Shown here in pieces: positions 1 through 43,605 of a stretch of 43,605 nt of DNA; the first letter of the stretch is position 1; the number at the start of each line of letters is the position of its first letter. Origin of the DNA: a virus; the IMG/VR virus record IMGVR_UViG_3300022751_000005, positions 1 through 43,605 of that record; one strand, 5' to 3'. A model generated the notes under the pieces. That model was not told where the DNA came from. It did not search any database and worked only from the letters and a program-made list of their open reading frames with translations. The position numbers were made by a program, and so were the translations under genes.

Positions 1-127
1 AGATAAAATCAGAATACATTAAAAATTTCGGCGAAATTGGCATTTCCGCAACTAAAGAATTAGTGAGTTATTGCCGGGAAATGGATTGGGTAATTTCGGA
101 CGGAAAAGGGAAAAATTACTTCCTTTA
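1..127. repeat. Terminal direct repeat, left copy (assembly overlap of a circular genome)
   Basis: These 127 bases recur exactly at 43479-43605. The repeat lies inside one open reading frame that continues without a break from the right end into the left end. The simplest reading is that the molecule is circular, or circularly permuted, and that the overlap is an assembly artefact. 127 is a common largest k-mer in short-read assemblers, so this should not be taken as a phage direct terminal repeat. Confidence 0.95.
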
Positions 128-143
128 TCCATTTAAAAAGTAA
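1..143 (+). CDS. RepA-like AAA ATPase, C-terminal end (gene continues from the right end)
   Basis: This is the 3' end of the gene that starts at 42548. The reading frame has codons beginning at base 3 and ends with TAA at 141-143; the last residues are YPFKK. Joined across the circle (42548-43478 plus 1-143) the gene has 358 codons, giving 357 aa. The terminal part looks like a small winged-helix-type DNA-binding tail (IKSEYIKNFG, then SATKELVSYCREMDW), but that fold is only a guess. The origin-like repeat region begins immediately after the stop. Confidence 0.9.
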   Translation, partial: IKSEYIKNFGEIGISATKELVSYCREMDWVISDGKGKNYFLYPFKK

Positions 144-240
144 GAATAAACTGTTAATGGTTTAAATATTACGAAAAGTCTAAAAGAGTTTTTAAACCAA
201 CAAAAAGTATGCTTTGTAAGAATAAACTGTTAATGGTTTA
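140..240. repeat. 25-bp direct repeats in the origin-like region
   Basis: The 25-mer starting GTAAGAATAAAC and ending AATGGTTTA occurs at 140-164 and again, exactly, at 216-240. A second pair of direct repeats, AAAAGAGTTTTTAAACC, follows at 182-198 and 255-271 with almost the same spacing. The region is therefore an imperfect tandem duplication of about 75 bp. The first copy overlaps the stop codon of the ATPase gene. Such iterated sites next to a replication gene are typical of initiator-binding iterons, which is inference here. Confidence 0.85.
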
Positions 241-472
241 TGGTTTAAAAATTAAAAAGAGTTTTTAAACCTTATCAAAATGATAATCTTTGAATTATTC
301 TAAAAAAACAAGTGATTTTTTTGAAGATTAAAATTAATAATTAATTTTTAAACCAATAAATTCGCAACGGTTGGTTGGTTTAAAAAGCCCTATATATAAT
401 AGGGCTTTTAAATAACAACCGTATAATATTTAAACCGATTATTTTTTAACATTAATAACTAAAATAAAAAAG
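144..472. other. Putative replication origin with GGTTTAAA iterons
   Basis: This 329-bp gene-free stretch is the longest CDS-free gap outside the tRNA region. The octamer GGTTTAAA or its complement TTTAAACC occurs seven times, at 159, 191, 242, 264, 347, 377 and 429, with a truncated copy at 235. Several form facing pairs (159/191, 242/264, 377/429). The stretch is very AT-rich, lies directly downstream of the RepA-like ATPase gene, and ends with a strong palindrome at 367-422. Together these fit an iteron-type origin. A cluster of operators for a repressor is the main alternative. Confidence 0.6.
367..422 (+). terminator. Strong hairpin with outer ACGGTTG/CAACCGT arms
   Basis: The core is an 11-bp perfect stem, AAAAGCCCTAT at 383-393 with ATAGGGCTTTT at 399-409, around the loop ATATA. 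Flanking arms ACGGTTG (367-373) and CAACCGT (416-422) are also complementary, so the whole can form an interrupted cruciform. The T-rich 3' arm would let it act as a terminator for the ATPase transcript. Its position in the iteron region also fits an origin structure. Confidence 0.65.
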
Positions 473-751
473 ATGGGAGTGGAAATCACAAACCAAGAAA
501 AAGACCTAAAAAACGCACGGGAGTTTAAAATATCCTATCAGAATTTCAATATGCATCGTCCGGTCTACCAAGACATGATTCAGATGCTATCTGATTACGT
601 CCAATGGCTGGAGCAAAAAGGCGTGATTAAGTTTACGGGGAATAGAAATAATACAGAGGACTTTCAATTTATAAAATGCACAAATTGCGGTATAAAAAAC
701 TTACATTCTAATTATAATTGCTATGCGTGCGACAATCCTATACCTCAATGA
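473..751 (+). CDS. Hypothetical protein with C-terminal zinc-ribbon-like motif (92 aa)
   Basis: First gene after the origin-like region. The family is not recognised. The C-terminal third carries CTNCG and CYACD, that is two CxxC pairs about 14 residues apart (near residues 70 and 84), typical of a small zinc ribbon. The N-terminal part is charged and probably helical. The stop overlaps the start of the methyltransferase (ATGA), so the two are translationally coupled. The ATG follows an A-rich leader, as elsewhere in this genome. Confidence 0.75.
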   Translation: MGVEITNQEKDLKNAREFKISYQNFNMHRPVYQDMIQMLSDYVQWLEQKGVIKFTGNRNNTEDFQFIKCTNCGIKNLHSNYNCYACDNPIPQ

Positions 752-1410
752 ATATTACAGACAAAATAACAGTCACCAATGAAGATAACATGGCTCTAAT
801 GGCTCGTTATCCTGATAATTTTTTTGATTTGGCTATTGTAGATCCGCCTTATTTCGAAAATTATGGTAAAAAAAACTATACCGGAAACGATATTTCAACA
901 ACTGGAATAAAGAGGCAAACCAACAAAATAAAACATTGGGAAGTACCAAACGAAGATTATTTTAAGGAGCTTTTTAGGGTGTCTAAAAATCAGATAATCT
1001 GGGGAATAAATTATTATGCTAAATACGTCCCTGAATTCGGAAGGATTGTTTGGGATAAGCAAAACGAAAGCAGTACGTTTTCTAAGTGTGAATTAGCTAG
1101 CCACTCATTTGGCGTAATTGTAGATAAATTTTCATTCAGATGGAACGGTATGCTTCAGGGAGATATGAAAAACAAGCAAATCAGAATACACCCAACGGAA
1201 AAGCCTTATCAACTTTATAAATTCTGCCTTGAAAAGTACGCAAAGCCTGGCGACAAAATATTAGACACACACCTTGGATCAGGTTCAATCGCAATAGCCT
1301 GTCACGATTACGGATTTGACCTTACGGCTTGCGAGTTGGATAAAGATTATTACGATTCGGCGGTAAAACGAATTACAAACCACGTAGGGCAACAAAAACT
1401 ATTCTTATGA
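748..1410 (+). CDS. DNA methyltransferase (N6-adenine/N4-cytosine class)
   Basis: A 220-aa protein of the N6/N4 DNA methyltransferase superfamily, which transfers methyl from S-adenosylmethionine to an exocyclic amino group. The catalytic motif DPPY is at residues 32-35, HPTEKP at 149-154, and the SAM-binding motif LDTHLGSGS near 172-180. Catalytic motif before SAM motif is the beta-group order. No partner restriction enzyme is adjacent, so it is an orphan enzyme, probably protecting phage DNA from host restriction or marking it. An upstream TTG at 718 keeps the frame open, but ATG 748, overlapping the previous stop as ATGA, is the better start. Confidence 0.9.
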   Translation: MNITDKITVTNEDNMALMARYPDNFFDLAIVDPPYFENYGKKNYTGNDISTTGIKRQTNKIKHWEVPNEDYFKELFRVSKNQIIWGINYYAKYVPEFGRIVWDKQNESSTFSKCELASHSFGVIVDKFSFRWNGMLQGDMKNKQIRIHPTEKPYQLYKFCLEKYAKPGDKILDTHLGSGSIAIACHDYGFDLTACELDKDYYDSAVKRITNHVGQQKLFL

Positions 1411-1565
1411 GAGCCGGATCAACCAACCAAATACCATCCAACGAAACGCCTTTCCTCTACAACGGTCGAATGGTCTACATTTCCGGCAGAGATCAAACGC
1501 ATTGGATATTAAGAGTAATCGGAACTGATGAATTTTTAAGGGTAGTGAATTTGGAAAGAAAATAA
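1407..1565 (+). CDS. Small hypothetical protein (52 aa)
   Basis: Starts with ATG overlapping the methyltransferase stop (ATGA at 1407-1410) and ends just before the promoter of the terminase unit. The sequence contains NGRMVYISGRDQTHWILRV, a short beta-rich stretch. No family was recognised. The coupled start and tight packing support it as a real gene. Confidence 0.65.
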   Translation: MRAGSTNQIPSNETPFLYNGRMVYISGRDQTHWILRVIGTDEFLRVVNLERK

Positions 1566-1568
1566 TTG

Positions 1569-1576
1569 TATATTTG
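1569..1576 (+). promoter_or_regulatory. TATATTTG promoter element of the terminase unit
   Basis: Perfect match to the Bacteroidetes -7 consensus TAnnTTTG. It ends only 4 bases before ATG 1581, so transcription is predicted to begin at or next to the start codon (leaderless mRNA). Confidence 0.7.
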
Positions 1577-1580
1577 TGGT

Positions 1581-1979
1581 ATGGACAACTTAGGAGGCAG
1601 ACCACCAATTTACGAACCAACGGAAGAGAACTTCGCTAAGGTGGCCGAATTGTGTTTATCTTACTTTGAACACGATAACGATGCTCTTGTGGTTAATCCG
1701 CCAACAGTAACCGGATTAACACTTCATTTGGGATTTGAGTCAAAAGACACCCTTTATTCCTATGCTAAAAAGGACGGGTTTTCGTACCCGATAAAAAGAG
1801 CTTTGCTAAACATCGAGCAATATCACGAGATTGCAACCGCTGGGGGTGATAAATGCACCGGGAATATCTTCATACTAAAAAACTTTGGCTGGAAAGATAC
1901 GCAAGAGCTAAACCACAAAGGAAACGTTTCCAACCTACCTCCTCAGATAGTTTTTACAGACGAGGACGATGCAGATTAA
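1581..1979 (+). CDS. terS: Terminase small subunit
   Basis: A 132-aa DNA-packaging protein that would recognise the phage packaging site and hand DNA to the large terminase. It begins MDNLGGRPPIY, the basic GRPP(K/x)Y opening common in small terminases. A helix-turn-helix-like region follows (TGLTLHLGF then KDTLYSYAKKDG, residues about 50-75), then GNIFILKNFGWKD near 105-117, also typical of this family. The frame extends upstream to TTG 1566, but ATG 1581 fits the family start and lies 4 bases after the TATATTTG element. It overlaps the large-subunit gene by 11 bases. Confidence 0.85.
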   Translation: MDNLGGRPPIYEPTEENFAKVAELCLSYFEHDNDALVVNPPTVTGLTLHLGFESKDTLYSYAKKDGFSYPIKRALLNIEQYHEIATAGGDKCTGNIFILKNFGWKDTQELNHKGNVSNLPPQIVFTDEDDAD

Positions 1980-3285
1980 ATTCTCTAAAAAATACAAACC
2001 ATTATTCCAATTACTTACTGGTAAGTACCCAGAAGTTGACACGGTTATTCTTACTGGTGGTCGTGGTTCTGCAAAGTCATTCGTAATTGCTTGCCTTGCA
2101 TTAACCGCACTCGTTTATCACGCTTGGAATGTGCTTTACACCAGGTTTACAAATGTTAGTATTATTGATTCTATTAAGCCGGAGGTAGACGATAAGATTG
2201 AATTGTTGCAGTTATCTGATTACGTCAATTCAACAACTAGCCACATAGAGCACAACGGGAACCGTATAGCGTTTAAGGGAATAAAAACAGGGTCAAAGCA
2301 ACAAACAGCAAATCTTAAATCTTTATTTGGGTTCAATTTGTTTGTAATCGATGAAGCTGAAGAAACGCCGGACTTTGAAACCTTTGAAAAGGTATTTCTT
2401 AGTATTAGGAGTAAGGATAAAAGAAATATTACTATTTTGATATTGAACCCCGCCTCAGTTCATCATTGGATTTATAGGTATTTCTTTATTGAAAAACAAG
2501 TTGACGGCGGAAGTAATACAGTTAAAAATAACGTGATGTATATTCACACGTCTTATTTGGACGTTCCTAAAGAATACCTTGCGCCAAACATTATTCAATA
2601 CTACCAACAATTAAAAATAACAGACCCTGACAAATATGATCAGGTTGTTATGGGAGGTTGGACTGAAGCCGTCGAGGGACGTATTTTCAACAATTGGAAA
2701 CGAATACCTTATTCAGAATTCAGACAATTAAAATTTAGATCCTTTTACGGTATTGACTGGGGTAAAAACCACAAATTCGGGATTGTTGAATTAAAATATG
2801 ATCCGTATAGCAATACTCTTTACTGCCATGAATTGAACTACTTTTCAGAAAACGAACTGTTGGCGCAAATGACAGATTTAGAGATTGAGGCTATAAATTC
2901 AGATTTTATTAAAGATGATCGAGGCGAAAAAGTCTTTGGAGGTATTATAGCTCACACCGTGAAAAGATTAGGAATACCGAAAGACGCATATTTGGTTTGT
3001 GATTCCGCTGTTCCTGACAATATTAAAAAATTACGCCTATATGGTTGGGAATACGCTTACGGAATAGATAAACCGAAAGGGTCGGTAATGGCTGGAATTA
3101 CTTTGCTGCACTCAACTAACGTAATCTATACCGAGGAATCAAAAGGCATTGACCTAGAATTTAAAAACTACTCCTATGCGAACGACAGACTTGGAGTTGT
3201 TGATGATGAAGTTATAAAATCTTATGACGACTTAATAGATCCGATAAGATACGGCAGGAGGCATGCAGATAAATATTTGTCGTAA
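1969..3285 (+). CDS. terL: Terminase large subunit
   Basis: The 438-aa packaging motor and nuclease. The ATPase domain has Walker A GGRGSAKS at residues 30-37 and Walker B LFVIDEAE at 124-131. The C-terminal RNase H-like nuclease has GIDWG with Asp263, LVCDSA with Asp345, and the SYDDLIDPIRYG segment at 418-429 giving the last acidic residues. Length and motif order fit Terminase_3-type proteins. The gene follows terS with an 11-base overlap and is followed by RNA element C and the portal gene. Confidence 0.95.
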   Translation: MQIKFSKKYKPLFQLLTGKYPEVDTVILTGGRGSAKSFVIACLALTALVYHAWNVLYTRFTNVSIIDSIKPEVDDKIELLQLSDYVNSTTSHIEHNGNRIAFKGIKTGSKQQTANLKSLFGFNLFVIDEAEETPDFETFEKVFLSIRSKDKRNITILILNPASVHHWIYRYFFIEKQVDGGSNTVKNNVMYIHTSYLDVPKEYLAPNIIQYYQQLKITDPDKYDQVVMGGWTEAVEGRIFNNWKRIPYSEFRQLKFRSFYGIDWGKNHKFGIVELKYDPYSNTLYCHELNYFSENELLAQMTDLEIEAINSDFIKDDRGEKVFGGIIAHTVKRLGIPKDAYLVCDSAVPDNIKKLRLYGWEYAYGIDKPKGSVMAGITLLHSTNVIYTEESKGIDLEFKNYSYANDRLGVVDDEVIKSYDDLIDPIRYGRRHADKYLS

Positions 3286-3310
3286 TATTCACTTAATTAA
3301 TAAAAATCAT

Positions 3311-3318
3311 TATATTTG
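3311..3318 (+). promoter_or_regulatory. TATATTTG promoter element of RNA element C
   Basis: Perfect TAnnTTTG match 25 bases after the terL stop. It precedes the three-hairpin RNA at 3323-3415. No good TTTG -33 element is seen at the usual 19-21 base distance. Confidence 0.6.
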
Positions 3319-3322
3319 CCCT

Positions 3323-3415
3323 TAACTGATGTGAAGATGCATCATCCCGAATGTATGAGAGATCAATTCAATATTAATTTACCGCTACCGGCTTCATTGT
3401 CGGCAGCGGTTTTTT
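3323..3415 (+). ncRNA. Kissing-loop RNA element C (three hairpins, terminator end)
   Basis: Hairpin 1 is TGATG (3327-3331)/CATCA (3340-3344) with loop TGAAGATG. Hairpin 2 is weak, AATT around CAATATT. Hairpin 3 is ACCGCT (3381-3386)/AGCGGT (3405-3410) with an inner CCG/CGG after one mismatch and loop GCTTCATTGT, followed by a T-run. Loop 1 TGAAG (3332-3336) is complementary to loop 3 CTTCA (3392-3396). The arrangement matches elements A, B and D, though this copy is the weakest. A 30-codon frame from ATG 3337 to TAA 3427-3429, overlapping the portal ATG, also fits here, so a leader peptide is an alternative. Confidence 0.6.
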
Positions 3416-3428
3416 ACTTTGGTAAATA

Positions 3429-4700
3429 ATGAATTGGTTTCAGAACACCCTTGCGAGAATAGCAGGAATCCCTACGCTCGACGAGGTTGTGATGTATGTA
3501 AACGACCAGATTAACGGAAGCACGAATTTTCAAAGCGCAACCGATGATAAAAAGAAGTTGGAGCGCATATTTAGCAATCCGGCTTTATTAAAAGTATTCT
3601 GTTTACAATGCGATATGTTTAGTTTAGGAAAAGTTTACGTTTACCAAAACGGCAAAGCATTAAAAACAGATCCGTTCCTTGATATGATTAAGCAGCCAAA
3701 CCCGTTCCAAAGGGAAGCTCAGTTTAAGTGGGATTTTATGTTTTGGAATATGATAGGTAACACCTACGTGTATGCTGATTCTTATATTCCGGCAATCGAC
3801 AACAAACTGTACATTCTGGAGAATCACAAAATGAAGTTCCCGACTGAAATGTTGACTTATCAGGATAAGATTGTGCTTTCTAAGTCAACAGAGGATGCGA
3901 TAAACAATTTTGATATTGAATATCGCTATGCTGACGGAACGGCTACGAATCTTAATTGGAGGTATATTATCCACAACCCAGACCTTAGCAACGGTACGGG
4001 TAATTGGTTTGGAGGTCAAAGCCGGATTGATGCGCTTTACAAAATCGTAAGCAATTCCGAAAGGGCAATTGAGGCAAAGAACGTCAATTTGCAGTATTCG
4101 GCTAAGTTTCTAGTAGCAGGACAGGCAGATCCGGGTAATATCGATCAGCTTCCAATGGGCGAACAGGAAAAGCGTGACATTGAAACCAAAATGAACGGGC
4201 GTAAGCGTGTTTATGCTATTAAAAGCATGATTGACATACAAAGGTTCGTTTCTGATATTGGAGCGTTGAAATTGGACGACAGCTACCTGGCAGACTATTT
4301 TACAATCGGATCGATGTACGGCATCCCTAAAGACGTTTTAGAGGCATTCAATAGCGGAACTTATGAGAACCAGGAAAAAGCAAGAGGAGCGTTCGTTTCT
4401 TACTGCTTGCAGCCAAAGGGCAACGGATGGTTTGAAAGCCTTGCGAGTTTCTTTGGATACACCGATAAGACAATATTGATCGATTGGGAACACTTGCCGT
4501 TTATGCAGGTTTTCGCCAAGGAACGAGCCGAAACAGATAAAATCAAGTCTGAAACGCTGCTAAATTATATGAAAGCCGGGGTTACAATGGATCAGATTAA
4601 CGAAATGTTGGATTTGGAATTAAGAGAATTGAATTATGAAACAGCAAACAGAGTCTCAAGCACCCAACAGCAAAACACACAAGAAAGTCAAAAAGTCTGA
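3429..4700 (+). CDS. Portal protein (HK97-type)
   Basis: A 423-aa protein at the portal position between large terminase and prohead protease. Features typical of HK97/SPP1-like portals are the N-terminal amphipathic segment MNWFQNTLARIAGI, an early aromatic-rich stretch with KWDFMFWNMIGNTYVYAD (about residues 98-115), the clip/stem region, and a C-terminal helical tail ending in a Gln/Ser-rich stretch. It forms the dodecameric DNA channel at the capsid vertex. Assigned by order and general resemblance. Confidence 0.85.
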   Translation: MNWFQNTLARIAGIPTLDEVVMYVNDQINGSTNFQSATDDKKKLERIFSNPALLKVFCLQCDMFSLGKVYVYQNGKALKTDPFLDMIKQPNPFQREAQFKWDFMFWNMIGNTYVYADSYIPAIDNKLYILENHKMKFPTEMLTYQDKIVLSKSTEDAINNFDIEYRYADGTATNLNWRYIIHNPDLSNGTGNWFGGQSRIDALYKIVSNSERAIEAKNVNLQYSAKFLVAGQADPGNIDQLPMGEQEKRDIETKMNGRKRVYAIKSMIDIQRFVSDIGALKLDDSYLADYFTIGSMYGIPKDVLEAFNSGTYENQEKARGAFVSYCLQPKGNGWFESLASFFGYTDKTILIDWEHLPFMQVFAKERAETDKIKSETLLNYMKAGVTMDQINEMLDLELRELNYETANRVSSTQQQNTQESQKV

Positions 4701-4726
4701 AAAGGCAGTATTTATACCAAAAGAAG

Positions 4727-5401
4727 ATGAACAAGATAACAAAAAGCCTCAAAACCACCGTTAACGACGTGACCGAAAAAGGGATCGTTATTATCGGAAT
4801 TACCCAGTTTGACCAATACGACAGCGACAATGACCGTTTACTTACGGGTTCTTTATCAAAGACGTGGACGGAAAGCAAGCAGGTACACCTTATCGATCAT
4901 CAAAAGGGCATGAGTACGTTTGTTGGATTGCCAATTGCCAAAGATCCAAAGACCGGAATTGTAGAAAGTCAGTTGAACTTAAATAAACAAGTCGGAATTG
5001 ATTTATTGGCAGATTATAAATTTAGCCAAGAACACGGGCGCTCTTTGCAGCACTCTCACGGTTTCATGGCGGTATCTGGCAAATACACTAAAAACGACAA
5101 AGGCGGTAAAGATTTTGCGGAAATCAAACAATTCGAGTATAGCACGTTGTTGTTTGGCGCAGTAAGTAATACGCCTTTGCATGGTATCAAATCAGATACA
5201 GATATTAACGAACTTATCGAAACGCTTACTTTGAAAGTTTCATTCGGTAACTATACCGATGAATATGGCAAACTTTTAGAAACAAAATTACAGGAATTAA
5301 AATCAATGATATTAGAGCCGCAACAGCACTCTGAAGAAACAAACGAGCCGCAGGAAAGCACTCAACAACTTAAAACTTTTTATTCACTATTAACATCTTA
5401 A
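4727..5401 (+). CDS. Prohead protease (HK97 family, S78-like)
   Basis: A 224-aa capsid maturation protease that would cleave the N-terminal scaffold region of the capsid protein. The herpesvirus/HK97-type catalytic pattern is visible: His58 in LIDHQKGM and Ser110 in LQHSHGFM, followed by the characteristic EYSTLLFGAVSNTPLHG segment (about 142-158). It lies directly between portal and capsid genes. The C-terminal tail is Glu/Gln-rich and probably disordered. Confidence 0.88.
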   Translation: MNKITKSLKTTVNDVTEKGIVIIGITQFDQYDSDNDRLLTGSLSKTWTESKQVHLIDHQKGMSTFVGLPIAKDPKTGIVESQLNLNKQVGIDLLADYKFSQEHGRSLQHSHGFMAVSGKYTKNDKGGKDFAEIKQFEYSTLLFGAVSNTPLHGIKSDTDINELIETLTLKVSFGNYTDEYGKLLETKLQELKSMILEPQQHSEETNEPQESTQQLKTFYSLLTS

Positions 5402-5405
5402 AAAA

Positions 5406-6662
5406 ATGGATGAAGTAACAAAAGCGGCAGAGGAATTGAAAGGTCAAATCGAAGGATTTAAAACCGAACTTACCAAAGCAGCTACCAAAGAAGAATTCAA
5501 ATCTTTAGAAGACAAGATTGAAGAATTCGTAAAATCAAATAAGCCAGACGAAACATTAGCTGCTACCGTTAAGGAGCTAAAAGAGCAGTTGGCTATTGTA
5601 AAAGAACACACGCACACGTTTGAGGCGAAAGGTTTTGATTTGATGGAAACCATTGAAAAAGGACTGAAAGACTTTTTGCCAAAAGTAAAAGAACACGCCA
5701 AAAACAATCCAGGTGAAAAAGCATGGGAGTTGGAGCTTGAAATTAAAGCACCAATCAACATGTCCACTACTGCGATCACAAATAACACGGCTACTCCGGT
5801 AAATTATGTTTATCAGCAAGTGACCGACTACATGAGTGATCCGAGAGCCAGACAGTACATTTTGCCTTACCTTTCAAACGGGAACACAAACAAAGCGTCG
5901 CTTCCTTACATGGATAAAATCCCAACCGAAGGAACAATGGCGATTACAGCGGAAGGCGCATTGAAACCGCTTATTTCTGTATCGTTTGTTTTGCGTTATT
6001 CGACAGCGAAGAAAATGGCCGGACGTACCAAAATATCCGAAGAAGCATTGGACGATTTACCGAATATCATGTCTATTATCCGTAACGAATTGGTTTACCA
6101 ACACGATATTGCGGTACAGGCTGACGTATTTGTTTTCGCATCAGCATTCGCCCCGGCGTTTGTTGCAGGGGATTTAGCAGCTTCTACAGAGGCTCCAAAT
6201 AACTACGATGTTATCCGTGCCGCTGCTTATGCAATTAAAATTGCCTCAAAAGGTATGTTTATTCCTAACGCTGCGGTTGTGCCAAGTGCTGACGTTTACG
6301 AAATGGGAGCCACGAAAGACCTTAACGGTAATTACGTACTGCCTCCTTTCGTATTGCCTGACGGTACCCGTGTTGAAGGAATGGCTATCATCGAAGATCC
6401 TTACGGGGTTGTAGCTGCCGGAAACTTCATTGTTGGGGATTGGAAACAAATCCACCGTGACGTTTACAAATCTTTCACCGTTCGCATCGGACAGGGTATT
6501 GTTGGAAACGCAACAGCGGCCAATATCGTTTCTGATTTTGAATCGAACATGTACACGATTATTGGAGAAAGCCGTTACCACTTGTGGGGTTATGAAAATG
6601 CAAAAGTAGCATTTGTTGAAGGAACATTCGCTGCTGTTAAAACGGCAATCGAAGCGGCTTAA
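5406..6662 (+). CDS. Major capsid protein (HK97 fold) with N-terminal delta domain
   Basis: A 418-aa protein immediately after the protease. Residues 1-105 are highly charged and coiled-coil-like (repeated KAAEELK and EELKEQL type heptads), the usual scaffold or delta region removed by the protease. The remainder, from about residue 115, has the mixed composition and length (about 300 aa) of an HK97-fold capsid subunit. Stretches such as ARQYILPYLSNG and NYVLPPFVLPDGTRVEGM resemble those of phage capsid proteins. Confidence 0.88.
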   Translation: MDEVTKAAEELKGQIEGFKTELTKAATKEEFKSLEDKIEEFVKSNKPDETLAATVKELKEQLAIVKEHTHTFEAKGFDLMETIEKGLKDFLPKVKEHAKNNPGEKAWELELEIKAPINMSTTAITNNTATPVNYVYQQVTDYMSDPRARQYILPYLSNGNTNKASLPYMDKIPTEGTMAITAEGALKPLISVSFVLRYSTAKKMAGRTKISEEALDDLPNIMSIIRNELVYQHDIAVQADVFVFASAFAPAFVAGDLAASTEAPNNYDVIRAAAYAIKIASKGMFIPNAAVVPSADVYEMGATKDLNGNYVLPPFVLPDGTRVEGMAIIEDPYGVVAAGNFIVGDWKQIHRDVYKSFTVRIGQGIVGNATAANIVSDFESNMYTIIGESRYHLWGYENAKVAFVEGTFAAVKTAIEAA

Positions 6663-6687
6663 TTTATTAATCTAAAAACCATATATC

Positions 6688-6987
6688 ATGCCAGACGAAA
6701 AAGCAGTAACTACCAAAAGTGTAGTTTTGACAGACGATCAGAAAGAGGAAACAAACTCGGCTACTAAGAAAGCGCAAGCTGCTTACGAAGGTGATCATCA
6801 CATGGATAAAGTCGAAGTGACTATTAACCAGAAAACCAAGTACTACAAAAAAGGGCAGAAAGACACGGTACATCCTACCGTTGCCTTGATTATGCAGGAA
6901 AAAGGGATTATCGACAAAGGGTGGGAGAAAAATGTAAAGAAATACAACGCTCCCAAAGTAGTAGACGGACAACTCGCAACTAACTAA
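6688..6987 (+). CDS. Hypothetical virion-region protein (99 aa)
   Basis: A small, Lys-rich, hydrophilic protein (MPDEKAVTTKSVVL...) between the capsid gene and a connector-like gene. No family was recognised. Position suggests a head accessory or decoration protein, but this is only inference. The overlapping minus-strand frame at 6667-6996 is a shadow. Confidence 0.7.
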   Translation: MPDEKAVTTKSVVLTDDQKEETNSATKKAQAAYEGDHHMDKVEVTINQKTKYYKKGQKDTVHPTVALIMQEKGIIDKGWEKNVKKYNAPKVVDGQLATN

Positions 6988-6989
6988 AA

Positions 6990-7667
6990 ATGCCATACTT
7001 AATAGACGACACTTTTTTTATTGGAAAGATAGAAGTTTCCAATCTCGATGAAGCAAATTCAAAGTCTTTAACGGCGTTGAATAGAATCATCGACGAAAAG
7101 TGTCGTTTGTTATTAATCAGAGCACTTGGGGCGACAAACTTTCAGACAATGGATAGTTTTCTGGTTGACGGAAAATTACCCCCTGTTCCAGAAAGTCCGG
7201 CAGTAGATCCAGTTCCGACAAAGTGGCGTAATTTAATCACCGGGTGCAATTACACGGTTGATGGTGTTGCAAAGCGATGGAAAGGGTTGTATTTTACCGA
7301 AGGCACTTACAAGGGTTCTTTATTGGCGAATTACTGTTTCCCTTTTTATCTGGAAGAAAACGTTTCTTATCAAAGTGGTGTTGGAGAAGTGAAAGCTGAG
7401 GCGAAAAACGCAAGAGGCGTGAACTCAACTCAGAAATACACAACGGTTTGGAATGAGTTCTTAGAAATGTATCAGGGTTCGGAATGTTTACGAAGAGTAG
7501 GCAATATTTACCACGTTGGTATTCCGCAATACGAAGGCTATTATGTCGGATATTTCGGAAACAATAACAACGATGTTTCTTTGCTTGAGTTCTTATCTGA
7601 AAACGCTACTGATTATCCTGATTGCGAATTGTACGTTTACGAAGTTAAAAATCAGTTAGGATTATGA
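6990..7667 (+). CDS. Probable head-tail connector protein (225 aa)
   Basis: Starts 2 bases after the previous stop and overlaps the next gene by 4 bases. It has no catalytic motif. It contains aromatic-rich stretches (RWKGLYFTEGTYKGSLLANY near residues 98-117) and a Gly/Asn run (FGNNNND). In siphoviruses with this gene order the genes after the capsid encode adaptor and stopper proteins, so a neck role is likely. The function is inferred from order only. Confidence 0.6.
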   Translation: MPYLIDDTFFIGKIEVSNLDEANSKSLTALNRIIDEKCRLLLIRALGATNFQTMDSFLVDGKLPPVPESPAVDPVPTKWRNLITGCNYTVDGVAKRWKGLYFTEGTYKGSLLANYCFPFYLEENVSYQSGVGEVKAEAKNARGVNSTQKYTTVWNEFLEMYQGSECLRRVGNIYHVGIPQYEGYYVGYFGNNNNDVSLLEFLSENATDYPDCELYVYEVKNQLGL

Positions 7668-8203
7668 TAGTAGTCGAAACGCTTTTAAGGGAGATTTTTA
7701 GCCAGATTCCTGACGTGGTTTATACGGACGTGAATAGAGGGGAAAACTCTTTAAAAGTAAATTTCGGATGGGGAAGTGAAAAGGATTTGATTCTTTACTT
7801 AAAATCATTACAAGGGAATAAATACCCTTTGATTTGGTTAGTACAAGGTAACAGACAATCCGATTCATTATACACCGGAAAAACGAGTAAACGGATAAAG
7901 CTGATTATTGCTAAGAATTCAGAACACAAAACAAACATCAATCCAACGGTTTGGGACACGGAGTTTGTAGAAATGCTTAACCCACTATATGACAAAGTGC
8001 TAAAATGCCTCGAAAGAAGCGGAGTAACTAAAATTGTAGACGGTTTATATGACACGGATCGTCGTGCTAACTATACTGAAGAAGCATTGGAAGATAAAAC
8101 TTACGCAATCGATATTTGGAATGTAATTGTTTTTGAGGCTAACGTTAACTTCTACGAAAAAGCAAACGGCGAACCCATGTGTATTCACAAAATTAAATTC
8201 TAA
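7664..8203 (+). CDS. Probable neck or tail-completion protein (179 aa)
   Basis: Overlaps the previous gene by ATGA. The protein is a mixed alpha/beta sequence (SLQGNKYPLIWLVQG, then RIKLIIAKNSEHKTN) with the size and position of a tail-terminator or head-completion protein. No motif proves this, and the assignment rests on gene order. Confidence 0.55.
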   Translation: MIVVETLLREIFSQIPDVVYTDVNRGENSLKVNFGWGSEKDLILYLKSLQGNKYPLIWLVQGNRQSDSLYTGKTSKRIKLIIAKNSEHKTNINPTVWDTEFVEMLNPLYDKVLKCLERSGVTKIVDGLYDTDRRANYTEEALEDKTYAIDIWNVIVFEANVNFYEKANGEPMCIHKIKF

Positions 8204-8207
8204 TCAA

Positions 8208-8399
8208 ATGAAAGAAAATACACCGCCTGCAAAAGAGCAGCCACAAGAAACACAGACCGAGGCAGCAGCTAAAAGTCGTAATTTCAAAGTAACAAAAGAA
8301 ATCTTAGTTGACGGCAAAAACTATCTGCCAGGTCATACTATTGCTTTGAATGAACAAAAACAAATTGATAGTTTAAAACAATCTAAACACATCAAGTAA
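8208..8399 (+). CDS. Small hypothetical protein (63 aa)
   Basis: ATG 8208 follows the previous stop by 4 bases and the stop overlaps the next ATG (TAATG). The N-terminal half is Glu/Gln/Pro-rich and probably disordered. The C-terminal half (KVTKEILVDGKNYLPGHTIA) looks like a small beta-rich domain. The frame extends upstream inside the preceding gene, but ATG 8208 is the natural start. No family was recognised. Confidence 0.7.
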   Translation: MKENTPPAKEQPQETQTEAAAKSRNFKVTKEILVDGKNYLPGHTIALNEQKQIDSLKQSKHIK

Positions 8400-9346
8400 T
8401 GGACGAATTACAAGAATTATTGGACAGCTTAAATGTTGTAAATTGCGATGGTGGAGATATTTTCGGAACCGGACAAGCTGGTTGTAAATTTGATTGGAGC
8501 CGAATTAAGACTTTGGAATTTTCAAAGATCGGTTTCAAGTATGAAGGAAAGTCGTTGGCTTATATTCAGGAGCAACAGCAAAAAGGCAATTTAATTATTG
8601 CTCAAAACGTGGTTTCTTTTGTAGATGCTACCGCAGATCCGAATATCATCACTCGTGAAGGTTCAGGACTAAAAGTTGTTGCTGGAGAAAATCCATACGA
8701 ATACAACATCACTTTTGACAATGGCGTGAACTTCTGGAAAGCATTGCGATCAATGAATAGCAACGGCCAATACGCTTTGGCTTTGTATGATACTGAAGGA
8801 AACAAAATCTTCACTCAAACAAAATCCGGCGTTGTACGTGGCTTTAACCTTGCGATGATGCAGACGGGTAAATATGTTGGTAAAGACGGAGTTAATGCAT
8901 CTGGTCAGGTTTTGACCTTGCAAATTGCAGACTTCAAAGATATGGATCGCCAAACATGGATTACTGCTGACGAACTCGATTACTCTCCAAGTGATTTGGA
9001 CGGTGTAAACGATGTTGAAATTACCTTAAATCCTGTTGTTGCTGGAGCTACTACATTGGTGTTTACGCCGCTATTGAAAGACAGAACACATTTAGTCGAA
9101 GGGTTATTGCTTGCTGACTTTTTAGCTCAGAAAACAACAGCCGGAGTAACCACAACCGTAACACCGACCGGAACCGCAGTTTACAACAATACAGATAAAA
9201 CCGTGACGCTTACAATTGCCGCCGCAGTTGCCGGAAGCATTTACACCGTAAAATTGTGGGATGCTGATTTGGGTGTGCCGATTATCGTAACGCCTAACTT
9301 CGGATTGGCTAAATCAAACGAAGCAAGCGCATTGGCATCAGCATAA
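8399..9346 (+). CDS. Probable major tail (tube) protein
   Basis: A 315-aa protein just upstream of a terminator and of the tail assembly genes. It begins with a Cys-containing region (NVVNCDGGDIFGTGQAGC) and is largely beta-rich. The last 100 residues are rich in Thr/Ala/Val (TTAGVTTTVTPTGTAVYNNT, then LTIAAAVAGSIYTVKLWD) and look like an added Ig-like decoration domain. Size, composition and position before the tape-measure block fit a tail tube subunit, but no diagnostic motif is present. Confidence 0.6.
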   Translation: MDELQELLDSLNVVNCDGGDIFGTGQAGCKFDWSRIKTLEFSKIGFKYEGKSLAYIQEQQQKGNLIIAQNVVSFVDATADPNIITREGSGLKVVAGENPYEYNITFDNGVNFWKALRSMNSNGQYALALYDTEGNKIFTQTKSGVVRGFNLAMMQTGKYVGKDGVNASGQVLTLQIADFKDMDRQTWITADELDYSPSDLDGVNDVEITLNPVVAGATTLVFTPLLKDRTHLVEGLLLADFLAQKTTAGVTTTVTPTGTAVYNNTDKTVTLTIAAAVAGSIYTVKLWDADLGVPIIVTPNFGLAKSNEASALASA

Positions 9347-9367
9347 AAAGAATTGGGTTAGTTTATC

Positions 9368-9398
9368 AAAGCCGCTGCATTTTGTGGCGGCTTTTTTA
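9368..9398 (+). terminator. Rho-independent terminator after the tail tube gene
   Basis: Perfect 8-bp stem AAAGCCGC (9368-9375)/GCGGCTTT (9387-9394), loop of 11, then a T-run. A promoter element follows within two bases of the T-run. Confidence 0.85.
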
Positions 9399-9399
9399 A

Positions 9400-9407
9400 T
9401 ATCTTTG
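9400..9407 (+). promoter_or_regulatory. TATCTTTG promoter element
   Basis: Perfect TAnnTTTG match directly after the terminator and 4 bases before ATG 9412, predicting a leaderless transcript for the tail block. Confidence 0.65.
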
Positions 9408-9411
9408 AATT

Positions 9412-9849
9412 ATGGGAACGATTCGGGACTTATTGGATAAAGCGAAGTTTGTTAGGGAAGGAATACCCGGAGAAGTTGCCGCTATTATAGACCGGAACAA
9501 AGGCAAGATTCTGGATATTAACCGAGAAATGCAGTTGTTTGAAAAAGGTATAAATTCTGACGGTGAAATGCTAAAACCGTACGCTCCGAAAACCATAAAA
9601 ATAAAGCGCTCAAAAGGCGAAGTTTACAATAGACGCACGTTATTAGATACCGGGGATTTTTACAGGGGATTTGATTTATTGAACCGGAACAACACAATTA
9701 CGATATTTTCAAGGGATTCTAAAAGCAGCGAATTACAGGATGATAATGGAAGCAATATTTTTGGAATCACAAAAGAAAATCAACCTTACTACAATTACGA
9801 AATAATCAAACCTGAATTGCAGGATTTCATAAATAAACACATCGGATAA
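9412..9849 (+). CDS. Probable tail morphogenesis/completion protein (145 aa)
   Basis: First gene of the tail unit. The central stretch with KPYAPKTIKIKRSKG then RRTLLDTGDFYRGF (about residues 55-85) resembles the (Y)xPxTxxxK...LLdTGxLxxS pattern of virion-morphogenesis or HK97 gp10-like proteins, which complete the tail or neck. It is followed directly by the next gene with no spacer. Assigned from this motif resemblance and context. Confidence 0.55.
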   Translation: MGTIRDLLDKAKFVREGIPGEVAAIIDRNKGKILDINREMQLFEKGINSDGEMLKPYAPKTIKIKRSKGEVYNRRTLLDTGDFYRGFDLLNRNNTITIFSRDSKSSELQDDNGSNIFGITKENQPYYNYEIIKPELQDFINKHIG

Positions 9850-10512
9850 ATGGAGTACACGGGTAGAAAATCACAACCAAAATTAAGCATTGATGATGTA
9901 TTTTTATCAATCGATGATATTATTTTGTACAATTTCGATATGTACAGGAAAACCAACGACAACAATTGGTTTTTGAAAACGTACACCGGAAAAGAAAAGA
10001 AATTGGATCATCATTTAATAAAACCATTTGAGGAAAAAATTAATGATGAATATTACAAGGCTACCAATGACCAGACTTTTCAAACATTTATCCAGCGCCT
10101 TGCTAAAATCGACAATTTGCAAACAAAATATACCGTTGTATCAGCCTTGGTTGAGCGTATGCGTTTAGGATTTGGCGTTTCAGACGATCAGCAGCGAATT
10201 CGTTATATGATGGTGCAACAGATAAAGGATTGGAAATACAAAATGCCTTATCATAATTTTGCTACTCCAGCAGAGGATTTTGAGCAGTTGAACAATGTGG
10301 CTGCTCAATTGCCGGGAATCAAAACCGCCATTGCGTTAATCAATGATGAACTCCAAAAAGAAGGTTCAAAGCAAACATTGTCATTATACAAACAATTGGT
10401 GATTATTTCTTCTGCTTTGCAGTTAGGCTACGAAATAGACTCCAGAAAAATAACCGTACGTAAATGGCTTGATTTAGGCGAATTAATGCGTGAAAAAGCT
10501 AAAAAAAACTAA
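9850..10512 (+). CDS. Hypothetical protein before tape measure, possible tail assembly chaperone (220 aa)
   Basis: Mostly helical and charged, positioned immediately upstream of the tape-measure gene where tail assembly chaperones normally lie. The gene ends with GCT AAA AAA AAC TAA, which contains an A-AAA-AAC slippery heptamer (10503-10509) in the right phase. A -1 shift would add only about 11 codons, so a lambda G/GT-type product is not evident. Function is inferred from position only. Confidence 0.5.
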   Translation: MEYTGRKSQPKLSIDDVFLSIDDIILYNFDMYRKTNDNNWFLKTYTGKEKKLDHHLIKPFEEKINDEYYKATNDQTFQTFIQRLAKIDNLQTKYTVVSALVERMRLGFGVSDDQQRIRYMMVQQIKDWKYKMPYHNFATPAEDFEQLNNVAAQLPGIKTAIALINDELQKEGSKQTLSLYKQLVIISSALQLGYEIDSRKITVRKWLDLGELMREKAKKN

Positions 10513-10515
10513 GCA

Positions 10516-13053
10516 ATGGCAAACACAGTAGACACAACCATTGAAAAGAAAGCCTTAGATCAGGTTGACCAATTAATTATAAAACTTACCGCAGCGGACG
10601 AGGCTTTATTAAAAGTTTCTGCCTCTGCGTTGGCGGCTAGTCGCAACATTACGAATATTAAAACGCCGGGTGATTTAAAAAGTAATGCGGTAAGCAATGC
10701 AAACGTAGTTGCCGAAACCAACAAACAGTCCGTTGCAATATCGAATTTAAATACAAAATTAGTCGCTCACGCCGCACAACAAAGGCAAGTCATAAAAAAT
10801 GACAGGGATCAATCCGTTGCCAAACAAATATTGAGAGCCGAAACAGACCGTAATTTTAGGGCAAATACATTGTTGGGCGGTGCTTATGCAAAGGCGTCTG
10901 CGCAATTGCTTATCTTAAAGAAAAACATTAAAGATACAGCCATTGCTTTTGGGGAAGAAAGTGTTCAGGTAAAAAGGCTGCAAGCTGAGTTTGCCGGATT
11001 GGATGGACGCATTAGAGCCGCTGATAAGGTTGCTGGGGATTTTCAAAGAAATGTAGGTAATTATTCCGGCGGAATAGCTAAAGGTTTTGGCGCAATATTT
11101 TCAAGCGTAAAGCAGTTGGCTTATATTTTGCCTGGTTTAGGCGTTGCCGGGATTATTGGATTTGCAACCGAGCCAATAATTGAATACATTTCTAAATTAG
11201 ATTTATTCAAAAAAACGTTAAGCGGACTTGCTGAAGCGCAAAAAGCGTATAAGGATGCAGCTATTGAGTCGCAAAAATCAACGGTCGAGGAGCTTAATTC
11301 ATTAAAAGCAAACTTAGAAATTGCCCGGGACGTAAATCTGTCTTACAAGGAAAGGAATATCGCAGTTGATAACCTGATACAACAATATCCGTTCTACTTT
11401 GAGAACTTAACTAGGGAGCAAATACTTGCCGGAGAAACGGCGGCGGCTGAAAAAGAACTTACGTTGGCAATTTTAGCCAGAGCCAGAGCAAACGCAATTG
11501 TCGCCAAAATAACTGAAAATGAAGCAAAGGTTATCGATTTGCAAACCGAAAAGATAAAACTTGAAAGAGAATTACAAGCGGCAATTATAAGTCGTAACGC
11601 AGCAACGGCCAACGCAAACAAAGCAGATTTACAACGTGGAGAAGGAAATGCGTTTCGGGCAGTGCAAGCGATTGGAAGCGTTGAGGAATTGCAGAAAAAA
11701 GTACTTAAGAACCAAAAAGAAATAAACCAGGCAAATGCATTTAGCGAGCAATTGACCAAGCGTGCTTTAGTAGATCAAAAAGAAGCGATTGGATTGGATT
11801 ATAAAAAAGAGAAATCTGTAAAACAAAAAACTGAATCGCAGAAAAGAGAAGATATTCAACTATCCTCTACATTGGAGCAAAATAAATCTTTTTTACAGGT
11901 TTTAGAAGAGCAAGTTAGGATATTTACAGAAGCACAAAAAGAAGTTTCGGACACTTCGCAAGAATATAAAAACTTCCAGAACGTTATTGACGGATTAAGG
12001 CAATCTATAAACTTAATAACAGATCCAAGCAAGGTTTTAAAAGTTGACGTTTCGGGCTTAGAAAAAACCAAAAAAGAAATTGAATATACCGAAAAGAGCC
12101 TGGAGAAGATGAAAGAAATATTAAATTCTTTCACGGATCAATTTTCTGAAGGTTTTTTCTCGAAGGCAGGACTTCCAACATTATTTAAGATATTTAGAGA
12201 TGAAATAAAAGGTTTCGGAGTTGATGCCTCAGCTACTGCTTTGGCGAGCCTAGAGGCTTTTCAGGAACTTTATAATTTCCTAAACAGCGCAAGTAAGAAA
12301 AACTTTGAACTTGAATACGAAAGATTAGCGGCTCAAAATAGAGTTGCCTTAGAATTCGCCGGACAGAACGATGTTGCAAAGGCAGAAATCGAAAGGCAAG
12401 GAGAAGAGCGAAGAAAAGAAATTCAGGTCAGGGAACTTAAAGCCCAAAAGGAAATTGCTAAATTCAATATTGCTATTGATACGGCTCAGGCTGTTATTTC
12501 TGCTTTTGCTAATCCTGGCGGACCCGCTGGAGTTGCGTTGGCGGCGTTAGCGGTTGTGGTGGGAGCTGTTCAATTAGCCGCGGTAAACGCCCAACAAATA
12601 CCACAGTTTTGGAAAGGTGGAGAAACGCCGGGCGGTGTGGTTATGGTAAACGATAATCCAGGTGGTGTGAAAGGTAATAATTACAAGGAGGTTATTCAAA
12701 CGCCTTCAGGAAAAGTAATTAAGCCACAAGGTCGAAATGTACTTATGAATTTACCGAAAGGGTCGCAAGTATTCCCCGACTATAATAGCTGGGAACAACA
12801 TTTAAATTCTATGCTATACGGAAACGGTATCGATCCGCTTAGAAGCGTTATGAATTACGAGGCAAAACAATCGAACAATAGTTTCCCAATAGATGCTTTC
12901 AATCAAACCGCAAGCCGGATCGAAAATGCCGTTTCTTCAATTCCTGGAATATCGCTATCTGAAACAGGATTTAAAAAATGGAACAGGTCGCAAGGTCAAA
13001 GAACAATAGTTATGAACGACAGAATGAGCCGTAGAGGTAAAACAAATCCATAA
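10516..13053 (+). CDS. Tail tape-measure protein
   Basis: The longest gene of the tail start region (845 aa). Long alpha-helical, Lys/Glu/Gln/Ala-rich coiled-coil sections dominate (about residues 60-180 and 230-640). They are interrupted by a hydrophobic segment (LAYILPGLGVAGIIGFA, near 196-212) and a second at about 655-690 (VALAALAVVVGAVQLAAV). This is the usual design of siphovirus tape measures, which set tail length and help DNA enter the cell. At about 0.15 nm per residue it would give a tail of roughly 125 nm. Confidence 0.88.
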   Translation: MANTVDTTIEKKALDQVDQLIIKLTAADEALLKVSASALAASRNITNIKTPGDLKSNAVSNANVVAETNKQSVAISNLNTKLVAHAAQQRQVIKNDRDQSVAKQILRAETDRNFRANTLLGGAYAKASAQLLILKKNIKDTAIAFGEESVQVKRLQAEFAGLDGRIRAADKVAGDFQRNVGNYSGGIAKGFGAIFSSVKQLAYILPGLGVAGIIGFATEPIIEYISKLDLFKKTLSGLAEAQKAYKDAAIESQKSTVEELNSLKANLEIARDVNLSYKERNIAVDNLIQQYPFYFENLTREQILAGETAAAEKELTLAILARARANAIVAKITENEAKVIDLQTEKIKLERELQAAIISRNAATANANKADLQRGEGNAFRAVQAIGSVEELQKKVLKNQKEINQANAFSEQLTKRALVDQKEAIGLDYKKEKSVKQKTESQKREDIQLSSTLEQNKSFLQVLEEQVRIFTEAQKEVSDTSQEYKNFQNVIDGLRQSINLITDPSKVLKVDVSGLEKTKKEIEYTEKSLEKMKEILNSFTDQFSEGFFSKAGLPTLFKIFRDEIKGFGVDASATALASLEAFQELYNFLNSASKKNFELEYERLAAQNRVALEFAGQNDVAKAEIERQGEERRKEIQVRELKAQKEIAKFNIAIDTAQAVISAFANPGGPAGVALAALAVVVGAVQLAAVNAQQIPQFWKGGETPGGVVMVNDNPGGVKGNNYKEVIQTPSGKVIKPQGRNVLMNLPKGSQVFPDYNSWEQHLNSMLYGNGIDPLRSVMNYEAKQSNNSFPIDAFNQTASRIENAVSSIPGISLSETGFKKWNRSQGQRTIVMNDRMSRRGKTNP

Positions 13054-15768
13054 ATGAAAGCTACTTTAGAGTTTGAATATTCCGCTACGGATATACAGGA
13101 GTTTCCGGTTACTGAAATGATTGGTTTTGATGCCTTTGCCAATAAATTAAAGCAAGGCGCAAACCGATGGGGACGTGACCAGGTGATTGGTGCTGATGAA
13201 TTGGATTTGACTTTCTGGAATGACGTTTATGTTTTGGATAGCGAAAGGGGTTTTTACGATGAACACGGGTACTACATTACATTCGCAACGCATTGTTTTG
13301 ATAAATTGCTCGATATTTCTAATGAGAAAGCAAAAGGTTTTGAAGCTACTGTTAGATTGAAATTATATAACGGCAATACGGTTTACGTTTCTGGGGAATT
13401 GGATTTTTCAGAAATGAAAACTGATGAAAAAACCAGATTCAGTTGCAATATCGTTGTTGAAACCAAAACGGCTTTATTGGATAGGCGGGCAGATTTTGAG
13501 CCGGATGTATTTTCTAATACCGGTGTTGACGGCAAGCCCATTGTTCCTTTGCAGCGAATGAAGTTTTTACAAAAGGCATTGCCGGAGTTTCAAAAGAGTG
13601 AGTACGCAAGTCCTAGCGAAGTAAGTATTCAATACAGGAGTACCGGATTAGACGCAATGGTTGTGAATTCAGCAACACAGGCGGTAGGAACGCTGGGTAT
13701 TGAAAATAGCTATATTATAAACGGTAGCGGTATTCCTGGAGAATCAACTTTCGGCACAGCTTATCAATACGTTGGTACAGGCTACACTACCGAAATATTG
13801 ACCGAAGTTTTAGATCGGTTTAAATTATTCATTGCCGCTGATGATTACACGAACCTAAACATTAAAATATCTGGGCTTAATGCTTTTATAGGCGACAGCA
13901 CCGGATTATTCACACGGAAACAATTCATTTTAAGCTGGGGTACAAACCCAATAACCGACAGGCAAAACACGCTATTTTTCAATACAGATGGTACTTTAAA
14001 TATTAGCAACCAGTCTTATGAATTTACGATACCTTTTGTCGCAAGAGGCCAAACTGTTTGGCTTTATATGGTCGCTTTTCAGAACGCATCTGGCGGTGGT
14101 TTAATTTCTACAACAGATATTATTGTTTCAGGAATGAAAGTTGTCGGAACCGCTTATGTAGCCGCAATTGATGTTGTGGTCGAAGTGGTTCGTTACGAAG
14201 ATTATTTCGCTAAAGGAGTTGAGCAGTTAACCGGACTGCCTTTAGTCGCTCCAAGAATCACCACAGGCGAATACAGCAATCAATTTACTTTGAATGGGAA
14301 TATGTGCCGCCCGAACCTGAACAAGCCTTTAAATTTTGTTTTTAAGAATGAAGCAGAGGATTTGCGGGCGTTGCGTTTAGATTACCAATGCAGCAACACA
14401 AAAATTGACATTGCCAGTAAAGACGATTTTTATCCTAATGTGGATTTAGGGTTTTTAGACTTTGGTATTCCGGTAGATATCGAAAAGACTTTAAACGAAC
14501 GTGCTAAAATAAATTTGGTTAATATCGAGTTTTCCAATTACGAAAAATCGGATGATACAGACAATACAAATGAAAGTTTTCACACGAAAGGACAATGGAA
14601 TACCTTAAATAAAAAAGTTGAGAATAAATTAGAGATTAAAATAAATACGGTTTTCGATCCTAAACGTATTCAGAAAATCATCAAACAGGCGTTAAGAGAA
14701 ACAACAGCAACAGATAATGACAACACAATTATAAGGATTGACGGTTATCCGCTTGCGCCGGGAACAAAAGGCGGGTTCCCTGCTGTATTGGGCATTCAAG
14801 TTAGTAACGGAATTCTTACAATATTGAATAAAGATCCTTTAAAAGATGTAGCCGCAAGTTTCAAATGGACGCAAACAGGCATTTCAGTCGGTCAAAACTT
14901 TCATTTTTCGTGGTTTAATCCAGAAAACGGACTTACAGGCGAGTACGATCACACGGTTTTGGAAATTCAAGATACTATTATTAGGTTGCAGCCAATTGGT
15001 TACACGCCAAATTGGAACGGTTCGTATTTGATTGTTACAAGTTTCTTTTATACAGGCGTAAATTGGACGAATCGAACTACTGAAGGCTTTACAGATATAT
15101 CAGGGCTAGGAGTTGCGGACAGATGGAGCAATTTGCGCTTTGGCGTTGGTAATATTCTGGATTTGTACAGTTCGGACATTAACGAGTATATGGCTGCTTA
15201 TCCAGATGAAGCAGCTAAAAATATTTCTTTCATTAATAACGGCGAATTTAGTGCTAGGTTTCAAGACGGTAGATTGATAAAACAAGGTGCTGATTTATTA
15301 CCGGCTGACAGAAAGCCGAAAGTACTCGATAACGCCGTATTTAAAACAAAAGGGCAAATTCCTTTTGAAATGGGAGTTTACATTTTAGAGGCTACAACGT
15401 CACGAAATCCTGACGGCAACACAATCGGTGGGTTCTTTAGAATTATGACTAATTCAGGGCTGAAAAAGGTTCATATTGAGGAATCATCTTACCTATGGCG
15501 ATCAGAAACCATTGAAATAGCCAAATGCGCCGTAAGAAATGAAAGCGACTTCACGGTAATTGAGGTTATTGCAGGCGTTTTATATATCGATGGAGCGCAA
15601 TATATCGACGGTTTTGAATGGTTTGAAGTAAATTCTGACGAAAAATTAACCATGTTCGACAGGCGTAACCACCCGTTAATCTTTGAAAAACCCTACCAAA
15701 AAGTAACAATAAACGGAAACAGCTATACAAATGTTGTTGATTTTGTTGCGGCATTAGAAAATGTTTAG
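13054..15768 (+). CDS. Large tail protein downstream of tape measure (904 aa), probable distal tail/baseplate
   Basis: Starts at the base after the tape-measure stop. It is a large, mainly beta protein without recognisable enzymatic motifs. The N-terminal third (MKATLEFEYSATDIQEFPVT..., then DELDLTFWNDVYVLD) describes beta-sandwich-like segments. Order places it where distal tail, hub or receptor-facing baseplate proteins occur. It appears to fuse what other phages encode separately, which would fit its size. The stop TAG is followed immediately by the promoter of RNA element D. Confidence 0.65.
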   Translation: MKATLEFEYSATDIQEFPVTEMIGFDAFANKLKQGANRWGRDQVIGADELDLTFWNDVYVLDSERGFYDEHGYYITFATHCFDKLLDISNEKAKGFEATVRLKLYNGNTVYVSGELDFSEMKTDEKTRFSCNIVVETKTALLDRRADFEPDVFSNTGVDGKPIVPLQRMKFLQKALPEFQKSEYASPSEVSIQYRSTGLDAMVVNSATQAVGTLGIENSYIINGSGIPGESTFGTAYQYVGTGYTTEILTEVLDRFKLFIAADDYTNLNIKISGLNAFIGDSTGLFTRKQFILSWGTNPITDRQNTLFFNTDGTLNISNQSYEFTIPFVARGQTVWLYMVAFQNASGGGLISTTDIIVSGMKVVGTAYVAAIDVVVEVVRYEDYFAKGVEQLTGLPLVAPRITTGEYSNQFTLNGNMCRPNLNKPLNFVFKNEAEDLRALRLDYQCSNTKIDIASKDDFYPNVDLGFLDFGIPVDIEKTLNERAKINLVNIEFSNYEKSDDTDNTNESFHTKGQWNTLNKKVENKLEIKINTVFDPKRIQKIIKQALRETTATDNDNTIIRIDGYPLAPGTKGGFPAVLGIQVSNGILTILNKDPLKDVAASFKWTQTGISVGQNFHFSWFNPENGLTGEYDHTVLEIQDTIIRLQPIGYTPNWNGSYLIVTSFFYTGVNWTNRTTEGFTDISGLGVADRWSNLRFGVGNILDLYSSDINEYMAAYPDEAAKNISFINNGEFSARFQDGRLIKQGADLLPADRKPKVLDNAVFKTKGQIPFEMGVYILEATTSRNPDGNTIGGFFRIMTNSGLKKVHIEESSYLWRSETIEIAKCAVRNESDFTVIEVIAGVLYIDGAQYIDGFEWFEVNSDEKLTMFDRRNHPLIFEKPYQKVTINGNSYTNVVDFVAALENV

Positions 15769-15776
15769 TAATATTG
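15769..15776 (+). promoter_or_regulatory. TAATATTG promoter-like element of RNA element D
   Basis: One mismatch from TAnnTTTG, the same form as the element at 35734-35741. A GTTG at 15745-15748 sits 20 bases upstream at the -33 position. It abuts the stop codon of the preceding gene. Confidence 0.5.
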
Positions 15777-15780
15777 TCTA

Positions 15781-15895
15781 CTGAAATACAACAAGCGGAA
15801 TATTAGAGGGATTCCAATTGTACGATATACAGAGTTGAATTAATAGTTTAACTTCTGAAACCGTGACCCGACGAACCTCTAATTTGTCGGGTTTT
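15781..15895 (+). ncRNA. Kissing-loop RNA element D (three hairpins, terminator end)
   Basis: Hairpin 1: GGAAT (15797-15801)/ATTCC (15811-15815), loop ATTAGAGGG. Hairpin 2: AGTTGAAT (15833-15840)/GTTTAACT (15846-15853), eight pairs including two G-U, loop TAATA. Hairpin 3: ACCCGAC (15866-15872)/GTCGGGT (15886-15892), loop GAACCTCTAATTT, then TTTT. Loop 1 ATTAGAGG (15802-15809) pairs with loop 3 CCTCTAAT (15876-15883) by eight Watson-Crick pairs, the longest loop-loop match of the four elements. No plausible ORF of normal size lies here. Confidence 0.75.
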
Positions 15896-15919
15896 CGCGT
15901 TTTATAAATAATTAGGATT

Positions 15920-16132
15920 ATGGACAGAACTGAAATGAATGAAGTTTCTGAAGTGGAATACCATAAATTTCTTGCATCTCAACCAAAACGACTTATGCAA
16001 CGATCTGGAGAGGTTTTTAATCATAGCAAATATATTTTGTTAGACGATCAGGAAATAGCATACGAGGAACAGGACTTTTTTGGGAATCCCTTAGAGTTCA
16101 GAATAAAAGAAGAATTAACCACTAAAAAATAA
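15920..16132 (+). CDS. Small hypothetical protein (70 aa)
   Basis: Follows RNA element D and precedes a 429-aa gene by 4 bases. Acidic N-terminus, then a short stretch FNHSKYILLDDQEIAYEEQD. No family was recognised. The ATG is preceded by the TTAGGATT-ATG context seen before many genes here. Confidence 0.65.
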   Translation: MDRTEMNEVSEVEYHKFLASQPKRLMQRSGEVFNHSKYILLDDQEIAYEEQDFFGNPLEFRIKEELTTKK

Positions 16133-16136
16133 CATT

Positions 16137-17426
16137 ATGAAACACATTTTCAAAATCGGTGATGGAATGAGCATCGAAAACAGTACGGCAGAGGAAAGGA
16201 AAGAGATTGGTTATCTTTTTGGAAACTTCAATTATGCAGATACTGTATTTAAAAAATACAATTTAATATTTTCTATAGACGGATGGAGTTTGTCTTCAAA
16301 AAAACCAACCAACCCACTAACCTACGCACAAATGAAAGCGTTAATCCTTGGCGACACTTCAAAAATGCCGTTTAAAGCAGCGGTTTCCGCGGTTAGTGAT
16401 CGGTCGCATCAGATTCAAAACGACTGCGATAATTTTGATTTATTAGGCCAATTGTCAGACGAAATATTTCAAAGCAGATTATTTGTATCGTATCATAACT
16501 TTTACTTTAAAGGAAGTAAACACAATGAGTGGTCAACCGCTGTAACCGCCGATTATGCAAATCTCCCAATCATCAAACTATCAGAGATAATGCCTAAAGA
16601 GGAAGTTCCTGAACCAATAACGCACGTAATCGATCCGGCTGTGTTTACAACAATGGACGCTCTTAATGAAAGATTAGAAAAATCCCTAAAATTAATCTGC
16701 AAAATAAACGCAGGATTAGCCGATCAAAAACAACTGATTTCGAAAAGGGATTATATTAGGCGGGAGTTGAAAATTAAACCGATTGAAGGAACTTTTCAGC
16801 ACGTTGGCAACGGGACTTATGAGGTAAAATTTGACGATCCGAAAGTTAAATCTAAACTTAACCCTTGCGCTTTGTGTACTTATGAAACGTCGAGTAGAGG
16901 CGAAAACGCTTTAGTTCAGTTATGCGATTATCATAATAACAACGAGGTTAAGATTACTTTTGATATTCCGGTTGAAGAAAAGCCTGTTGAGTTGGAAGTA
17001 GGGAAGTGGTATAAGACACCCGCAAATGGGTTGTATATGATTAAATCACTTATTAGTGATAAGAAATTTAATTGCTACGGTTTTAATCCTGATGGATGTT
17101 GGGTTGAATTGCCTGTTAAATTAAAAGAAGCTAAAAAAGATGTTTTAGCCACAACCTCAGAGATTACCGACGCCTTAAAAAACGAGGCGATAAAAAGAGG
17201 GTTGGTTGAAGGCGTTTATTTTAATTCTTTATATACGGGCTGTGGTGTTTACGATTGTAAAATAATTGCAGATCCTTTTCTGTCAGACAACATGAGTTCT
17301 CTTTGGATTCCTGTTGAAAACGGCAGAAATGGTGAAATAATGAATAAAGGCATCTGGGCAACACCTATCCAAACCCCAACCCTAAAAGAAGCCGAAGAAA
17401 AACTTTCAGTAAAGATTATTGATTGA
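16137..17426 (+). CDS. Hypothetical tail-region protein (429 aa)
   Basis: No family recognised. Residues 1-160 contain mixed aromatic and charged stretches (LIFSIDGWSLSSKKPTNPLT). Four Cys residues are scattered in the centre (NPCALCTYETSS near residues 242-253, then VQLCDYHNNNE), perhaps a small metal site. The C-terminus has PVENGRNGEIMNKGIWATP. It lies among tail genes and ends at a terminator, so a virion or tail-associated role is possible but not shown. Confidence 0.6.
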   Translation: MKHIFKIGDGMSIENSTAEERKEIGYLFGNFNYADTVFKKYNLIFSIDGWSLSSKKPTNPLTYAQMKALILGDTSKMPFKAAVSAVSDRSHQIQNDCDNFDLLGQLSDEIFQSRLFVSYHNFYFKGSKHNEWSTAVTADYANLPIIKLSEIMPKEEVPEPITHVIDPAVFTTMDALNERLEKSLKLICKINAGLADQKQLISKRDYIRRELKIKPIEGTFQHVGNGTYEVKFDDPKVKSKLNPCALCTYETSSRGENALVQLCDYHNNNEVKITFDIPVEEKPVELEVGKWYKTPANGLYMIKSLISDKKFNCYGFNPDGCWVELPVKLKEAKKDVLATTSEITDALKNEAIKRGLVEGVYFNSLYTGCGVYDCKIIADPFLSDNMSSLWIPVENGRNGEIMNKGIWATPIQTPTLKEAEEKLSVKIID

Positions 17427-17450
17427 GAATACATTTTTAATACCACTTTT

Positions 17451-17480
17451 AAATCCTTGCTGTAATGGTAAGGATTTTTT
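17451..17480 (+). terminator. Rho-independent terminator
   Basis: AAATCCTT (17451-17458) pairs perfectly with AAGGATTT (17470-17477) around GCTGTAATGGT, followed by T residues. It closes the 15920-17426 unit and is followed at once by a promoter. Confidence 0.85.
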
Positions 17481-17483
17481 ATT

Positions 17484-17491
17484 TATATTTA
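17484..17491 (+). promoter_or_regulatory. TATATTTA promoter element
   Basis: One base from TAnnTTTG, 4 bases before ATG 17496 and directly downstream of a terminator. The spacing equals that at the other predicted leaderless starts. Confidence 0.55.
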
Positions 17492-17495
17492 CACC

Positions 17496-18662
17496 ATGAC
17501 AATTGACAACGCACTTTTACGCTTTAAAACCTCTTTAAAAGCCGCCAAAGAACTAGGCGATAGTAAGGTTGCAGAAGTTTGGGATTGGTCATTTTTATGC
17601 GTTTCCCCTGTTGAGGAATACCTACAAATATCAAACTTCAACACCGATATTAATTTCGGCGGTGATTATAAAGCTGAATTAGTGGATTGCTGCGATAAGG
17701 TTTTAAAAGACATTACCAGTAACGTTTTCATTTATCAGGGTTCAAACTCGGAATCAGGTTATCAGAATATAGCCGTCGAACTTGCTTACATCGGGGATTT
17801 CTACCCGCATTGGGGGCGTAAGTGCTATTTAAAAATATCGCAAAATACTGGGCCGGCTGTTATTTACAGCAATCCATTTCACGTGGCTTATAATCTAAAA
17901 GAGGTGCTGCGCATCGATTACCGAGGCTACGGAATGAACAACGGTGTTGATTATACGAACTTCAATTTTATGCAGTCGTTTGGGGTTAAAGGCTGGTTCA
18001 ATAAATTCACAGATGAAACAGAAACCGAAAAGTATTTACAAGAGTCCGGCAATACAGTTTCCAGCAACGCAACGGTATCGTTATTGGCAGAATATACTTT
18101 TGAACACGTTTCAGTCCACGCCCAAAAAGCACTTGCTAGATGGATCAGGTCGCCACGATTTTATTTAAACGGCGTTCGTCACACAGCCAATCAATTATCA
18201 CTTGGCGAACGTGAAGGAAACAGCAACTTTTACGAAGGTAAGTTTTCAGGTTATCCAAACGAATTAGACACCTACACGCCAACACTGCAAATCGCACCGC
18301 TTTTATCATTCACGCCAATTTATCCTGTCGGTGTTTATACATTAGCCGGGTTACTTCCAAAAATACAAGGTCAATTCAACTACCCCATAACTCTAGGAAC
18401 GGGCAATTTATACGTAAGGAAAGTTTCGGACGGCTCAATTGTAAAAACATTCACGCAGTCGGATATTATTGTAACGGATAATTCATTTGAAATAAATCAA
18501 GCCGCTGCGGATGAAAATGGGGAATATTATATTACTTTTGATAGCAGTTTGTTTTCGTTTCCATTTGGATTAAGTGAGTATGTTGTTGATTGGAAGTTTA
18601 AAATAAGCGCAGGGGATTGGTTAAATACGGATTGGAATAACAGCGATTTCTTTACAAATTAA
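17496..18662 (+). CDS. Hypothetical tail-region protein (388 aa)
   Basis: No family recognised. The body is beta-rich with many aromatic residues (SNPFHVAYNLKEVLRIDYRG, residues about 126-145). The C-terminal 100 residues (LLPKIQGQFNYPITLGTGNL, then ITFDSSLFSFPFGLSEYVVD) look like an Ig-like or fibre-associated beta domain. It starts a new unit running through the fibre genes, so it is probably a tail or receptor-binding component. Confidence 0.6.
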   Translation: MTIDNALLRFKTSLKAAKELGDSKVAEVWDWSFLCVSPVEEYLQISNFNTDINFGGDYKAELVDCCDKVLKDITSNVFIYQGSNSESGYQNIAVELAYIGDFYPHWGRKCYLKISQNTGPAVIYSNPFHVAYNLKEVLRIDYRGYGMNNGVDYTNFNFMQSFGVKGWFNKFTDETETEKYLQESGNTVSSNATVSLLAEYTFEHVSVHAQKALARWIRSPRFYLNGVRHTANQLSLGEREGNSNFYEGKFSGYPNELDTYTPTLQIAPLLSFTPIYPVGVYTLAGLLPKIQGQFNYPITLGTGNLYVRKVSDGSIVKTFTQSDIIVTDNSFEINQAAADENGEYYITFDSSLFSFPFGLSEYVVDWKFKISAGDWLNTDWNNSDFFTN

Positions 18663-18665
18663 GAT

Positions 18666-19166
18666 ATGGGAAAAAAAGCAACAATAGTTACAAAAATAGC
18701 CGGACTTACAGACGGTGGAGAAAATACCGCTGCTGAAGTTCGGGCATTGCTTACGGAGTTTTTAGATGACGTATTTACAACGCCTGTATATGACACTTTG
18801 ATTTCTCAAACATACATTACAGCCGTTCCACATCCTGAAATTTCGTCAGGCTCGTTAAAAGCTTATATTTGGATTAGGCAAATTGGTGGTCAGATTAGAA
18901 TGGATGGATATTTTCATAATGAATCTGCTAGCGTTTTAAACAACACTATTATTTTCCAATTTAAAGACAATGATTTTGTTCCAGACGACAGAAACGACCC
19001 TACGGAATCAGCTCCTTTTTTAACACACGGAATAGGAACAGATACTACCGGACAGCGTGTTAGATTTGTTATAGGAAAAATAGACGGTGTTAATGTTTTT
19101 AAAATTGAAGGGCAAATGACTTTTGCCAAAACTTATTTCAGCGTTACCTACGATCAAAAACAATAA
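18666..19166 (+). CDS. Hypothetical fibre-region protein (166 aa)
   Basis: Starts 3 bases after the previous stop. The short N-terminal region (KIAGLTDGGENTAAEVRALL) resembles the attachment segments found at the start of Bacteroidetes phage fibre proteins. The rest is beta-rich (IWIRQIGGQIRMDGYFHNES). Probably a fibre or baseplate-peripheral protein, inferred from position. Confidence 0.55.
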   Translation: MGKKATIVTKIAGLTDGGENTAAEVRALLTEFLDDVFTTPVYDTLISQTYITAVPHPEISSGSLKAYIWIRQIGGQIRMDGYFHNESASVLNNTIIFQFKDNDFVPDDRNDPTESAPFLTHGIGTDTTGQRVRFVIGKIDGVNVFKIEGQMTFAKTYFSVTYDQKQ

Positions 19167-19167
19167 A

Positions 19168-19989
19168 ATGATAAATTACATTATGGCAATTATACTAGCT
19201 ACTTTCAATCCTACAATACGCCCTGATTTCAGCAGGAATTTGCTTCCTTATGCTTCAACTTTCAACGAAACGCAAACGTGGAATGTTTCAGGCGGCGGAA
19301 CGGTCGTAAATGATGCGACACATCACAGATACGGAACAAAGGCTTTGCGAATTAACAGCATGGCAGACACGACCTTATATTTTGATTTGGCAGATTCTTT
19401 GAATTTTACCGCAGAAACTACCGGAATGTACGTTGTTTCTTTTGAAACCTATCACGAGGATTTATTAGGCGATGACCCTAACTTTATCGCTGAATTTTAC
19501 ATTAACGGTATTAATCCGGTAAGGATTCAGGCTGATTTAATTCAAGGCGCAGATAGCGAAAACGTTTGGCAGCGGTTCTCACAAATAATGAATTTAACAG
19601 CCGGGGATGTTGTTTCATTCAAAGGCACATTTACAAGCGGAGCAGCAGACAGTACTTTTTGGCTAGACGGATTGAAAGTTGAAGCAGATCCGAACAAAAC
19701 AGGATTCCCAAGCGTTTACGCTGAACCTGAATTATTAGGCAAATTGGTATCCTTAACTTTCGGGTCTGTTTTAGCGGGAGCAAGCACCACGCAAGTTGTT
19801 GCGATGCCGGAAGCAAAAGACGGCAATATCGTGCATTACGGCGTTAGAAATGCAACTATGATATTGGGCGGCACTTGGGGCAAAGCCTGGGTAAACGCTC
19901 CTGGTTTTGTAACAATTCCATTTAAAAATGATACAGGGTCAACGATTAATGTTACTCCTGCTGACTTTTTTATTAAAATAGAGAAGTAA
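19168..19989 (+). CDS. Hypothetical fibre-region protein with carbohydrate-binding-like sandwich (273 aa)
   Basis: ATG 19168 is one base after the previous stop. The frame also extends upstream to 19123, and ATG 19183 (MAIILATFNPT) is possible. The central region (NVSGGGTVVNDATHHRYG, ALRINSMADTTLYFDLADS, MYVVSFETYHEDL, residues about 35-160) has the alternating pattern of a jelly-roll carbohydrate-binding module. The stop overlaps the next ATG. A receptor-binding role is likely but inferred. Confidence 0.6.
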   Translation: MINYIMAIILATFNPTIRPDFSRNLLPYASTFNETQTWNVSGGGTVVNDATHHRYGTKALRINSMADTTLYFDLADSLNFTAETTGMYVVSFETYHEDLLGDDPNFIAEFYINGINPVRIQADLIQGADSENVWQRFSQIMNLTAGDVVSFKGTFTSGAADSTFWLDGLKVEADPNKTGFPSVYAEPELLGKLVSLTFGSVLAGASTTQVVAMPEAKDGNIVHYGVRNATMILGGTWGKAWVNAPGFVTIPFKNDTGSTINVTPADFFIKIEK

Positions 19990-21956
19990 TGGACGATAGA
20001 GAACTCTTAATATTAAACCCGGAGCCTTTTGTTTGGCAACACAAAGACAGTAAAATAGCTTTGCCTTATACGGTATCGAAGTTTTTCTTTGATATTGACA
20101 TGGGTTATTTCCAGATAAAAGAGGGTCGGGGAGGTTCTGGAGCAAGACGTTTTCCGTATTTAATTGAAAATATTACTATAAAAGTTGGTAACGGAGCTAT
20201 TGAAGGGCCGTTTCCAAGCGATGTTGCTTTATTGGTTAGGCTTCGCCAATTAAATTATCCTGGTTTCATCGAAATGGTGAACGCTATGGGATTAATCAGT
20301 TTGGACGCAAACAATATTTTGGCAATCGGTTCTGACGGATTGCTTTACGTGCCAAATGGCGGTGAAGCATCGACAACTTATATTGCGGACGGAACAAATA
20401 CAACTGTAACCGGAAGTGGTACCTTTATTGATCCGTACCAAATTAACGCAGAGGGTGGCGGCGGTAGTCAGAATTTACAGCAGACTTTGGAGAATGGCTA
20501 TCAAGCAACGGGAAAAGATATTGAATTGACAAGCGTATATGATGATTCCGATCCCTTTGATCCAAAATACATAGGCGGTAACGTTATTTTAATAAATCCA
20601 ACAGATTTAAACGCAAAAACGGTTATTTCTCCAGGCGTTACTCAATATTCCGATGATAACGGAGTTGATGTAACGAGAATAGGCAGGGGAAGCGTTTATA
20701 CACAAAATGCAATTGCAACATTAGGATTAGCTGGGAGTAGTTTAGACTATCAAAGTAATACAGCTTCAGGAGGTACTAAAATTTCTTTTGAAGATCAAAC
20801 TGAAACGGATGTTTCAAATTTCAGAATTCCTATTTTCGGAGATGAAATTCAAATTGCCGCAACACGTGAATGGGTAGAAGAACAAGGATATTCAACAGGC
20901 GGCTCAACGCCAACAGAATTAACCGCCGTTCCATCCCCTACGGGCGTAGTAATAAATTCAAGCACACAATTGGGCGCGGGTGCAACGATTGGATTAACGG
21001 ATGGCACTAATGCAGGGTTGTTATCTCCGGCAGAAAAAACCAAGTTGGCCAATCAATCCGGCACGAATTCAGGCGACAATACGCCCAACTCAACATCCCA
21101 ACCTCTTGATTCAGATTTAACGGCTATTGCAGCACTTACAACTGATTCATTTGGGCGTGGCGTATTAACTCAAACGAGTGCGGCTAACTTACGAACCTAC
21201 ATTGGAGCCGGAACAGGTAACGGAACCGTTACAAGCGTCACAGGCGTATCAGGAGAAACAACAGTTGCAACCGGAACTACAACGCCTGTAATCGGAATTG
21301 CATCAGCTTATACGGCTGCGAGGGATGCGGTGGCGAATGGAAAAGTTACTCAAACAATTACAAACGGAGTAACCACAACAGCTCCGAGTGAAGATGCCGT
21401 ATTTGACGCATTGGCTTTGAAAGCAAATTTAGCTTCGCCAACATTTACAGGAACGGTGACGATTCCAAGTGCCGGACTATCGATTACTGGAAGTTCTGGC
21501 AATACTTATTATTTAAGAGCAGACGGAACGCAATCAGGGCTTCCTTTTTCTAATACCGTTCAAGCAAATCTTATAGGTACGGATAATGGTGTAAACGCAC
21601 CTATAACAAACGCAACACAGAACAGGCAGGCATTTTGGAACTTGCAAAAGCAGATATTATTCCTGCAAATGTTAAATGTAGTCCAGTCGGTAACCACTTA
21701 TGCGCTTCCTATAACAAACAATCAGGTTTATGTTACGCATACAGGCGCATTGGCAACTTACACATTACCAACTCTTGCAAATGGAACAGCAATACAGTAC
21801 ACTATTATAAACATGGGTTCTGGCGTTGTAACTATCAATTCAAACGCAGGGGGAAACGATATTTTTGATAGTGGAACTTCGTCTGCAACCGCTACGGTTT
21901 TGGCGGGTCAAACTGCTATATTTTACGGAAACGGAAGCAAGTTTGTTATTTTGTAA
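19989..21956 (+). CDS. Tail fibre protein (655 aa)
   Basis: A long protein rich in Thr, Gly, Ala, Ser and Asn with repeated short beta motifs, for example GNGTVTSVTGVSGETTVATG and FTGTVTIPSAGLSITGSSGN, typical of trimeric phage fibres. The N-terminal 110 residues differ in composition (LILNPEPFVWQHKDSKIALP) and probably attach to the baseplate. The middle contains a stretch ALKANLASPTFTGTVT of the kind often seen in fibre shafts. It likely mediates host-surface binding. Confidence 0.8.
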   Translation: MDDRELLILNPEPFVWQHKDSKIALPYTVSKFFFDIDMGYFQIKEGRGGSGARRFPYLIENITIKVGNGAIEGPFPSDVALLVRLRQLNYPGFIEMVNAMGLISLDANNILAIGSDGLLYVPNGGEASTTYIADGTNTTVTGSGTFIDPYQINAEGGGGSQNLQQTLENGYQATGKDIELTSVYDDSDPFDPKYIGGNVILINPTDLNAKTVISPGVTQYSDDNGVDVTRIGRGSVYTQNAIATLGLAGSSLDYQSNTASGGTKISFEDQTETDVSNFRIPIFGDEIQIAATREWVEEQGYSTGGSTPTELTAVPSPTGVVINSSTQLGAGATIGLTDGTNAGLLSPAEKTKLANQSGTNSGDNTPNSTSQPLDSDLTAIAALTTDSFGRGVLTQTSAANLRTYIGAGTGNGTVTSVTGVSGETTVATGTTTPVIGIASAYTAARDAVANGKVTQTITNGVTTTAPSEDAVFDALALKANLASPTFTGTVTIPSAGLSITGSSGNTYYLRADGTQSGLPFSNTVQANLIGTDNGVNAPITNATQNRQAFWNLQKQILFLQMLNVVQSVTTYALPITNNQVYVTHTGALATYTLPTLANGTAIQYTIINMGSGVVTINSNAGGNDIFDSGTSSATATVLAGQTAIFYGNGSKFVIL

Positions 21957-21970
21957 TTATTAACCTTAAA

Positions 21971-21978
21971 TATATTTG
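21971..21978 (+). promoter_or_regulatory. TATATTTG promoter element
   Basis: Perfect TAnnTTTG match 3 bases before ATG 21982, predicting a leaderless mRNA. Confidence 0.65.
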
Positions 21979-21981
21979 CGC

Positions 21982-22641
21982 ATGATTAAAAAACTACTCT
22001 TTATTCTTATCGGCTTTTCATTACAGGCTCAGACCTCTACAAAGCCGTTGCCGTCATTGGCAATTCCACAATCTGTAAGCCCTAATAATTTCGTGTTTGT
22101 TGACGGGAACAATGGCGGATTGTGGGGAACTGCATTACCAGGGTCAATTGCTTGGCTACCTAGTAACATTACGGGGTTTGATACAGCTGCTAGAAATGCA
22201 ATTACACTAACCACGACCGGATCAGGCGCTGCAAGTTATAGCGGTGGTGTAATAAACATTCCAACTCCTTTAGCTTCGTTTGCAAAAGGATTCTCTAACA
22301 ATGTGTCCAGATCTTTGAATTCAAACTTTACAATTTCCACAACAAGGGATTGTAACGTAAGCTATTCAATAAACTTAAGTTGCACCAATCCTTTATTAGC
22401 GGGAAGTTCATCGGCAAATGCGTTTTTGGAATATTCAACGGATGCGGGCGCGACTTGGATTACAGTATCTGATGTTTCAAACGCATCAAGTGTTGCCCTT
22501 GCTGTGGCTATTGCAATTACACAGCCTAGTAGGTTTGTTTTATCAGGTCTTATTCCGGCCAACGCATTAGTTAGGATTAGAAGCACAACATCTGGGACTG
22601 CATCTGTAACATACGGACGTGGACAGGAAGTTTTGCTTTAG
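21982..22641 (+). CDS. Secreted or virion protein with signal peptide (219 aa)
   Basis: ATG 21982 is preferred over the in-frame TTG at 21976, which lies inside the promoter element. The first 20 residues (MIKKLLFILIGFSLQAQ...) form a clear signal peptide of flavobacterial type, probably cut near AQ. The mature part is rich in Ser, Asn, Ala and Thr (GSGAASYSGGVINIPTP, then LSCTNPLLAGSSSANAFLEY) and resembles fibre C-terminal domains. A fibre-like domain with an export signal is unusual for a phage. It may be surface-displayed during infection, or the N-terminus may act as an anchor. Confidence 0.7.
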   Translation: MIKKLLFILIGFSLQAQTSTKPLPSLAIPQSVSPNNFVFVDGNNGGLWGTALPGSIAWLPSNITGFDTAARNAITLTTTGSGAASYSGGVINIPTPLASFAKGFSNNVSRSLNSNFTISTTRDCNVSYSINLSCTNPLLAGSSSANAFLEYSTDAGATWITVSDVSNASSVALAVAIAITQPSRFVLSGLIPANALVRIRSTTSGTASVTYGRGQEVLL

Positions 22642-22650
22642 AAAATTACT

Positions 22651-22658
22651 TATCTTTG
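22651..22658 (+). promoter_or_regulatory. TATCTTTG promoter element
   Basis: Perfect TAnnTTTG match, 4 bases before the GTG start at 22663. Predicts a leaderless transcript. Confidence 0.6.
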
Positions 22659-22662
22659 TTAA

Positions 22663-22935
22663 GTGAGAAAAAAGATACTTGTTTTCGTTTCCTTGTTTGG
22701 CTTCCTGTTAATTGCTAAAAGCGCAATGGGATTGTCCTCTGTTGAAGAAATCGTAATGAAATCTGACGGACAAGGCAACGTTTACATAAAGTATCAAACA
22801 GTTTCTTATCCAATACCTGACGTTAGGGCGTTTGATGGGAAAGACAGCGTTAAAATCATCCACAACGATCGAACGGGTTGTATAATAAAAGGCAAGCCTA
22901 ATTCGGAATTTAAAATCAGATTTATAACCAATTAA
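22663..22935 (+). CDS. Small secreted protein (90 aa), GTG start
   Basis: Starts with GTG 4 bases after TATCTTTG. Residues 1-23 (MRKKILVFVSLFGFLLIAKS...) are a signal peptide or N-terminal anchor. The remaining 65 residues form a compact, probably beta-rich domain (KSDGQGNVYIKYQTVSYPIP). No family was recognised. It begins the accessory block and precedes a 60-aa gene and a membrane protein, and its export suggests action in the periplasm or outside the cell. Confidence 0.65.
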   Translation: MRKKILVFVSLFGFLLIAKSAMGLSSVEEIVMKSDGQGNVYIKYQTVSYPIPDVRAFDGKDSVKIIHNDRTGCIIKGKPNSEFKIRFITN

Positions 22936-22945
22936 TTTTTATACA

Positions 22946-23128
22946 ATGGGAAACCCTACAAATCCGCCATTAGAGCAATTCAAAGAAGTAATTTTCAGAT
23001 ATGAAGCCGAGCCAACAGGGGCAAGGCTAACCGAGTACAACACGTTAAAGGCGCAAATGGAAACAGCCGGATTTACTGTGATTATGCAAATCGGGCCGCC
23101 TGTTGCGCCACACACAGGAACAAAATAA
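22946..23128 (+). CDS. Small hypothetical protein (60 aa)
   Basis: Ten bases after the previous stop, with its own stop overlapping the next ATG (TAATG). The sequence is hydrophilic with LEQFKEVIFRYEAEPTGARL. No family was recognised. Coupling to its neighbour supports expression. Confidence 0.6.
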   Translation: MGNPTNPPLEQFKEVIFRYEAEPTGARLTEYNTLKAQMETAGFTVIMQIGPPVAPHTGTK

Positions 23129-23556
23129 TGAAGTGGTTATTCAGGATATTTTTAATCATAGCGCTTATCATTTCGATTGGCGCTATTTTTATTAATACGG
23201 ATGTTTGGGATTACATTTACGTATTGGTTCAGGCAAATTGGGAGTTGATCTATCTTGTTGTTGTAATGCTGCTTTTTAAGAGGCTTTATTCAATTGGACT
23301 TATCAAAATATCAAAGTCGGAATATTACGTTTCAGTTGTAGGATTTTACGCTTTAATTTCAAGTGCGGTCGCAAATGTGTTTCACGGACTTTTATTGTAC
23401 TTTGCTAAAACGGAATTCGGCTCAATGACTTGCGAGTATTACGAAAACCTTTGGGGGTATTATTGGAAGTCGATGTTTTGGTACTGGGCAATTTACGGAA
23501 TTGTGTTTTTGATACTGATGATTTCTTTGCTTATTAGTTTGCCGGAAAGGAAATAA
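23128..23556 (+). CDS. Integral membrane protein (142 aa)
   Basis: Four hydrophobic segments are visible: about residues 5-22 (FRIFLIIALIISIGAIFI), 31-48, 65-90 and 118-137 (YGIVFLILMISLLISL). No recognised family. The -33 element TTTG of RNA element A lies within its last codons. It may alter the host membrane or be a superinfection or accessory protein, but nothing in the sequence decides this. Confidence 0.65.
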   Translation: MKWLFRIFLIIALIISIGAIFINTDVWDYIYVLVQANWELIYLVVVMLLFKRLYSIGLIKISKSEYYVSVVGFYALISSAVANVFHGLLLYFAKTEFGSMTCEYYENLWGYYWKSMFWYWAIYGIVFLILMISLLISLPERK

Positions 23557-23568
23557 TGTTTATGTTTG
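23538..23568 (+). promoter_or_regulatory. Bacteroidetes-type promoter of RNA element A
   Basis: TTTG at 23538-23541, a 19-base spacer, then TATGTTTG at 23561-23568. Both elements match the TTTG/TAnnTTTG consensus with normal spacing. This is among the best promoters in the window, and transcription should start at about 23571-23573, the base of hairpin 1. Confidence 0.8.
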
Positions 23569-23570
23569 CG

Positions 23571-23665
23571 TACTGTTTTATCGGCTCGAAACGTCTAACA
23601 GTCAATTATCAAACTATTTAATTTGATAGGGAAAACCCGTAGCATTCGAGTGTTGCGGGTTTTTT
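23571..23665 (+). ncRNA. Kissing-loop RNA element A, before rtcB
   Basis: Hairpin 1: ACTGT (23572-23576)/ACAGT (23598-23602). Hairpin 2: TATCAAA (23607-23613)/TTTGATA (23622-23628). Hairpin 3: AAAACCCG (23632-23639)/CGGGTTTT (23656-23663), ending in a T-run. Loop 1 CTCGAA (23585-23590) is the reverse complement of loop 3 TTCGAG (23645-23650), and a G-U pair can extend it. Element B has the same layout with CTCGACA/TGTCGAG, a compensating change. A strong promoter sits immediately upstream and rtcB starts 20 bases after the terminator. Confidence 0.8.
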
Positions 23666-23684
23666 CGGTTTAATACTTTTTATT

Positions 23685-24899
23685 ATGAAAAATCTAACTG
23701 TGTTTGGTTCTGAAATTATTGACCAAAAATGTATTACACAGATTGAAAATTGTATTGGAGAAAATGACATTGCAGTTTTAACATCCGATGCGCATTATGG
23801 TTACGGACACCCAATTGGAGGGGCAATCGCTTACAAAGACAAAGTTTCTTTGTCAGGTGTAGGTTTTGATATTGCTTGCGGAAACAAAGCTGTTAGAACC
23901 GATATTTTAGCTGACGATATTGACGTTGCAAAAGTGATGGACGAACTTTTCAAAAGGATTTCTTTTGGAGTTGGTCGCCATAATGACGAGCCTGTTGATC
24001 ATGAAGTTTTTGATAAAATTGCAAGCGCTGATTTCTTGCCGCAAAGAAAATTATTACAGTTGGCTAAAAATCAACTTGGAACAGTTGGAAGCGGAAACCA
24101 TTACGTTGATTTATTTCGGGGGAAAGATGGTTATTTGTGGATCGGAAACCATTTTGGCTCACGAGGTTTCGGTCATAAAACAGCAATGGGATTTATAGCG
24201 TTGTCTCAAGGATTAGGATTTGAAGATAAAGCAAACGAGGGCGGAATGGATAAGCCGCCTATTTTATTTGACACGAATACGAACTTAGGACAATCGTACT
24301 TGTCCGCAATGCATTTGGCCGGCGAATACGCTTATGCTGGTCGTGATATGGTAATTTCTAAAGTTCTTGAAATTTTAGACAATCCAACTGTAACTTTTCA
24401 AGTACATAATCATCACAATTTCGCTTGGAAAGAAAATCATTTCGGAAACGATTATTGGGTAGTTAGAAAAGGTTGTACTCCAGCTTTTCCAAATCAGTTA
24501 GGATTTATTGGCGCAAATATGCTCGATAAATCTGTAATAATTGAGGGTGTTGACACTGAGTTAGCGAAAACCACACTTTACTCAACGGTTCACGGCGCTG
24601 GTCGTGTAATGTCAAGAACAGAGGCGGCAGGAAAAAAGAAATGGATTGCTGATGAAAATGGGAAAAAACGACCAACAATCGTAGCAAAGGGAAAGGTTGA
24701 TTTTGATTTGGTTAAAGAAACCATGAAAACACACAAAATCGAACTACGTGGAGCTGGCGCAGATGAAGCGCCGCAATGCTATAAAAAGCTAAATGAAGTT
24801 TTAGGATTTATGGGAGATACTATCAAAGTGTTACATGAATTAGAACCAATTGGAGTAGCAATGGCAGGAAGTGATACATTCGACCCTTACAAAGATTAG
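23685..24899 (+). CDS. rtcB: RNA-splicing/repair ligase RtcB
   Basis: A 404-aa GTP/Mn-dependent RNA ligase that joins RNA 3'-phosphate or 2',3'-cyclic phosphate ends to 5'-OH ends. Family motifs present: SDAHYGYGHPIGGAIAY (34-50), the metal-binding GVGFDIACG (58-66, Asp62 and Cys65), GTVGSGNHYVDL (132-143), a His-rich HNHHNFAWKE (241-250), and the guanylylation HGAGR (303-307) followed by VMSR. No frameshift, normal length. Its substrates could be host-cleaved tRNAs or phage RNAs. It lies between RNA element A and an HNH gene. Function is confident, substrate unknown. Confidence 0.95.
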   Translation: MKNLTVFGSEIIDQKCITQIENCIGENDIAVLTSDAHYGYGHPIGGAIAYKDKVSLSGVGFDIACGNKAVRTDILADDIDVAKVMDELFKRISFGVGRHNDEPVDHEVFDKIASADFLPQRKLLQLAKNQLGTVGSGNHYVDLFRGKDGYLWIGNHFGSRGFGHKTAMGFIALSQGLGFEDKANEGGMDKPPILFDTNTNLGQSYLSAMHLAGEYAYAGRDMVISKVLEILDNPTVTFQVHNHHNFAWKENHFGNDYWVVRKGCTPAFPNQLGFIGANMLDKSVIIEGVDTELAKTTLYSTVHGAGRVMSRTEAAGKKKWIADENGKKRPTIVAKGKVDFDLVKETMKTHKIELRGAGADEAPQCYKKLNEVLGFMGDTIKVLHELEPIGVAMAGSDTFDPYKD

Positions 24900-24905
24900 A
24901 TTATT

Positions 24906-24932
24906 ATCCCGTCCTAACAGTCGGGATTTTTT
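24906..24932 (+). terminator. Rho-independent terminator after rtcB
   Basis: ATCCCG (24906-24911)/CGGGAT (24922-24927) with loop TCCTAACAGT and a following T-run. A promoter element follows 3 bases later. Confidence 0.8.
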
Positions 24933-24935
24933 ATT

Positions 24936-24943
24936 TACATTTG
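24936..24943 (+). promoter_or_regulatory. TACATTTG promoter element
   Basis: Matches TAnnTTTG. It lies just downstream of the rtcB terminator and 18 bases before ATG 24962. Confidence 0.6.
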
Positions 24944-24961
24944 ACGATTAATTTAATACTT

Positions 24962-25354
24962 ATGAAAAAACAGGATAGGCAATTAATTCACGATAAATTT
25001 GGCGGCAAATGTGCTTATTGCGGTACGGATCTTCTAAAAGGTTGGCACGTTGATGAAATTGAACCAGTTAGACGAAATTTTGTATATGATAAATCAAAAG
25101 GCAGTCATAAATCAGACGGCACTTGTATGCATCCTGAAAGGTTTCACATCGATAATCAAAATCCGTCTTGCGCAAGCTGTAATATAAATAAGCACTCAAT
25201 GTCCTTAGAAGAATTCAGGAAGCAGATTTCAGGATTTATGAACCACTTAAACAACATCAGTACTCAATATAAAATAGCAAAACGCTACGGTCTTGTTTCA
25301 GAAACGAATATTGAGGTTAAATTTTATTTTGAAACTTTAAATAACAACCAATGA
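24962..25354 (+). CDS. HNH endonuclease
   Basis: A 130-aa HNH nuclease. Zinc ligands CAYC (17-20) and CASC (70-73) frame the fold. His29 in WHVDEIEPV and Asn67/His78 in NQNPSCASCNINKHSM supply the catalytic signature, followed by SLEEFR as in many HNH proteins. The frame opens upstream at TTG 24941, inside the promoter, so ATG 24962 is preferred. It overlaps the metalloprotease gene by 4 bases. It may be a free-standing homing-type nuclease or serve in DNA processing. It is not next to the terminase genes, where packaging-linked HNH genes usually are. Confidence 0.85.
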   Translation: MKKQDRQLIHDKFGGKCAYCGTDLLKGWHVDEIEPVRRNFVYDKSKGSHKSDGTCMHPERFHIDNQNPSCASCNINKHSMSLEEFRKQISGFMNHLNNISTQYKIAKRYGLVSETNIEVKFYFETLNNNQ

Positions 25355-27129
25355 AAAAACTACTAATTATCCTACTTTTCCCAATCCTAACATTCGCCCA
25401 ATGGACAAAACAACAATCCAAAACAGGCGAGCCTATTCACAACTTGAACAAAAAAACGTTCACAAAACAACTGAACGCTAAAAAAGCGACCTTTCCAGAC
25501 GCCGATGGAAACTTATCTCAGTACGCACTTATCGAAGATTTTAATTTTGCTGATAAAAAAATAGCACAGAAATACGGACTAAGGAGTTTTCACGGTTTTG
25601 ATAAAGACGGACGGTCGATTAGCATAGCAGTTTCAAAAGAAGGTGTTGAGGCAACAATTACAGATTCGTTGCAAACTTTTGTACGTCCAACTGTTAATGG
25701 TTATAAAATAGGGCGTGTTGAAAGCAAAAAGGAGTTTTCCTGCGATGTTGACGAAAGGCAAGTTATATCTGATTTTACGGATAGAGCTAAAGCAAATCAA
25801 AAGGCGGCGGTTGTTAGAGGTGATATAACCGTTATCCGAATGGCAATAGCTATCAATTTCGAAGGTATGAAGCAAATCGGTTTAACACAGGCGAAAGGAC
25901 TTGCGTACTTGAACACATTAATGACTGCCGTAAACAAGCAATTAAGAGCCAATAACGGTGTAATTGGTCAATTGGTAGTCGGGAATGAAAAGCTGCTTTG
26001 TATTAACTCTGACGATCCATTTACGACACAAGACAAATGGACAGTACAAAGCCAGGTATTTATTGACAAAGTAATCGGTTCGGAAAATTACGACCTCGGA
26101 CATGTTCTGACTATTGGGGTTGGCGGGAATGCAGGCGGTATCGGAACGGTTACAAATCCAACTTTGAAAGGCTCGGCTTATTCAGCAACGCCAAATATGA
26201 CCGATCCGTATTTCTTTACCGATGTTGTTGTCCACGAAATTGGTCACCAATTAGGCGCAACCCACACGTTCAGTTACAAAGGTGTTGGGGTGGCGAATAT
26301 GGAATCTGGCAGCGGATGCACGGCTATGAGTTACGCAGGAATTGCCGGAGCAAATTATAATTTACAATCACATTCCTATCCGTTTTTTCACGGGCAATCT
26401 ATTAACCAGATTAACCAAACTTTGGGATTGAAAACCTCTTTAGGAAGCATCAATACAGGGAATCGCAACCCGATTATTACAAGCTCTATTGATAGAGTTG
26501 TTGAGTTCGACACGCCTTTTTCATTGTCGGCAATCGCAACTGATCCGGATGGTGACGAATTATATTATCAATGGGACGAAATCGATCCTACGGTTATCGC
26601 TTACACTATTCCAAAACCTACAAACTTTTCCGGCTCAATGTTCGCAAGCGTGTTGCCTTCAAAGCTGAATTACCGGAACTTTTATCTGCGTGACAAATGG
26701 AACGTTTACCCAACAATTTCACGGGTCTGTAATTTTATGCTTACAGTAACGGACAGCAAAGGCGGGCGGGCGCAACAAAAAGTAAAAGTTACATTTGTAC
26801 CGCCAGTTCCAAAAGTTAGCAATGCGCCTATTTTATCATACTTTCCCGGAACGCTTACGAAAACCAGCGTAAAACTGCAATGGAGTATCCCGGTTAATTT
26901 TTCAACCGTTGGATATAGTTTGTACAAAAATCCTGATGTTGATGATACCTCTTTAAAAGGCAATGAAAAAGAAAACTATCAGGCTAGTACTACAAACACA
27001 TTCATAACTGTAACATTCAATGCAGCCGACAAGCTCAAAGGTAGCGTTATATACGTTGTGAAAGGGAAAAATTCAGACGGTTGGCGAACTGAAAAAAGTA
27101 ATAGTTTGTTAGTTGATATTCCGAAATAA
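25351..27129 (+). CDS. Secreted zinc metalloprotease (metzincin, reprolysin-like)
   Basis: A 592-aa exported protease. Signal peptide at 1-17 (MKKLLIILLFPILTFAQ). The catalytic zinc site HEIGHQLGATH is at 295-305, with the Met-turn in GCTAMSYAG (Met326), which places it among metzincins of M12B type. Residues about 370-480 (RVVEFDTPFSLSAIATDPDG) look like a cadherin/PKD-like domain. Residues about 490-592 look like a fibronectin III domain (SNAPILSYFPGTLTKTSVKL). The secretion-type C-terminal sorting domain common in host relatives is not evident. Such a protein in a phage genome is unusual; it is either cargo or a virion or lysis-aiding enzyme. Confidence 0.88.
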   Translation: MKKLLIILLFPILTFAQWTKQQSKTGEPIHNLNKKTFTKQLNAKKATFPDADGNLSQYALIEDFNFADKKIAQKYGLRSFHGFDKDGRSISIAVSKEGVEATITDSLQTFVRPTVNGYKIGRVESKKEFSCDVDERQVISDFTDRAKANQKAAVVRGDITVIRMAIAINFEGMKQIGLTQAKGLAYLNTLMTAVNKQLRANNGVIGQLVVGNEKLLCINSDDPFTTQDKWTVQSQVFIDKVIGSENYDLGHVLTIGVGGNAGGIGTVTNPTLKGSAYSATPNMTDPYFFTDVVVHEIGHQLGATHTFSYKGVGVANMESGSGCTAMSYAGIAGANYNLQSHSYPFFHGQSINQINQTLGLKTSLGSINTGNRNPIITSSIDRVVEFDTPFSLSAIATDPDGDELYYQWDEIDPTVIAYTIPKPTNFSGSMFASVLPSKLNYRNFYLRDKWNVYPTISRVCNFMLTVTDSKGGRAQQKVKVTFVPPVPKVSNAPILSYFPGTLTKTSVKLQWSIPVNFSTVGYSLYKNPDVDDTSLKGNEKENYQASTTNTFITVTFNAADKLKGSVIYVVKGKNSDGWRTEKSNSLLVDIPK

Positions 27130-27141
27130 TTTGTATGTTTG
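27112..27141 (+). promoter_or_regulatory. Promoter of RNA element B
   Basis: TATGTTTG at 27134-27141 is a perfect -7 match, identical to that of element A. The -33 element is weaker: GTTG at 27112-27115, 18 bases upstream. Confidence 0.7.
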
Positions 27142-27144
27142 CGA

Positions 27145-27239
27145 TACCGTTTGGCTCGACACTCACGGTTAAAATTAGATAATTATACACTCTAATTGGA
27201 TAAAAGGCGTAGTTTCTGTCGAGGATTCTGCGCCTTTTT
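27145..27239 (+). ncRNA. Kissing-loop RNA element B, before the RlmN/Cfr-like gene
   Basis: Hairpin 1: ACCGT (27146-27150)/ACGGT (27165-27169). Hairpin 2: AATTAGA (27173-27179)/TCTAATT (27191-27197). Hairpin 3: AAAAGGCGTAG (27202-27212)/CTGCGCCTTTT (27228-27238), then a T-run. Loop 1 CTCGACA (27155-27161) pairs fully with loop 3 TGTCGAG (27217-27223). It is clearly related to element A (shared GGCTCGA in loop 1, CGTAG in hairpin 3), but both stems and the kissing pair differ by compensating changes. The next gene starts 17 bases downstream. Confidence 0.8.
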
Positions 27240-27256
27240 CTATTAAATCACTTATC

Positions 27257-28192
27257 ATGTTTGAAAATGTAAAAACAATTCAAAGTTCAGATGAAAACGT
27301 AATGAAATTTGTTTTCGAAAAAAGTAACGCAGTAGCTGAAGCTGTATTGTACAAATACCCTACTTATGAGGATAGGACAGTGATTTGTTGTTCTACCCAA
27401 TCCGGTTGTCCTGTTGGTTGTAGATTTTGCGGGGCTGGGGATTATTTCGTACGAAGTTTAAAAGCCGAAGAAATTGTTTATCAGGTAGATCATTGCCTTT
27501 CGAGTCAAAATATTGACGCATCAAAAATTGAAAGGTTTCAAATTATGGTTATGTCTATGGGTGAACCTCTTTTAAATTTCAAGGAACTAGAAAAAGCTTT
27601 CGAAATACTTTATGAGAAGTACCCAAAAGCAAGACTACTTATTAGCTCGATTGGACCAAAAGTAAACTATGAGCCTATTATTGATATGTGCGAACGAATT
27701 CCTACTGTAGGACTGCAATTTTCAGTTCACGAAAGCACAGATGAAGCCAGGAACGAACTTATTCCTTTTGCGAATAAACTTACATTAAAAGAACTTTCAG
27801 AAGTGGGAGAGGTCTTTTTAGCCAGAACGGGGCGAAAACCTTTTTTCAATTATTGTGCTCACGAAAACAATTCAAGCGAATTAGACGCTTTAAGATTAGC
27901 CAACATTTTCAGTCCTGATGTTTTTGAGGCAACTATTTCAGTAGTCTGCGAAAGAGAGGAATCAATCGCTGCGGCAAACATCAGACAGAGAGAATTAGCG
28001 TCAAAATTTGAAGACCACTTAAAAAAGCGTTGGTTTTCTACAAGAATGTTCGACCCTGCTGGACAAGATGATATTGGCGGTGGTTGTGGTCAATTATGGT
28101 TCGTGCAAAATTGGATGAAACAAAATCCGGACATGGCTAAAAAATCAGTTGGTTTTGGAATGGAAGTAGTTCATGCGCCAACTTTAGATTAA
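27257..28192 (+). CDS. Radical-SAM RNA methyltransferase of the RlmN/Cfr family
   Basis: A 311-aa radical-SAM enzyme. The cluster motif CPVGCRFC (Cys51, 55, 58) is preceded at the RlmN-specific distance by Cys44 in CCSTQSGC. A second catalytic cysteine, Cys277, lies in GGGCGQL, matching the ACGQL motif of RlmN. MSMGEPLLN (near 100-108) is also diagnostic. RlmN and Cfr methylate C2 or C8 of adenosine in 23S rRNA, and RlmN also methylates tRNA. This protein is shorter than the cellular enzymes (about 350-385 aa), lacking most of the N-terminal accessory domain, so its RNA target may differ. It is preceded by RNA element B and followed by tRNA genes. Confidence 0.9.
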   Translation: MFENVKTIQSSDENVMKFVFEKSNAVAEAVLYKYPTYEDRTVICCSTQSGCPVGCRFCGAGDYFVRSLKAEEIVYQVDHCLSSQNIDASKIERFQIMVMSMGEPLLNFKELEKAFEILYEKYPKARLLISSIGPKVNYEPIIDMCERIPTVGLQFSVHESTDEARNELIPFANKLTLKELSEVGEVFLARTGRKPFFNYCAHENNSSELDALRLANIFSPDVFEATISVVCEREESIAAANIRQRELASKFEDHLKKRWFSTRMFDPAGQDDIGGGCGQLWFVQNWMKQNPDMAKKSVGFGMEVVHAPTLD

Positions 28193-28228
28193 ATTCCCTA
28201 CATTTACACTTTCATAATAAATATTTTT

Positions 28229-28258
28229 AACCTCGCTGTAAAAAGTGAGGTTTTTTTT
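28229..28258 (+). terminator. Rho-independent terminator
   Basis: AACCTC (28229-28234)/GAGGTT (28247-28252) around a 12-base loop, followed by a long T-run. It closes the radical-SAM unit. Confidence 0.8.
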
Positions 28259-28279
28259 GCGGTATTGGAGATTAATTGT

Positions 28280-28287
28280 TATGTTTG
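28280..28287 (+). promoter_or_regulatory. TATGTTTG promoter element of the first tRNA
   Basis: Perfect TAnnTTTG match, identical to those of RNA elements A and B, and 3 bases upstream of the predicted tRNA 5' end. Confidence 0.7.
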
Positions 28288-28290
28288 CTT

Positions 28291-28365
28291 AGCGGTGTAG
28301 AGCAGTTTGGTTAGCTCGGGTGGCTCATAACCATCAGGTCGCCGGTTCGAGTCCGGTTGCCGCAA
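28291..28365 (+). tRNA. tRNA with CAT anticodon (Met or Ile2), copy 1
   Basis: Cloverleaf of 75 nt: acceptor AGCGGTG/TGCCGCA (first pair A-A mismatched, then pairs including two G-U), D stem GAGC/GCTC, anticodon stem GGTGG/CCATC with loop CTCATAA, T stem GCCGG/CCGGT with loop TTCGAGT. CCA is not encoded. The anticodon CAT could mean elongator Met, initiator Met or, with lysidine, Ile. The stem lacks the three G-C pairs of initiator tRNA. The 3'-flanking AACTGCTC (28394-28401) is complementary to GAGCAGTT (28300-28307) in the D arm. Confidence 0.85.
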
Positions 28366-28410
28366 CGAAAATCCGACATGAGGCGAAGGCCGCAACTGCT
28401 CCGGTAACTA

Positions 28411-28446
28411 AAAATCCTTACTTTTAATTGAGTAAGGATTTTTTCA
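28411..28446 (+). terminator. Terminator between tRNA units
   Basis: AAAATCCTTAC (28411-28421)/GTAAGGATTTT (28432-28442), an 11-bp perfect stem, followed by T residues. Confidence 0.85.
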
Positions 28447-28447
28447 T

Positions 28448-28455
28448 TACATTTG
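28448..28455 (+). promoter_or_regulatory. TACATTTG promoter element of the tRNA-like RNA
   Basis: TAnnTTTG match directly after the terminator, two bases before the tRNA-like gene. Confidence 0.65.
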
Positions 28456-28457
28456 AA

Positions 28458-28568
28458 TTGTCGTTGGCGGAGTGGTAAACGCTATTCATAGTGAGAGTGA
28501 GCCGGACAAACAACCGGAATACCATAAGTTTCACGCTACACCCAAAGGTTCGATTCCTTTACGACAAT
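28458..28568 (+). tRNA. Atypical tRNA-like RNA with expanded central region (111 nt)
   Basis: Both ends are tRNA-like. The acceptor TTGTCGT (28458-28464) pairs perfectly with ACGACAA (28561-28567), and flanking bases can extend it. The D arm has GCG/CGC with a GAGTGGTAAA loop, and the T arm has AAAGG/CCTTT with loop TTCGATT. Between D and T arms there are about 61 nt instead of the usual 23-35. TATTC (28483-28487) can pair with GAATA, leaving a 29-nt loop, while TAGTGA (28488-28493) can pair with TCAC-g-CTA downstream, which together would form a pseudoknot. No 7-nt anticodon loop can be assigned with confidence. It has its own promoter and terminator. Confidence 0.6.
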
Positions 28569-28571
28569 TAA

Positions 28572-28599
28572 AAGCTACATTGTAAAGTGTGGCTTTTTT
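28572..28599 (+). terminator. Terminator of the tRNA-like RNA
   Basis: AAGCTACA (28572-28579)/TGTGGCTT (28588-28595), eight pairs with one G-U, followed by a T-run. Confidence 0.8.
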
Positions 28600-28602
28600 C
28601 AT

Positions 28603-28610
28603 TACATTTA
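28603..28610 (+). promoter_or_regulatory. TACATTTA promoter element of the third tRNA
   Basis: One base from TAnnTTTG, in the same TCATTACATTT context as the preceding unit, 6 bases before the tRNA. Confidence 0.55.
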
Positions 28611-28616
28611 CAAAAA

Positions 28617-28690
28617 GTTCGCATAACTCAGTCGGTCAGAGTTCCACACTCATAATGTGGCGGTCGGTGGTTCGATCCCATCTGCGGACA
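28617..28690 (+). tRNA. tRNA with CAT anticodon (Met or Ile2), copy 2
   Basis: Clean 74-nt cloverleaf: acceptor GTTCGCA/TGCGGAC, D stem ACTC/GAGT, anticodon stem CCACA/TGTGG with loop CTCATAA, variable CGGTC, T stem GGTGG/CCATC with loop TTCGATC, discriminator A. CCA is not encoded. It differs in sequence from the first CAT tRNA, so the two probably serve different codons (Met and lysidine-modified Ile ATA). Confidence 0.92.
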
Positions 28691-28706
28691 CTAAAACACT
28701 TTACTT

Positions 28707-28967
28707 ATGAAGACAATTTTTAAATATCCACTTACAGGAGCTTTCAAACAAACCATTAAAATGCCAGAGGGAGCAGAAATTTTATGCGCTCAGTTGCAAA
28801 ATGGAGTTCCGACACTTTGGGCAAAAGTCAATGATTCAAACGAATTAAAAGACCGTGTGATTGAGGTTTACGGAACAGGCGTTGAAGTAAACGAATACGA
28901 TTTGGATTATATCGGAACTGTTCAGGATTTTGCAGGGTTAGTTTGGCACGTATTTGAAAACAAATAG
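28707..28967 (+). CDS. Hypothetical protein, phage DUF7352-like (86 aa)
   Basis: Starts just after the last tRNA. The pattern KYPLTGAFKQTIKMPEGAEIL, then WAKVNDSN, VYGTGVEV and YIGTVQDFAGLVWHVFE resembles a small beta protein common in phage genomes (DUF7352-type, from memory). Function unknown. It heads the unit that leads into the lysis genes. Confidence 0.75.
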   Translation: MKTIFKYPLTGAFKQTIKMPEGAEILCAQLQNGVPTLWAKVNDSNELKDRVIEVYGTGVEVNEYDLDYIGTVQDFAGLVWHVFENK

Positions 28968-28968
28968 G

Positions 28969-29352
28969 ATGAAAAAGTTCATAAACGCCTTTTTCAGCAC
29001 GACCGATTTAATGCACTTGGTAAAGCCTGGTGGATTAGCTGCTTGGATTCACGACAATAAACACTTACATTTTCTACTTACCGATGCTATATGCGCCATT
29101 GTAACGTATTTCTTCATTGATTGGCAGGACTGGTACAATTTATTTTGGTTCGACTACGTTTGTACCGTATTTGCAGTTTCATTTATTTTCGGCTGGCTCC
29201 CAAATGCCGCACGGGAGGAATATTGGGATGTGAAAACATTTAAAGAACAGCGCTATCATACTTTCGACTGGGCAGATATTCGCTGGGGTTTTTATGTCGG
29301 TGTATTGGGTAGTTTTATATCTTTGCTTTTAACTTTAAAATTTGGACAGTGA
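28969..29352 (+). CDS. Membrane protein of the lysis region (127 aa)
   Basis: ATG 28969 is one base after the previous stop; the frame opens 15 bases earlier at a TTG. Three hydrophobic segments are visible (LTDAICAIVTYFFIDW near 36-51, FDYVCTVFAVSFIFGWL near 58-76, FYVGVLGSFISLLLTL near 107-123). The stop region overlaps the next gene by 4 bases. Position upstream of holin-, spanin- and lysozyme-like genes suggests a part in host lysis, but it resembles other uncharacterised membrane proteins of Bacteroidetes phages. Confidence 0.65.
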   Translation: MKKFINAFFSTTDLMHLVKPGGLAAWIHDNKHLHFLLTDAICAIVTYFFIDWQDWYNLFWFDYVCTVFAVSFIFGWLPNAAREEYWDVKTFKEQRYHTFDWADIRWGFYVGVLGSFISLLLTLKFGQ

Positions 29353-29585
29353 AAAATTGGCGTACGACCCTAGCATCAATCGTTACCGCACTTGGATTAG
29401 TGCCAACAGCGATTCAACAATTAGAATTAGAAGTAGTTCCTAACTGGCTTAAAATAGTCGGATTGGCGGCTACTTTTTTCGGTACTATCGGTATCGGATT
29501 ATTAGCAAAAGACAAAGTCGTCACAGGCGTTGGTGAAAATGCGGAAACGAAAGCAGAAATTGAAAACAAAGAATATGAGCGATAG
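29349..29585 (+). CDS. Holin-like protein (78 aa)
   Basis: A small protein with two hydrophobic segments (TLASIVTALGLVPTAIQQL, about 7-25, and LKIVGLAATFFGTIGIGLLA, about 34-53) and a charged C-terminal tail, the layout of class II holins. It would form lesions in the inner membrane to release the lysozyme encoded downstream. Function is inferred from topology and context. Confidence 0.6.
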   Translation: MKNWRTTLASIVTALGLVPTAIQQLELEVVPNWLKIVGLAATFFGTIGIGLLAKDKVVTGVGENAETKAEIENKEYER

Positions 29586-29655
29586 TATTACTCACGATCA
29601 ATGGTTGCCAACGCCAACCGAACAATCCCAAATCAACAACATCGAAGTAAACTAA
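29575..29655 (+). CDS. Very small hypothetical protein (26 aa)
   Basis: ATG overlaps the end of the holin-like gene by 11 bases and the stop abuts the next ATG. The 26-residue product (SDSITHDQWLPTPTEQSQ...) has no recognised family. The packing fits a coupled gene but it could also be spurious. Confidence 0.4.
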   Translation: MSDSITHDQWLPTPTEQSQINNIEVN

Positions 29656-29973
29656 ATGCCTAACCTTTCCGATTTATTTAATTTCGCAAATTTCAGTGAT
29701 CGGAAAAAGTTTACAATTCTGGTTGTTGGAATGGTGTTATATTTTGGGTGGATTAATGACGGTAACGTTAAGTTGGCCAACGGATCCAAAGATGAAAAGT
29801 ACAACAGTTTAAAGGAATTGTATAACGAACAAAGAAATGATAATAAGGAACTTCGCAAAGAGAATAAAATGTTGATGTTAGAAAACGGCAGTTTAATTAA
29901 AAACGAAAATCCGAGAATGGACAGCATCAACGCAGATTTGAAATTCATCAAAGAAAAAATAAATCTTAAATGA
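29656..29973 (+). CDS. Possible inner-membrane spanin-like protein (105 aa)
   Basis: One N-terminal membrane segment (KFTILVVGMVLYFGWI, about 18-33) followed by a charged coiled-coil region (NSLKELYNEQRNDNKELRKE, about 50-100). This is the layout of i-spanins, which link inner and outer membranes in the last lysis step. The next gene, overlapping by 4 bases, encodes a small exported protein, as in Rz/Rz1 pairs. Assignment by topology only. Confidence 0.5.
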   Translation: MPNLSDLFNFANFSDRKKFTILVVGMVLYFGWINDGNVKLANGSKDEKYNSLKELYNEQRNDNKELRKENKMLMLENGSLIKNENPRMDSINADLKFIKEKINLK

Positions 29974-30188
29974 TGAAACTATACGAAATATTACTTATGG
30001 GATTGGTTTTGGTCGTTTGCACCAGCGAAATGCCTCATCACTCAAAGCCAACAGCAACAACTTACAAATCGGTTGTAGATCCGCTTGACGCTTATCGTAT
30101 AGAATACCGCTGTTTAAAGAACGAATTCGACAAAAAAACACAGCAAGCCTATATTTCTACTTCCGAAATAAAAGAGGCGGTTAAATGA
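29970..30188 (+). CDS. Small exported protein, possible o-spanin (72 aa)
   Basis: The N-terminus (MMKLYEILLMGLVLVVCTSE) is a signal-like hydrophobic stretch ending at Cys17. LVVC is a weak match to a lipobox because the -1 residue is Val. The mature part is short and hydrophilic. Partner of the coiled-coil protein upstream, with which it overlaps (ATGATG). A membrane-anchored or secreted small protein is the safe call. Confidence 0.5.
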   Translation: MMKLYEILLMGLVLVVCTSEMPHHSKPTATTYKSVVDPLDAYRIEYRCLKNEFDKKTQQAYISTSEIKEAVK

Positions 30189-30310
30189 CCTCAATACCTA
30201 CATACTTATTAATCCCAATTTGTATATTTGCATTAATCGGCTTCGGTGTTTTTATATTTGTGGCCGTTGGAATAATTCAGGATTTTATTAGAAAAAGGAA
30301 GTACAGATGA
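30185..30310 (+). CDS. Small membrane protein of the lysis cassette (41 aa)
   Basis: ATG overlaps the previous stop (ATGA) and its own TGA overlaps the lysozyme ATG (ATGA). The product has one long hydrophobic segment (YLLIPICIFALIGFGVFIFV, 7-26) and a basic tail RKRKYR. The double overlap argues that it is translated. It could be a holin, antiholin or release regulator. Confidence 0.6.
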   Translation: MTSIPTYLLIPICIFALIGFGVFIFVAVGIIQDFIRKRKYR

Positions 30311-30753
30311 AATTAGATGAAAATGGCTATAACTTAATCGCTTCATTCGAGGGACTTTCTTTGGTTCCTTACAAAGATAGCGTTGGAATACCTACAATAG
30401 GTTATGGAAATACTTATTATCCTGACGGTAGGAAGGTTAAAATGACCGATCCTAAAATAACTAAGGCTTATGCAATGGAGTTGCTTAAAGTGACTGCAAA
30501 TGAATTTGCCACTTCAGTAAATAATCGACTTACAACTCATGTTCCTCAAAATAAATTCAACGCGCTTGTTTCATTCGCTTATAATGTTGGTAGAGGTAAT
30601 TTCTCTAAATCAACATTGTTAAAAAAAGTTAATTGGAATTATAGTGATCCATTAATTCGAAACGAATTCATGAAATGGAACAAGGCTGGCGGCAAAGTTA
30701 TTCCAGGATTAACCAACCGCAGAAAAAAAGAAGCTGATATTTACTTCTCTTAA
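30307..30753 (+). CDS. Endolysin, T4-type lysozyme (GH24)
   Basis: A 148-aa muramidase cutting the glycan strands of peptidoglycan. The catalytic triad Glu15 (ASFEGLSLVPYKD), Asp24 and Thr30 (GIPTIGYG) has exactly the spacing of T4 lysozyme (E-x8-D-x5-T). Family motifs NALVSFAYNVGRGNF (about 86-100) and GLTNRRKKEADIYF at the end are present. There is no signal peptide, so it depends on a holin. It is the last gene of the unit and a terminator follows. Confidence 0.95.
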   Translation: MKLDENGYNLIASFEGLSLVPYKDSVGIPTIGYGNTYYPDGRKVKMTDPKITKAYAMELLKVTANEFATSVNNRLTTHVPQNKFNALVSFAYNVGRGNFSKSTLLKKVNWNYSDPLIRNEFMKWNKAGGKVIPGLTNRRKKEADIYFS

Positions 30754-30772
30754 ATCACAATACTATTCTTAC

Positions 30773-30799
30773 AAACGCTCCTTAATTGGGGCGTTTTTT
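30773..30799 (+). terminator. Terminator after the lysozyme gene
   Basis: AAACGCTCC (30773-30781)/GGGGCGTTT (30788-30796), nine pairs with one G-U, loop TTAATT, then T residues. It ends the late transcript before the small-gene region. Confidence 0.88.
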
Positions 30800-30827
30800 G
30801 TTTGAATGTGTTAAAGTTTGAAATAAT

Positions 30828-30860
30828 ATAGTACAGTATTAAATAATAGTACTATGTTTG
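30828..30860 (+). promoter_or_regulatory. Promoter with overlapping inverted-repeat operator
   Basis: TATGTTTG at 30853-30860 is a perfect -7 element. The inverted repeat ATAGTAC (30828-30834) and GTACTAT (30849-30855), 14 bases apart, overlaps it, and a third GTAC follows at 30860-30863. A repressor bound here would block the promoter. It controls the small-gene cluster starting at 30891. Confidence 0.65.
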
Positions 30861-30890
30861 TACTCAGATAACAACTAAAAAATAGAAATT

Positions 30891-31049
30891 ATGATCGTAA
30901 TAGTAAAAGAACTAGTAGCAACAGGGTTTTATGATGAAAAAGCAATTGCTAAGTTTCACGCAAAGCAAGTTAAAGTAAGCAACGGAAATTTTTTGTTAGC
31001 TGATGCAATGGTTAGGATTTACAAACATAATTTTGAAATCAGAAAGTAA
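30891..31049 (+). CDS. Small hypothetical protein (52 aa)
   Basis: First gene after the operator-promoter. The product MIVIVKELVATGFYDEKAIAK... ends in RIYKHNFEIRK, is basic, and is probably a small alpha/beta fold. The stop overlaps the next ATG (TAATG). No family was recognised. Its position as the first product of what is probably an early transcript makes it a candidate host-takeover or counter-defence protein. Confidence 0.65.
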   Translation: MIVIVKELVATGFYDEKAIAKFHAKQVKVSNGNFLLADAMVRIYKHNFEIRK

Positions 31050-31234
31050 TGGAAAATAAAATTTGTAATGGCACTTATTATAACTTCAAGAAAGGTACTG
31101 AGTGGTGTGAAAAAAGGAAACAATGCATTTTTTTTAAACAAGGGCCAATGAATCCAAATGATGAAAATAGGATAGGCCGTTTATTCAACAGAGTATATCA
31201 ATTTAGAAACTGTGTTCTTTATAAGAACAAATAA
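31049..31234 (+). CDS. Small Cys-containing hypothetical protein (61 aa)
   Basis: Translationally coupled to the previous gene. Four Cys residues (CNGTYY, WCEKRKQC, and NCVLY near the end) suggest a small zinc-binding fold. No family was recognised. Confidence 0.65.
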   Translation: MENKICNGTYYNFKKGTEWCEKRKQCIFFKQGPMNPNDENRIGRLFNRVYQFRNCVLYKNK

Positions 31235-31245
31235 AGATTATGTAA

Positions 31246-31521
31246 ATGAAAACTAATTTCGATTTTAAAGACACCGAATTTTACAAAGTATTTGAAAGAA
31301 TATCTCCTATGCAAAATAAGTATTTGTATATATCGGAATTATCATCTTTCAATCAAAACGAATGGTTTACACCAACGAACTCAGAAACAAATACCTATGA
31401 TGCGTGTATGTATCTTAAATCTTGCAATTTGATTTGTTTTAAAGAAACGCCTATTTGGAACAATGGATCTTTTATGGGGTACAAAAAAGAATTTATGTAT
31501 AACCTTGATTTAAAATATTAA
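31246..31521 (+). CDS. Hypothetical protein (91 aa)
   Basis: Aromatic- and acid-rich (FDFKDTEFYKVFERISPMQN). No recognised family or motif. It lies in the early-type small-gene cluster with an A-rich leader before the ATG. Confidence 0.6.
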   Translation: MKTNFDFKDTEFYKVFERISPMQNKYLYISELSSFNQNEWFTPTNSETNTYDACMYLKSCNLICFKETPIWNNGSFMGYKKEFMYNLDLKY

Positions 31522-31531
31522 AATAGAAAAT

Positions 31532-31678
31532 ATGACAAACGTAAAAAAATCAAATCCTAAAGACGTTAGAAACATTCAGATGAAAATATACGTCAGCGAA
31601 AATGAACTTTTAAAGCACGGCGGTCGCGGAGAACTATCTAAAAAATTCCGAGAACTCCGGGATAAACAACTTAAATAA
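31532..31678 (+). CDS. Small basic hypothetical protein (48 aa)
   Basis: Starts 10 bases after the previous stop in the usual AAATATG context. The product contains NIQMKIYVSENELLKHGGRG and a Lys/Arg-rich end (KKFRELRDKQLK). The first part looks like a short beta strand and helix, perhaps ribbon-helix-helix-like, which is a guess. No family was recognised. Confidence 0.55.
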   Translation: MTNVKKSNPKDVRNIQMKIYVSENELLKHGGRGELSKKFRELRDKQLK

Positions 31679-31685
31679 AGGGATT

Positions 31686-31898
31686 ATGGGACATATAGAT
31701 ATGCCTTGGGACTGTTATTATAATCAATTGCCTGAAACAATAAAGGTTTTGATATTTGTAGAATGTTGCTTGTTTAACGTTATGCTTCTAGCTTTATTAG
31801 GTGTTTGTGCTTATTGCAAATATCAGATTTACAGATACAAAAAAGAAGTAAAACGGAACAACGCTTTAACCGATGCTTTGGCATCACAAAAATTATAG
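31686..31898 (+). CDS. Small single-pass membrane protein (70 aa)
   Basis: A hydrophobic stretch (VLIFVECCLFNVMLLALLGV, about 21-40) with a basic tail after it (YRYKKEVKRNN) predicts an inner-membrane protein with a cytoplasmic C-terminus. Function unknown. Confidence 0.6.
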   Translation: MGHIDMPWDCYYNQLPETIKVLIFVECCLFNVMLLALLGVCAYCKYQIYRYKKEVKRNNALTDALASQKL

Positions 31899-31903
31899 GG
31901 GAT

Positions 31904-32308
31904 ATGGAAAATAATTTAGAAAATAAATCAAAGTTTTTTGCGCAGTATTGGGGGCAACGTGTTTTGAGCATTCGTAATAGTTCATATTGCTTTTTACTTC
32001 AAAAAATGAGTCAGGGCGACGTTTCAAAATCTGATCAGTTAAGGTTAAAATCCCTTTCTGATATATCTGATGAAGATGCGATTGAAGTTGGCAGATTAAA
32101 CGGAAGTATAACTTCTAATAATTTATTGGTTGGCAAAGCATTGTGCCATTGGTTGCGTATCGAAGGAACAAACAGAGATATTACTTTTGAAGCAATCGAT
32201 TTCCTACGCTCAAAAGGTTACTTGTTGCCGTGGATGGGGCTATCAACAGAAGAACTAATTTCACGAGGCTGGGCGGTTCTAACCTCCAACCACACAGTTA
32301 ACAAATAA
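31904..32308 (+). CDS. Hypothetical protein (134 aa)
   Basis: ATG 31904 in the GGGATATGG context is the likely start; the frame extends upstream into the preceding gene. It contains DISDEDAIEVGRLNGSI and LLPWMGLSTEELISRGWAVL. Mostly helical. Homologues probably occur in other Bacteroidetes phages, but no function is known to me. Confidence 0.65.
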   Translation: MENNLENKSKFFAQYWGQRVLSIRNSSYCFLLQKMSQGDVSKSDQLRLKSLSDISDEDAIEVGRLNGSITSNNLLVGKALCHWLRIEGTNRDITFEAIDFLRSKGYLLPWMGLSTEELISRGWAVLTSNHTVNK

Positions 32309-32319
32309 AAAATAAGATT

Positions 32320-32673
32320 ATGAAAAATACAACGAAAGGAAATTGGCACGCAACAACTCAAAGAAGTGGCGATATTTTAATTGAAACGCTTGAAGCAGAT
32401 ATTTGCACATTGGAAATGTTTGACGATACTGATTTCGACAAAGAGCAAATTCGGAACGCAAGATTAATTTGCATTGCCGGAAACCTCGCTCAGAAATTCG
32501 ACCCCGAAACGTGGGAAACCCACTTAACCCAATTCGAGGACATGAAAACGGCTTTGGATAAGATACGAAACGTAACTATAAATAACTTCAGTTCTCAGGA
32601 AATGTTTAATTTAATTAATATGATTTCTTCGGAATCCCTCGCCTCACTATCAGAAACCAATGAAAAACCTTAA
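32320..32673 (+). CDS. Hypothetical protein (117 aa)
   Basis: Begins MKNTTKGNWHATTQRSGDIL and includes NARLICIAGNLAQKFDPETW. This resembles the short phage proteins that list entries as NA(R/A)LI...AP..., but the family name is not certain. No catalytic motif. The ATG follows AAGATT, as with neighbouring genes. Confidence 0.65.
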   Translation: MKNTTKGNWHATTQRSGDILIETLEADICTLEMFDDTDFDKEQIRNARLICIAGNLAQKFDPETWETHLTQFEDMKTALDKIRNVTINNFSSQEMFNLINMISSESLASLSETNEKP

Positions 32674-32676
32674 GCA

Positions 32677-32751
32677 ATGAAACAAACCAAAACGGTATTA
32701 CACCACTATTCTGAATCGAAGTACATAGAAAAATCAACTTTAAAATTGTAG
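32677..32751 (+). CDS. Very small ORF (24 aa)
   Basis: ATG 4 bases after the previous stop and TAG 2 bases before the next ATG. The product is only 24 residues (MKQTKTVLHHYSESKYIEKS...). Neat packing is the only support. Confidence 0.3.
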   Translation: MKQTKTVLHHYSESKYIEKSTLKL

Positions 32752-32753
32752 TT

Positions 32754-32984
32754 ATGGAATGGATTGAAACAGCCTTGCAAAGACCGAAAATTGGCACAAA
32801 CGTAGAATACAGCGATGATGGTATAAACTCAGAGGGAACATTGATTTATACTGACGAAAGAGTATGTATGATGGCAGGTATCGCCGGCGGCCATGGATAT
32901 TTTGGAGAAGGATTCGCAACAGATGGTAACGACTGCGATTACGGATTGATTTGTGATGACCCAAAATATTGGAGAGAATATTAA
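32754..32984 (+). CDS. Hypothetical protein, DUF551-like (76 aa)
   Basis: Starts MEWIETALQRPKIGTNV, an opening like the WI...LPe.g..V pattern of DUF551 proteins that are common in phages. It is acidic and Gly-rich afterwards (GGHGYFGEGFATDGND). Function unknown; the family link is tentative. Confidence 0.6.
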   Translation: MEWIETALQRPKIGTNVEYSDDGINSEGTLIYTDERVCMMAGIAGGHGYFGEGFATDGNDCDYGLICDDPKYWREY

Positions 32985-33024
32985 CCAACCTTAGTGGCGT
33001 TTAGTCACTTTAAATTTAGAAATT

Positions 33025-33258
33025 ATGACAATTGAATTAGAAAAACTAATAAAAAATAATCAAGAATCTTTATACCGATTCATTAATAAACGTGATGAGT
33101 TGCGTAATAAGATTCATTTTTGCGGAATACACAAGTTTGACGAAGAACGTAGAATAGACCAAATTAAGTTGGATGCGATGAGTGATGTAATTTACGAATA
33201 TCAGCAATTTATCATTGACTTAAATATTATAATTAAAAGTTTTGAAACTAATGACTAA
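33025..33258 (+). CDS. Hypothetical coiled-coil protein (77 aa)
   Basis: Charged, entirely helical-looking sequence (LEKLIKNNQESLYRFINKRD). No recognised family. It sits in the small-gene cluster. Confidence 0.6.
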   Translation: MTIELEKLIKNNQESLYRFINKRDELRNKIHFCGIHKFDEERRIDQIKLDAMSDVIYEYQQFIIDLNIIIKSFETND

Positions 33259-33289
33259 CCACTCCCACAACAGGTAAAATTAAATATAT

Positions 33290-33442
33290 ATGACAGCAGA
33301 GGATCACAAACTATTAAGCAGACACTTTTTAAAGATAAATATTTTTGGATATGTTCTTACCATCTGGAACACGTCACCATCTAAAGTGTTATCGCATTTG
33401 AAAGAGATTGAAACCAATAACCCTAGACTAACCGCCCGTTAA
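33290..33442 (+). CDS. Small hypothetical protein (50 aa)
   Basis: ATG 33290 to TAA 33442. The product has a hydrophobic centre (FLKINIFGYVLTIWN) and basic flanks. No family was recognised. Spacing fits the neighbouring genes. Confidence 0.5.
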   Translation: MTAEDHKLLSRHFLKINIFGYVLTIWNTSPSKVLSHLKEIETNNPRLTAR

Positions 33443-33525
33443 GTAAACAAAAACCAATTCAGTTAACGCATAAATTTTTAATGTTAACTAAAATCAAAAG
33501 TATTAACCAATTAAATTTAAAGATT

Positions 33526-33774
33526 ATGGATAAAAAATATTATATCAGAAATGAAGGGTATTTAGGAAATGCATTGATTTGGTGGAAGATTGGCGGCGGA
33601 TACACCTGCGACATTCGACAAGCCGCAAAATTCACCGAAGAAGAAGCGAAAAAAATATGCGAAAGACCAGAAGATTCCGCTTACAGTTTTGAGTATATCG
33701 ATGAGCTTTCAGAGGCAAAAAAACTCATCGTGGATAGTCAATATGTTGACCATAGAATGAGATTATTCAATTAA
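33526..33774 (+). CDS. Hypothetical protein (82 aa)
   Basis: ATG 33526 in the AAAGATTATG context is preferred over the in-frame ATG 33481. The sequence YYIRNEGYLGNALIWWKIGG, then YTCDIRQAAKFTEEEAKKIC, resembles the small phage proteins with Y.iRN.GylGNaLlWW seen in many phages. Function unknown. Confidence 0.65.
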   Translation: MDKKYYIRNEGYLGNALIWWKIGGGYTCDIRQAAKFTEEEAKKICERPEDSAYSFEYIDELSEAKKLIVDSQYVDHRMRLFN

Positions 33775-33781
33775 CCAAAAC

Positions 33782-33836
33782 ACCCCGTCCACGATTTAAC
33801 CAAAATGTGGTAATTTCAAGAGTTGACGGACGGGGT
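33782..33836 (+). promoter_or_regulatory. Nested hairpin in the leader of the next gene
   Basis: A perfect 9-bp stem ACCCCGTCC (33782-33790)/GGACGGGGT (33828-33836) encloses 37 bases that hold a second stem ACCA (33799-33802)/TGGT (33808-33811). No T-run follows, so it is not an ordinary terminator. It starts 20 bases before ATG 33856 and may be a protein-binding or attenuation structure. Confidence 0.5.
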
Positions 33837-33855
33837 TAATTTAACACTAAAAAAG

Positions 33856-34059
33856 ATGAACAAAACAGAAATTAAAAAAGAGCTTTACAAGCAAAAACCA
33901 ACAGCGGATTTAAACAGGACATTCCATGACGCAAAAGAATATACCTGTCAGCTTTTAATAAATAACAGTTACGAAGTAGTATTTTTTCACATTCCTTTGA
34001 GAGAGTGTGATTTTGCAGAAGTAGTTCCGGCGCAACTTTTAATAAGATGGATGATATGA
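33856..34059 (+). CDS. Hypothetical protein (67 aa)
   Basis: ATG 33856, just downstream of the hairpin, is preferred over upstream in-frame starts inside the hairpin. The product starts MNKTEIKKELYKQKPTADLN and contains SYEVVFFHIPLRECDFAEVV. It overlaps the next gene by 13 bases. The pattern resembles small phage proteins of unknown function. Confidence 0.6.
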   Translation: MNKTEIKKELYKQKPTADLNRTFHDAKEYTCQLLINNSYEVVFFHIPLRECDFAEVVPAQLLIRWMI

Positions 34060-34415
34060 TACAAACAACAGACAAATTACCAAGATGGTGGATATGGCTA
34101 ATTTTAGGCGTGGCGGCAATTGCTGTAATTGCTTACTTTTTAAATCGCCATTATTCCGAAAAGTACGCCAGGATTGAAGCAATCCAAACCAAAGAATCCG
34201 AAATTCAAATCGTAAAGGAAACAATCGGCAAAAAAACAGCCGAAAACCTGACCAAAAACACATCAGCCATACAAAGCAGCGAATCGGATGTGAAAGTGGC
34301 TAAAAATGTCGTTAAAAAGGCGTCTGAGCCTGTTGTAGTAAAACGGTCGGATTCGGTTATTTATAGTGAGGATTTTCAACGTTGGTTAAAAGAAGAGGGG
34401 AGTAAACAAAATTAA
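34047..34415 (+). CDS. Membrane-anchored coiled-coil protein (122 aa)
   Basis: N-terminal membrane segment (WWIWLILGVAAIAVIAYFL, 14-32), then a Lys/Glu/Ser-rich helical region to about 115 ending KEEGSKQN. The layout is again spanin- or anchor-like. Together with the exported protein at 34987 it could form a second envelope-spanning pair, but it lies outside the lysis cassette, so this is speculative. Confidence 0.55.
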   Translation: MDDMIQTTDKLPRWWIWLILGVAAIAVIAYFLNRHYSEKYARIEAIQTKESEIQIVKETIGKKTAENLTKNTSAIQSSESDVKVAKNVVKKASEPVVVKRSDSVIYSEDFQRWLKEEGSKQN

Positions 34416-34423
34416 TTTATATC

Positions 34424-34990
34424 ATGAAAAAAATAAGCACTTTATTTAAGAAAGATCCTAATGATTTAGGCAGAGTTATTGGCGAAATTAATTTAGAAAA
34501 CGAATGGGTTTTCAATGATAAGGGTGTTATAGCAACCCGTAAATATGACGGTACTGCATGCGCAATTATAGAAGGTCGTTTATATCGAAGATACGATGTT
34601 AAAAAAGGCCGTGAAATTCCAGAAGGCGCAATTCCTTGTCAAGAAGCAGACCCAATATCCGGACATCATCCGCATTGGGTTTTGTGTAGCCGTGACAATA
34701 AAGCCGACGTTTACCATTTTGAAGCTTTTGACAAATACTCTGAATGGATGGATGGAACTTATGAATTATGCGGAGAAAAAATACAAGGAAATCCTGAAAA
34801 ATTCATCGGTCACGAATTAATTTTACACGGTGTTGATGATTTGGATTTAACGCCTGATTGTCACAACTTTGAATCATTTAAAAACATACTCACGAATCTA
34901 AACATAGAAGGAATTGTTTTTCATCATACAGACGGTAGAATGTGTAAATTAAGAAAATCAGACTACGGGATCAAAAGACAAAACCAATGA
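34424..34990 (+). CDS. ATP-dependent RNA ligase-like nucleotidyltransferase (DUF5565-like)
   Basis: A 188-aa covalent nucleotidyltransferase. Motif I is TRKYDGTA with the probable adenylylated Lys40 (KYDG at 40-43). Then GTYELCGEKI (111-120) as motif III, EGIVFHH (162-168) as motif IV, and CKLRKSDYG (174-182) as motif V. These match small RNA-ligase-type proteins of phages. It would seal 5'-phosphate/3'-OH RNA nicks, complementary to RtcB chemistry. It overlaps the next gene by 4 bases. A role as DNA ligase is possible but less likely at this size. Confidence 0.82.
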   Translation: MKKISTLFKKDPNDLGRVIGEINLENEWVFNDKGVIATRKYDGTACAIIEGRLYRRYDVKKGREIPEGAIPCQEADPISGHHPHWVLCSRDNKADVYHFEAFDKYSEWMDGTYELCGEKIQGNPEKFIGHELILHGVDDLDLTPDCHNFESFKNILTNLNIEGIVFHHTDGRMCKLRKSDYGIKRQNQ

Positions 34991-35373
34991 AAAAACTACT
35001 CCTACTCCTATTCACAATCCCGGCCCTATCACAAGTCGAGCCACCAACTACAGAGCGATTAATCGAAATGTACTACACCGATAAATCCCAAAAGCAGCAA
35101 ATATCCAATCTTATAAAAGCCGCTGACAGTTGCGTTGTGATTGTTGAGAACCAGGATAAGCGATTAAAAGACGTGATTGCTGAGAATGAGAAAACTGCTT
35201 CGGAATTACGTGGACTGTATGACGAAATTGGAAAATTACAAGTTGATAATGCGGTATTGAAAGAAAAGAAGCCTAAACCTTGGGGAATCGGAATACAAGC
35301 CGGAGCAACCTATGACGGAAAAACAAAACCCTACATTGGTGCGGGTGTGTCTTATAACTTAATTAGATTTTGA
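34987..35373 (+). CDS. Exported protein with coiled coil and outer-membrane-like C-terminus (128 aa)
   Basis: Signal peptide at 1-16 (MKKLLLLLFTIPALSQ). A helical region follows (SCVVIVENQDKRLKDVIAEN, then LYDEIGKLQVDNAVLKEKK, about 48-95). A Gly/Tyr/aromatic C-terminus, GIGIQAGATYDGKTKPYIGA then YNLIRF, ends in Phe, like outer-membrane beta proteins. Probably periplasmic or outer-membrane. It might partner the membrane-anchored protein at 34047. Confidence 0.6.
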   Translation: MKKLLLLLFTIPALSQVEPPTTERLIEMYYTDKSQKQQISNLIKAADSCVVIVENQDKRLKDVIAENEKTASELRGLYDEIGKLQVDNAVLKEKKPKPWGIGIQAGATYDGKTKPYIGAGVSYNLIRF

Positions 35374-35377
35374 TATT

Positions 35378-35647
35378 ATGGAAAAATTAAATTGTAGCGA
35401 TATTACTCTGTTCGGATGCGGACTAATCGACTCTTGCGAAGTAACTCCAAAAGAACATTCAATAATAATGGTTTCTAAGGACGTTTATCGAGATATGGAA
35501 AATGGACAATCAATTAATGATATGGGATATTTAAAGCGTAAAATAAAATCTGGCGAAATATACCCACACATTCAACGTATAAAAATGGAATTAAGAACTA
35601 TGCGACCAATCCCGATCAAAGGAACGAATCAGATAGTATACATTTAA
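35378..35647 (+). CDS. Hypothetical protein (89 aa)
   Basis: No recognised family; contains CSDITLFGCGLIDSCEV near the N-terminus and a basic C-terminus. It ends the unit before a terminator. Confidence 0.6.
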   Translation: MEKLNCSDITLFGCGLIDSCEVTPKEHSIIMVSKDVYRDMENGQSINDMGYLKRKIKSGEIYPHIQRIKMELRTMRPIPIKGTNQIVYI

Positions 35648-35653
35648 CCTCAC

Positions 35654-35680
35654 AAAATCCACTTTAATCGGTGGATTTTC
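35654..35680 (+). terminator. Rho-independent terminator
   Basis: AAAATCCAC (35654-35662)/GTGGATTTT (35671-35679), nine perfect pairs, loop TTTAATCG. The T-run is short. Confidence 0.75.
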
Positions 35681-35709
35681 TTACTTAAAGTGTTAAAGTT
35701 CGCAAATTG

Positions 35710-35741
35710 TTTGTACGCTATAAAAATATAGCGTAATATTG
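35710..35741 (+). promoter_or_regulatory. Promoter with a perfect palindromic operator between -33 and -7
   Basis: TTTG (35710-35713), a 20-base spacer, then TAATATTG (35734-35741). The spacer is filled by the perfect inverted repeat TACGCTATA (35714-35722)/TATAGCGTA (35727-35735) around AAAA. This is a textbook repressor site in a Bacteroidetes promoter. It drives the 35770 gene and perhaps the Cro-like HTH gene at 36014. Confidence 0.75.
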
Positions 35742-35769
35742 CTGTATAGAAATTTAAACAATAGGAATT

Positions 35770-35976
35770 ATGAATACAATTACAATCGAATGCGGAAAAG
35801 GATTACAATCAATTTTAATTGATGTTTTAAAACCGATTAAGATGAACAAATCAGACGGAACCACAAATAGCCGTACAACTTTTGAGTTTATAGGAGTTGA
35901 AAACAATCCTGTTCAAAAATTAAAAGATTACGGAAAAGGAGTTTTTGAATGCTTAAATATAATTTCACAAGACTAA
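35770..35976 (+). CDS. Hypothetical protein (68 aa)
   Basis: First gene of the regulated unit. Short beta/alpha sequence (NTITIECGKGLQSILIDVLK). No recognised family. Confidence 0.6.
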   Translation: MNTITIECGKGLQSILIDVLKPIKMNKSDGTTNSRTTFEFIGVENNPVQKLKDYGKGVFECLNIISQD

Positions 35977-35990
35977 CACTAAAACCAGGG

Positions 35991-36007
35991 ATGCGCCTGT
36001 AACGCAT
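35991..36007 (+). promoter_or_regulatory. Small hairpin just before the HTH gene
   Basis: ATGCG (35991-35995)/CGCAT (36003-36007) with loop CCTGTAA, ending 6 bases before ATG 36014. It could affect translation of the regulator. Short, so chance is possible. Confidence 0.35.
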
Positions 36008-36013
36008 TGTTAA

Positions 36014-36310
36014 ATGAACTACAAAGACCACATTACCCAACTAATCAACGATGCTAAAATATCCGATCAAACCGCAGCCGATGCAATGGGTATTAAAATC
36101 CAAACCTTTCGGGATAACAAAAGCGACAAAAGGAATCGGCACAACTTCACAGAAAAGAACTACAACGACCTGAAAGCGTTTTTAGTGGAGCACGCAAAGA
36201 CAATTACATTTGCGGTTAAATCGAATGTATTGCCGACTTATGATAAAACAGAATCGGAGTTAGTCAATAAAGCACAAAAAGAATCAATTAATAAATCTAG
36301 TAAGTTATGA
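36014..36310 (+). CDS. Cro-like helix-turn-helix protein (98 aa)
   Basis: The N-terminal region has a helix-turn-helix pattern: ISDQTAADAMGIKIQTFRDN (about 16-35) with the expected Ala-x3-Gly spacing, then basic residues KSDKRNRHNFTEKNYND. The C-terminal half is polar. Likely a transcription regulator, and the palindromes at 35714 and 30828 are candidate targets. It overlaps the next gene by 4 bases. Confidence 0.65.
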   Translation: MNYKDHITQLINDAKISDQTAADAMGIKIQTFRDNKSDKRNRHNFTEKNYNDLKAFLVEHAKTITFAVKSNVLPTYDKTESELVNKAQKESINKSSKL

Positions 36311-36570
36311 AAACAGTAATTACAATAATCGGAATTTGGGTGTTATCAATGGCAATATGGGCGTTTTGGCTCTTCGGTTACACGGGCGGCAGAATAACGC
36401 AGAAAGCAGATAATTTCGACAATGAACCTGTAATAGCCACTTTAGTTTGGTATGAGGGAGCAATAATAGAATCATGGTACGATCCGATTAGTAAAATGTC
36501 TAAACAAGATATTGAAAACAGAAAAGAACAAGCAGAGAATCTTTTAAATATAGTAAAAAATATTGAATAA
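36307..36570 (+). CDS. Small membrane protein (87 aa)
   Basis: N-terminal hydrophobic segment rich in Trp (IIGIWVLSMAIWAFWLFGYT, 7-26), then a soluble tail with CDS-typical composition ending NLLNIVKNIE. Function unknown. Confidence 0.6.
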   Translation: MKTVITIIGIWVLSMAIWAFWLFGYTGGRITQKADNFDNEPVIATLVWYEGAIIESWYDPISKMSKQDIENRKEQAENLLNIVKNIE

Positions 36571-36606
36571 CCGCTTGCGAAAAGGAAGCATTAAAAAAAT
36601 AGAGTT

Positions 36607-36939
36607 ATGGATATTAAAGAATTTAACGTACTTACTTTTGATAAGTCGGCAAAGTATGGTTTTCAAATGAAGCCTCAAATAATTTGTAACGATGGTTTTA
36701 AAATGTCTGTTCAGGGATCTTCCGGACGTTATTGCTCGCCACGAGAAGTTTCGGATATTTATTTCAAAATGGAAATAGGTTTTCCGTCAGAAAAAGAAAC
36801 TCTGATTATGCCGTACATTGACGGCGGCGAAGATGGAGACCCCACGAATAGTGTTTATGGCTATGTTCCATGTGATATTATCGACGCTGTCATCTTGAAA
36901 CACGGAGGGATCAATCAAAAAGAAACTTTCAAAAAATAA
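36607..36939 (+). CDS. Hypothetical protein (110 aa)
   Basis: Contains MSVQGSSGRYCSPREVSDIY, then FPSEKETLIMPYIDGGEDGD, a pattern I recall from short phage proteins of unknown function (SxQAs...YssPR). No catalytic site is evident. Confidence 0.65.
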   Translation: MDIKEFNVLTFDKSAKYGFQMKPQIICNDGFKMSVQGSSGRYCSPREVSDIYFKMEIGFPSEKETLIMPYIDGGEDGDPTNSVYGYVPCDIIDAVILKHGGINQKETFKK

Positions 36940-36942
36940 GCC

Positions 36943-37194
36943 ATGCCAGACCCAACCCTAACACCAGACCCGGAGCAATTCAAAGCCGCCAATATTCAAG
37001 AAGCGTGGGATAATCTAAAAGAGGATAACCAGCGAATTGAAAGTGAAGAAATGGAGTGGTATTTAAGTGAGTTGCACAATCAATCATTATACAACCGCCG
37101 CATGAAAGAAAGCATGAAGCTGATGATCGAGGGAATGATTGACAGCGGCTACAAAATTATATTGTTAAACCAATTAAATCAGATTAAGTTATGA
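36943..37194 (+). CDS. Hypothetical protein (83 aa)
   Basis: Pro-rich acidic N-terminus (MPDPTLTPDPEQF) followed by a helical, Glu/Met-rich body. Overlaps the next gene by 4 bases. No recognised family. Confidence 0.6.
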   Translation: MPDPTLTPDPEQFKAANIQEAWDNLKEDNQRIESEEMEWYLSELHNQSLYNRRMKESMKLMIEGMIDSGYKIILLNQLNQIKL

Positions 37195-37472
37195 AAAACG
37201 AACCAACCCAATTAGAACTTTACCAGGCGCAACGAATAGCGGCTTTGGAAAACGCCTTAAAAGAGGCTCAGAACGATTTAAAAGAACTTTCGATACTTGC
37301 AGACAAGAAAGCATTAAAGATTCGTGTAAACGATCCTAACTACTTAAATCCAATTTCAGATATGGAATTTGAGATTGTAGAGCCTTGCAAGCACTTGCAC
37401 AGTATGGTCAATTCGACTGGAGTTGCTGTGTGTGCTAATCCTGATTGTGAAACACCTAAATATTCAATTTAA
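37191..37472 (+). CDS. Hypothetical protein with coiled coil and C-terminal zinc motif (93 aa)
   Basis: Residues 5-45 form a coiled coil (LEQ-type heptads in LYQAQRIAALENALKEAQND). The C-terminus has C-x3-H (CKHLH) and CANPDC, compatible with a small zinc site. Function unknown. It sits directly upstream of the recombination gene. Confidence 0.6.
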   Translation: MKNEPTQLELYQAQRIAALENALKEAQNDLKELSILADKKALKIRVNDPNYLNPISDMEFEIVEPCKHLHSMVNSTGVAVCANPDCETPKYSI

Positions 37473-37484
37473 AAATCAATTATT

Positions 37485-38165
37485 ATGAGTACAGAAATTA
37501 GAACAATTCAAATTATGCCTGTCAGCGAAATTATGACAATGGCAAAGAATTTCGCAGAGAGCGGAATGTTTACAGATGCTAAACAAATGGGCCAAGCGTT
37601 CGTTAAAATACAGGCCGGACAGGAAATCGGAATACCGCCTTTCGCCGCAATGTCAGGGATTCACATCATACAAGGCAAACCTACAATCGGGGCCGGACTT
37701 ATCGCCTCAACAGTAAAAGGATCCGGAAAGTACGATTACAAAGTAAAAGAAATGACAGAAGCAAACTGCTCGATTGACTTTTACCAAGGAAAAGAATTGA
37801 TTGGAAACAGTAGTTTTTCAATTGAAGAAGCAAAAAAAGCCTTAACAAAAAACATCGATAAGTTTCCACGCAATATGTTGTTTGCCCGTGCAATTTCAAA
37901 TGGCGTAAAGTGGTTTTGTCCTGATGTTTTTTCCGGACCGGTTTACACACCTGAAGAAATGAACGCAGAACCTGAACAAACAACATTTGATATTCCGCAT
38001 ACTGAAGTTGAGCAGCCAGAAGAAAGTCCATTACTTCGGCTGGATGCTTGCGGAACTTTACCGGAATTAGAGGCGGTATTCAAAGGACTATCCAAGGCGC
38101 AGCAAAAAGAGTGGGCGAAATACACCGCTGAGTTGAAAGATAAATTAACACCAAAATCAGAGTAA
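37485..38165 (+). CDS. Candidate RecT-like single-strand annealing protein (226 aa)
   Basis: The N-terminal 120 residues (EIMTMAKNFAESGMFTDAKQ, then QEIGIPPFAAMSGIHIIQGK and PTIGAGLIASTVKGSG) resemble the RecT/Bet-type core, with its conserved G.P.......I.I.GKP pattern. The C-terminal third is acidic and linker-like. Together with the SSB-like gene (38415) and the VRR-NUC nuclease it would form a recombination module. The assignment is from motif resemblance. Confidence 0.65.
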   Translation: MSTEIRTIQIMPVSEIMTMAKNFAESGMFTDAKQMGQAFVKIQAGQEIGIPPFAAMSGIHIIQGKPTIGAGLIASTVKGSGKYDYKVKEMTEANCSIDFYQGKELIGNSSFSIEEAKKALTKNIDKFPRNMLFARAISNGVKWFCPDVFSGPVYTPEEMNAEPEQTTFDIPHTEVEQPEESPLLRLDACGTLPELEAVFKGLSKAQQKEWAKYTAELKDKLTPKSE

Positions 38166-38166
38166 A

Positions 38167-38412
38167 ATGGGAGCGTCAAAAGAATTATTACTCAGAATGA
38201 CTGAAGAAGATTATCTTCGCATTCCCGAAGAAATACGCAGCCGCCACTTAAGTTCAAAGCGTGTTGATTCAGAAAATAACGACTGGGCAGAGAATATGCA
38301 GGATGAACATTTTGCAAGGCTTTACAATGAAGGCAAAGCAGTTAAAAAAAATCTGGAAGAACGCCAATTTCAGTTAAGAGAAGAACGCAGGAAAAACAAT
38401 TTAAATAAATAA
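38167..38412 (+). CDS. Hypothetical protein (81 aa)
   Basis: Starts one base after the previous stop. Charged, helical sequence (MTEEDYLRIPEEIRSRHLSS). Lies between the annealing-protein candidate and the SSB-like gene, so possibly part of the recombination module. No family was recognised. Confidence 0.6.
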   Translation: MGASKELLLRMTEEDYLRIPEEIRSRHLSSKRVDSENNDWAENMQDEHFARLYNEGKAVKKNLEERQFQLREERRKNNLNK

Positions 38413-38414
38413 AA

Positions 38415-38771
38415 ATGGAGTTACAAGGTACAATTAAGGCAATTAACCCGGAAATACAAGTTTCGGCATCATTCAAAAAAAGAGAATTAATAGTTAGCAC
38501 CCAGGAGCAATATCCACAATCAATATTAGTGGAGTTTGTGCAGGACAAAACGGACTTGTTGAACAATTACAAAGTAGGGGATGCTGTAAAAGTAGGAATA
38601 AATCTACAGGGGAGGGAGTGGGTAAATCCTCAGGGAGAGGTAAAATATTTCAATAGCATTAAGGGTTGGAAGATTGAAAAAGACCAAAACGCTCCAGCAC
38701 CATACGCACAGCAATTTACTCCGGCTCCGACTTTTACTGAAGAAGAACACGACGACCTTCCTTTTAATTAA
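38415..38771 (+). CDS. SSB-like protein (DUF3127 family)
   Basis: A 118-aa protein of the DUF3127 type, an OB-fold family frequent in Bacteroidetes. It reads MELQGTIKAINPEIQVS, then FKKRELIVSTQEQYPQ and GREWVNPQGEVKYFNSIKGW. The acidic tip EEEHDDLPFN is like the C-terminal peptide by which SSB proteins recruit partners. It probably binds single-stranded DNA during replication and recombination. Confidence 0.85.
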   Translation: MELQGTIKAINPEIQVSASFKKRELIVSTQEQYPQSILVEFVQDKTDLLNNYKVGDAVKVGINLQGREWVNPQGEVKYFNSIKGWKIEKDQNAPAPYAQQFTPAPTFTEEEHDDLPFN

Positions 38772-38811
38772 GGGTTTTCGGTAATCCTGTTAATTCAAAA
38801 CCGACAACAAT

Positions 38812-38881
38812 AAAAATCCCTTTTAGTTTTATTTATCCATTCTAAATATGTATATTTAAATTAATTTTAAAAGGGATTTTT
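38812..38881 (+). terminator. 14-bp inverted repeat with a promoter in its loop
   Basis: AAAAATCCCTTTTA (38812-38825) and TAAAAGGGATTTTT (38868-38881) are perfect inverted repeats, 42 bases apart, the second ending in a T-run two bases before ATG 38883. In read-through RNA this is a terminator. The loop contains TATATTTA (38851-38858), one base from TAnnTTTG, so a transcript started there carries only the 3' arm and escapes it. Confidence 0.6.
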
Positions 38882-38882
38882 T

Positions 38883-39377
38883 ATGAAAAAATGTTTTAAG
38901 TGCGGAATCGAACAGCCGTTAAAGGAATTTTACGCCCACAAACAAATGGCAGACGGACACGTCAACAAGTGCAAAAATTGCAATAAACTTGACGTTAAAA
39001 AAGACTATTATAGAAAGTCCAAAGATCCAATATTTGTTGCTTCAGAAAGAGAAAGAGCGAAAGAAAAATACCATCGTTTAAAGTATAAAGAAAGATCGTA
39101 TTTACTTAACGAAAATAAACCTTGGAAAAGTTCGCCTATTTACAAAGGACTATCTAAAAAGCTAAACACTCCAAAAGGCATTGAATTGCATCATTGGAAT
39201 TATAACGAGTCGTTTTTAGAAGATATCTTTATAATGAATATTAAGCAACACAGGCAAGCGCATATCCATTTAGCTTTAGATATGGATAAACTTATTTTTA
39301 AAACAACTTCCGGCGAATTGCTGGACACAAAAGAAAAACACATGAAATATTTAATAGAGAAAGGAGTTGTGTTCTAA
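38883..39377 (+). CDS. HNH-type zinc-binding nuclease-like protein (164 aa)
   Basis: An N-terminal zinc finger, CFKCG (4-8) and CKNC (31-34), is followed by a Lys-rich linker. Then comes an HNH-like core, [10 protein letters not shown] (near 100-109) and [16 protein letters not shown] (116-131), in which HH, N and H could form the active site. This resembles phage and homing-type endonucleases. It overlaps the next gene by one base. Confidence 0.7.
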
Positions 39378-39721
39378 TGCTAATCCCTTCTAAAATAAAC
39401 AGCCTGTCCTACGTTGAAATCGAATCAGATAACGGAATACAGGCTTTAATAAACGAATTGGAGCGAATTAAAAACGATCCGCACAAACAGCACATTATTG
39501 CCGTGAGAAATTGCGCCGAACACATTGCCAAATACCAGGTGGTTTCACGGTTTGAAAAACTGAAAGGTATTTACTACAATTACGTTAAAAAGATGTGGTA
39601 TGCCGAGAAAATGATTAAAGGAAAACTGCGTGTTATTAAATACGGAGTTGATCGAAATGAAGTTATTTTGGCGTACAAAGAATATTTAAGAAAAAATATC
39701 CCTACCTTTCCAACTTCATAA
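39377..39721 (+). CDS. Hypothetical protein (114 aa)
   Basis: Begins at the last base of the preceding gene (TAATG). The N-terminal half is polar and the C-terminal half basic and aromatic (GIYYNYVKKMWYAEKMIKGK). A nucleic-acid role is plausible from charge, but no family was recognised. Confidence 0.55.
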   Translation: MLIPSKINSLSYVEIESDNGIQALINELERIKNDPHKQHIIAVRNCAEHIAKYQVVSRFEKLKGIYYNYVKKMWYAEKMIKGKLRVIKYGVDRNEVILAYKEYLRKNIPTFPTS

Positions 39722-39741
39722 TTGATTTTGGTTTGGTTAAG

Positions 39742-39777
39742 GCCGGAGTTTTGTAGAAATTTCTCCGGCTTTTTTTA
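39742..39777 (+). terminator. Rho-independent terminator
   Basis: GCCGGAG (39742-39748)/CTCCGGC (39763-39769), a perfect GC-rich stem with a 14-base loop and a long T-run. Confidence 0.9.
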
Positions 39778-39801
39778 TTATAGAAAATCCTAATTAAAAT
39801 T

Positions 39802-41466
39802 ATGAAACCATACCCGCACCAATTAAAATCAATAGAAGAAACCGAACTTCATTTACAAACCGAACAAAGAGTGTTGTTTCAGCTTCCAACGGGCGGCGGC
39901 AAAACCGCATACTTTTCATTCATAACCCAACGCTACATACAGAATAATAATCAAAAGGTTTTGATATTAGCGCACAGAGAAGAATTGATCGCTCAAACTT
40001 TATCTACATTAAGAACTATTGGAGTAACTGCTGAAAGCGTGGTCGCTGCAAAGAAATCACTTAAACACCTTTCTAGCGCATACGTTGGAATGATTCAGAC
40101 GCTTAAAAACCGATTAAAAGCAGATCCGGAATTCCTGAAAGATGTTGGGCTTATTGTAATTGATGAAGCTCATCTCCTGATGCACCATTGGATTTTCGAG
40201 TATTATCCAAACGCAAAAATTGTCGCCGTTACCGCCACGCCTGTTCTGCTTAAAAAAGTGAATTTCAGCAAATGCATCCGATGCGGATCTATAAAAGATA
40301 AGCCGGAGATTTGTTGCAGAATTGAAATGTACGAATACACTCGGGATATGACACTTTCGGAAATATACGAAAACATCATAGTTGGTGAATCAATACAAAA
40401 TCTGATAGACCAAGGTAAATTGGTTCAAGATATCGTTTATAAGACCGGAAGTATTGACCGCTCTTTATTATCGGTGGACGCAAAGACCGGAGATTTTGGA
40501 GATACTGACAAAGAATTTGGGAACAGCAATGCTTTATTTGATGTCGTTAAGAATTACGAAAAGATTGCTTTTGGTAAAAAAACCATAATTTTCAATAGCA
40601 GCAGTAAAGTAAACAGGGATTGCCATCAAATGTTTATCGAAAAAGGCTATCAAAATGTAAGGATGTTTGATAGTATTAATGCAAAACAGTCAGAACGGGC
40701 TCCATTATTACGATGGTTTAAAGAAACTCCGGACGCTATACTTTGTAACGTTTCCTGCTTTACTACAGGATTTGATGAACCGACAGTTCAATGCGTTATG
40801 CTAAACCGAGCCACGCTTTCTTTATCTTTATATCTTCAAATGATTGGCCGGGGCGGTCGGTCCACAGATTTGATTTACAAACCAAACTTTACAGTAATTG
40901 ACGGCGGCGGTAATACGGATTACTTTGCTAAACTATGTAAAAACTCAGGGAAGTGGAGCGATTATATAGATTGGGAATCTATATTTCACGGAACCGACAA
41001 AAAGCCACGACCTAAAAAGGAGGCATTAGAAAATACGACTCAATGCAAAGGTTGCGGAATGATATACCCGAGGAACAACACCGAGTGTCCAGGTTGCGGA
41101 GAAGTGCCGGAAATCGCTGTAAAAAAAGTTATTATAAGCGGTGAAGTGGCTACTTTAATCGACGAAATACCACTTCCTGACGGTGTTAAAATTGTTGAGT
41201 ATTGCGAACGAATCGGAAAAGATAAAAATTTCGCATGGACCATACTTATGAATCAGATATTTGATTTGTTCGTTTTCCATGATGTGAAAAAAGGAACTTA
41301 CGACAGGGCATTATTAAATGGAAAATATCACGAAAGAATACGATCGCTTATATTGCAGCCATACAGAATAATCCAAGGAAGCAAATTAGATGGAACCGTA
41401 TTAAGGACAAAAGCATATTTAGTGAACAAAATAAAAATTAAACTTGACAAATATTATGGCAATTAG
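39802..41466 (+). CDS. SF2 DNA helicase with two zinc-binding motifs (554 aa)
   Basis: Walker A PTGGGKT (29-35), DEAH (121-124), TATP (144-147) and motif VI QMIGRGGRS (346-354) define an SF2 helicase. Extra features are a Cys cluster C-x2-C...CC (158-172) inserted after motif III and a C-terminal CKGC...CPGC ribbon (415-432). It likely unwinds phage DNA during replication and overlaps the VRR-NUC nuclease gene. A helicase, nuclease and AAA ATPase in one cluster form the replication module. Confidence 0.92.
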   Translation: MKPYPHQLKSIEETELHLQTEQRVLFQLPTGGGKTAYFSFITQRYIQNNNQKVLILAHREELIAQTLSTLRTIGVTAESVVAAKKSLKHLSSAYVGMIQTLKNRLKADPEFLKDVGLIVIDEAHLLMHHWIFEYYPNAKIVAVTATPVLLKKVNFSKCIRCGSIKDKPEICCRIEMYEYTRDMTLSEIYENIIVGESIQNLIDQGKLVQDIVYKTGSIDRSLLSVDAKTGDFGDTDKEFGNSNALFDVVKNYEKIAFGKKTIIFNSSSKVNRDCHQMFIEKGYQNVRMFDSINAKQSERAPLLRWFKETPDAILCNVSCFTTGFDEPTVQCVMLNRATLSLSLYLQMIGRGGRSTDLIYKPNFTVIDGGGNTDYFAKLCKNSGKWSDYIDWESIFHGTDKKPRPKKEALENTTQCKGCGMIYPRNNTECPGCGEVPEIAVKKVIISGEVATLIDEIPLPDGVKIVEYCERIGKDKNFAWTILMNQIFDLFVFHDVKKGTYDRALLNGKYHERIRSLILQPYRIIQGSKLDGTVLRTKAYLVNKIKIKLDKYYGN

Positions 41467-41851
41467 AGAAGATGAAGCAGTAATTCAGCAGGCTATTGTA
41501 ATAGCATTTAATAATAAATTTTGCCTGAAGCATCAAAACCCCCGCTTAATAATACATTCAATTCCCAACGGAATTACAGCCGATAGTCTGCCGCCAAAAG
41601 AAAGAGGCAAGGTGTTGGATAAAATGAATAAAACCGGAATGTTGCCAGGTGCGGCGGATTTGAATATCAAGGGAGTTTTGGGTAGAGTTCTGGAGGTCGA
41701 AGTGAAAACTAGCACAGGATCACAAAGTCCGGAACAAGTAGATTACCAAAAAAGAATAACTGAATTGGGAGGCCATTATATTTTGGTCCGGTCCGTTGAT
41801 GATTTTTTATTAAAAATAAATCCTTTCTTAGATTGGTTATTAGGCAAATAA
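41456..41851 (+). CDS. VRR-NUC nuclease (131 aa)
   Basis: A stand-alone VRR-NUC domain, a PD-(D/E)xK nuclease family. GMLPGAADL (61-69, Asp69), then LEVEVKT (79-85, Glu82 and Lys84), and SPEQVDYQKR (91-100) are the diagnostic motifs. It may cut branched DNA or process recombination intermediates. ATG 41456 overlaps the helicase stop by 11 bases; an in-frame TTG lies 12 bases upstream. The partner helicase next door suggests joint action. Confidence 0.9.
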   Translation: MAIREDEAVIQQAIVIAFNNKFCLKHQNPRLIIHSIPNGITADSLPPKERGKVLDKMNKTGMLPGAADLNIKGVLGRVLEVEVKTSTGSQSPEQVDYQKRITELGGHYILVRSVDDFLLKINPFLDWLLGK

Positions 41852-41854
41852 TCG

Positions 41855-41862
41855 TATGTTTA
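41855..41862 (+). promoter_or_regulatory. TATGTTTA promoter-like element
   Basis: One base from TAnnTTTG, in the short gap before ATG 41888. The -33 element is weak. Confidence 0.4.
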
Positions 41863-41887
41863 TAGTCTTATTTTAAAACGTTCAAAA

Positions 41888-42046
41888 ATGACCGAAAACC
41901 TAAAAAAAGTAGATGCGCTTATAAAAATCTACAACAAAGAATTGGTTGCTGAGATGATTGGAATATCAAAAAACACACTTTATAAGCGCCTAAAAAACGA
42001 CCGTTGGAAAAAAAGCGAAACAGCAATCATTAAAACCCTTTCCTGA
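41888..42046 (+). CDS. Small HTH protein (52 aa)
   Basis: The product contains NKELVAEMIGISKNTLYKRL, a clear helix-turn-helix (ELVAEMIG, then ISKNTLYKRL), followed by basic residues. Such tiny HTH proteins often regulate or load replication proteins. The stop overlaps the next ATG (TGATG). Not detectable by length alone, but the motif makes it convincing. Confidence 0.75.
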   Translation: MTENLKKVDALIKIYNKELVAEMIGISKNTLYKRLKNDRWKKSETAIIKTLS

Positions 42047-42555
42047 TGCAAACAAAAGACGCAATATCCAGACTATCCTACACGATTTCTAAAGGAAACA
42101 AGCCTAATGATAATGACAAGGTCGCTTTGAATGCAGTTATTTCATTCATAAACAAATCAGATACAGAGGCTGTTCAAAGTCATTTGTGTTTTGCAAAATT
42201 GTACGCATTCGTTTTAAATAATTTCCTGCATAACCATCAAGATATCAATGTAGCTAACAAAATGATAAATAAAGAATTGTCGCTTCCGTTCGATCATCAT
42301 GCGAAAATGCTTCAAATGAATCTAAAAAACATAGAATTGGGTAATTTTTTCAATAGTAAAAATGTTACTGATAACGCTATTTTGAACAGATCGGGAATAG
42401 ATAGAATAGAAAAGGCAGCAGAGTACAAAAAAGTATTTCCGGAACTGACTATTAAAGAAATGCAAGAGGCTTATGAAATGTGGGATTACGATAACGTTAT
42501 GGCGCACTTGAAAAGAAACATTAACGAATCTTTAACCGCTTACAAAAATGTTTAA
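42046..42555 (+). CDS. Hypothetical protein of the replication module (169 aa)
   Basis: All-helical, no recognised motif (RLSYTISKGNKPNDNDKVAL, and a C-terminal EAYEMWDYDNVMAHLKRN). It overlaps the ATPase gene by 8 bases and follows the HTH gene, so it is co-translated with them. A loader or accessory role in replication is inferred. Confidence 0.6.
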   Translation: MQTKDAISRLSYTISKGNKPNDNDKVALNAVISFINKSDTEAVQSHLCFAKLYAFVLNNFLHNHQDINVANKMINKELSLPFDHHAKMLQMNLKNIELGNFFNSKNVTDNAILNRSGIDRIEKAAEYKKVFPELTIKEMQEAYEMWDYDNVMAHLKRNINESLTAYKNV

Positions 42556-43605
42556 AGAGATCCCGATTAATGGAGAAATTAAGCCGGAAGCTAAAAAGCT
42601 TACAGCCGAACAAATAATAGATAGGCATAGAATATTACCAACAGACGAAGTTCCTAAGCCGGACCCTGTTTTGTTTTTTAAGGATAAAATGGTAATGAGC
42701 CGAAAAAACATTTCCGGAATATCCGGGAAGGCTAAAGTAGGCAAAACGTTTCTTCTCACCTTATTAAATGAAGCGGTCCTGCACAAAGGCGAATTTCAGG
42801 ATATACTAAGATCATACTTGCCAAAAGGCCGGGACAAAATATTGTATTTCGATACAGAGCAAAGCACCTATCATATTTCATTGATTTTACAAAGAATAAA
42901 AAAGGTAATATCTGACGAAAAATTAGACAACCTGATTATGATTAACCTGGACGCAGTCGGGACCGAAGAACGCCGGGAATATGTCGAAACAATGATATTG
43001 CAAACTCCTGGAGTTGGATTAGCTGTTATTGACGGAATTGCAGATTTGGTTTGGGATCCGAATGATATGCGAGAATCAAGTAAAATGGCTGATGATTTAA
43101 GGAAGTGGGCCACCGTTGCTGATATTCATATAGCATACGTATTACACCAGAATCCGAGCGCATCGGATAAAATGCGAGGTCATTTAGGCACTATATTGAA
43201 CAACAAAAGCGAAACCGTTATTCAGATATCAAGCGCAAAAGATGATGACTCCGTGAAGCTTGTAGAGGCTTTAGCGACAAGAAACGCGCGCTTTGATGAT
43301 TGGAGTTTTGAAATTATAGACGGACAGCCGCAAATAATGGGTGAATGCTACGAGGTTCCTAAAATCGGAAGGCCAAAGGCTAAAGTGTTGGCAGACTATC
43401 AAAAATACGCATTACTAACTACTATATTCAGCGAAGCAGATCCGTCGATTGGTTTGGGATATTCTGTATTAACCGAAAAGATAAAATCAGAATACATTAA
43501 AAATTTCGGCGAAATTGGCATTTCCGCAACTAAAGAATTAGTGAGTTATTGCCGGGAAATGGATTGGGTAATTTCGGACGGAAAAGGGAAAAATTACTTC
43601 CTTTA
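42548..43605 (+). CDS. RepA-like AAA ATPase (replicative helicase/initiator), N-terminal part
   Basis: The gene runs past the right end and finishes at 143 on the circle (357 aa in all). Walker A is GKAKVGKT (60-67) after ISGISG. A Walker B-like LAVIDGIADLV follows around residues 157-167, and VLHQNPSASDKMRGHLG resembles the sensor segment of RecA-like/AAA_25 proteins related to plasmid RepA. It would be the replication initiator or helicase for the origin-like region immediately downstream. Confidence 0.85.
   Translation, partial: MFKEIPINGEIKPEAKKLTAEQIIDRHRILPTDEVPKPDPVLFFKDKMVMSRKNISGISGKAKVGKTFLLTLLNEAVLHKGEFQDILRSYLPKGRDKILYFDTEQSTYHISLILQRIKKVISDEKLDNLIMINLDAVGTEERREYVETMILQTPGVGLAVIDGIADLVWDPNDMRESSKMADDLRKWATVADIHIAYVLHQNPSASDKMRGHLGTILNNKSETVIQISSAKDDDSVKLVEALATRNARFDDWSFEIIDGQPQIMGECYEVPKIGRPKAKVLADYQKYALLTTIFSEADPSIGLGYSVLTEKIKSEYIKNFGEIGISATKELVSYCREMDWVISDGKGKNYFL
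43479..43605. repeat. Terminal direct repeat, right copy
   Basis: Identical to bases 1-127. Removing one copy gives a circular unit of 43,478 bp and restores the ATPase gene without a frameshift. Confidence 0.95.

Follow-up and report, generated by a model that had tools for sequence, protein, structure and literature searches.

The window, that is, the whole stretch of 43,605 nt that was analysed (IMG/VR virus record IMGVR_UViG_3300022751_000005), contains four intergenic leaders, named C, D, A and B, which lie in front of a portal gene (starting at 3429), an ORF (15920), rtcB (23685) and a radical-SAM gene (27257), respectively. Each was found, by reading and folding, to comprise a promoter or promoter-like box, a first hairpin (H1) and a terminator hairpin (H3), with the start codon about 20 nt beyond H3 (Table 1). 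The loops of H1 and H3 are complementary to each other (the "kiss") over 5 bp in C, 8 bp in D, 6 bp in A and 7 bp in B. The original prediction, made from the sequence alone, had described four elements with a promoter, H1, a second hairpin and H3 in this order and complementary first and third loops. The positions, the order of promoter, H1 and H3 and the loop complementarity held; the shared second hairpin held only in part, that of C being weak or absent. The promoter was confirmed for C, A and B, which carry the flavobacterial -7 box TAnnTTTG, the box of D having one mismatch. In F. psychrophilum this motif spans -12 to -5 (PMC9723704), hence the predicted +1 positions given in Table 1, near which the four elements had originally been proposed to start. 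Relative to 200 shuffles, fold z values were -3.2 for C, -6.3 for A and -3.7 for B (at most one shuffle being better) and -2.7 for D (1/200 shuffles). At H1 of C the unconstrained minimum-energy fold favours a different weak pairing.

Table 1. Coordinates of the leader features in the window; +1 positions are predicted.
Leader	Feature	Position	Strand	Remarks
C	Promoter, -7 box TATATTTG	3311..3318	+	predicted +1 3323 (spacing rule, PMC9723704)
C	Hairpin 1 (TGATG/CATCA), kiss TGAAG 3332-3336	3327..3344	+	read by eye
C	Hairpin 3/terminator, kiss CTTCA 3392-3396, U tract 3410-3416	3381..3410	+	read and folded
D	Promoter-like box TAATATTG, one mismatch to TAnnTTTG	15769..15776	+	weak; predicted +1 15781
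D	Hairpin 1 (ACAA..GGAAT/ATTCC..TTGT), kiss ATTAGAGG 15802-15809	15791..15821	+	read and folded
D	Hairpin 2	15830..15857	+	folded
D	Hairpin 3/terminator-like, kiss CCTCTAAT 15876-15883	15866..15893	+	read and folded
A	Promoter, -7 box TATGTTTG	23561..23568	+	predicted +1 23573
A	Hairpin 1 (ACTGTT/AACAGT), kiss CTCGAA 23585-23590	23572..23602	+	read and folded
A	Hairpin 2 (TATCAAA/TTTGATA)	23607..23628	+	read and folded
A	Hairpin 3/terminator, loop kiss TTCGAG 23645-23650	23629..23666	+	read and folded
B	Promoter, -7 box TATGTTTG	27134..27141	+	predicted +1 27146
B	Hairpin 1 (ACCGT/ACGGT), kiss CTCGACA 27155-27161	27146..27169	+	read and folded
B	Hairpin 2 (AATTAGA/TCTAATT)	27173..27197	+	read and folded
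B	Hairpin 3/terminator, kiss TGTCGAG 27217-27223	27202..27238	+	read and folded

The four leaders belong to a single family of structured leader RNAs of phages, one that exists beyond a single phage. Its layout consists of a TAnnTTTG promoter, H1 starting at about +1 (from -3 to +9, mostly -1 to +5), in most cases a second hairpin rich in A/T, and the intrinsic terminator H3; the apical loop of H3 matches the H1 loop by Watson-Crick complementarity over 6-9 nt. Terminated transcripts are predicted to be uniform in size, about 94 nt (75-105 nt), and the start codon follows H3 at a median distance of 16 nt, nearly always within about 25 nt. Leaders are sense-oriented just before a gene, an ORF following all 26 matches of the cultured and primase/helicase sets as well as 15 of the 16 from the portal clade; the genes encountered include portal, rtcB, radical SAM, primase and helicase. 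A promoter with H1 near +1 is present in A, B and C, while D combines its mismatched box with an H1 located about 10 nt in; loop pairing of at least 6 bp is met by A, B and D, and C, with only 5 bp, is assigned to the family on account of its position and architecture.

The kiss of C taken alone is not beyond chance, as 37% of mispaired loop combinations reach 5 bp; the frequency among mispaired combinations was about 3% for 6 bp with at least 3 GC, about 0.8% for 7 bp with at least 3 GC and about 0.7% for 8 bp. It is the loop complementarity of the whole family that decides the reality of the kiss. In the first leader set, 10 kisses of at least 7 bp with at least 3 GC were counted vs 0.33 expected, and in a non-redundant set of 56 promoter-hairpin-terminator-ORF leaders 25 reached this threshold, whereas mispaired loops predict 0.45 and none of 5000 permutations gave as many. 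Moreover, in a prospective IMG/VR scan all three untested (free) kiss positions were complementary in 17 of 35 new loci, with about 0.8 expected.

At homologous loci the loops of H1 and H3 change together, as seen at the B locus and in the primase, helicase and subtype-I leaders. The kisses of primase leaders include GCTTCTCAC, CTCTTCAC, CCTTCAC, CATCTAC, CTTCCAC and CCTCTGAC, the complement being present for each, and those of the B locus across relatives are CTCGACA, ACGGCTAC and TCGCTAC; altogether, 26 distinct kisses were found among 42 matches. The leader of D recurs in three relatives (L131-L133) with an identical kiss and is thus uninformative in this respect, and the portal-gene leaders related to C (L087, L092, L093, L097, L104) keep promoter, H1 and terminator without a clear kiss. 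In single alignments of all subtypes (A1, A3) MAFFT misaligned the kiss between subtypes, and covariation was therefore counted within subtype I only (A2). An alignment of eight sequences showed two-sided changes in 12 of 27 pairs, including 3 of the 7 kiss pairs, and in a structural alignment covariation was 0.378 vs 0.144 +/- 0.027 in shuffles (0/500), with the kiss helix 100% paired. Since related phages change both loops together, this is a real RNA family. The original claim, conservation of the pairing and not of the sequence, is thus upheld by the compensating changes at homologous loci and the prospective scan: the covariance analysis proposed with it gave covariation above shuffles, and homologues with compensating loop changes, whose absence would have refuted it, were found in related phages. 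An alternative is that the complementarity arises by chance or reflects inverted repeats acting at the DNA level, such as operator or recombination sites, and not RNA. The kiss could indeed be taken for an inverted repeat with a spacer; however, the strand-specific order of promoter, U tract and ORF, the separate covariation of the H1 and H3 stems and kiss rates far above those of mispaired controls leave practically no room for this explanation.

The element is not confined to one phage but occurs across several groups of Bacteroidota phages, including two cultured ones, Harreka_1 and elemoF_6-3D. The RNA predicted for the Olleya phage Harreka_1 is about 94 nt long and starts near 30082; that predicted for the Flavobacterium phage elemoF_6-3D is about 105 nt long, on the minus strand, and starts near 9313. 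The bacterial genomes sampled yielded no kissing leader: a TerL scan of bacterial genome contigs gave none and a primase scan one distant match, model R1, which covers subtype I only and was used with strict filters, matched none of 399 Flavobacteriaceae genomes, and the descriptor had no matches in 480 kb around prophage-type primases plus host controls. With the window or leader A as query, nucleotide searches of cultured phages returned nothing useful. In Rfam 15 scans of the window and a dozen relatives only tRNAs reached the gathering threshold, with no family corresponding to the kissing leaders, and the E-value scan gave only chance-level matches (STnc40, 0.56; FdoG1 thermometer, 0.3), in agreement with the original statement that no known RNA class could be matched. 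Almost no nucleotide is fixed outside the promoter and no sequence is common across subtypes. Ordinary homology searches miss these leaders because they depend on pairing and not on sequence, which may explain their absence from Rfam.

Among known systems, the put element of HK022 is likewise a promoter-proximal, structured phage leader of about 70 nt followed by terminators in front of phage genes; it differs in having two stem-loops, a sequence common between copies and the property of suppressing later terminators (PMC9378689). In the kissing leader the terminator is itself a third hairpin of the fold, pairing through its loop with H1, and the sequence is free to vary, so that the put definition (two stem-loops, conserved sequence, no internal terminator) is not met. 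It may be argued that the leaders are processive antitermination sites, RNA-only or protein-dependent and comparable in function to HK022 put or lambda nut, in which the kissing RNA would bind RNA polymerase or a phage factor so that the adjacent and later terminators are resisted. The succession of promoter-proximal structured RNA, terminator and phage genes, as in lambdoid early genes and put (PMC9378689), speaks for this proposal; nevertheless, it is regarded as unlikely, given that put elements share sequence similarity (PMC9378689) and kissing leaders hardly any outside the promoter, that in the leaders the terminator supplies one half of the kissing fold, and that no factor has been identified.

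The immunity RNAs P4 CI and P1 c4 are phage leaders in which complementary segments bring about premature termination. The c4 RNA (RF01695, listed in PMC2864571) had no match in the scans, and these RNAs pair in trans with separate sites, whereas the kissing leader holds both loops in one RNA of about 95 nt. Retroviral DIS and ColE1 RNA I-RNA II kissing complexes have intermolecular loop-loop helices of 6-7 bp. The leaders resemble them in helix length and in H1 loops where 1-2 nt frequently precede the kiss on its 5' side, and differ in that the partners, the 5' hairpin and the terminator, lie in cis. Several different leader copies occur per genome and their loops differ: GTGGTCG and CATCTAC in L206, TGTCTAC and GTGGTGG in L208, and three kisses on one contig in L238 and L286. 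These differing self-complementary loops (L206, L208, L238/L286) would be compatible with autoregulation in trans in the manner of P4/P1 immunity or plasmid antisense RNAs, where a released leader pairs through its loops with its own nascent leader and forces termination, with a loop code per operon; kissing loops of 6-8 nt suit intermolecular pairing. On the other hand, tethering favours the intramolecular interaction, and copies A and B of the window are not fully orthogonal because they share CTCGA, which makes this reading very unlikely. Multimerisation through loop-loop contacts, as originally suggested, is possible, no data being available. A bolder reading, also improbable, is that the freely evolving loop-loop helix between H1 and the terminator is itself the switch, with a kiss code per operon and a released leader acting in trans only on its own operon; this would constitute a new class of RNA regulator, a sequence-separated set of attenuators in one phage genome. 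In type III toxin-antitoxin systems the RNA is made of tandem repeats and is followed by a terminator and an endoRNase toxin gene; this candidate was rejected, as no internal repeats were seen in leaders C, D, A and B and the leaders stand before genes for portal, rtcB, radical SAM, primase and helicase.

The explanation that best accounts for these observations, held with moderate confidence, is that the leaders are cis-acting transcription attenuators; the architecture fits, while conditional readthrough, and its setting by the kiss, are inferred, without transcript data. Like attenuators and terminator-type riboswitches, they present a promoter, a structured leader, an intrinsic terminator and a gene; unlike these, they have no conserved aptamer core, which excludes the usual riboswitch definition, and no alternative antiterminator helix was found, what is conserved being the loop-loop helix. 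In this proposal, RNA polymerase would start at the host-type promoter and make a kissing RNA of about 95 nt, usually stopping just before the gene. H1 would fold first, and as the kiss segment of H3 would exit the polymerase some 10 nt short of the termination point, the H1 loop could capture it before the 3' arm of H3 emerges. The formation and timing of the loop-loop helix would then set the balance between termination, yielding a stable pseudoknotted RNA of about 95 nt with the gene off, and readthrough, with the gene on; the direction of the kiss effect and the factor or signal that tips it are left unspecified, and no protein or ligand has been identified.

With -14 to -22 kcal/mol, the leader hairpins equal or exceed in strength the ordinary terminators of this phage (-8 to -16 kcal/mol), implying that expression of the gene needs readthrough. 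A classical antiterminator helix was not detected, pairing of the 5' arm of H3 in truncated transcripts being 0.41 vs 0.48 in shuffles. Against attenuation, the terminators look strong without the kiss, which may possibly serve the shape or stability of the RNA, and several portal leaders lacking it still keep promoter, H1 and terminator. Together with the put-like antiterminator, the main rival is a stable phage small RNA, a possibility in which the terminated RNA would be the product, acting in trans on a protein or RNA, with both ends protected by the hairpin at +1 and the kiss-locked terminator and the downstream gene receiving only leak-through. The location of H1 near +1, the uniform RNA length, the strong terminators and the several different copies per genome support it. 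Conversely, the start codon lies nearly always at most about 25 nt after H3, also in essential genes (portal, primase, helicase), a gap too short for a second complete promoter, so that the gene depends on readthrough, and no conserved sequence could be a common target. The choice between small RNA and attenuator, both originally envisaged, is not settled, attenuation being favored because the distance to the start codon is short and constant.

The RNA family is apparently undescribed, shows strong covariation and is carried by several phage groups of flavobacteria and related bacteria, in which, on balance, the kissing leader is inferred to decide whether the genes behind it are transcribed. 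It bears on gene regulation in Bacteroidota phages, which is almost unknown, as the leaders precede replication, packaging and cargo operons; the presence of the element in two cultured phages makes it directly testable. If it is an attenuator, the kiss would offer a simple on/off element that can be redesigned for use in flavobacteria, for which tools are few.

Links of the leaders to rtcB or the radical-SAM gene were considered and rejected, as close rtcB relatives have different DNA upstream and the gene behind B varies between close relatives (311, 160, 212 and 170 aa). Other hairpins of the window that lie upstream of genes (39739, 30773, 9368) lack an H1 loop to match; they are regarded as ordinary terminators. 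The ordinary operon joints of this phage show the reverse order, terminator then promoter.

Reading and folding of the four stretches confirmed the original prediction that C, D, A and B share the order promoter, hairpin 1 (H1), hairpin 2 (weak or absent in C) and terminator hairpin 3 (H3), with the H1 loop complementary to the apical loop of H3 (the kiss, written H1 strand/H3 strand). The window promoters have the Bacteroidota-type box TAnnTTTG, and transcription starts were predicted from the spacing of this box, which spans -12 to -5 in F. psychrophilum (PMC9723704); in A and B the predicted start is base 1 or 2 of H1, and the box of D carries one mismatch. Other operon joints of the window are inverted in order (terminator, promoter, gene), and thus promoter followed by terminator is a special arrangement found at four places in this phage. 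A and B resemble each other and are probably paralogous, as inferred from sequence alone. Taken singly, the 5-bp kiss of C is insufficient: mispaired loops also give 5 bp in 37% of combinations.

Positions of the leaders and other features (window coordinates unless another genome is named)
Feature	Position	Remark
Leader C, predicted start	3323	portal gene at 3429
Leader D, predicted start	15781	70-aa ORF at 15920
Leader A, predicted start	23573	rtcB at 23685
Leader B, predicted start	27146	radical-SAM gene at 27257
Leader in Harreka_1	30070-30169	
Leader in elemoF_6-3D	9325-9215	minus strand; ahead of replication genes
Inverted operon joints	near 9368-9412, 17451-17496, 24906-24941	
Direct terminal repeat	1-126 and 43480-43605	
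RtcB ligase	23685-24899	
Gene behind leader B	27257-28192	radical-SAM
tRNA cluster	28280-28691	two tRNA-Met (CAT) genes
tRNA-like stretch	~28460-28570	between the tRNA-Met genes
Second RNA ligase	34424-34990	phrog_14301
Sub-threshold abiF, L211	1550-1585	
Sub-threshold abiF, L252	1520-1555	

Promoter-terminator-ORF leaders were gathered blind to loop pairing and collapsed to non-redundant clusters, and each H1 loop was matched against the H3 of the same leader and against those of all other leaders. Among the first 49 leaders, kisses of at least 7 bp with at least 3 GC were observed 10 times vs 0.33 expected, and the number of kisses of at least 7 bp was unmatched in all 20,000 permutations; a larger set (n=56) gave 25 vs 0.45 expected (0/5000 permutations).

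The predicted compensating loop changes were found in homologues from related phages at the B, primase and helicase loci. In close relatives at the B locus the leader is retained while stems, kiss and downstream gene vary, the kiss being CTCGACA/TGTCGAG (window, L167), ACGGCTAC/GTAGCCGT (L161) or TCGCTAC/GTAGCGA (L170). Ahead of BT4734-type primase genes it reads GCTTCTCAC/GTGAGAAGC (L199), CTCTTCAC/GTGAAGAG (L203, the rest of the leader nearly as in L199), CCTTCAC/GTGAAGG (L201, L238), CATCTAC/GTAGATG (L206), CTTCCAC/GTGGAAG (L209), CCTCTGAC/GTCAGAGG (L205) or ACATAGGA/TCCTATGT (L271 and allies), and ahead of helicase genes CCACTAC/GTAGTGG (L279-L281) or, with strands swapped, GTCGTAG/CTACGAC (L286). 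A structural alignment of eight subtype-I leaders had 93% of cells paired, with two-sided changes in 12/27 pairs (kiss 3/7, H1 3/4, upper H3 2/3); covariation was 0.378 vs 0.144 +/- 0.027 in shuffles (0/500), and pairing fell to ~45% when partners were shifted one column.

All of IMG/VR was then scanned for a promoter and a U tract together with CCAC or CTAC as a fixed 4-nt core where H1 is expected, requiring the core complement 50-66 nt downstream and leaving three adjacent kiss positions free. All three were complementary in 17/35 independent matches outside earlier contigs (~0.8 expected); of these, 16 had an H1 stem of 4-7 bp, 16 a total kiss of 7 bp (8 bp in one), and 15 sit ahead of an ORF. 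Most remaining matches lack a fitting H1 stem and several resemble protein-coding stretches; one (L359) is a genuine leader with one broken pair.

Run on primase/helicase loci (0.76 Mb), the final scanner gave 24 matches; portal relatives (1.36 Mb) yielded 16, a set of 13 cultured or annotated phages two (in Harreka_1 and elemoF_6-3D), rtcB loci (1.27 Mb) two, of which L002 is a true relative and L069 apparently chance, and loci with the radical-SAM gene (0.44 Mb) none. The scanned loci partly overlap, and counts are of distinct sequences, not independent origins. Genomic DNA of Flavobacteriaceae yielded no leader in the 480 kb scanned, which took in the surroundings of prophage-type primases; the element may be absent from hosts, this bacterial sample being small.

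The 42 promoter-linked matches contain 26 distinct kisses of 6-9 nt, mostly 7, which sit directly next to the H1 stem's 3' strand in 25/42 and have a 5' spacer of 0-3 nt in 40/42. One strand usually starts with GU (H1 kiss ending AC in 20, starting GT in 10). H1 starts at ~+1 and the predicted RNA measures 75-105 nt (median 94). The covariance search against Rfam 15 returned no matching family, and kissing loops with phage terminators were undescribed in the full texts searched, most subscription journals being outside this scope. The kissing leaders are proposed as a structured phage leader RNA, itself a new family, whose role in attenuation is inferred.

With -14 to -22 kcal/mol, the leader terminators match or exceed the ordinary terminators of this phage in strength (-8 to -16), and the ORF starts a median 16 nt past H3, too near for a second complete promoter; downstream expression therefore needs readthrough, so by its architecture the element counts as an attenuator. 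We lean towards this reading, conditional readthrough being inferred from sequence alone. The distance between the 3' end of the kiss segment in H3 and the point 8 nt past H3 is 22-32 nt, with one exception. RNA polymerase covers ~14-15 nt; subtracting this from 26 nt, the H3 kiss segment would be out of the enzyme by ~10 nt at the U-tract end, so the H1 loop could bind it while the 3' arm of H3 is still incomplete. The kiss may thus tune termination, whether helping or hindering is undetermined, and no factor was found. No competing antiterminator helix is visible in kissing leaders. A stable small RNA is the chief alternative; ranked after it are an element that acts in antitermination as HK022 put does (PMC9378689) and autoregulation in trans, for which the P4 immunity RNA is the model.

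The phage record is a complete IMG/VR entry of 43,605 bases whose first and last ~126 bases are identical, as fits a circularly closed phage; it represents a whole genome of ~43.48 kb that is circular or circularly permuted. It encodes TerL, portal, small terminase, major capsid, tape measure, endolysin, RecT-like protein, RNA ligase, RtcB and helicase. Olleya phage Harreka_1 is the nearest cultured relative by TerL (76.8% identity), and the host is therefore very likely a flavobacterium. The presence of two RNA ligases suggests that RNA cleaved by host defence is repaired. The gene behind leader B varies in L161, L170 and L167 while the leader persists, and we regard this as a cargo site bringing its own promoter and leader; the window's radical-SAM gene shares 51-84% identity with genes on viral contigs up to 435 kb. 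The tRNA-like stretch has a long variable region and was called by neither ARAGORN nor Rfam.

A second conserved leader, unrelated to the kissing leader, occupies the same position upstream of the primase gene in L211-L262. It comprises a promoter, AAAGGGGTTGTCGG, AGGCAT or TTAGCTG, CCACNTAAAAGG, then CCTTTCCCC and a U tract, which is spanned by a covarying stem (ACTCGTT/AACGAGT, CACTGTT/AACAGTG, CTTGCTA/TAGCAAG). It resembles a terminator/antiterminator switch and has no Rfam match at the leader; abiF RNA scored sub-threshold in L211 and L252 (32.3 bits, gathering 37, E 0.035). In portal-upstream leaders of L087, L090, L092, L093 and L097 the kiss is often missing, and H1 combines a varying 5-bp stem with a pentaloop that hardly changes (GCGAT or GTGAT), resembling a boxB-type protein-binding hairpin.

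Follow-up and report, generated by a model that had tools for sequence, protein, structure and literature searches.

A kissing-loop terminator leader ahead of rtcB and other exchangeable genes in flavobacterial phages

In the viral record IMGVR_UViG_3300022751_000005 (43,605 nt; hereafter the window, meaning the whole stretch of DNA that was analysed), a short structured RNA, element A (23571-23685), lies directly in front of rtcB, a gene for an RNA ligase, which raises the question of whether this RNA is tied to RtcB itself or belongs to a more general arrangement ahead of whichever gene happens to follow. Phages that infect flavobacteria abound in lakes and seas, and no description of regulatory leader RNAs in these phages was found in the open-access papers searched.

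Element A was confirmed as a real structured element (Table 1). Its predicted promoter consists of TTTG (23538-23541), a 19-nt spacer, and TATGTTTG (23561-23568), and is well matched to the Bacteroidota consensus of a TAnnTTTG −7 box with TTG or TTTG about 19-20 nt upstream. The RNA of about 95 bases folds at −33.9 kcal/mol (z = −4.8), a value equalled by none of 200 shuffles. Stem 1 pairs ACTGTT (23572-23577) with AACAGT (23597-23602), the arms of stem 2 lie at 23607-23613 and 23622-23628, and the terminator arms lie at about 23632-23644 and 23651-23665, the U-run occupying 23660-23665. The apical loop of this terminator, TTCGAG (23645-23650), is complementary to the CTCGAA of loop 1. The terminator is plain in the fold, though absent from the output of a generic terminator scan. 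The rtcB ATG stands 19 nt past the U-run, and no second consensus promoter was found by sequence between terminator and ATG. Promoter and fold bear out the claims of a first-pass annotation that a structured RNA from its own promoter precedes rtcB and that its terminator lies about 20 bases ahead of the rtcB start; the lack of a second consensus promoter supports its expectation that rtcB should need terminator read-through. Rfam 15 gave no matches at gathering score over the window stretch, and its weak matches to element A were far below the cut-offs.

A similarity search of the window with element A uncovered a second copy, element B, which opens with the match at 27123-27143, folds at −30 kcal/mol (z = −3.7), and has a terminator ending 17 nt ahead of a radical SAM gene. 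The loop words of the two elements (CTCGAA/TTCGAG in A versus CTCGACA/TGTCGAG in B) already differ by a compensated change. Element B occupies the same place in seven phages as three discrete alleles; from one to another, the kissing words and the stems of hairpin 1 and of the terminator are replaced, while pairing and the flanking letters are retained. Because these homologues were reached through similarity or through a flank pattern that ignores the loops, their loop complementarity is independent evidence for the contact. The allele is unlinked to the gene: different alleles precede related genes in G024 and G023, and the same allele is followed by different genes in G001 versus G023 and in G025 versus G028. 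As to the surrounding genes, the radical SAM protein of the window shares 63% identity with the product of a Stenotrophomonas phage gene, and a reprolysin-like metallopeptidase gene (25351-27129) lies between the two elements.

Table 1 Features of elements A and B in the window, element B alleles, and isolate phages carrying related elements
Feature	Position or phages	Strand	Basis or remark
Element A, Bacteroidota-type promoter	23538..23568	+	by reading; consensus match only
Element A, hairpin 1, loop 1 with kissing word CTCGAA (23585-23590)	23572..23602	+	fold; loop-word covariation in family
Element A, hairpin 2, small, A/U-rich, in linker	23607..23628	+	fold
Element A, intrinsic terminator (hairpin 3) and U-run	23632..23665	+	fold; reading
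rtcB, behind element A in this phage only	23685..24899	+	PF01139, E 1.6e-58; phrog_1075
Terminator-promoter linker closing exchangeable slot A	24899..24967	+	91-100% identical in G001/G002, 95% in G028
Element B, promoter −7 box TATGTTTG, at end of upstream metallopeptidase gene	27134..27141	+	reading
Element B, hairpin 1, kissing word CTCGACA (27155-27161)	27146..27169	+	fold; allele comparison
Element B, hairpin 2, AATTAGA/TCTAATT	27173..27197	+	fold; compensatory changes in G002
Element B, terminator, loop word TGTCGAG (27217-27223), U-run 27235-27239	27202..27239	+	fold; allele comparison
RlmN/Cfr-like radical SAM gene, behind element B in this phage only	27257..28192	+	PF04055; best NCBIfam match RlmN, far below cut-off
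Element B allele CTCGACA/TGTCGAG	window, G002, G024		
Element B allele ACGGCTAC/GTAGCCGT	G001, G023		
Element B allele TCGCTAC/GTAGCGA	G025, G028		
Element in isolate Harreka_1	30070		
Element in isolate Cellulophaga phi19:1	10353		
Element in isolate Cellulophaga phi10:1	10239		
Elements in isolate Flavobacterium hattifnatt9-1	13299, 14334		
Elements in isolate Flavobacterium snusmum6-1	13649, 14684		
Element in isolate FCL-2	record about 37475		
Element in isolate Polaribacter P12002L	record about 34477	−	

Relatives of the window were gathered from IMG/VR by element-pattern scans and a terminase scan. At 77% identity, its terminase resembles that of a record taken to be the Olleya phage Harreka_1, so the window very probably comes from a relative of Harrekavirus that infects flavobacteria. 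Element A is present in six phages (the window, G001, G002, G023, G024, and G025), where it precedes different genes: rtcB in the window, one for a GIY-YIG protein in G001, G023, and G024, and those for two different small proteins in G002 and G025. The 97-nt element A RNA is identical in the window and G002, where it precedes different genes and where the promoter a few bases upstream differs, and the conserved block extends beyond the U-run toward the start codon. Other aligned DNA of these two phages is mostly about 70-85% identical, with some short segments and the terminase (99%) near-identical; the latter point to active recombination, and part of the identity of element A may stem from recent transfer. 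In G028, slot A holds a promoter and yet another gene without element A, the match to the window (91%) ending at 23568, the final base of the promoter box (in G028, TAGGTTTG), and no terminator was found ahead of the gene. Because slot, promoter, and gene occur there without the element, the comparison indicates that element A is a removable leader between the promoter and an exchangeable gene. A possible H-type pseudoknot (TTAGC with GCTAA, and GCC with GGC) was observed in the short slot A leader of G028, on the reverse strand at about 3340-3420 of the reversed locus (L418).

These comparisons bear on the first half of our question. The special link to rtcB proposed by the first-pass annotation finds no support, given the GIY-YIG or small genes that stand behind element A elsewhere, rtcB following it in one of the six phages that carry it, and rtcB genes 86-92% identical to that of the window have no element A ahead of them in two other phages (L002 and L003). 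That RtcB uses the RNA as a substrate or decoy is unlikely because element A precedes other genes and close relatives of rtcB lack it; control specific to RtcB, with the RNA as substrate, decoy, or sensor, has the adjacency of the two in this window in its favor, and five phages with a different gene and the element-free relatives of rtcB against it, and we regard it as barely credible. Upstream of the closest relative, the rtcB of L003 (92%), a different long hairpin was seen (GTGCTATACGAAGGAGGCG ... CGCCTCTTTTGTATAGCAC).

The second half of the question was addressed with a descriptor comprising the promoter box, the 5′ hairpin, the terminator, and loop complementarity of at least 6 nt, with matches counted at scores of at least 33. 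The clade records (721 kb) yielded 22 matches versus 0, 1, and 3 in three shuffles, and the isolate phages (642 kb) yielded 10 versus 1, 1, and 2; a Bacteroidota chromosome (640 kb) yielded five, none of them plausible, versus 2, 1, and 2, and unrelated loci (2.5 Mb) yielded two versus 0, 4, and 4. Some of the matches are not real: several with scores below 33 fall in coding DNA, and some above 33 (e.g., in L400 and L478) look like chance and were excluded. The isolates with elements are given in Table 1; no plausible match at a score of at least 33 was found in 11b, 6H, phi38:1, phi39:1, phi18:1, Leeuwenhoekiella phage Arctus_1, or Bacteroides B40-8. The 14334 element of hattifnatt9-1 and the 14684 element of snusmum6-1 are about 95% identical (mean column identity of the alignment), and their kissing helices differ by two compensatory changes, from GTGAGACG/CGTCTCAC to GTGGAACG/CGTTCCAC. 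A nucleotide search of phage records with element A returned chance-level matches only, and the first pattern applied to viral contigs gave listed matches that were mostly chance, yet also gave L154 and L156; a pattern scan of genome contigs produced 120 stretches and no plausible members after filtering, and a pattern for the B linker matched once in 395 Bacteroidia genomes versus three times for the reversed-pattern control, giving no sign of it in hosts.

An unbiased set of leaders was also assembled by promoter, terminator, and following ATG with the loops ignored, giving 46 distinct candidates. A self-match of at least 7 nt between the first 38 nt and the candidate's own terminator loop was present in 20 of the 46, compared with 0.60 on average and at most 3 across 200 permutations of partners; identical terminator loops were collapsed for this test, by which relatedness is reduced and some of it remains. 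Membership in the family was judged by whether loop 1 and the terminator loop covary so as to stay complementary, which they were found to do, and the loop 1/loop 3 contact that the first-pass annotation had read in element A is upheld by covariation in homologues and by this test, which does not select on loops. Loop pairs were compared by reading, since MAFFT misaligned A and B in loop 1; the alleles share too little sequence for a covariance model, in which a kissing helix is in any case not representable. A family of kissing-loop terminator leaders in flavobacterial phages is well supported by these comparisons and looks general-purpose, serving unrelated genes. It looks undescribed, going by Rfam 15 and the open-access papers searched, which covered phage kissing terminators, Flavobacterium phage transcription, and structured RNAs of Bacteroidetes and did not describe it.

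On reading, loop 1 typically consists of about 7 nt and up to two additional bases, frequently A; the linker, rich in A and U, holds a further hairpin in A, B, and certain other members; and the usual terminator is built of an outer stem, a purine-rich internal loop (e.g., UGAGU/GAAAG, in which G-A pairs are often possible), and an inner stem topped by the kissing loop. As duplexes, the kissing words range from −5.7 to −12.5 kcal/mol, and element A, itself highly conserved, has the weakest kiss, with 6 Watson-Crick pairs at −5.7 kcal/mol. The words are mostly orthogonal within each genome tested, although CTCGA is common to A and B1, which could cross-pair. Every plausible member has a same-strand ATG 7-46 nt past the terminator stem, and no second consensus promoter was found between terminator and ATG in family members; a TTG at similar spacing upstream of the −7 box is present in element B and in several, not all, members. 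The downstream genes are functionally unrelated: besides rtcB and the RlmN-like gene, they include those for a Dam methylase, a GIY-YIG protein, three NUMOD4/HNH endonucleases, a helix-turn-helix protein, DUF6291/DUF7833 proteins, and many unknowns. Comparison among members shows a common architecture, covarying loop pairs, a position before an ATG, and independence from gene identity. Five members (L380, L384, L406, L408 [the 14334 element], and L465) have 42-46 nt between terminator and ATG with a common motif like AATAGTTnnnGGTAATCTTnAAACC, and their small downstream proteins look related.

Element A is probably a member of a cis-acting family of kissing-loop leaders that attenuate exchangeable accessory genes, with kissing tuning read-through. 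Transcription would start from a host-type promoter close to the short 5′ hairpin and continue through the A/U-rich linker, with or without its small hairpin, into the intrinsic terminator, whose apical loop offers 6-9 nt that match the first hairpin's loop by complementarity and allow the ends of the leader to clasp. The majority of transcripts would stop at the terminator, leaving a compact RNA about 85-105 nt long; the accessory gene, here rtcB, would be expressed solely from transcripts passing it. The sequence of promoter, structured leader, terminator, and start codon without a further promoter is the layout of an attenuator leader, as far as the letters can tell. The kissing helix could form ahead of synthesis of the terminator 3′ arm and in this way tune read-through; when the 3′ arm was blocked in folding, the kissing words formed an ordinary long-range helix in most members, and together these points suggest that the contact is placed to influence terminator formation. 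In the same folds, the terminator 5′ arm, with which an antiterminator of the pT181 type would pair, paired partly and inconsistently and the loop words dominated; no alternative antiterminator fold was evident. Kissing helix and terminator hairpin are not mutually exclusive and can coexist; the contact alone therefore does not explain a switch of the kind that the first-pass annotation had placed in loop 1. Attenuation, the direction in which kissing acts, and any regulatory signal are what we infer. Against the attenuator reading we count the compatibility of kissing with the terminator, the want of an evident antiterminator fold or of a recognised conserved ligand or protein site, and the strong conservation and weak kiss of element A itself; active recombination could explain part of the conservation.

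The leader could instead be the product, a stable trans-acting small RNA of about 95 nt clasped end to end, the gene being a passenger expressed by incidental read-through. Its own promoter and terminator would suit such an RNA, as would the 97 nt of element A unchanged in the window and G002 before different genes, but the same-strand ATG within 7-46 nt in all plausible members and the continuation of the conserved A block past the U-run toward the start codon do not, and with both loops mutually engaged and their letters unconserved no common target sequence is evident; we consider this reading unlikely. We find it similarly unlikely that the leader is a promoter-terminator insulator that closes the upstream transcript and sets a low constitutive level of the accessory gene, kissing only stabilising the terminator or protecting the RNA. 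Use independent of the gene, a terminator directly ahead of it, and conserved linkers at both ends of slot A agree with this reading, which is the attenuator model minus regulation, but it leaves unexplained why loop pairing is kept through full replacement of the loop words, unless termination needs the pairing.

Variable genes do sit between conserved blocks, as would be expected if element A and the linker at 24899-24967 were homology arms for gene swapping and RNA structure were incidental, but selection for shared sequence cannot yield covarying pairs, and the B alleles differ in sequence and keep their structure, so that this is a highly improbable account. A ligand-sensing riboswitch with a kissing-loop expression platform is also very unlikely: a leader with a terminator and a loop-loop contact recalls cobalamin riboswitches (PMC10907184), and by reading many members have a purine-rich internal loop below the kissing loop, but stems and loops are freely replaced around no invariant aptamer, the downstream genes have no common function, and Rfam gave no match at gathering score. 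The changeable kissing words might form a self/non-self code, in which the terminated leader RNA pairs in trans with a nascent leader of the same allele, from a co-infecting or superinfecting phage or the phage's own replicas, enforcing or relieving termination. The discreteness of the alleles, their independence of the gene, and the mostly orthogonal words found in any one genome fit this code and do not require it, and we consider it quite improbable; were it true, loop-allele diversification would set compatibility groups, like loop changes in plasmid copy-control RNAs. A type III toxin-antitoxin system was considered separately and rejected: neither element contains a tandem repeat array on reading, and no ToxN-type Pfam match was obtained among the 20 downstream proteins scanned in addition to the products of rtcB and the radical SAM gene.

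Several known systems resemble these leaders in part. The guanidine-II (mini-ykkC) riboswitch likewise has two hairpins that touch by their loops, which are conserved ACGR tetraloops, whereas the loops here have about 7-9 nt and diverge with covariation. In ColE1 RNAI/II copy control and the P4/P1 immunity RNAs, diversifying loop words, as seen here, set the specificity of target pairing in trans, and the P4 CI RNA acts via transcription termination; the present leaders, in contrast, show self-complementarity only. The c4 RNA is RF01695 (PMC2864571), for which the window stretch has no match at gathering score. In the pT181 attenuator, termination is decided by a kissing contact to an antisense RNA, and interior loops are important (PMC4878617). 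Shared with it are a 5′ sensing hairpin, an intrinsic terminator before the gene, interior loops below the kissing loops, and kissing loops whose specificity can be altered to give orthogonal variants (PMC4878617), but its partner is an antisense RNA in trans, whereas here the partner is the terminator loop of the same RNA, and an opposite-strand TAnnTTTG, the mark of an antisense consensus promoter, occurs in only one of 17 elements and is absent in 16, other promoter types being possible. The L5-L13 contact of cobalamin riboswitches is also an intramolecular loop-loop helix from an upstream hairpin to the hairpin of the expression platform (PMC10907184); there a ligand-binding core drives docking, hiding the ribosome-binding site in one example (PMC10907184), whereas the present leaders have no conserved core, a transcription terminator, and unrelated genes behind them.

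A recurring leader that ties its 5′ hairpin to the terminator loop, maintains this contact while the sequence turns over completely, and stands before interchangeable genes would represent an attenuator design not yet described. The family would offer a handle for spotting accessory genes in flavobacterial phages, as well as orthogonal kissing loops of natural origin, and since isolated phages carry the leaders, termination, read-through, and possible action in trans are directly testable.

Three other features of the window deserve mention. A second leader type at 3311-3428 has a TAnnTTTG box, a hairpin with the loop TGAAGNYG, and a terminator before a structural gene; this loop is near-invariant in the window and eight related sequences, no such leader occurs in 640 kb of a Bacteroidota chromosome, and a small ORF appears to cross the terminator. 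A short promoter-plus-terminator stretch at 28186-28258 is 97% conserved in G001 and partly in G028. Between two tRNA-Met genes lies a tRNA-like gene (28457-28569), which ARAGORN calls as tRNA-Thr(agt) with a 22-nt intron in the anticodon loop when introns are allowed and misses without that option; this gene, possibly a phage tRNA that carries an intron in a genome also encoding an RNA ligase, is 97% conserved in G028, where slot A has no rtcB.

Follow-up and report, generated by a model that had tools for sequence, protein, structure and literature searches.

A tRNA-like RNA with a 61-nt centre in a viral genome and a large phage family of putative tRNA mimics

A tRNA-like gene with an oversized centre

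The window, that is, the complete stretch of 43,605 nucleotides analyzed here (IMG/VR record IMGVR_UViG_3300022751_000005), encodes a short tRNA-like RNA that is flanked by two tRNA-Met genes (28291-28366 and 28617-28691, identified with both ARAGORN and the Rfam tRNA model). The gene and its signals comprise the following elements, all on the plus strand.

28442..28454, +, left copy of the direct repeat TTTCATTACATTT, which bounds the RNA cassette (right copy at about 28598-28611)
28448..28455, +, promoter -7 element TACATTTG of the TAnnTTTG type, 2 nt upstream of the first paired base of the RNA
28458-28568, +, tRNA-like RNA gene with a 7-bp acceptor, Leu-type D arm, T arm and 61-nt centre
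28458..28464, +, 5' strand of the acceptor stem, TTGTCGT, pairing 7/7 with 28561-28567
28465..28482, +, positions 8-9 and D arm, TG-GCG-GAGTGGTAAA-CGC (TGGCGGAGTGGTAAACGC), tRNA-Leu-like, with G15
28483..28543, +, 61-nt centre replacing the anticodon arm and the variable arm; its final base, C48, matches G15
28544..28560, +, T arm AAAGG-TTCGATT-CCTTT, 5 bp with a canonical T loop
28561..28567, +, 3' strand of the acceptor stem, ACGACAA; T28568 is the discriminator position and CCA is not encoded
28570..28599, +, intrinsic terminator AAAGCTACA...TGTGGCTTTTTT, a hairpin of -13.5 kcal/mol followed by a T run

The initial annotation of this locus, made from the sequence alone, described intact acceptor, D and T arms, a promoter and a terminator belonging to the gene itself, and an anticodon region of about twice the normal size, and all these features are borne out, with a fully paired acceptor and a distance of 61 nt between the D arm and the T arm as compared to about 22-40 nt in ordinary tRNAs. 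The TAnnTTTG element, which we take to be a promoter of the Bacteroidota/flavobacterial type, is located just upstream of the RNA, so that transcription would be expected to start at or beside the first base of the acceptor. ARAGORN in the default mode calls both neighboring tRNA-Met genes but not the RNA between them; the Rfam tRNA model (RF00005) does not report this RNA even at E values up to 10, and neither the tmRNA model nor any other Rfam family matches it. In the tRNA-Met gene at 28291-28366, the acceptor begins with an A-A mismatch at its top, which recalls the unpaired 1-72 position of initiator tRNAs. The genes located upstream of the RNA include those for an RtcB ligase, a reprolysin-like metallopeptidase and a radical SAM protein (23685-24899, 25351-27129 and 27257-28192).

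The same RNA in the closest relatives

A search with a 30-base pattern taken from the 5' half of the RNA retrieved an exact copy in a second phage (IMGVR_UViG_3300023181_000044, hereafter L002). The two RNAs are identical over about 113 nt, as against 97% identity in the 200-base neighborhood and 96% in the neighboring gene; the flanks of the two copies differ at about 3% of the positions, and the promoter element is TATATTTG in L002, where it stands in a changed flank. At a divergence of 3.5%, a stretch of 113 nt should have accumulated about four changes, and the identity of the two copies hence suggests selection without proving it. A third relative (L004) contains no RNA at the same spot and only a single copy of the repeat TTTCATTACATTT, so that the cassette is able to come and go cleanly. 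By terminase, the nearest isolate is the Olleya phage Harreka_1 (77% identity), which places the window among phages of Flavobacteriaceae; our scanner detected no such RNA in this isolate.

Apart from L002, no relatives of the window's own centre were found. Because this centre is known from a single identical copy, the evidence of compensatory changes described below comes from other members of the family.

Introns and RtcB

The centre had been proposed to be an intron-like insertion that might be removed by cutting and religation, with RtcB as the conceivable ligase, leaving a normal tRNA. When run with the intron option, ARAGORN indeed calls the RNA as a tRNA-Thr(agt) with a 22-nt intron, and the RtcB gene (1.9e-69) lies within the window, 4 kb upstream. 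The intron call, however, is not specific: ARAGORN with this option reports introns in 167 of 200 frames in which the centre was shuffled (0 of 200 are called without it), and among the relatives it yields scattered isotypes and scattered intron positions. An anticodon stem with U33 and an insertion can be found in 17% of 89 dereplicated relatives, compared to 19% in shuffled sequences. The proposed link to RtcB fares no better, given that phage-encoded RtcB was detected in none of 48 carrier contigs (0 of 50 in controls), is absent from the 43,349-base contig with the identical RNA and has no match in the two closest relatives. Both the intron reading, in view of the shuffled-centre null, and the RtcB link were accordingly rejected, and we consider a spliced tRNA precursor to be very improbable.

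A large family of phage RNAs with a constant frame and variable centres

The family pattern, GGCGGARTGGTARRCGC-N{48,78}-GGTTCGANTCC, names only bases of the D and T arms and matches at least 119 viral contigs. The pattern does not require pairing of the acceptor, but among the distinct matches listed, 110 of 113 form at least six of the seven acceptor pairs; when strands are swapped among distinct acceptors, 21% pair at 6/7 or better. Examination of the loci with a dedicated scanner yielded at least 200 long-centre copies with at least 177 distinct centres and up to 6 copies per locus; at least 133 of the long-centre copies combine a strict Leu-type D arm with a centre of up to 110 nt. The window RNA, with its Leu-type D arm, T arm, paired acceptor and 61-nt centre, falls among these family members, for which the centre has to span 44 nt or more. 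The frame encountered most often is AGTCAGG TGGCGGAATGGTAGACGC (centre) ACAGGTTCGAATCCTGT CCTGACT AC. Across the family, the frame is near-constant and the centres vary. The possibility of a new tRNA-like class, raised in the initial annotation, is supported: a structured, probably pseudoknotted domain takes the place of the anticodon region, and this layout is repeated in far more than 100 phage loci.

Long-centre copies are present in about 3 of 120 control phage loci, which were selected for containing an ordinary tRNA-Met. Two contigs from bacterial genome assemblies match the strict frame, and none of 50,697 phage GenBank records contains both halves of the commonest, AGTCAGG frame. This rarity in bacterial assemblies and the lack of the commonest frame in GenBank phage records may explain why these RNAs have escaped notice.

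At the sequence level, the frame behaves as that of a tRNA. The family includes 45 distinct acceptors, 37 of them fully paired, and related centres occur in frames with different but still paired acceptors (L112/L084 and L019/L034). The bases at positions 15 and 48, which form the Levitt pair at the elbow of tRNAs, covary: A15 is accompanied by T48 in 140 of 148 cases and G15 by C48 in 8 of 9, the window included (Fisher p=2.5e-10 with 9 exceptions, an optimistic value because the sequences are partly related). The D arm is closest to that of tRNA-Leu, with a median edit distance to the family frame of 4 as against at least 6 for every other isotype. The discriminator is A73 in 135 of 165 members and is followed by C74 in 154 of 165; unlike the bulk of the family, the window RNA has U73, along with a different acceptor. 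It is therefore doubtful that LeuRS charges the window RNA, although such charging would suit the majority of the family.

In many carriers, the family member is accompanied by ordinary tRNA genes of numerous isotypes. The neighborhoods of the copies revealed no conserved partner gene: no family of neighboring genes extends beyond 13 of 114 loci, and the one that reaches this frequency resembles terminase, consistent with relatedness among the phages.

Structure of the centres

The initial annotation held that no standard anticodon loop could be fitted to the centre, and the same applies across the family. A canonical anticodon arm (5-bp stem, 7-nt loop, U33 and R37) can be drawn in 1.1% of 89 dereplicated centres, that is, at the chance level (0.4% in shuffles), compared to 66% of the ordinary tRNAs from the same loci; a search for relatives with a normal arm as their centre found none. 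Instead, the centres share an anchored helix. Exactly 2 nt separate its 3' end from the T stem (z=-12.2 at this offset, fading within a few nt). On inspection by eye, the variable arm of several phage tRNA-Leu genes has the end of its 3' strand at the same place.

Covariation was assessed in pairs of centres with an identity of at least 0.70; a threshold of at least 0.6 is uninformative, with unrelated centres being aligned. Among these close homologues, 74% of the changed cells in the anchored helix stay paired, compared to 36% in control column pairs, and double changes make up 31% of the changes compared to 2% in the control. In one cluster of six members, double changes occur in 3 of 8 pairs, a result reached by 2 of 500 shuffles.

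The pseudoknot is less firmly established than the anchored helix. The family shows an excess of crossing helices that would produce an H-type pseudoknot (Z=-3.7) but no clear excess of nested hairpins (Z=-1.5), and some centres fold without any pseudoknot. The motifs AGGT and AGGTGG are over-represented in the centres (10 occurrences of AGGTGG against 1.9 expected), with no fixed position.

In the window, the following elements of the centre can be delineated.

28483..28487, +, 5' strand of helix a, TATTC, pairing with GAATA at 28517-28521; crosses helix b to give a pseudoknot, weak here
28491..28501, +, 5' strand of helix b, GTGAGAGTGAG, pairing with 28530-28541 at -8.2 kcal/mol
28502..28517, +, small hairpin CCGG-ACAAACAA-CCGG, retained in the fold constrained to the tRNA frame
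28517..28521, +, 3' strand of helix a, GAATA, partner of TATTC at 28483-28487
28530..28541, +, 3' strand of helix b, TTCACGCTACAC, with exactly 2 nt between its end and the T stem

Helix b consists of about 9-10 pairs, interrupted by a bulge and a mismatch, and its 3' end at 28541 coincides with the family-wide offset, but the helix is not significant when the window sequence is taken alone (p=0.07). The two crossing helices drawn in the initial annotation thus have to be amended in part. The contact between TAGTGA and TCACgCTA stands but its register does not, given that this pairing amounts to -3.8 kcal/mol compared to -8.2 kcal/mol for 28491-28501 with 28530-28541; the idea of a crossing helix agrees with the enrichment in the family, but the specific TATTC/GAATA helix is weak by itself (-1.1 kcal/mol). 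In addition, the last base of the CCGG hairpin overlaps helix a, so the two compete for one base. Among pseudoknot-free folds, enforcing the tRNA frame produces a nested structure with helix b and the CCGG hairpin (-27.3 kcal/mol); the unconstrained fold, about 1 kcal/mol better at -28.5 kcal/mol, breaks the frame. The longest antisense match of the RNA to the phage's own genome is 12 nt, within the range of chance (shuffled mean 10.2, maximum 14).

Two hairpins with a 5-bp stem and a 7-nt loop, TATTC/GAGTG and TTCAT/GTGAG, can be drawn near positions 27-43 of the window RNA, one of them with U33 and the anticodon AGU. Together with the acceptance of several relatives by the Rfam tRNA model at 36-42 bits, these hairpins could be taken to indicate that the RNA is a functional, if highly atypical, class II tRNA whose non-canonical anticodon arm is used in decoding. 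Both hairpins, however, depend on G-U pairs and lack the usual spacing, such hairpins occur in the family at the frequency expected by chance, the window RNA itself remains below the reporting level of the Rfam model, and the carriers often have ordinary tRNAs for many isotypes alongside. Decoding by this RNA accordingly appears very unlikely.

Decayed genes can occur in phage tRNA arrays, and the rejection of the window RNA by default tRNA finders would also be compatible with a degenerate tRNA gene or with a chance joining of parts from two broken tRNAs. Such an origin is hard to reconcile with the intact frame equipped with its own promoter and terminator, with the unchanged RNA in a relative whose flanks differ, and with the 15-48 covariation and compensatory changes in the family. 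For the family as a whole, this explanation is effectively refuted, and for the window RNA, we regard it as very improbable.

Comparison with known RNAs

The closest match in architecture is class II tRNA, in particular tRNA-Leu (RF00005), with which the family shares the 7-bp acceptor, a D arm of the form GCG-GAAxGGTAGA-CGC, the T arm, the 15-48 pair, a helix ending 2 nt before the T stem, as the variable arm does in several phage tRNA-Leu genes, and, in most members, A73. Unlike tRNA-Leu, the family has no canonical anticodon arm, its centre spans 45-110 nt and is different in each copy, and the 5' strand of the helix resembling the variable arm lies upstream, often inside the would-be anticodon loop.

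In tmRNA, a tRNA-like end domain is joined to a pseudoknotted RNA in place of the anticodon stem, and this general layout is similar to that proposed here. In contrast to tmRNA (RF00023), the family RNA is about 110 nt long rather than about 350, has a true D stem and contains no identified tag reading frame; the tmRNA covariance model gives no hit on the family RNA at the gathering threshold.

YrlA is a bacterial Y RNA with a tRNA-like module that is bound by Ro60/Rsr; in some bacteria, its gene lies close to that of RtcB. For jumbo phages, Ro60-like TROVE proteins have been mentioned together with a tRNA-like partner (PMC7824862). The common feature is mimicry of tRNA by a non-decoding RNA; the difference is that the window encodes no Ro60/TROVE protein, TROVE is present in 3 of 35 records searched and no Y RNA family matches. 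For the window, a Ro60/YrlA reading was rejected on account of the missing Ro60/TROVE gene. Matches to the TROVE (Ro60) domain were observed in three large carrier phages (the records of L026, L075 and L083).

Two reports on tRNA-directed defenses, one dealing with the evasion of such defenses by phage tRNAs (PMC11555353) and the other with Septu/SegB (PMC13096335), describe a related situation, with phage genes of the tRNA type, several per genome, and a plausible arms race. The RNAs in these accounts are tRNAs proper, whereas the family RNA, on present evidence, has no decoding arm. Phages and pseudoknots both go unmentioned in a review of non-canonical tRNAs (PMC7609411). In the open-access literature, we found no description of such mimics. 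The family, which occurs in uncultivated phages, appears to represent tRNA mimics in which the decoding part is swapped for a different folded domain.

Possible functions

The scenario that we favor, with a probability of roughly 0.55, is that the window RNA belongs to a large phage family of non-decoding tRNA mimics in which the tRNA frame serves as a scaffold for an interchangeable domain that would attach to a factor of the host or of a rival, with counter-defense as the most likely purpose. Under this scenario, the retained leucine-type class II frame (acceptor, D and T arms, the elbow contacts and position 48) would fold as the top half of a tRNA and could allow the RNA to be matured and protected like a tRNA. 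The anticodon and variable arms are replaced by a domain of 45-110 nt. The 3' strand of this domain forms a helix at the position that the corresponding strand occupies in a variable arm, and its 5' strand is frequently located within the would-be anticodon loop, which would create an H-type pseudoknot. The domain is different from copy to copy and from phage to phage but is kept through compensatory changes among close relatives. Comparison across the family establishes the frame with its elbow pair, the anchored helix, the missing canonical anticodon arm and the presence of several different copies in one genome; maturation as a tRNA, the role as a scaffold and counter-defense go beyond it. 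The RNA would not decode; rather, the exchanged domain would bind a host or rival factor, the most likely target being translation- or tRNA-directed immunity.

It is the variability of the centres that points to binding of a host factor. Given that the centres differ between phages and between copies whereas the chassis stays the same, a partner in an arms race, such as a host defense system, is the most natural guess. The existence of tRNA-directed defenses and of tRNA-based evasion (PMC13096335, PMC11555353) makes a counter-defense setting plausible. The mimic or decoy raised in the initial annotation forms part of this scenario, but an anticodon nuclease is an unlikely target for such a decoy, given that the RNA presents no anticodon loop.

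A different form of decoy would act through the frame, by occupying proteins that bind the elbow, the acceptor or the class II variable region, such as a defense nuclease, an aminoacyl-tRNA synthetase (for example, LeuRS) or EF-Tu, with the centre merely blocking entry into the ribosome. It is the frame and not the centre that is near-constant, the D arm is Leu-like and the prevalence of A73 and C74 is compatible with such an activity; moreover, bacterial defenses are known to cleave tRNAs, as in the case of Septu acting on the variable loop of tRNA-Tyr (PMC13096335), and phage tRNAs are able to counter retrons (PMC11555353). A passive centre, however, need not keep compensatory changes among relatives, nor need it differ so strongly among the copies in one genome, and the window RNA departs from the family in having U73 and a different acceptor. 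We consider this decoy unlikely.

A bolder extension of the favored scenario, with an exchanged domain on a tRNA scaffold, can be put forward tentatively. The family might constitute modular phage RNA effectors, in which one tRNA chassis, recognized and matured by the host, would carry many unrelated domains, each blocking a defense or translation factor, an RNA counterpart of the islands of anti-defense proteins. Provided that the mimics are produced and are stable, RNAs with the shape of a tRNA but unable to translate are encoded by many phages, and current annotation misses or mislabels them. Under the same proviso, the family would supply natural RNA domains already fused to a tRNA scaffold, and it would offer a testable way of studying how phages employ RNA, rather than protein, against translation-directed immunity.

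Additional observations on related loci

Several loci contain further RNAs or variant tRNA-like genes. In L058, a family member (312-408) is followed, after about 75 nt, by a phage tmRNA gene (485-847; RF00023, 97.7 bits). A conserved hairpin of the type TTGACAnCTTGGAAAGACAAG is located directly 5' of the mimics in L121, L122, L126 and L128 and may belong to a further RNA. At about 14000-14129 of L128, the family frame recurs with an insert of about 45 nt that is flanked by repeated ATGGT and is placed in the D loop rather than in the anticodon region. Finally, the isolated Bacteroides phage BS-TP3 (PQ571276.1) contains an unannotated tRNA-like gene with a 61-nt centre (L147, 1418-1527), which has a D arm of the class I type, scores 53.9 bits with the Rfam tRNA model and is available in a culturable system.
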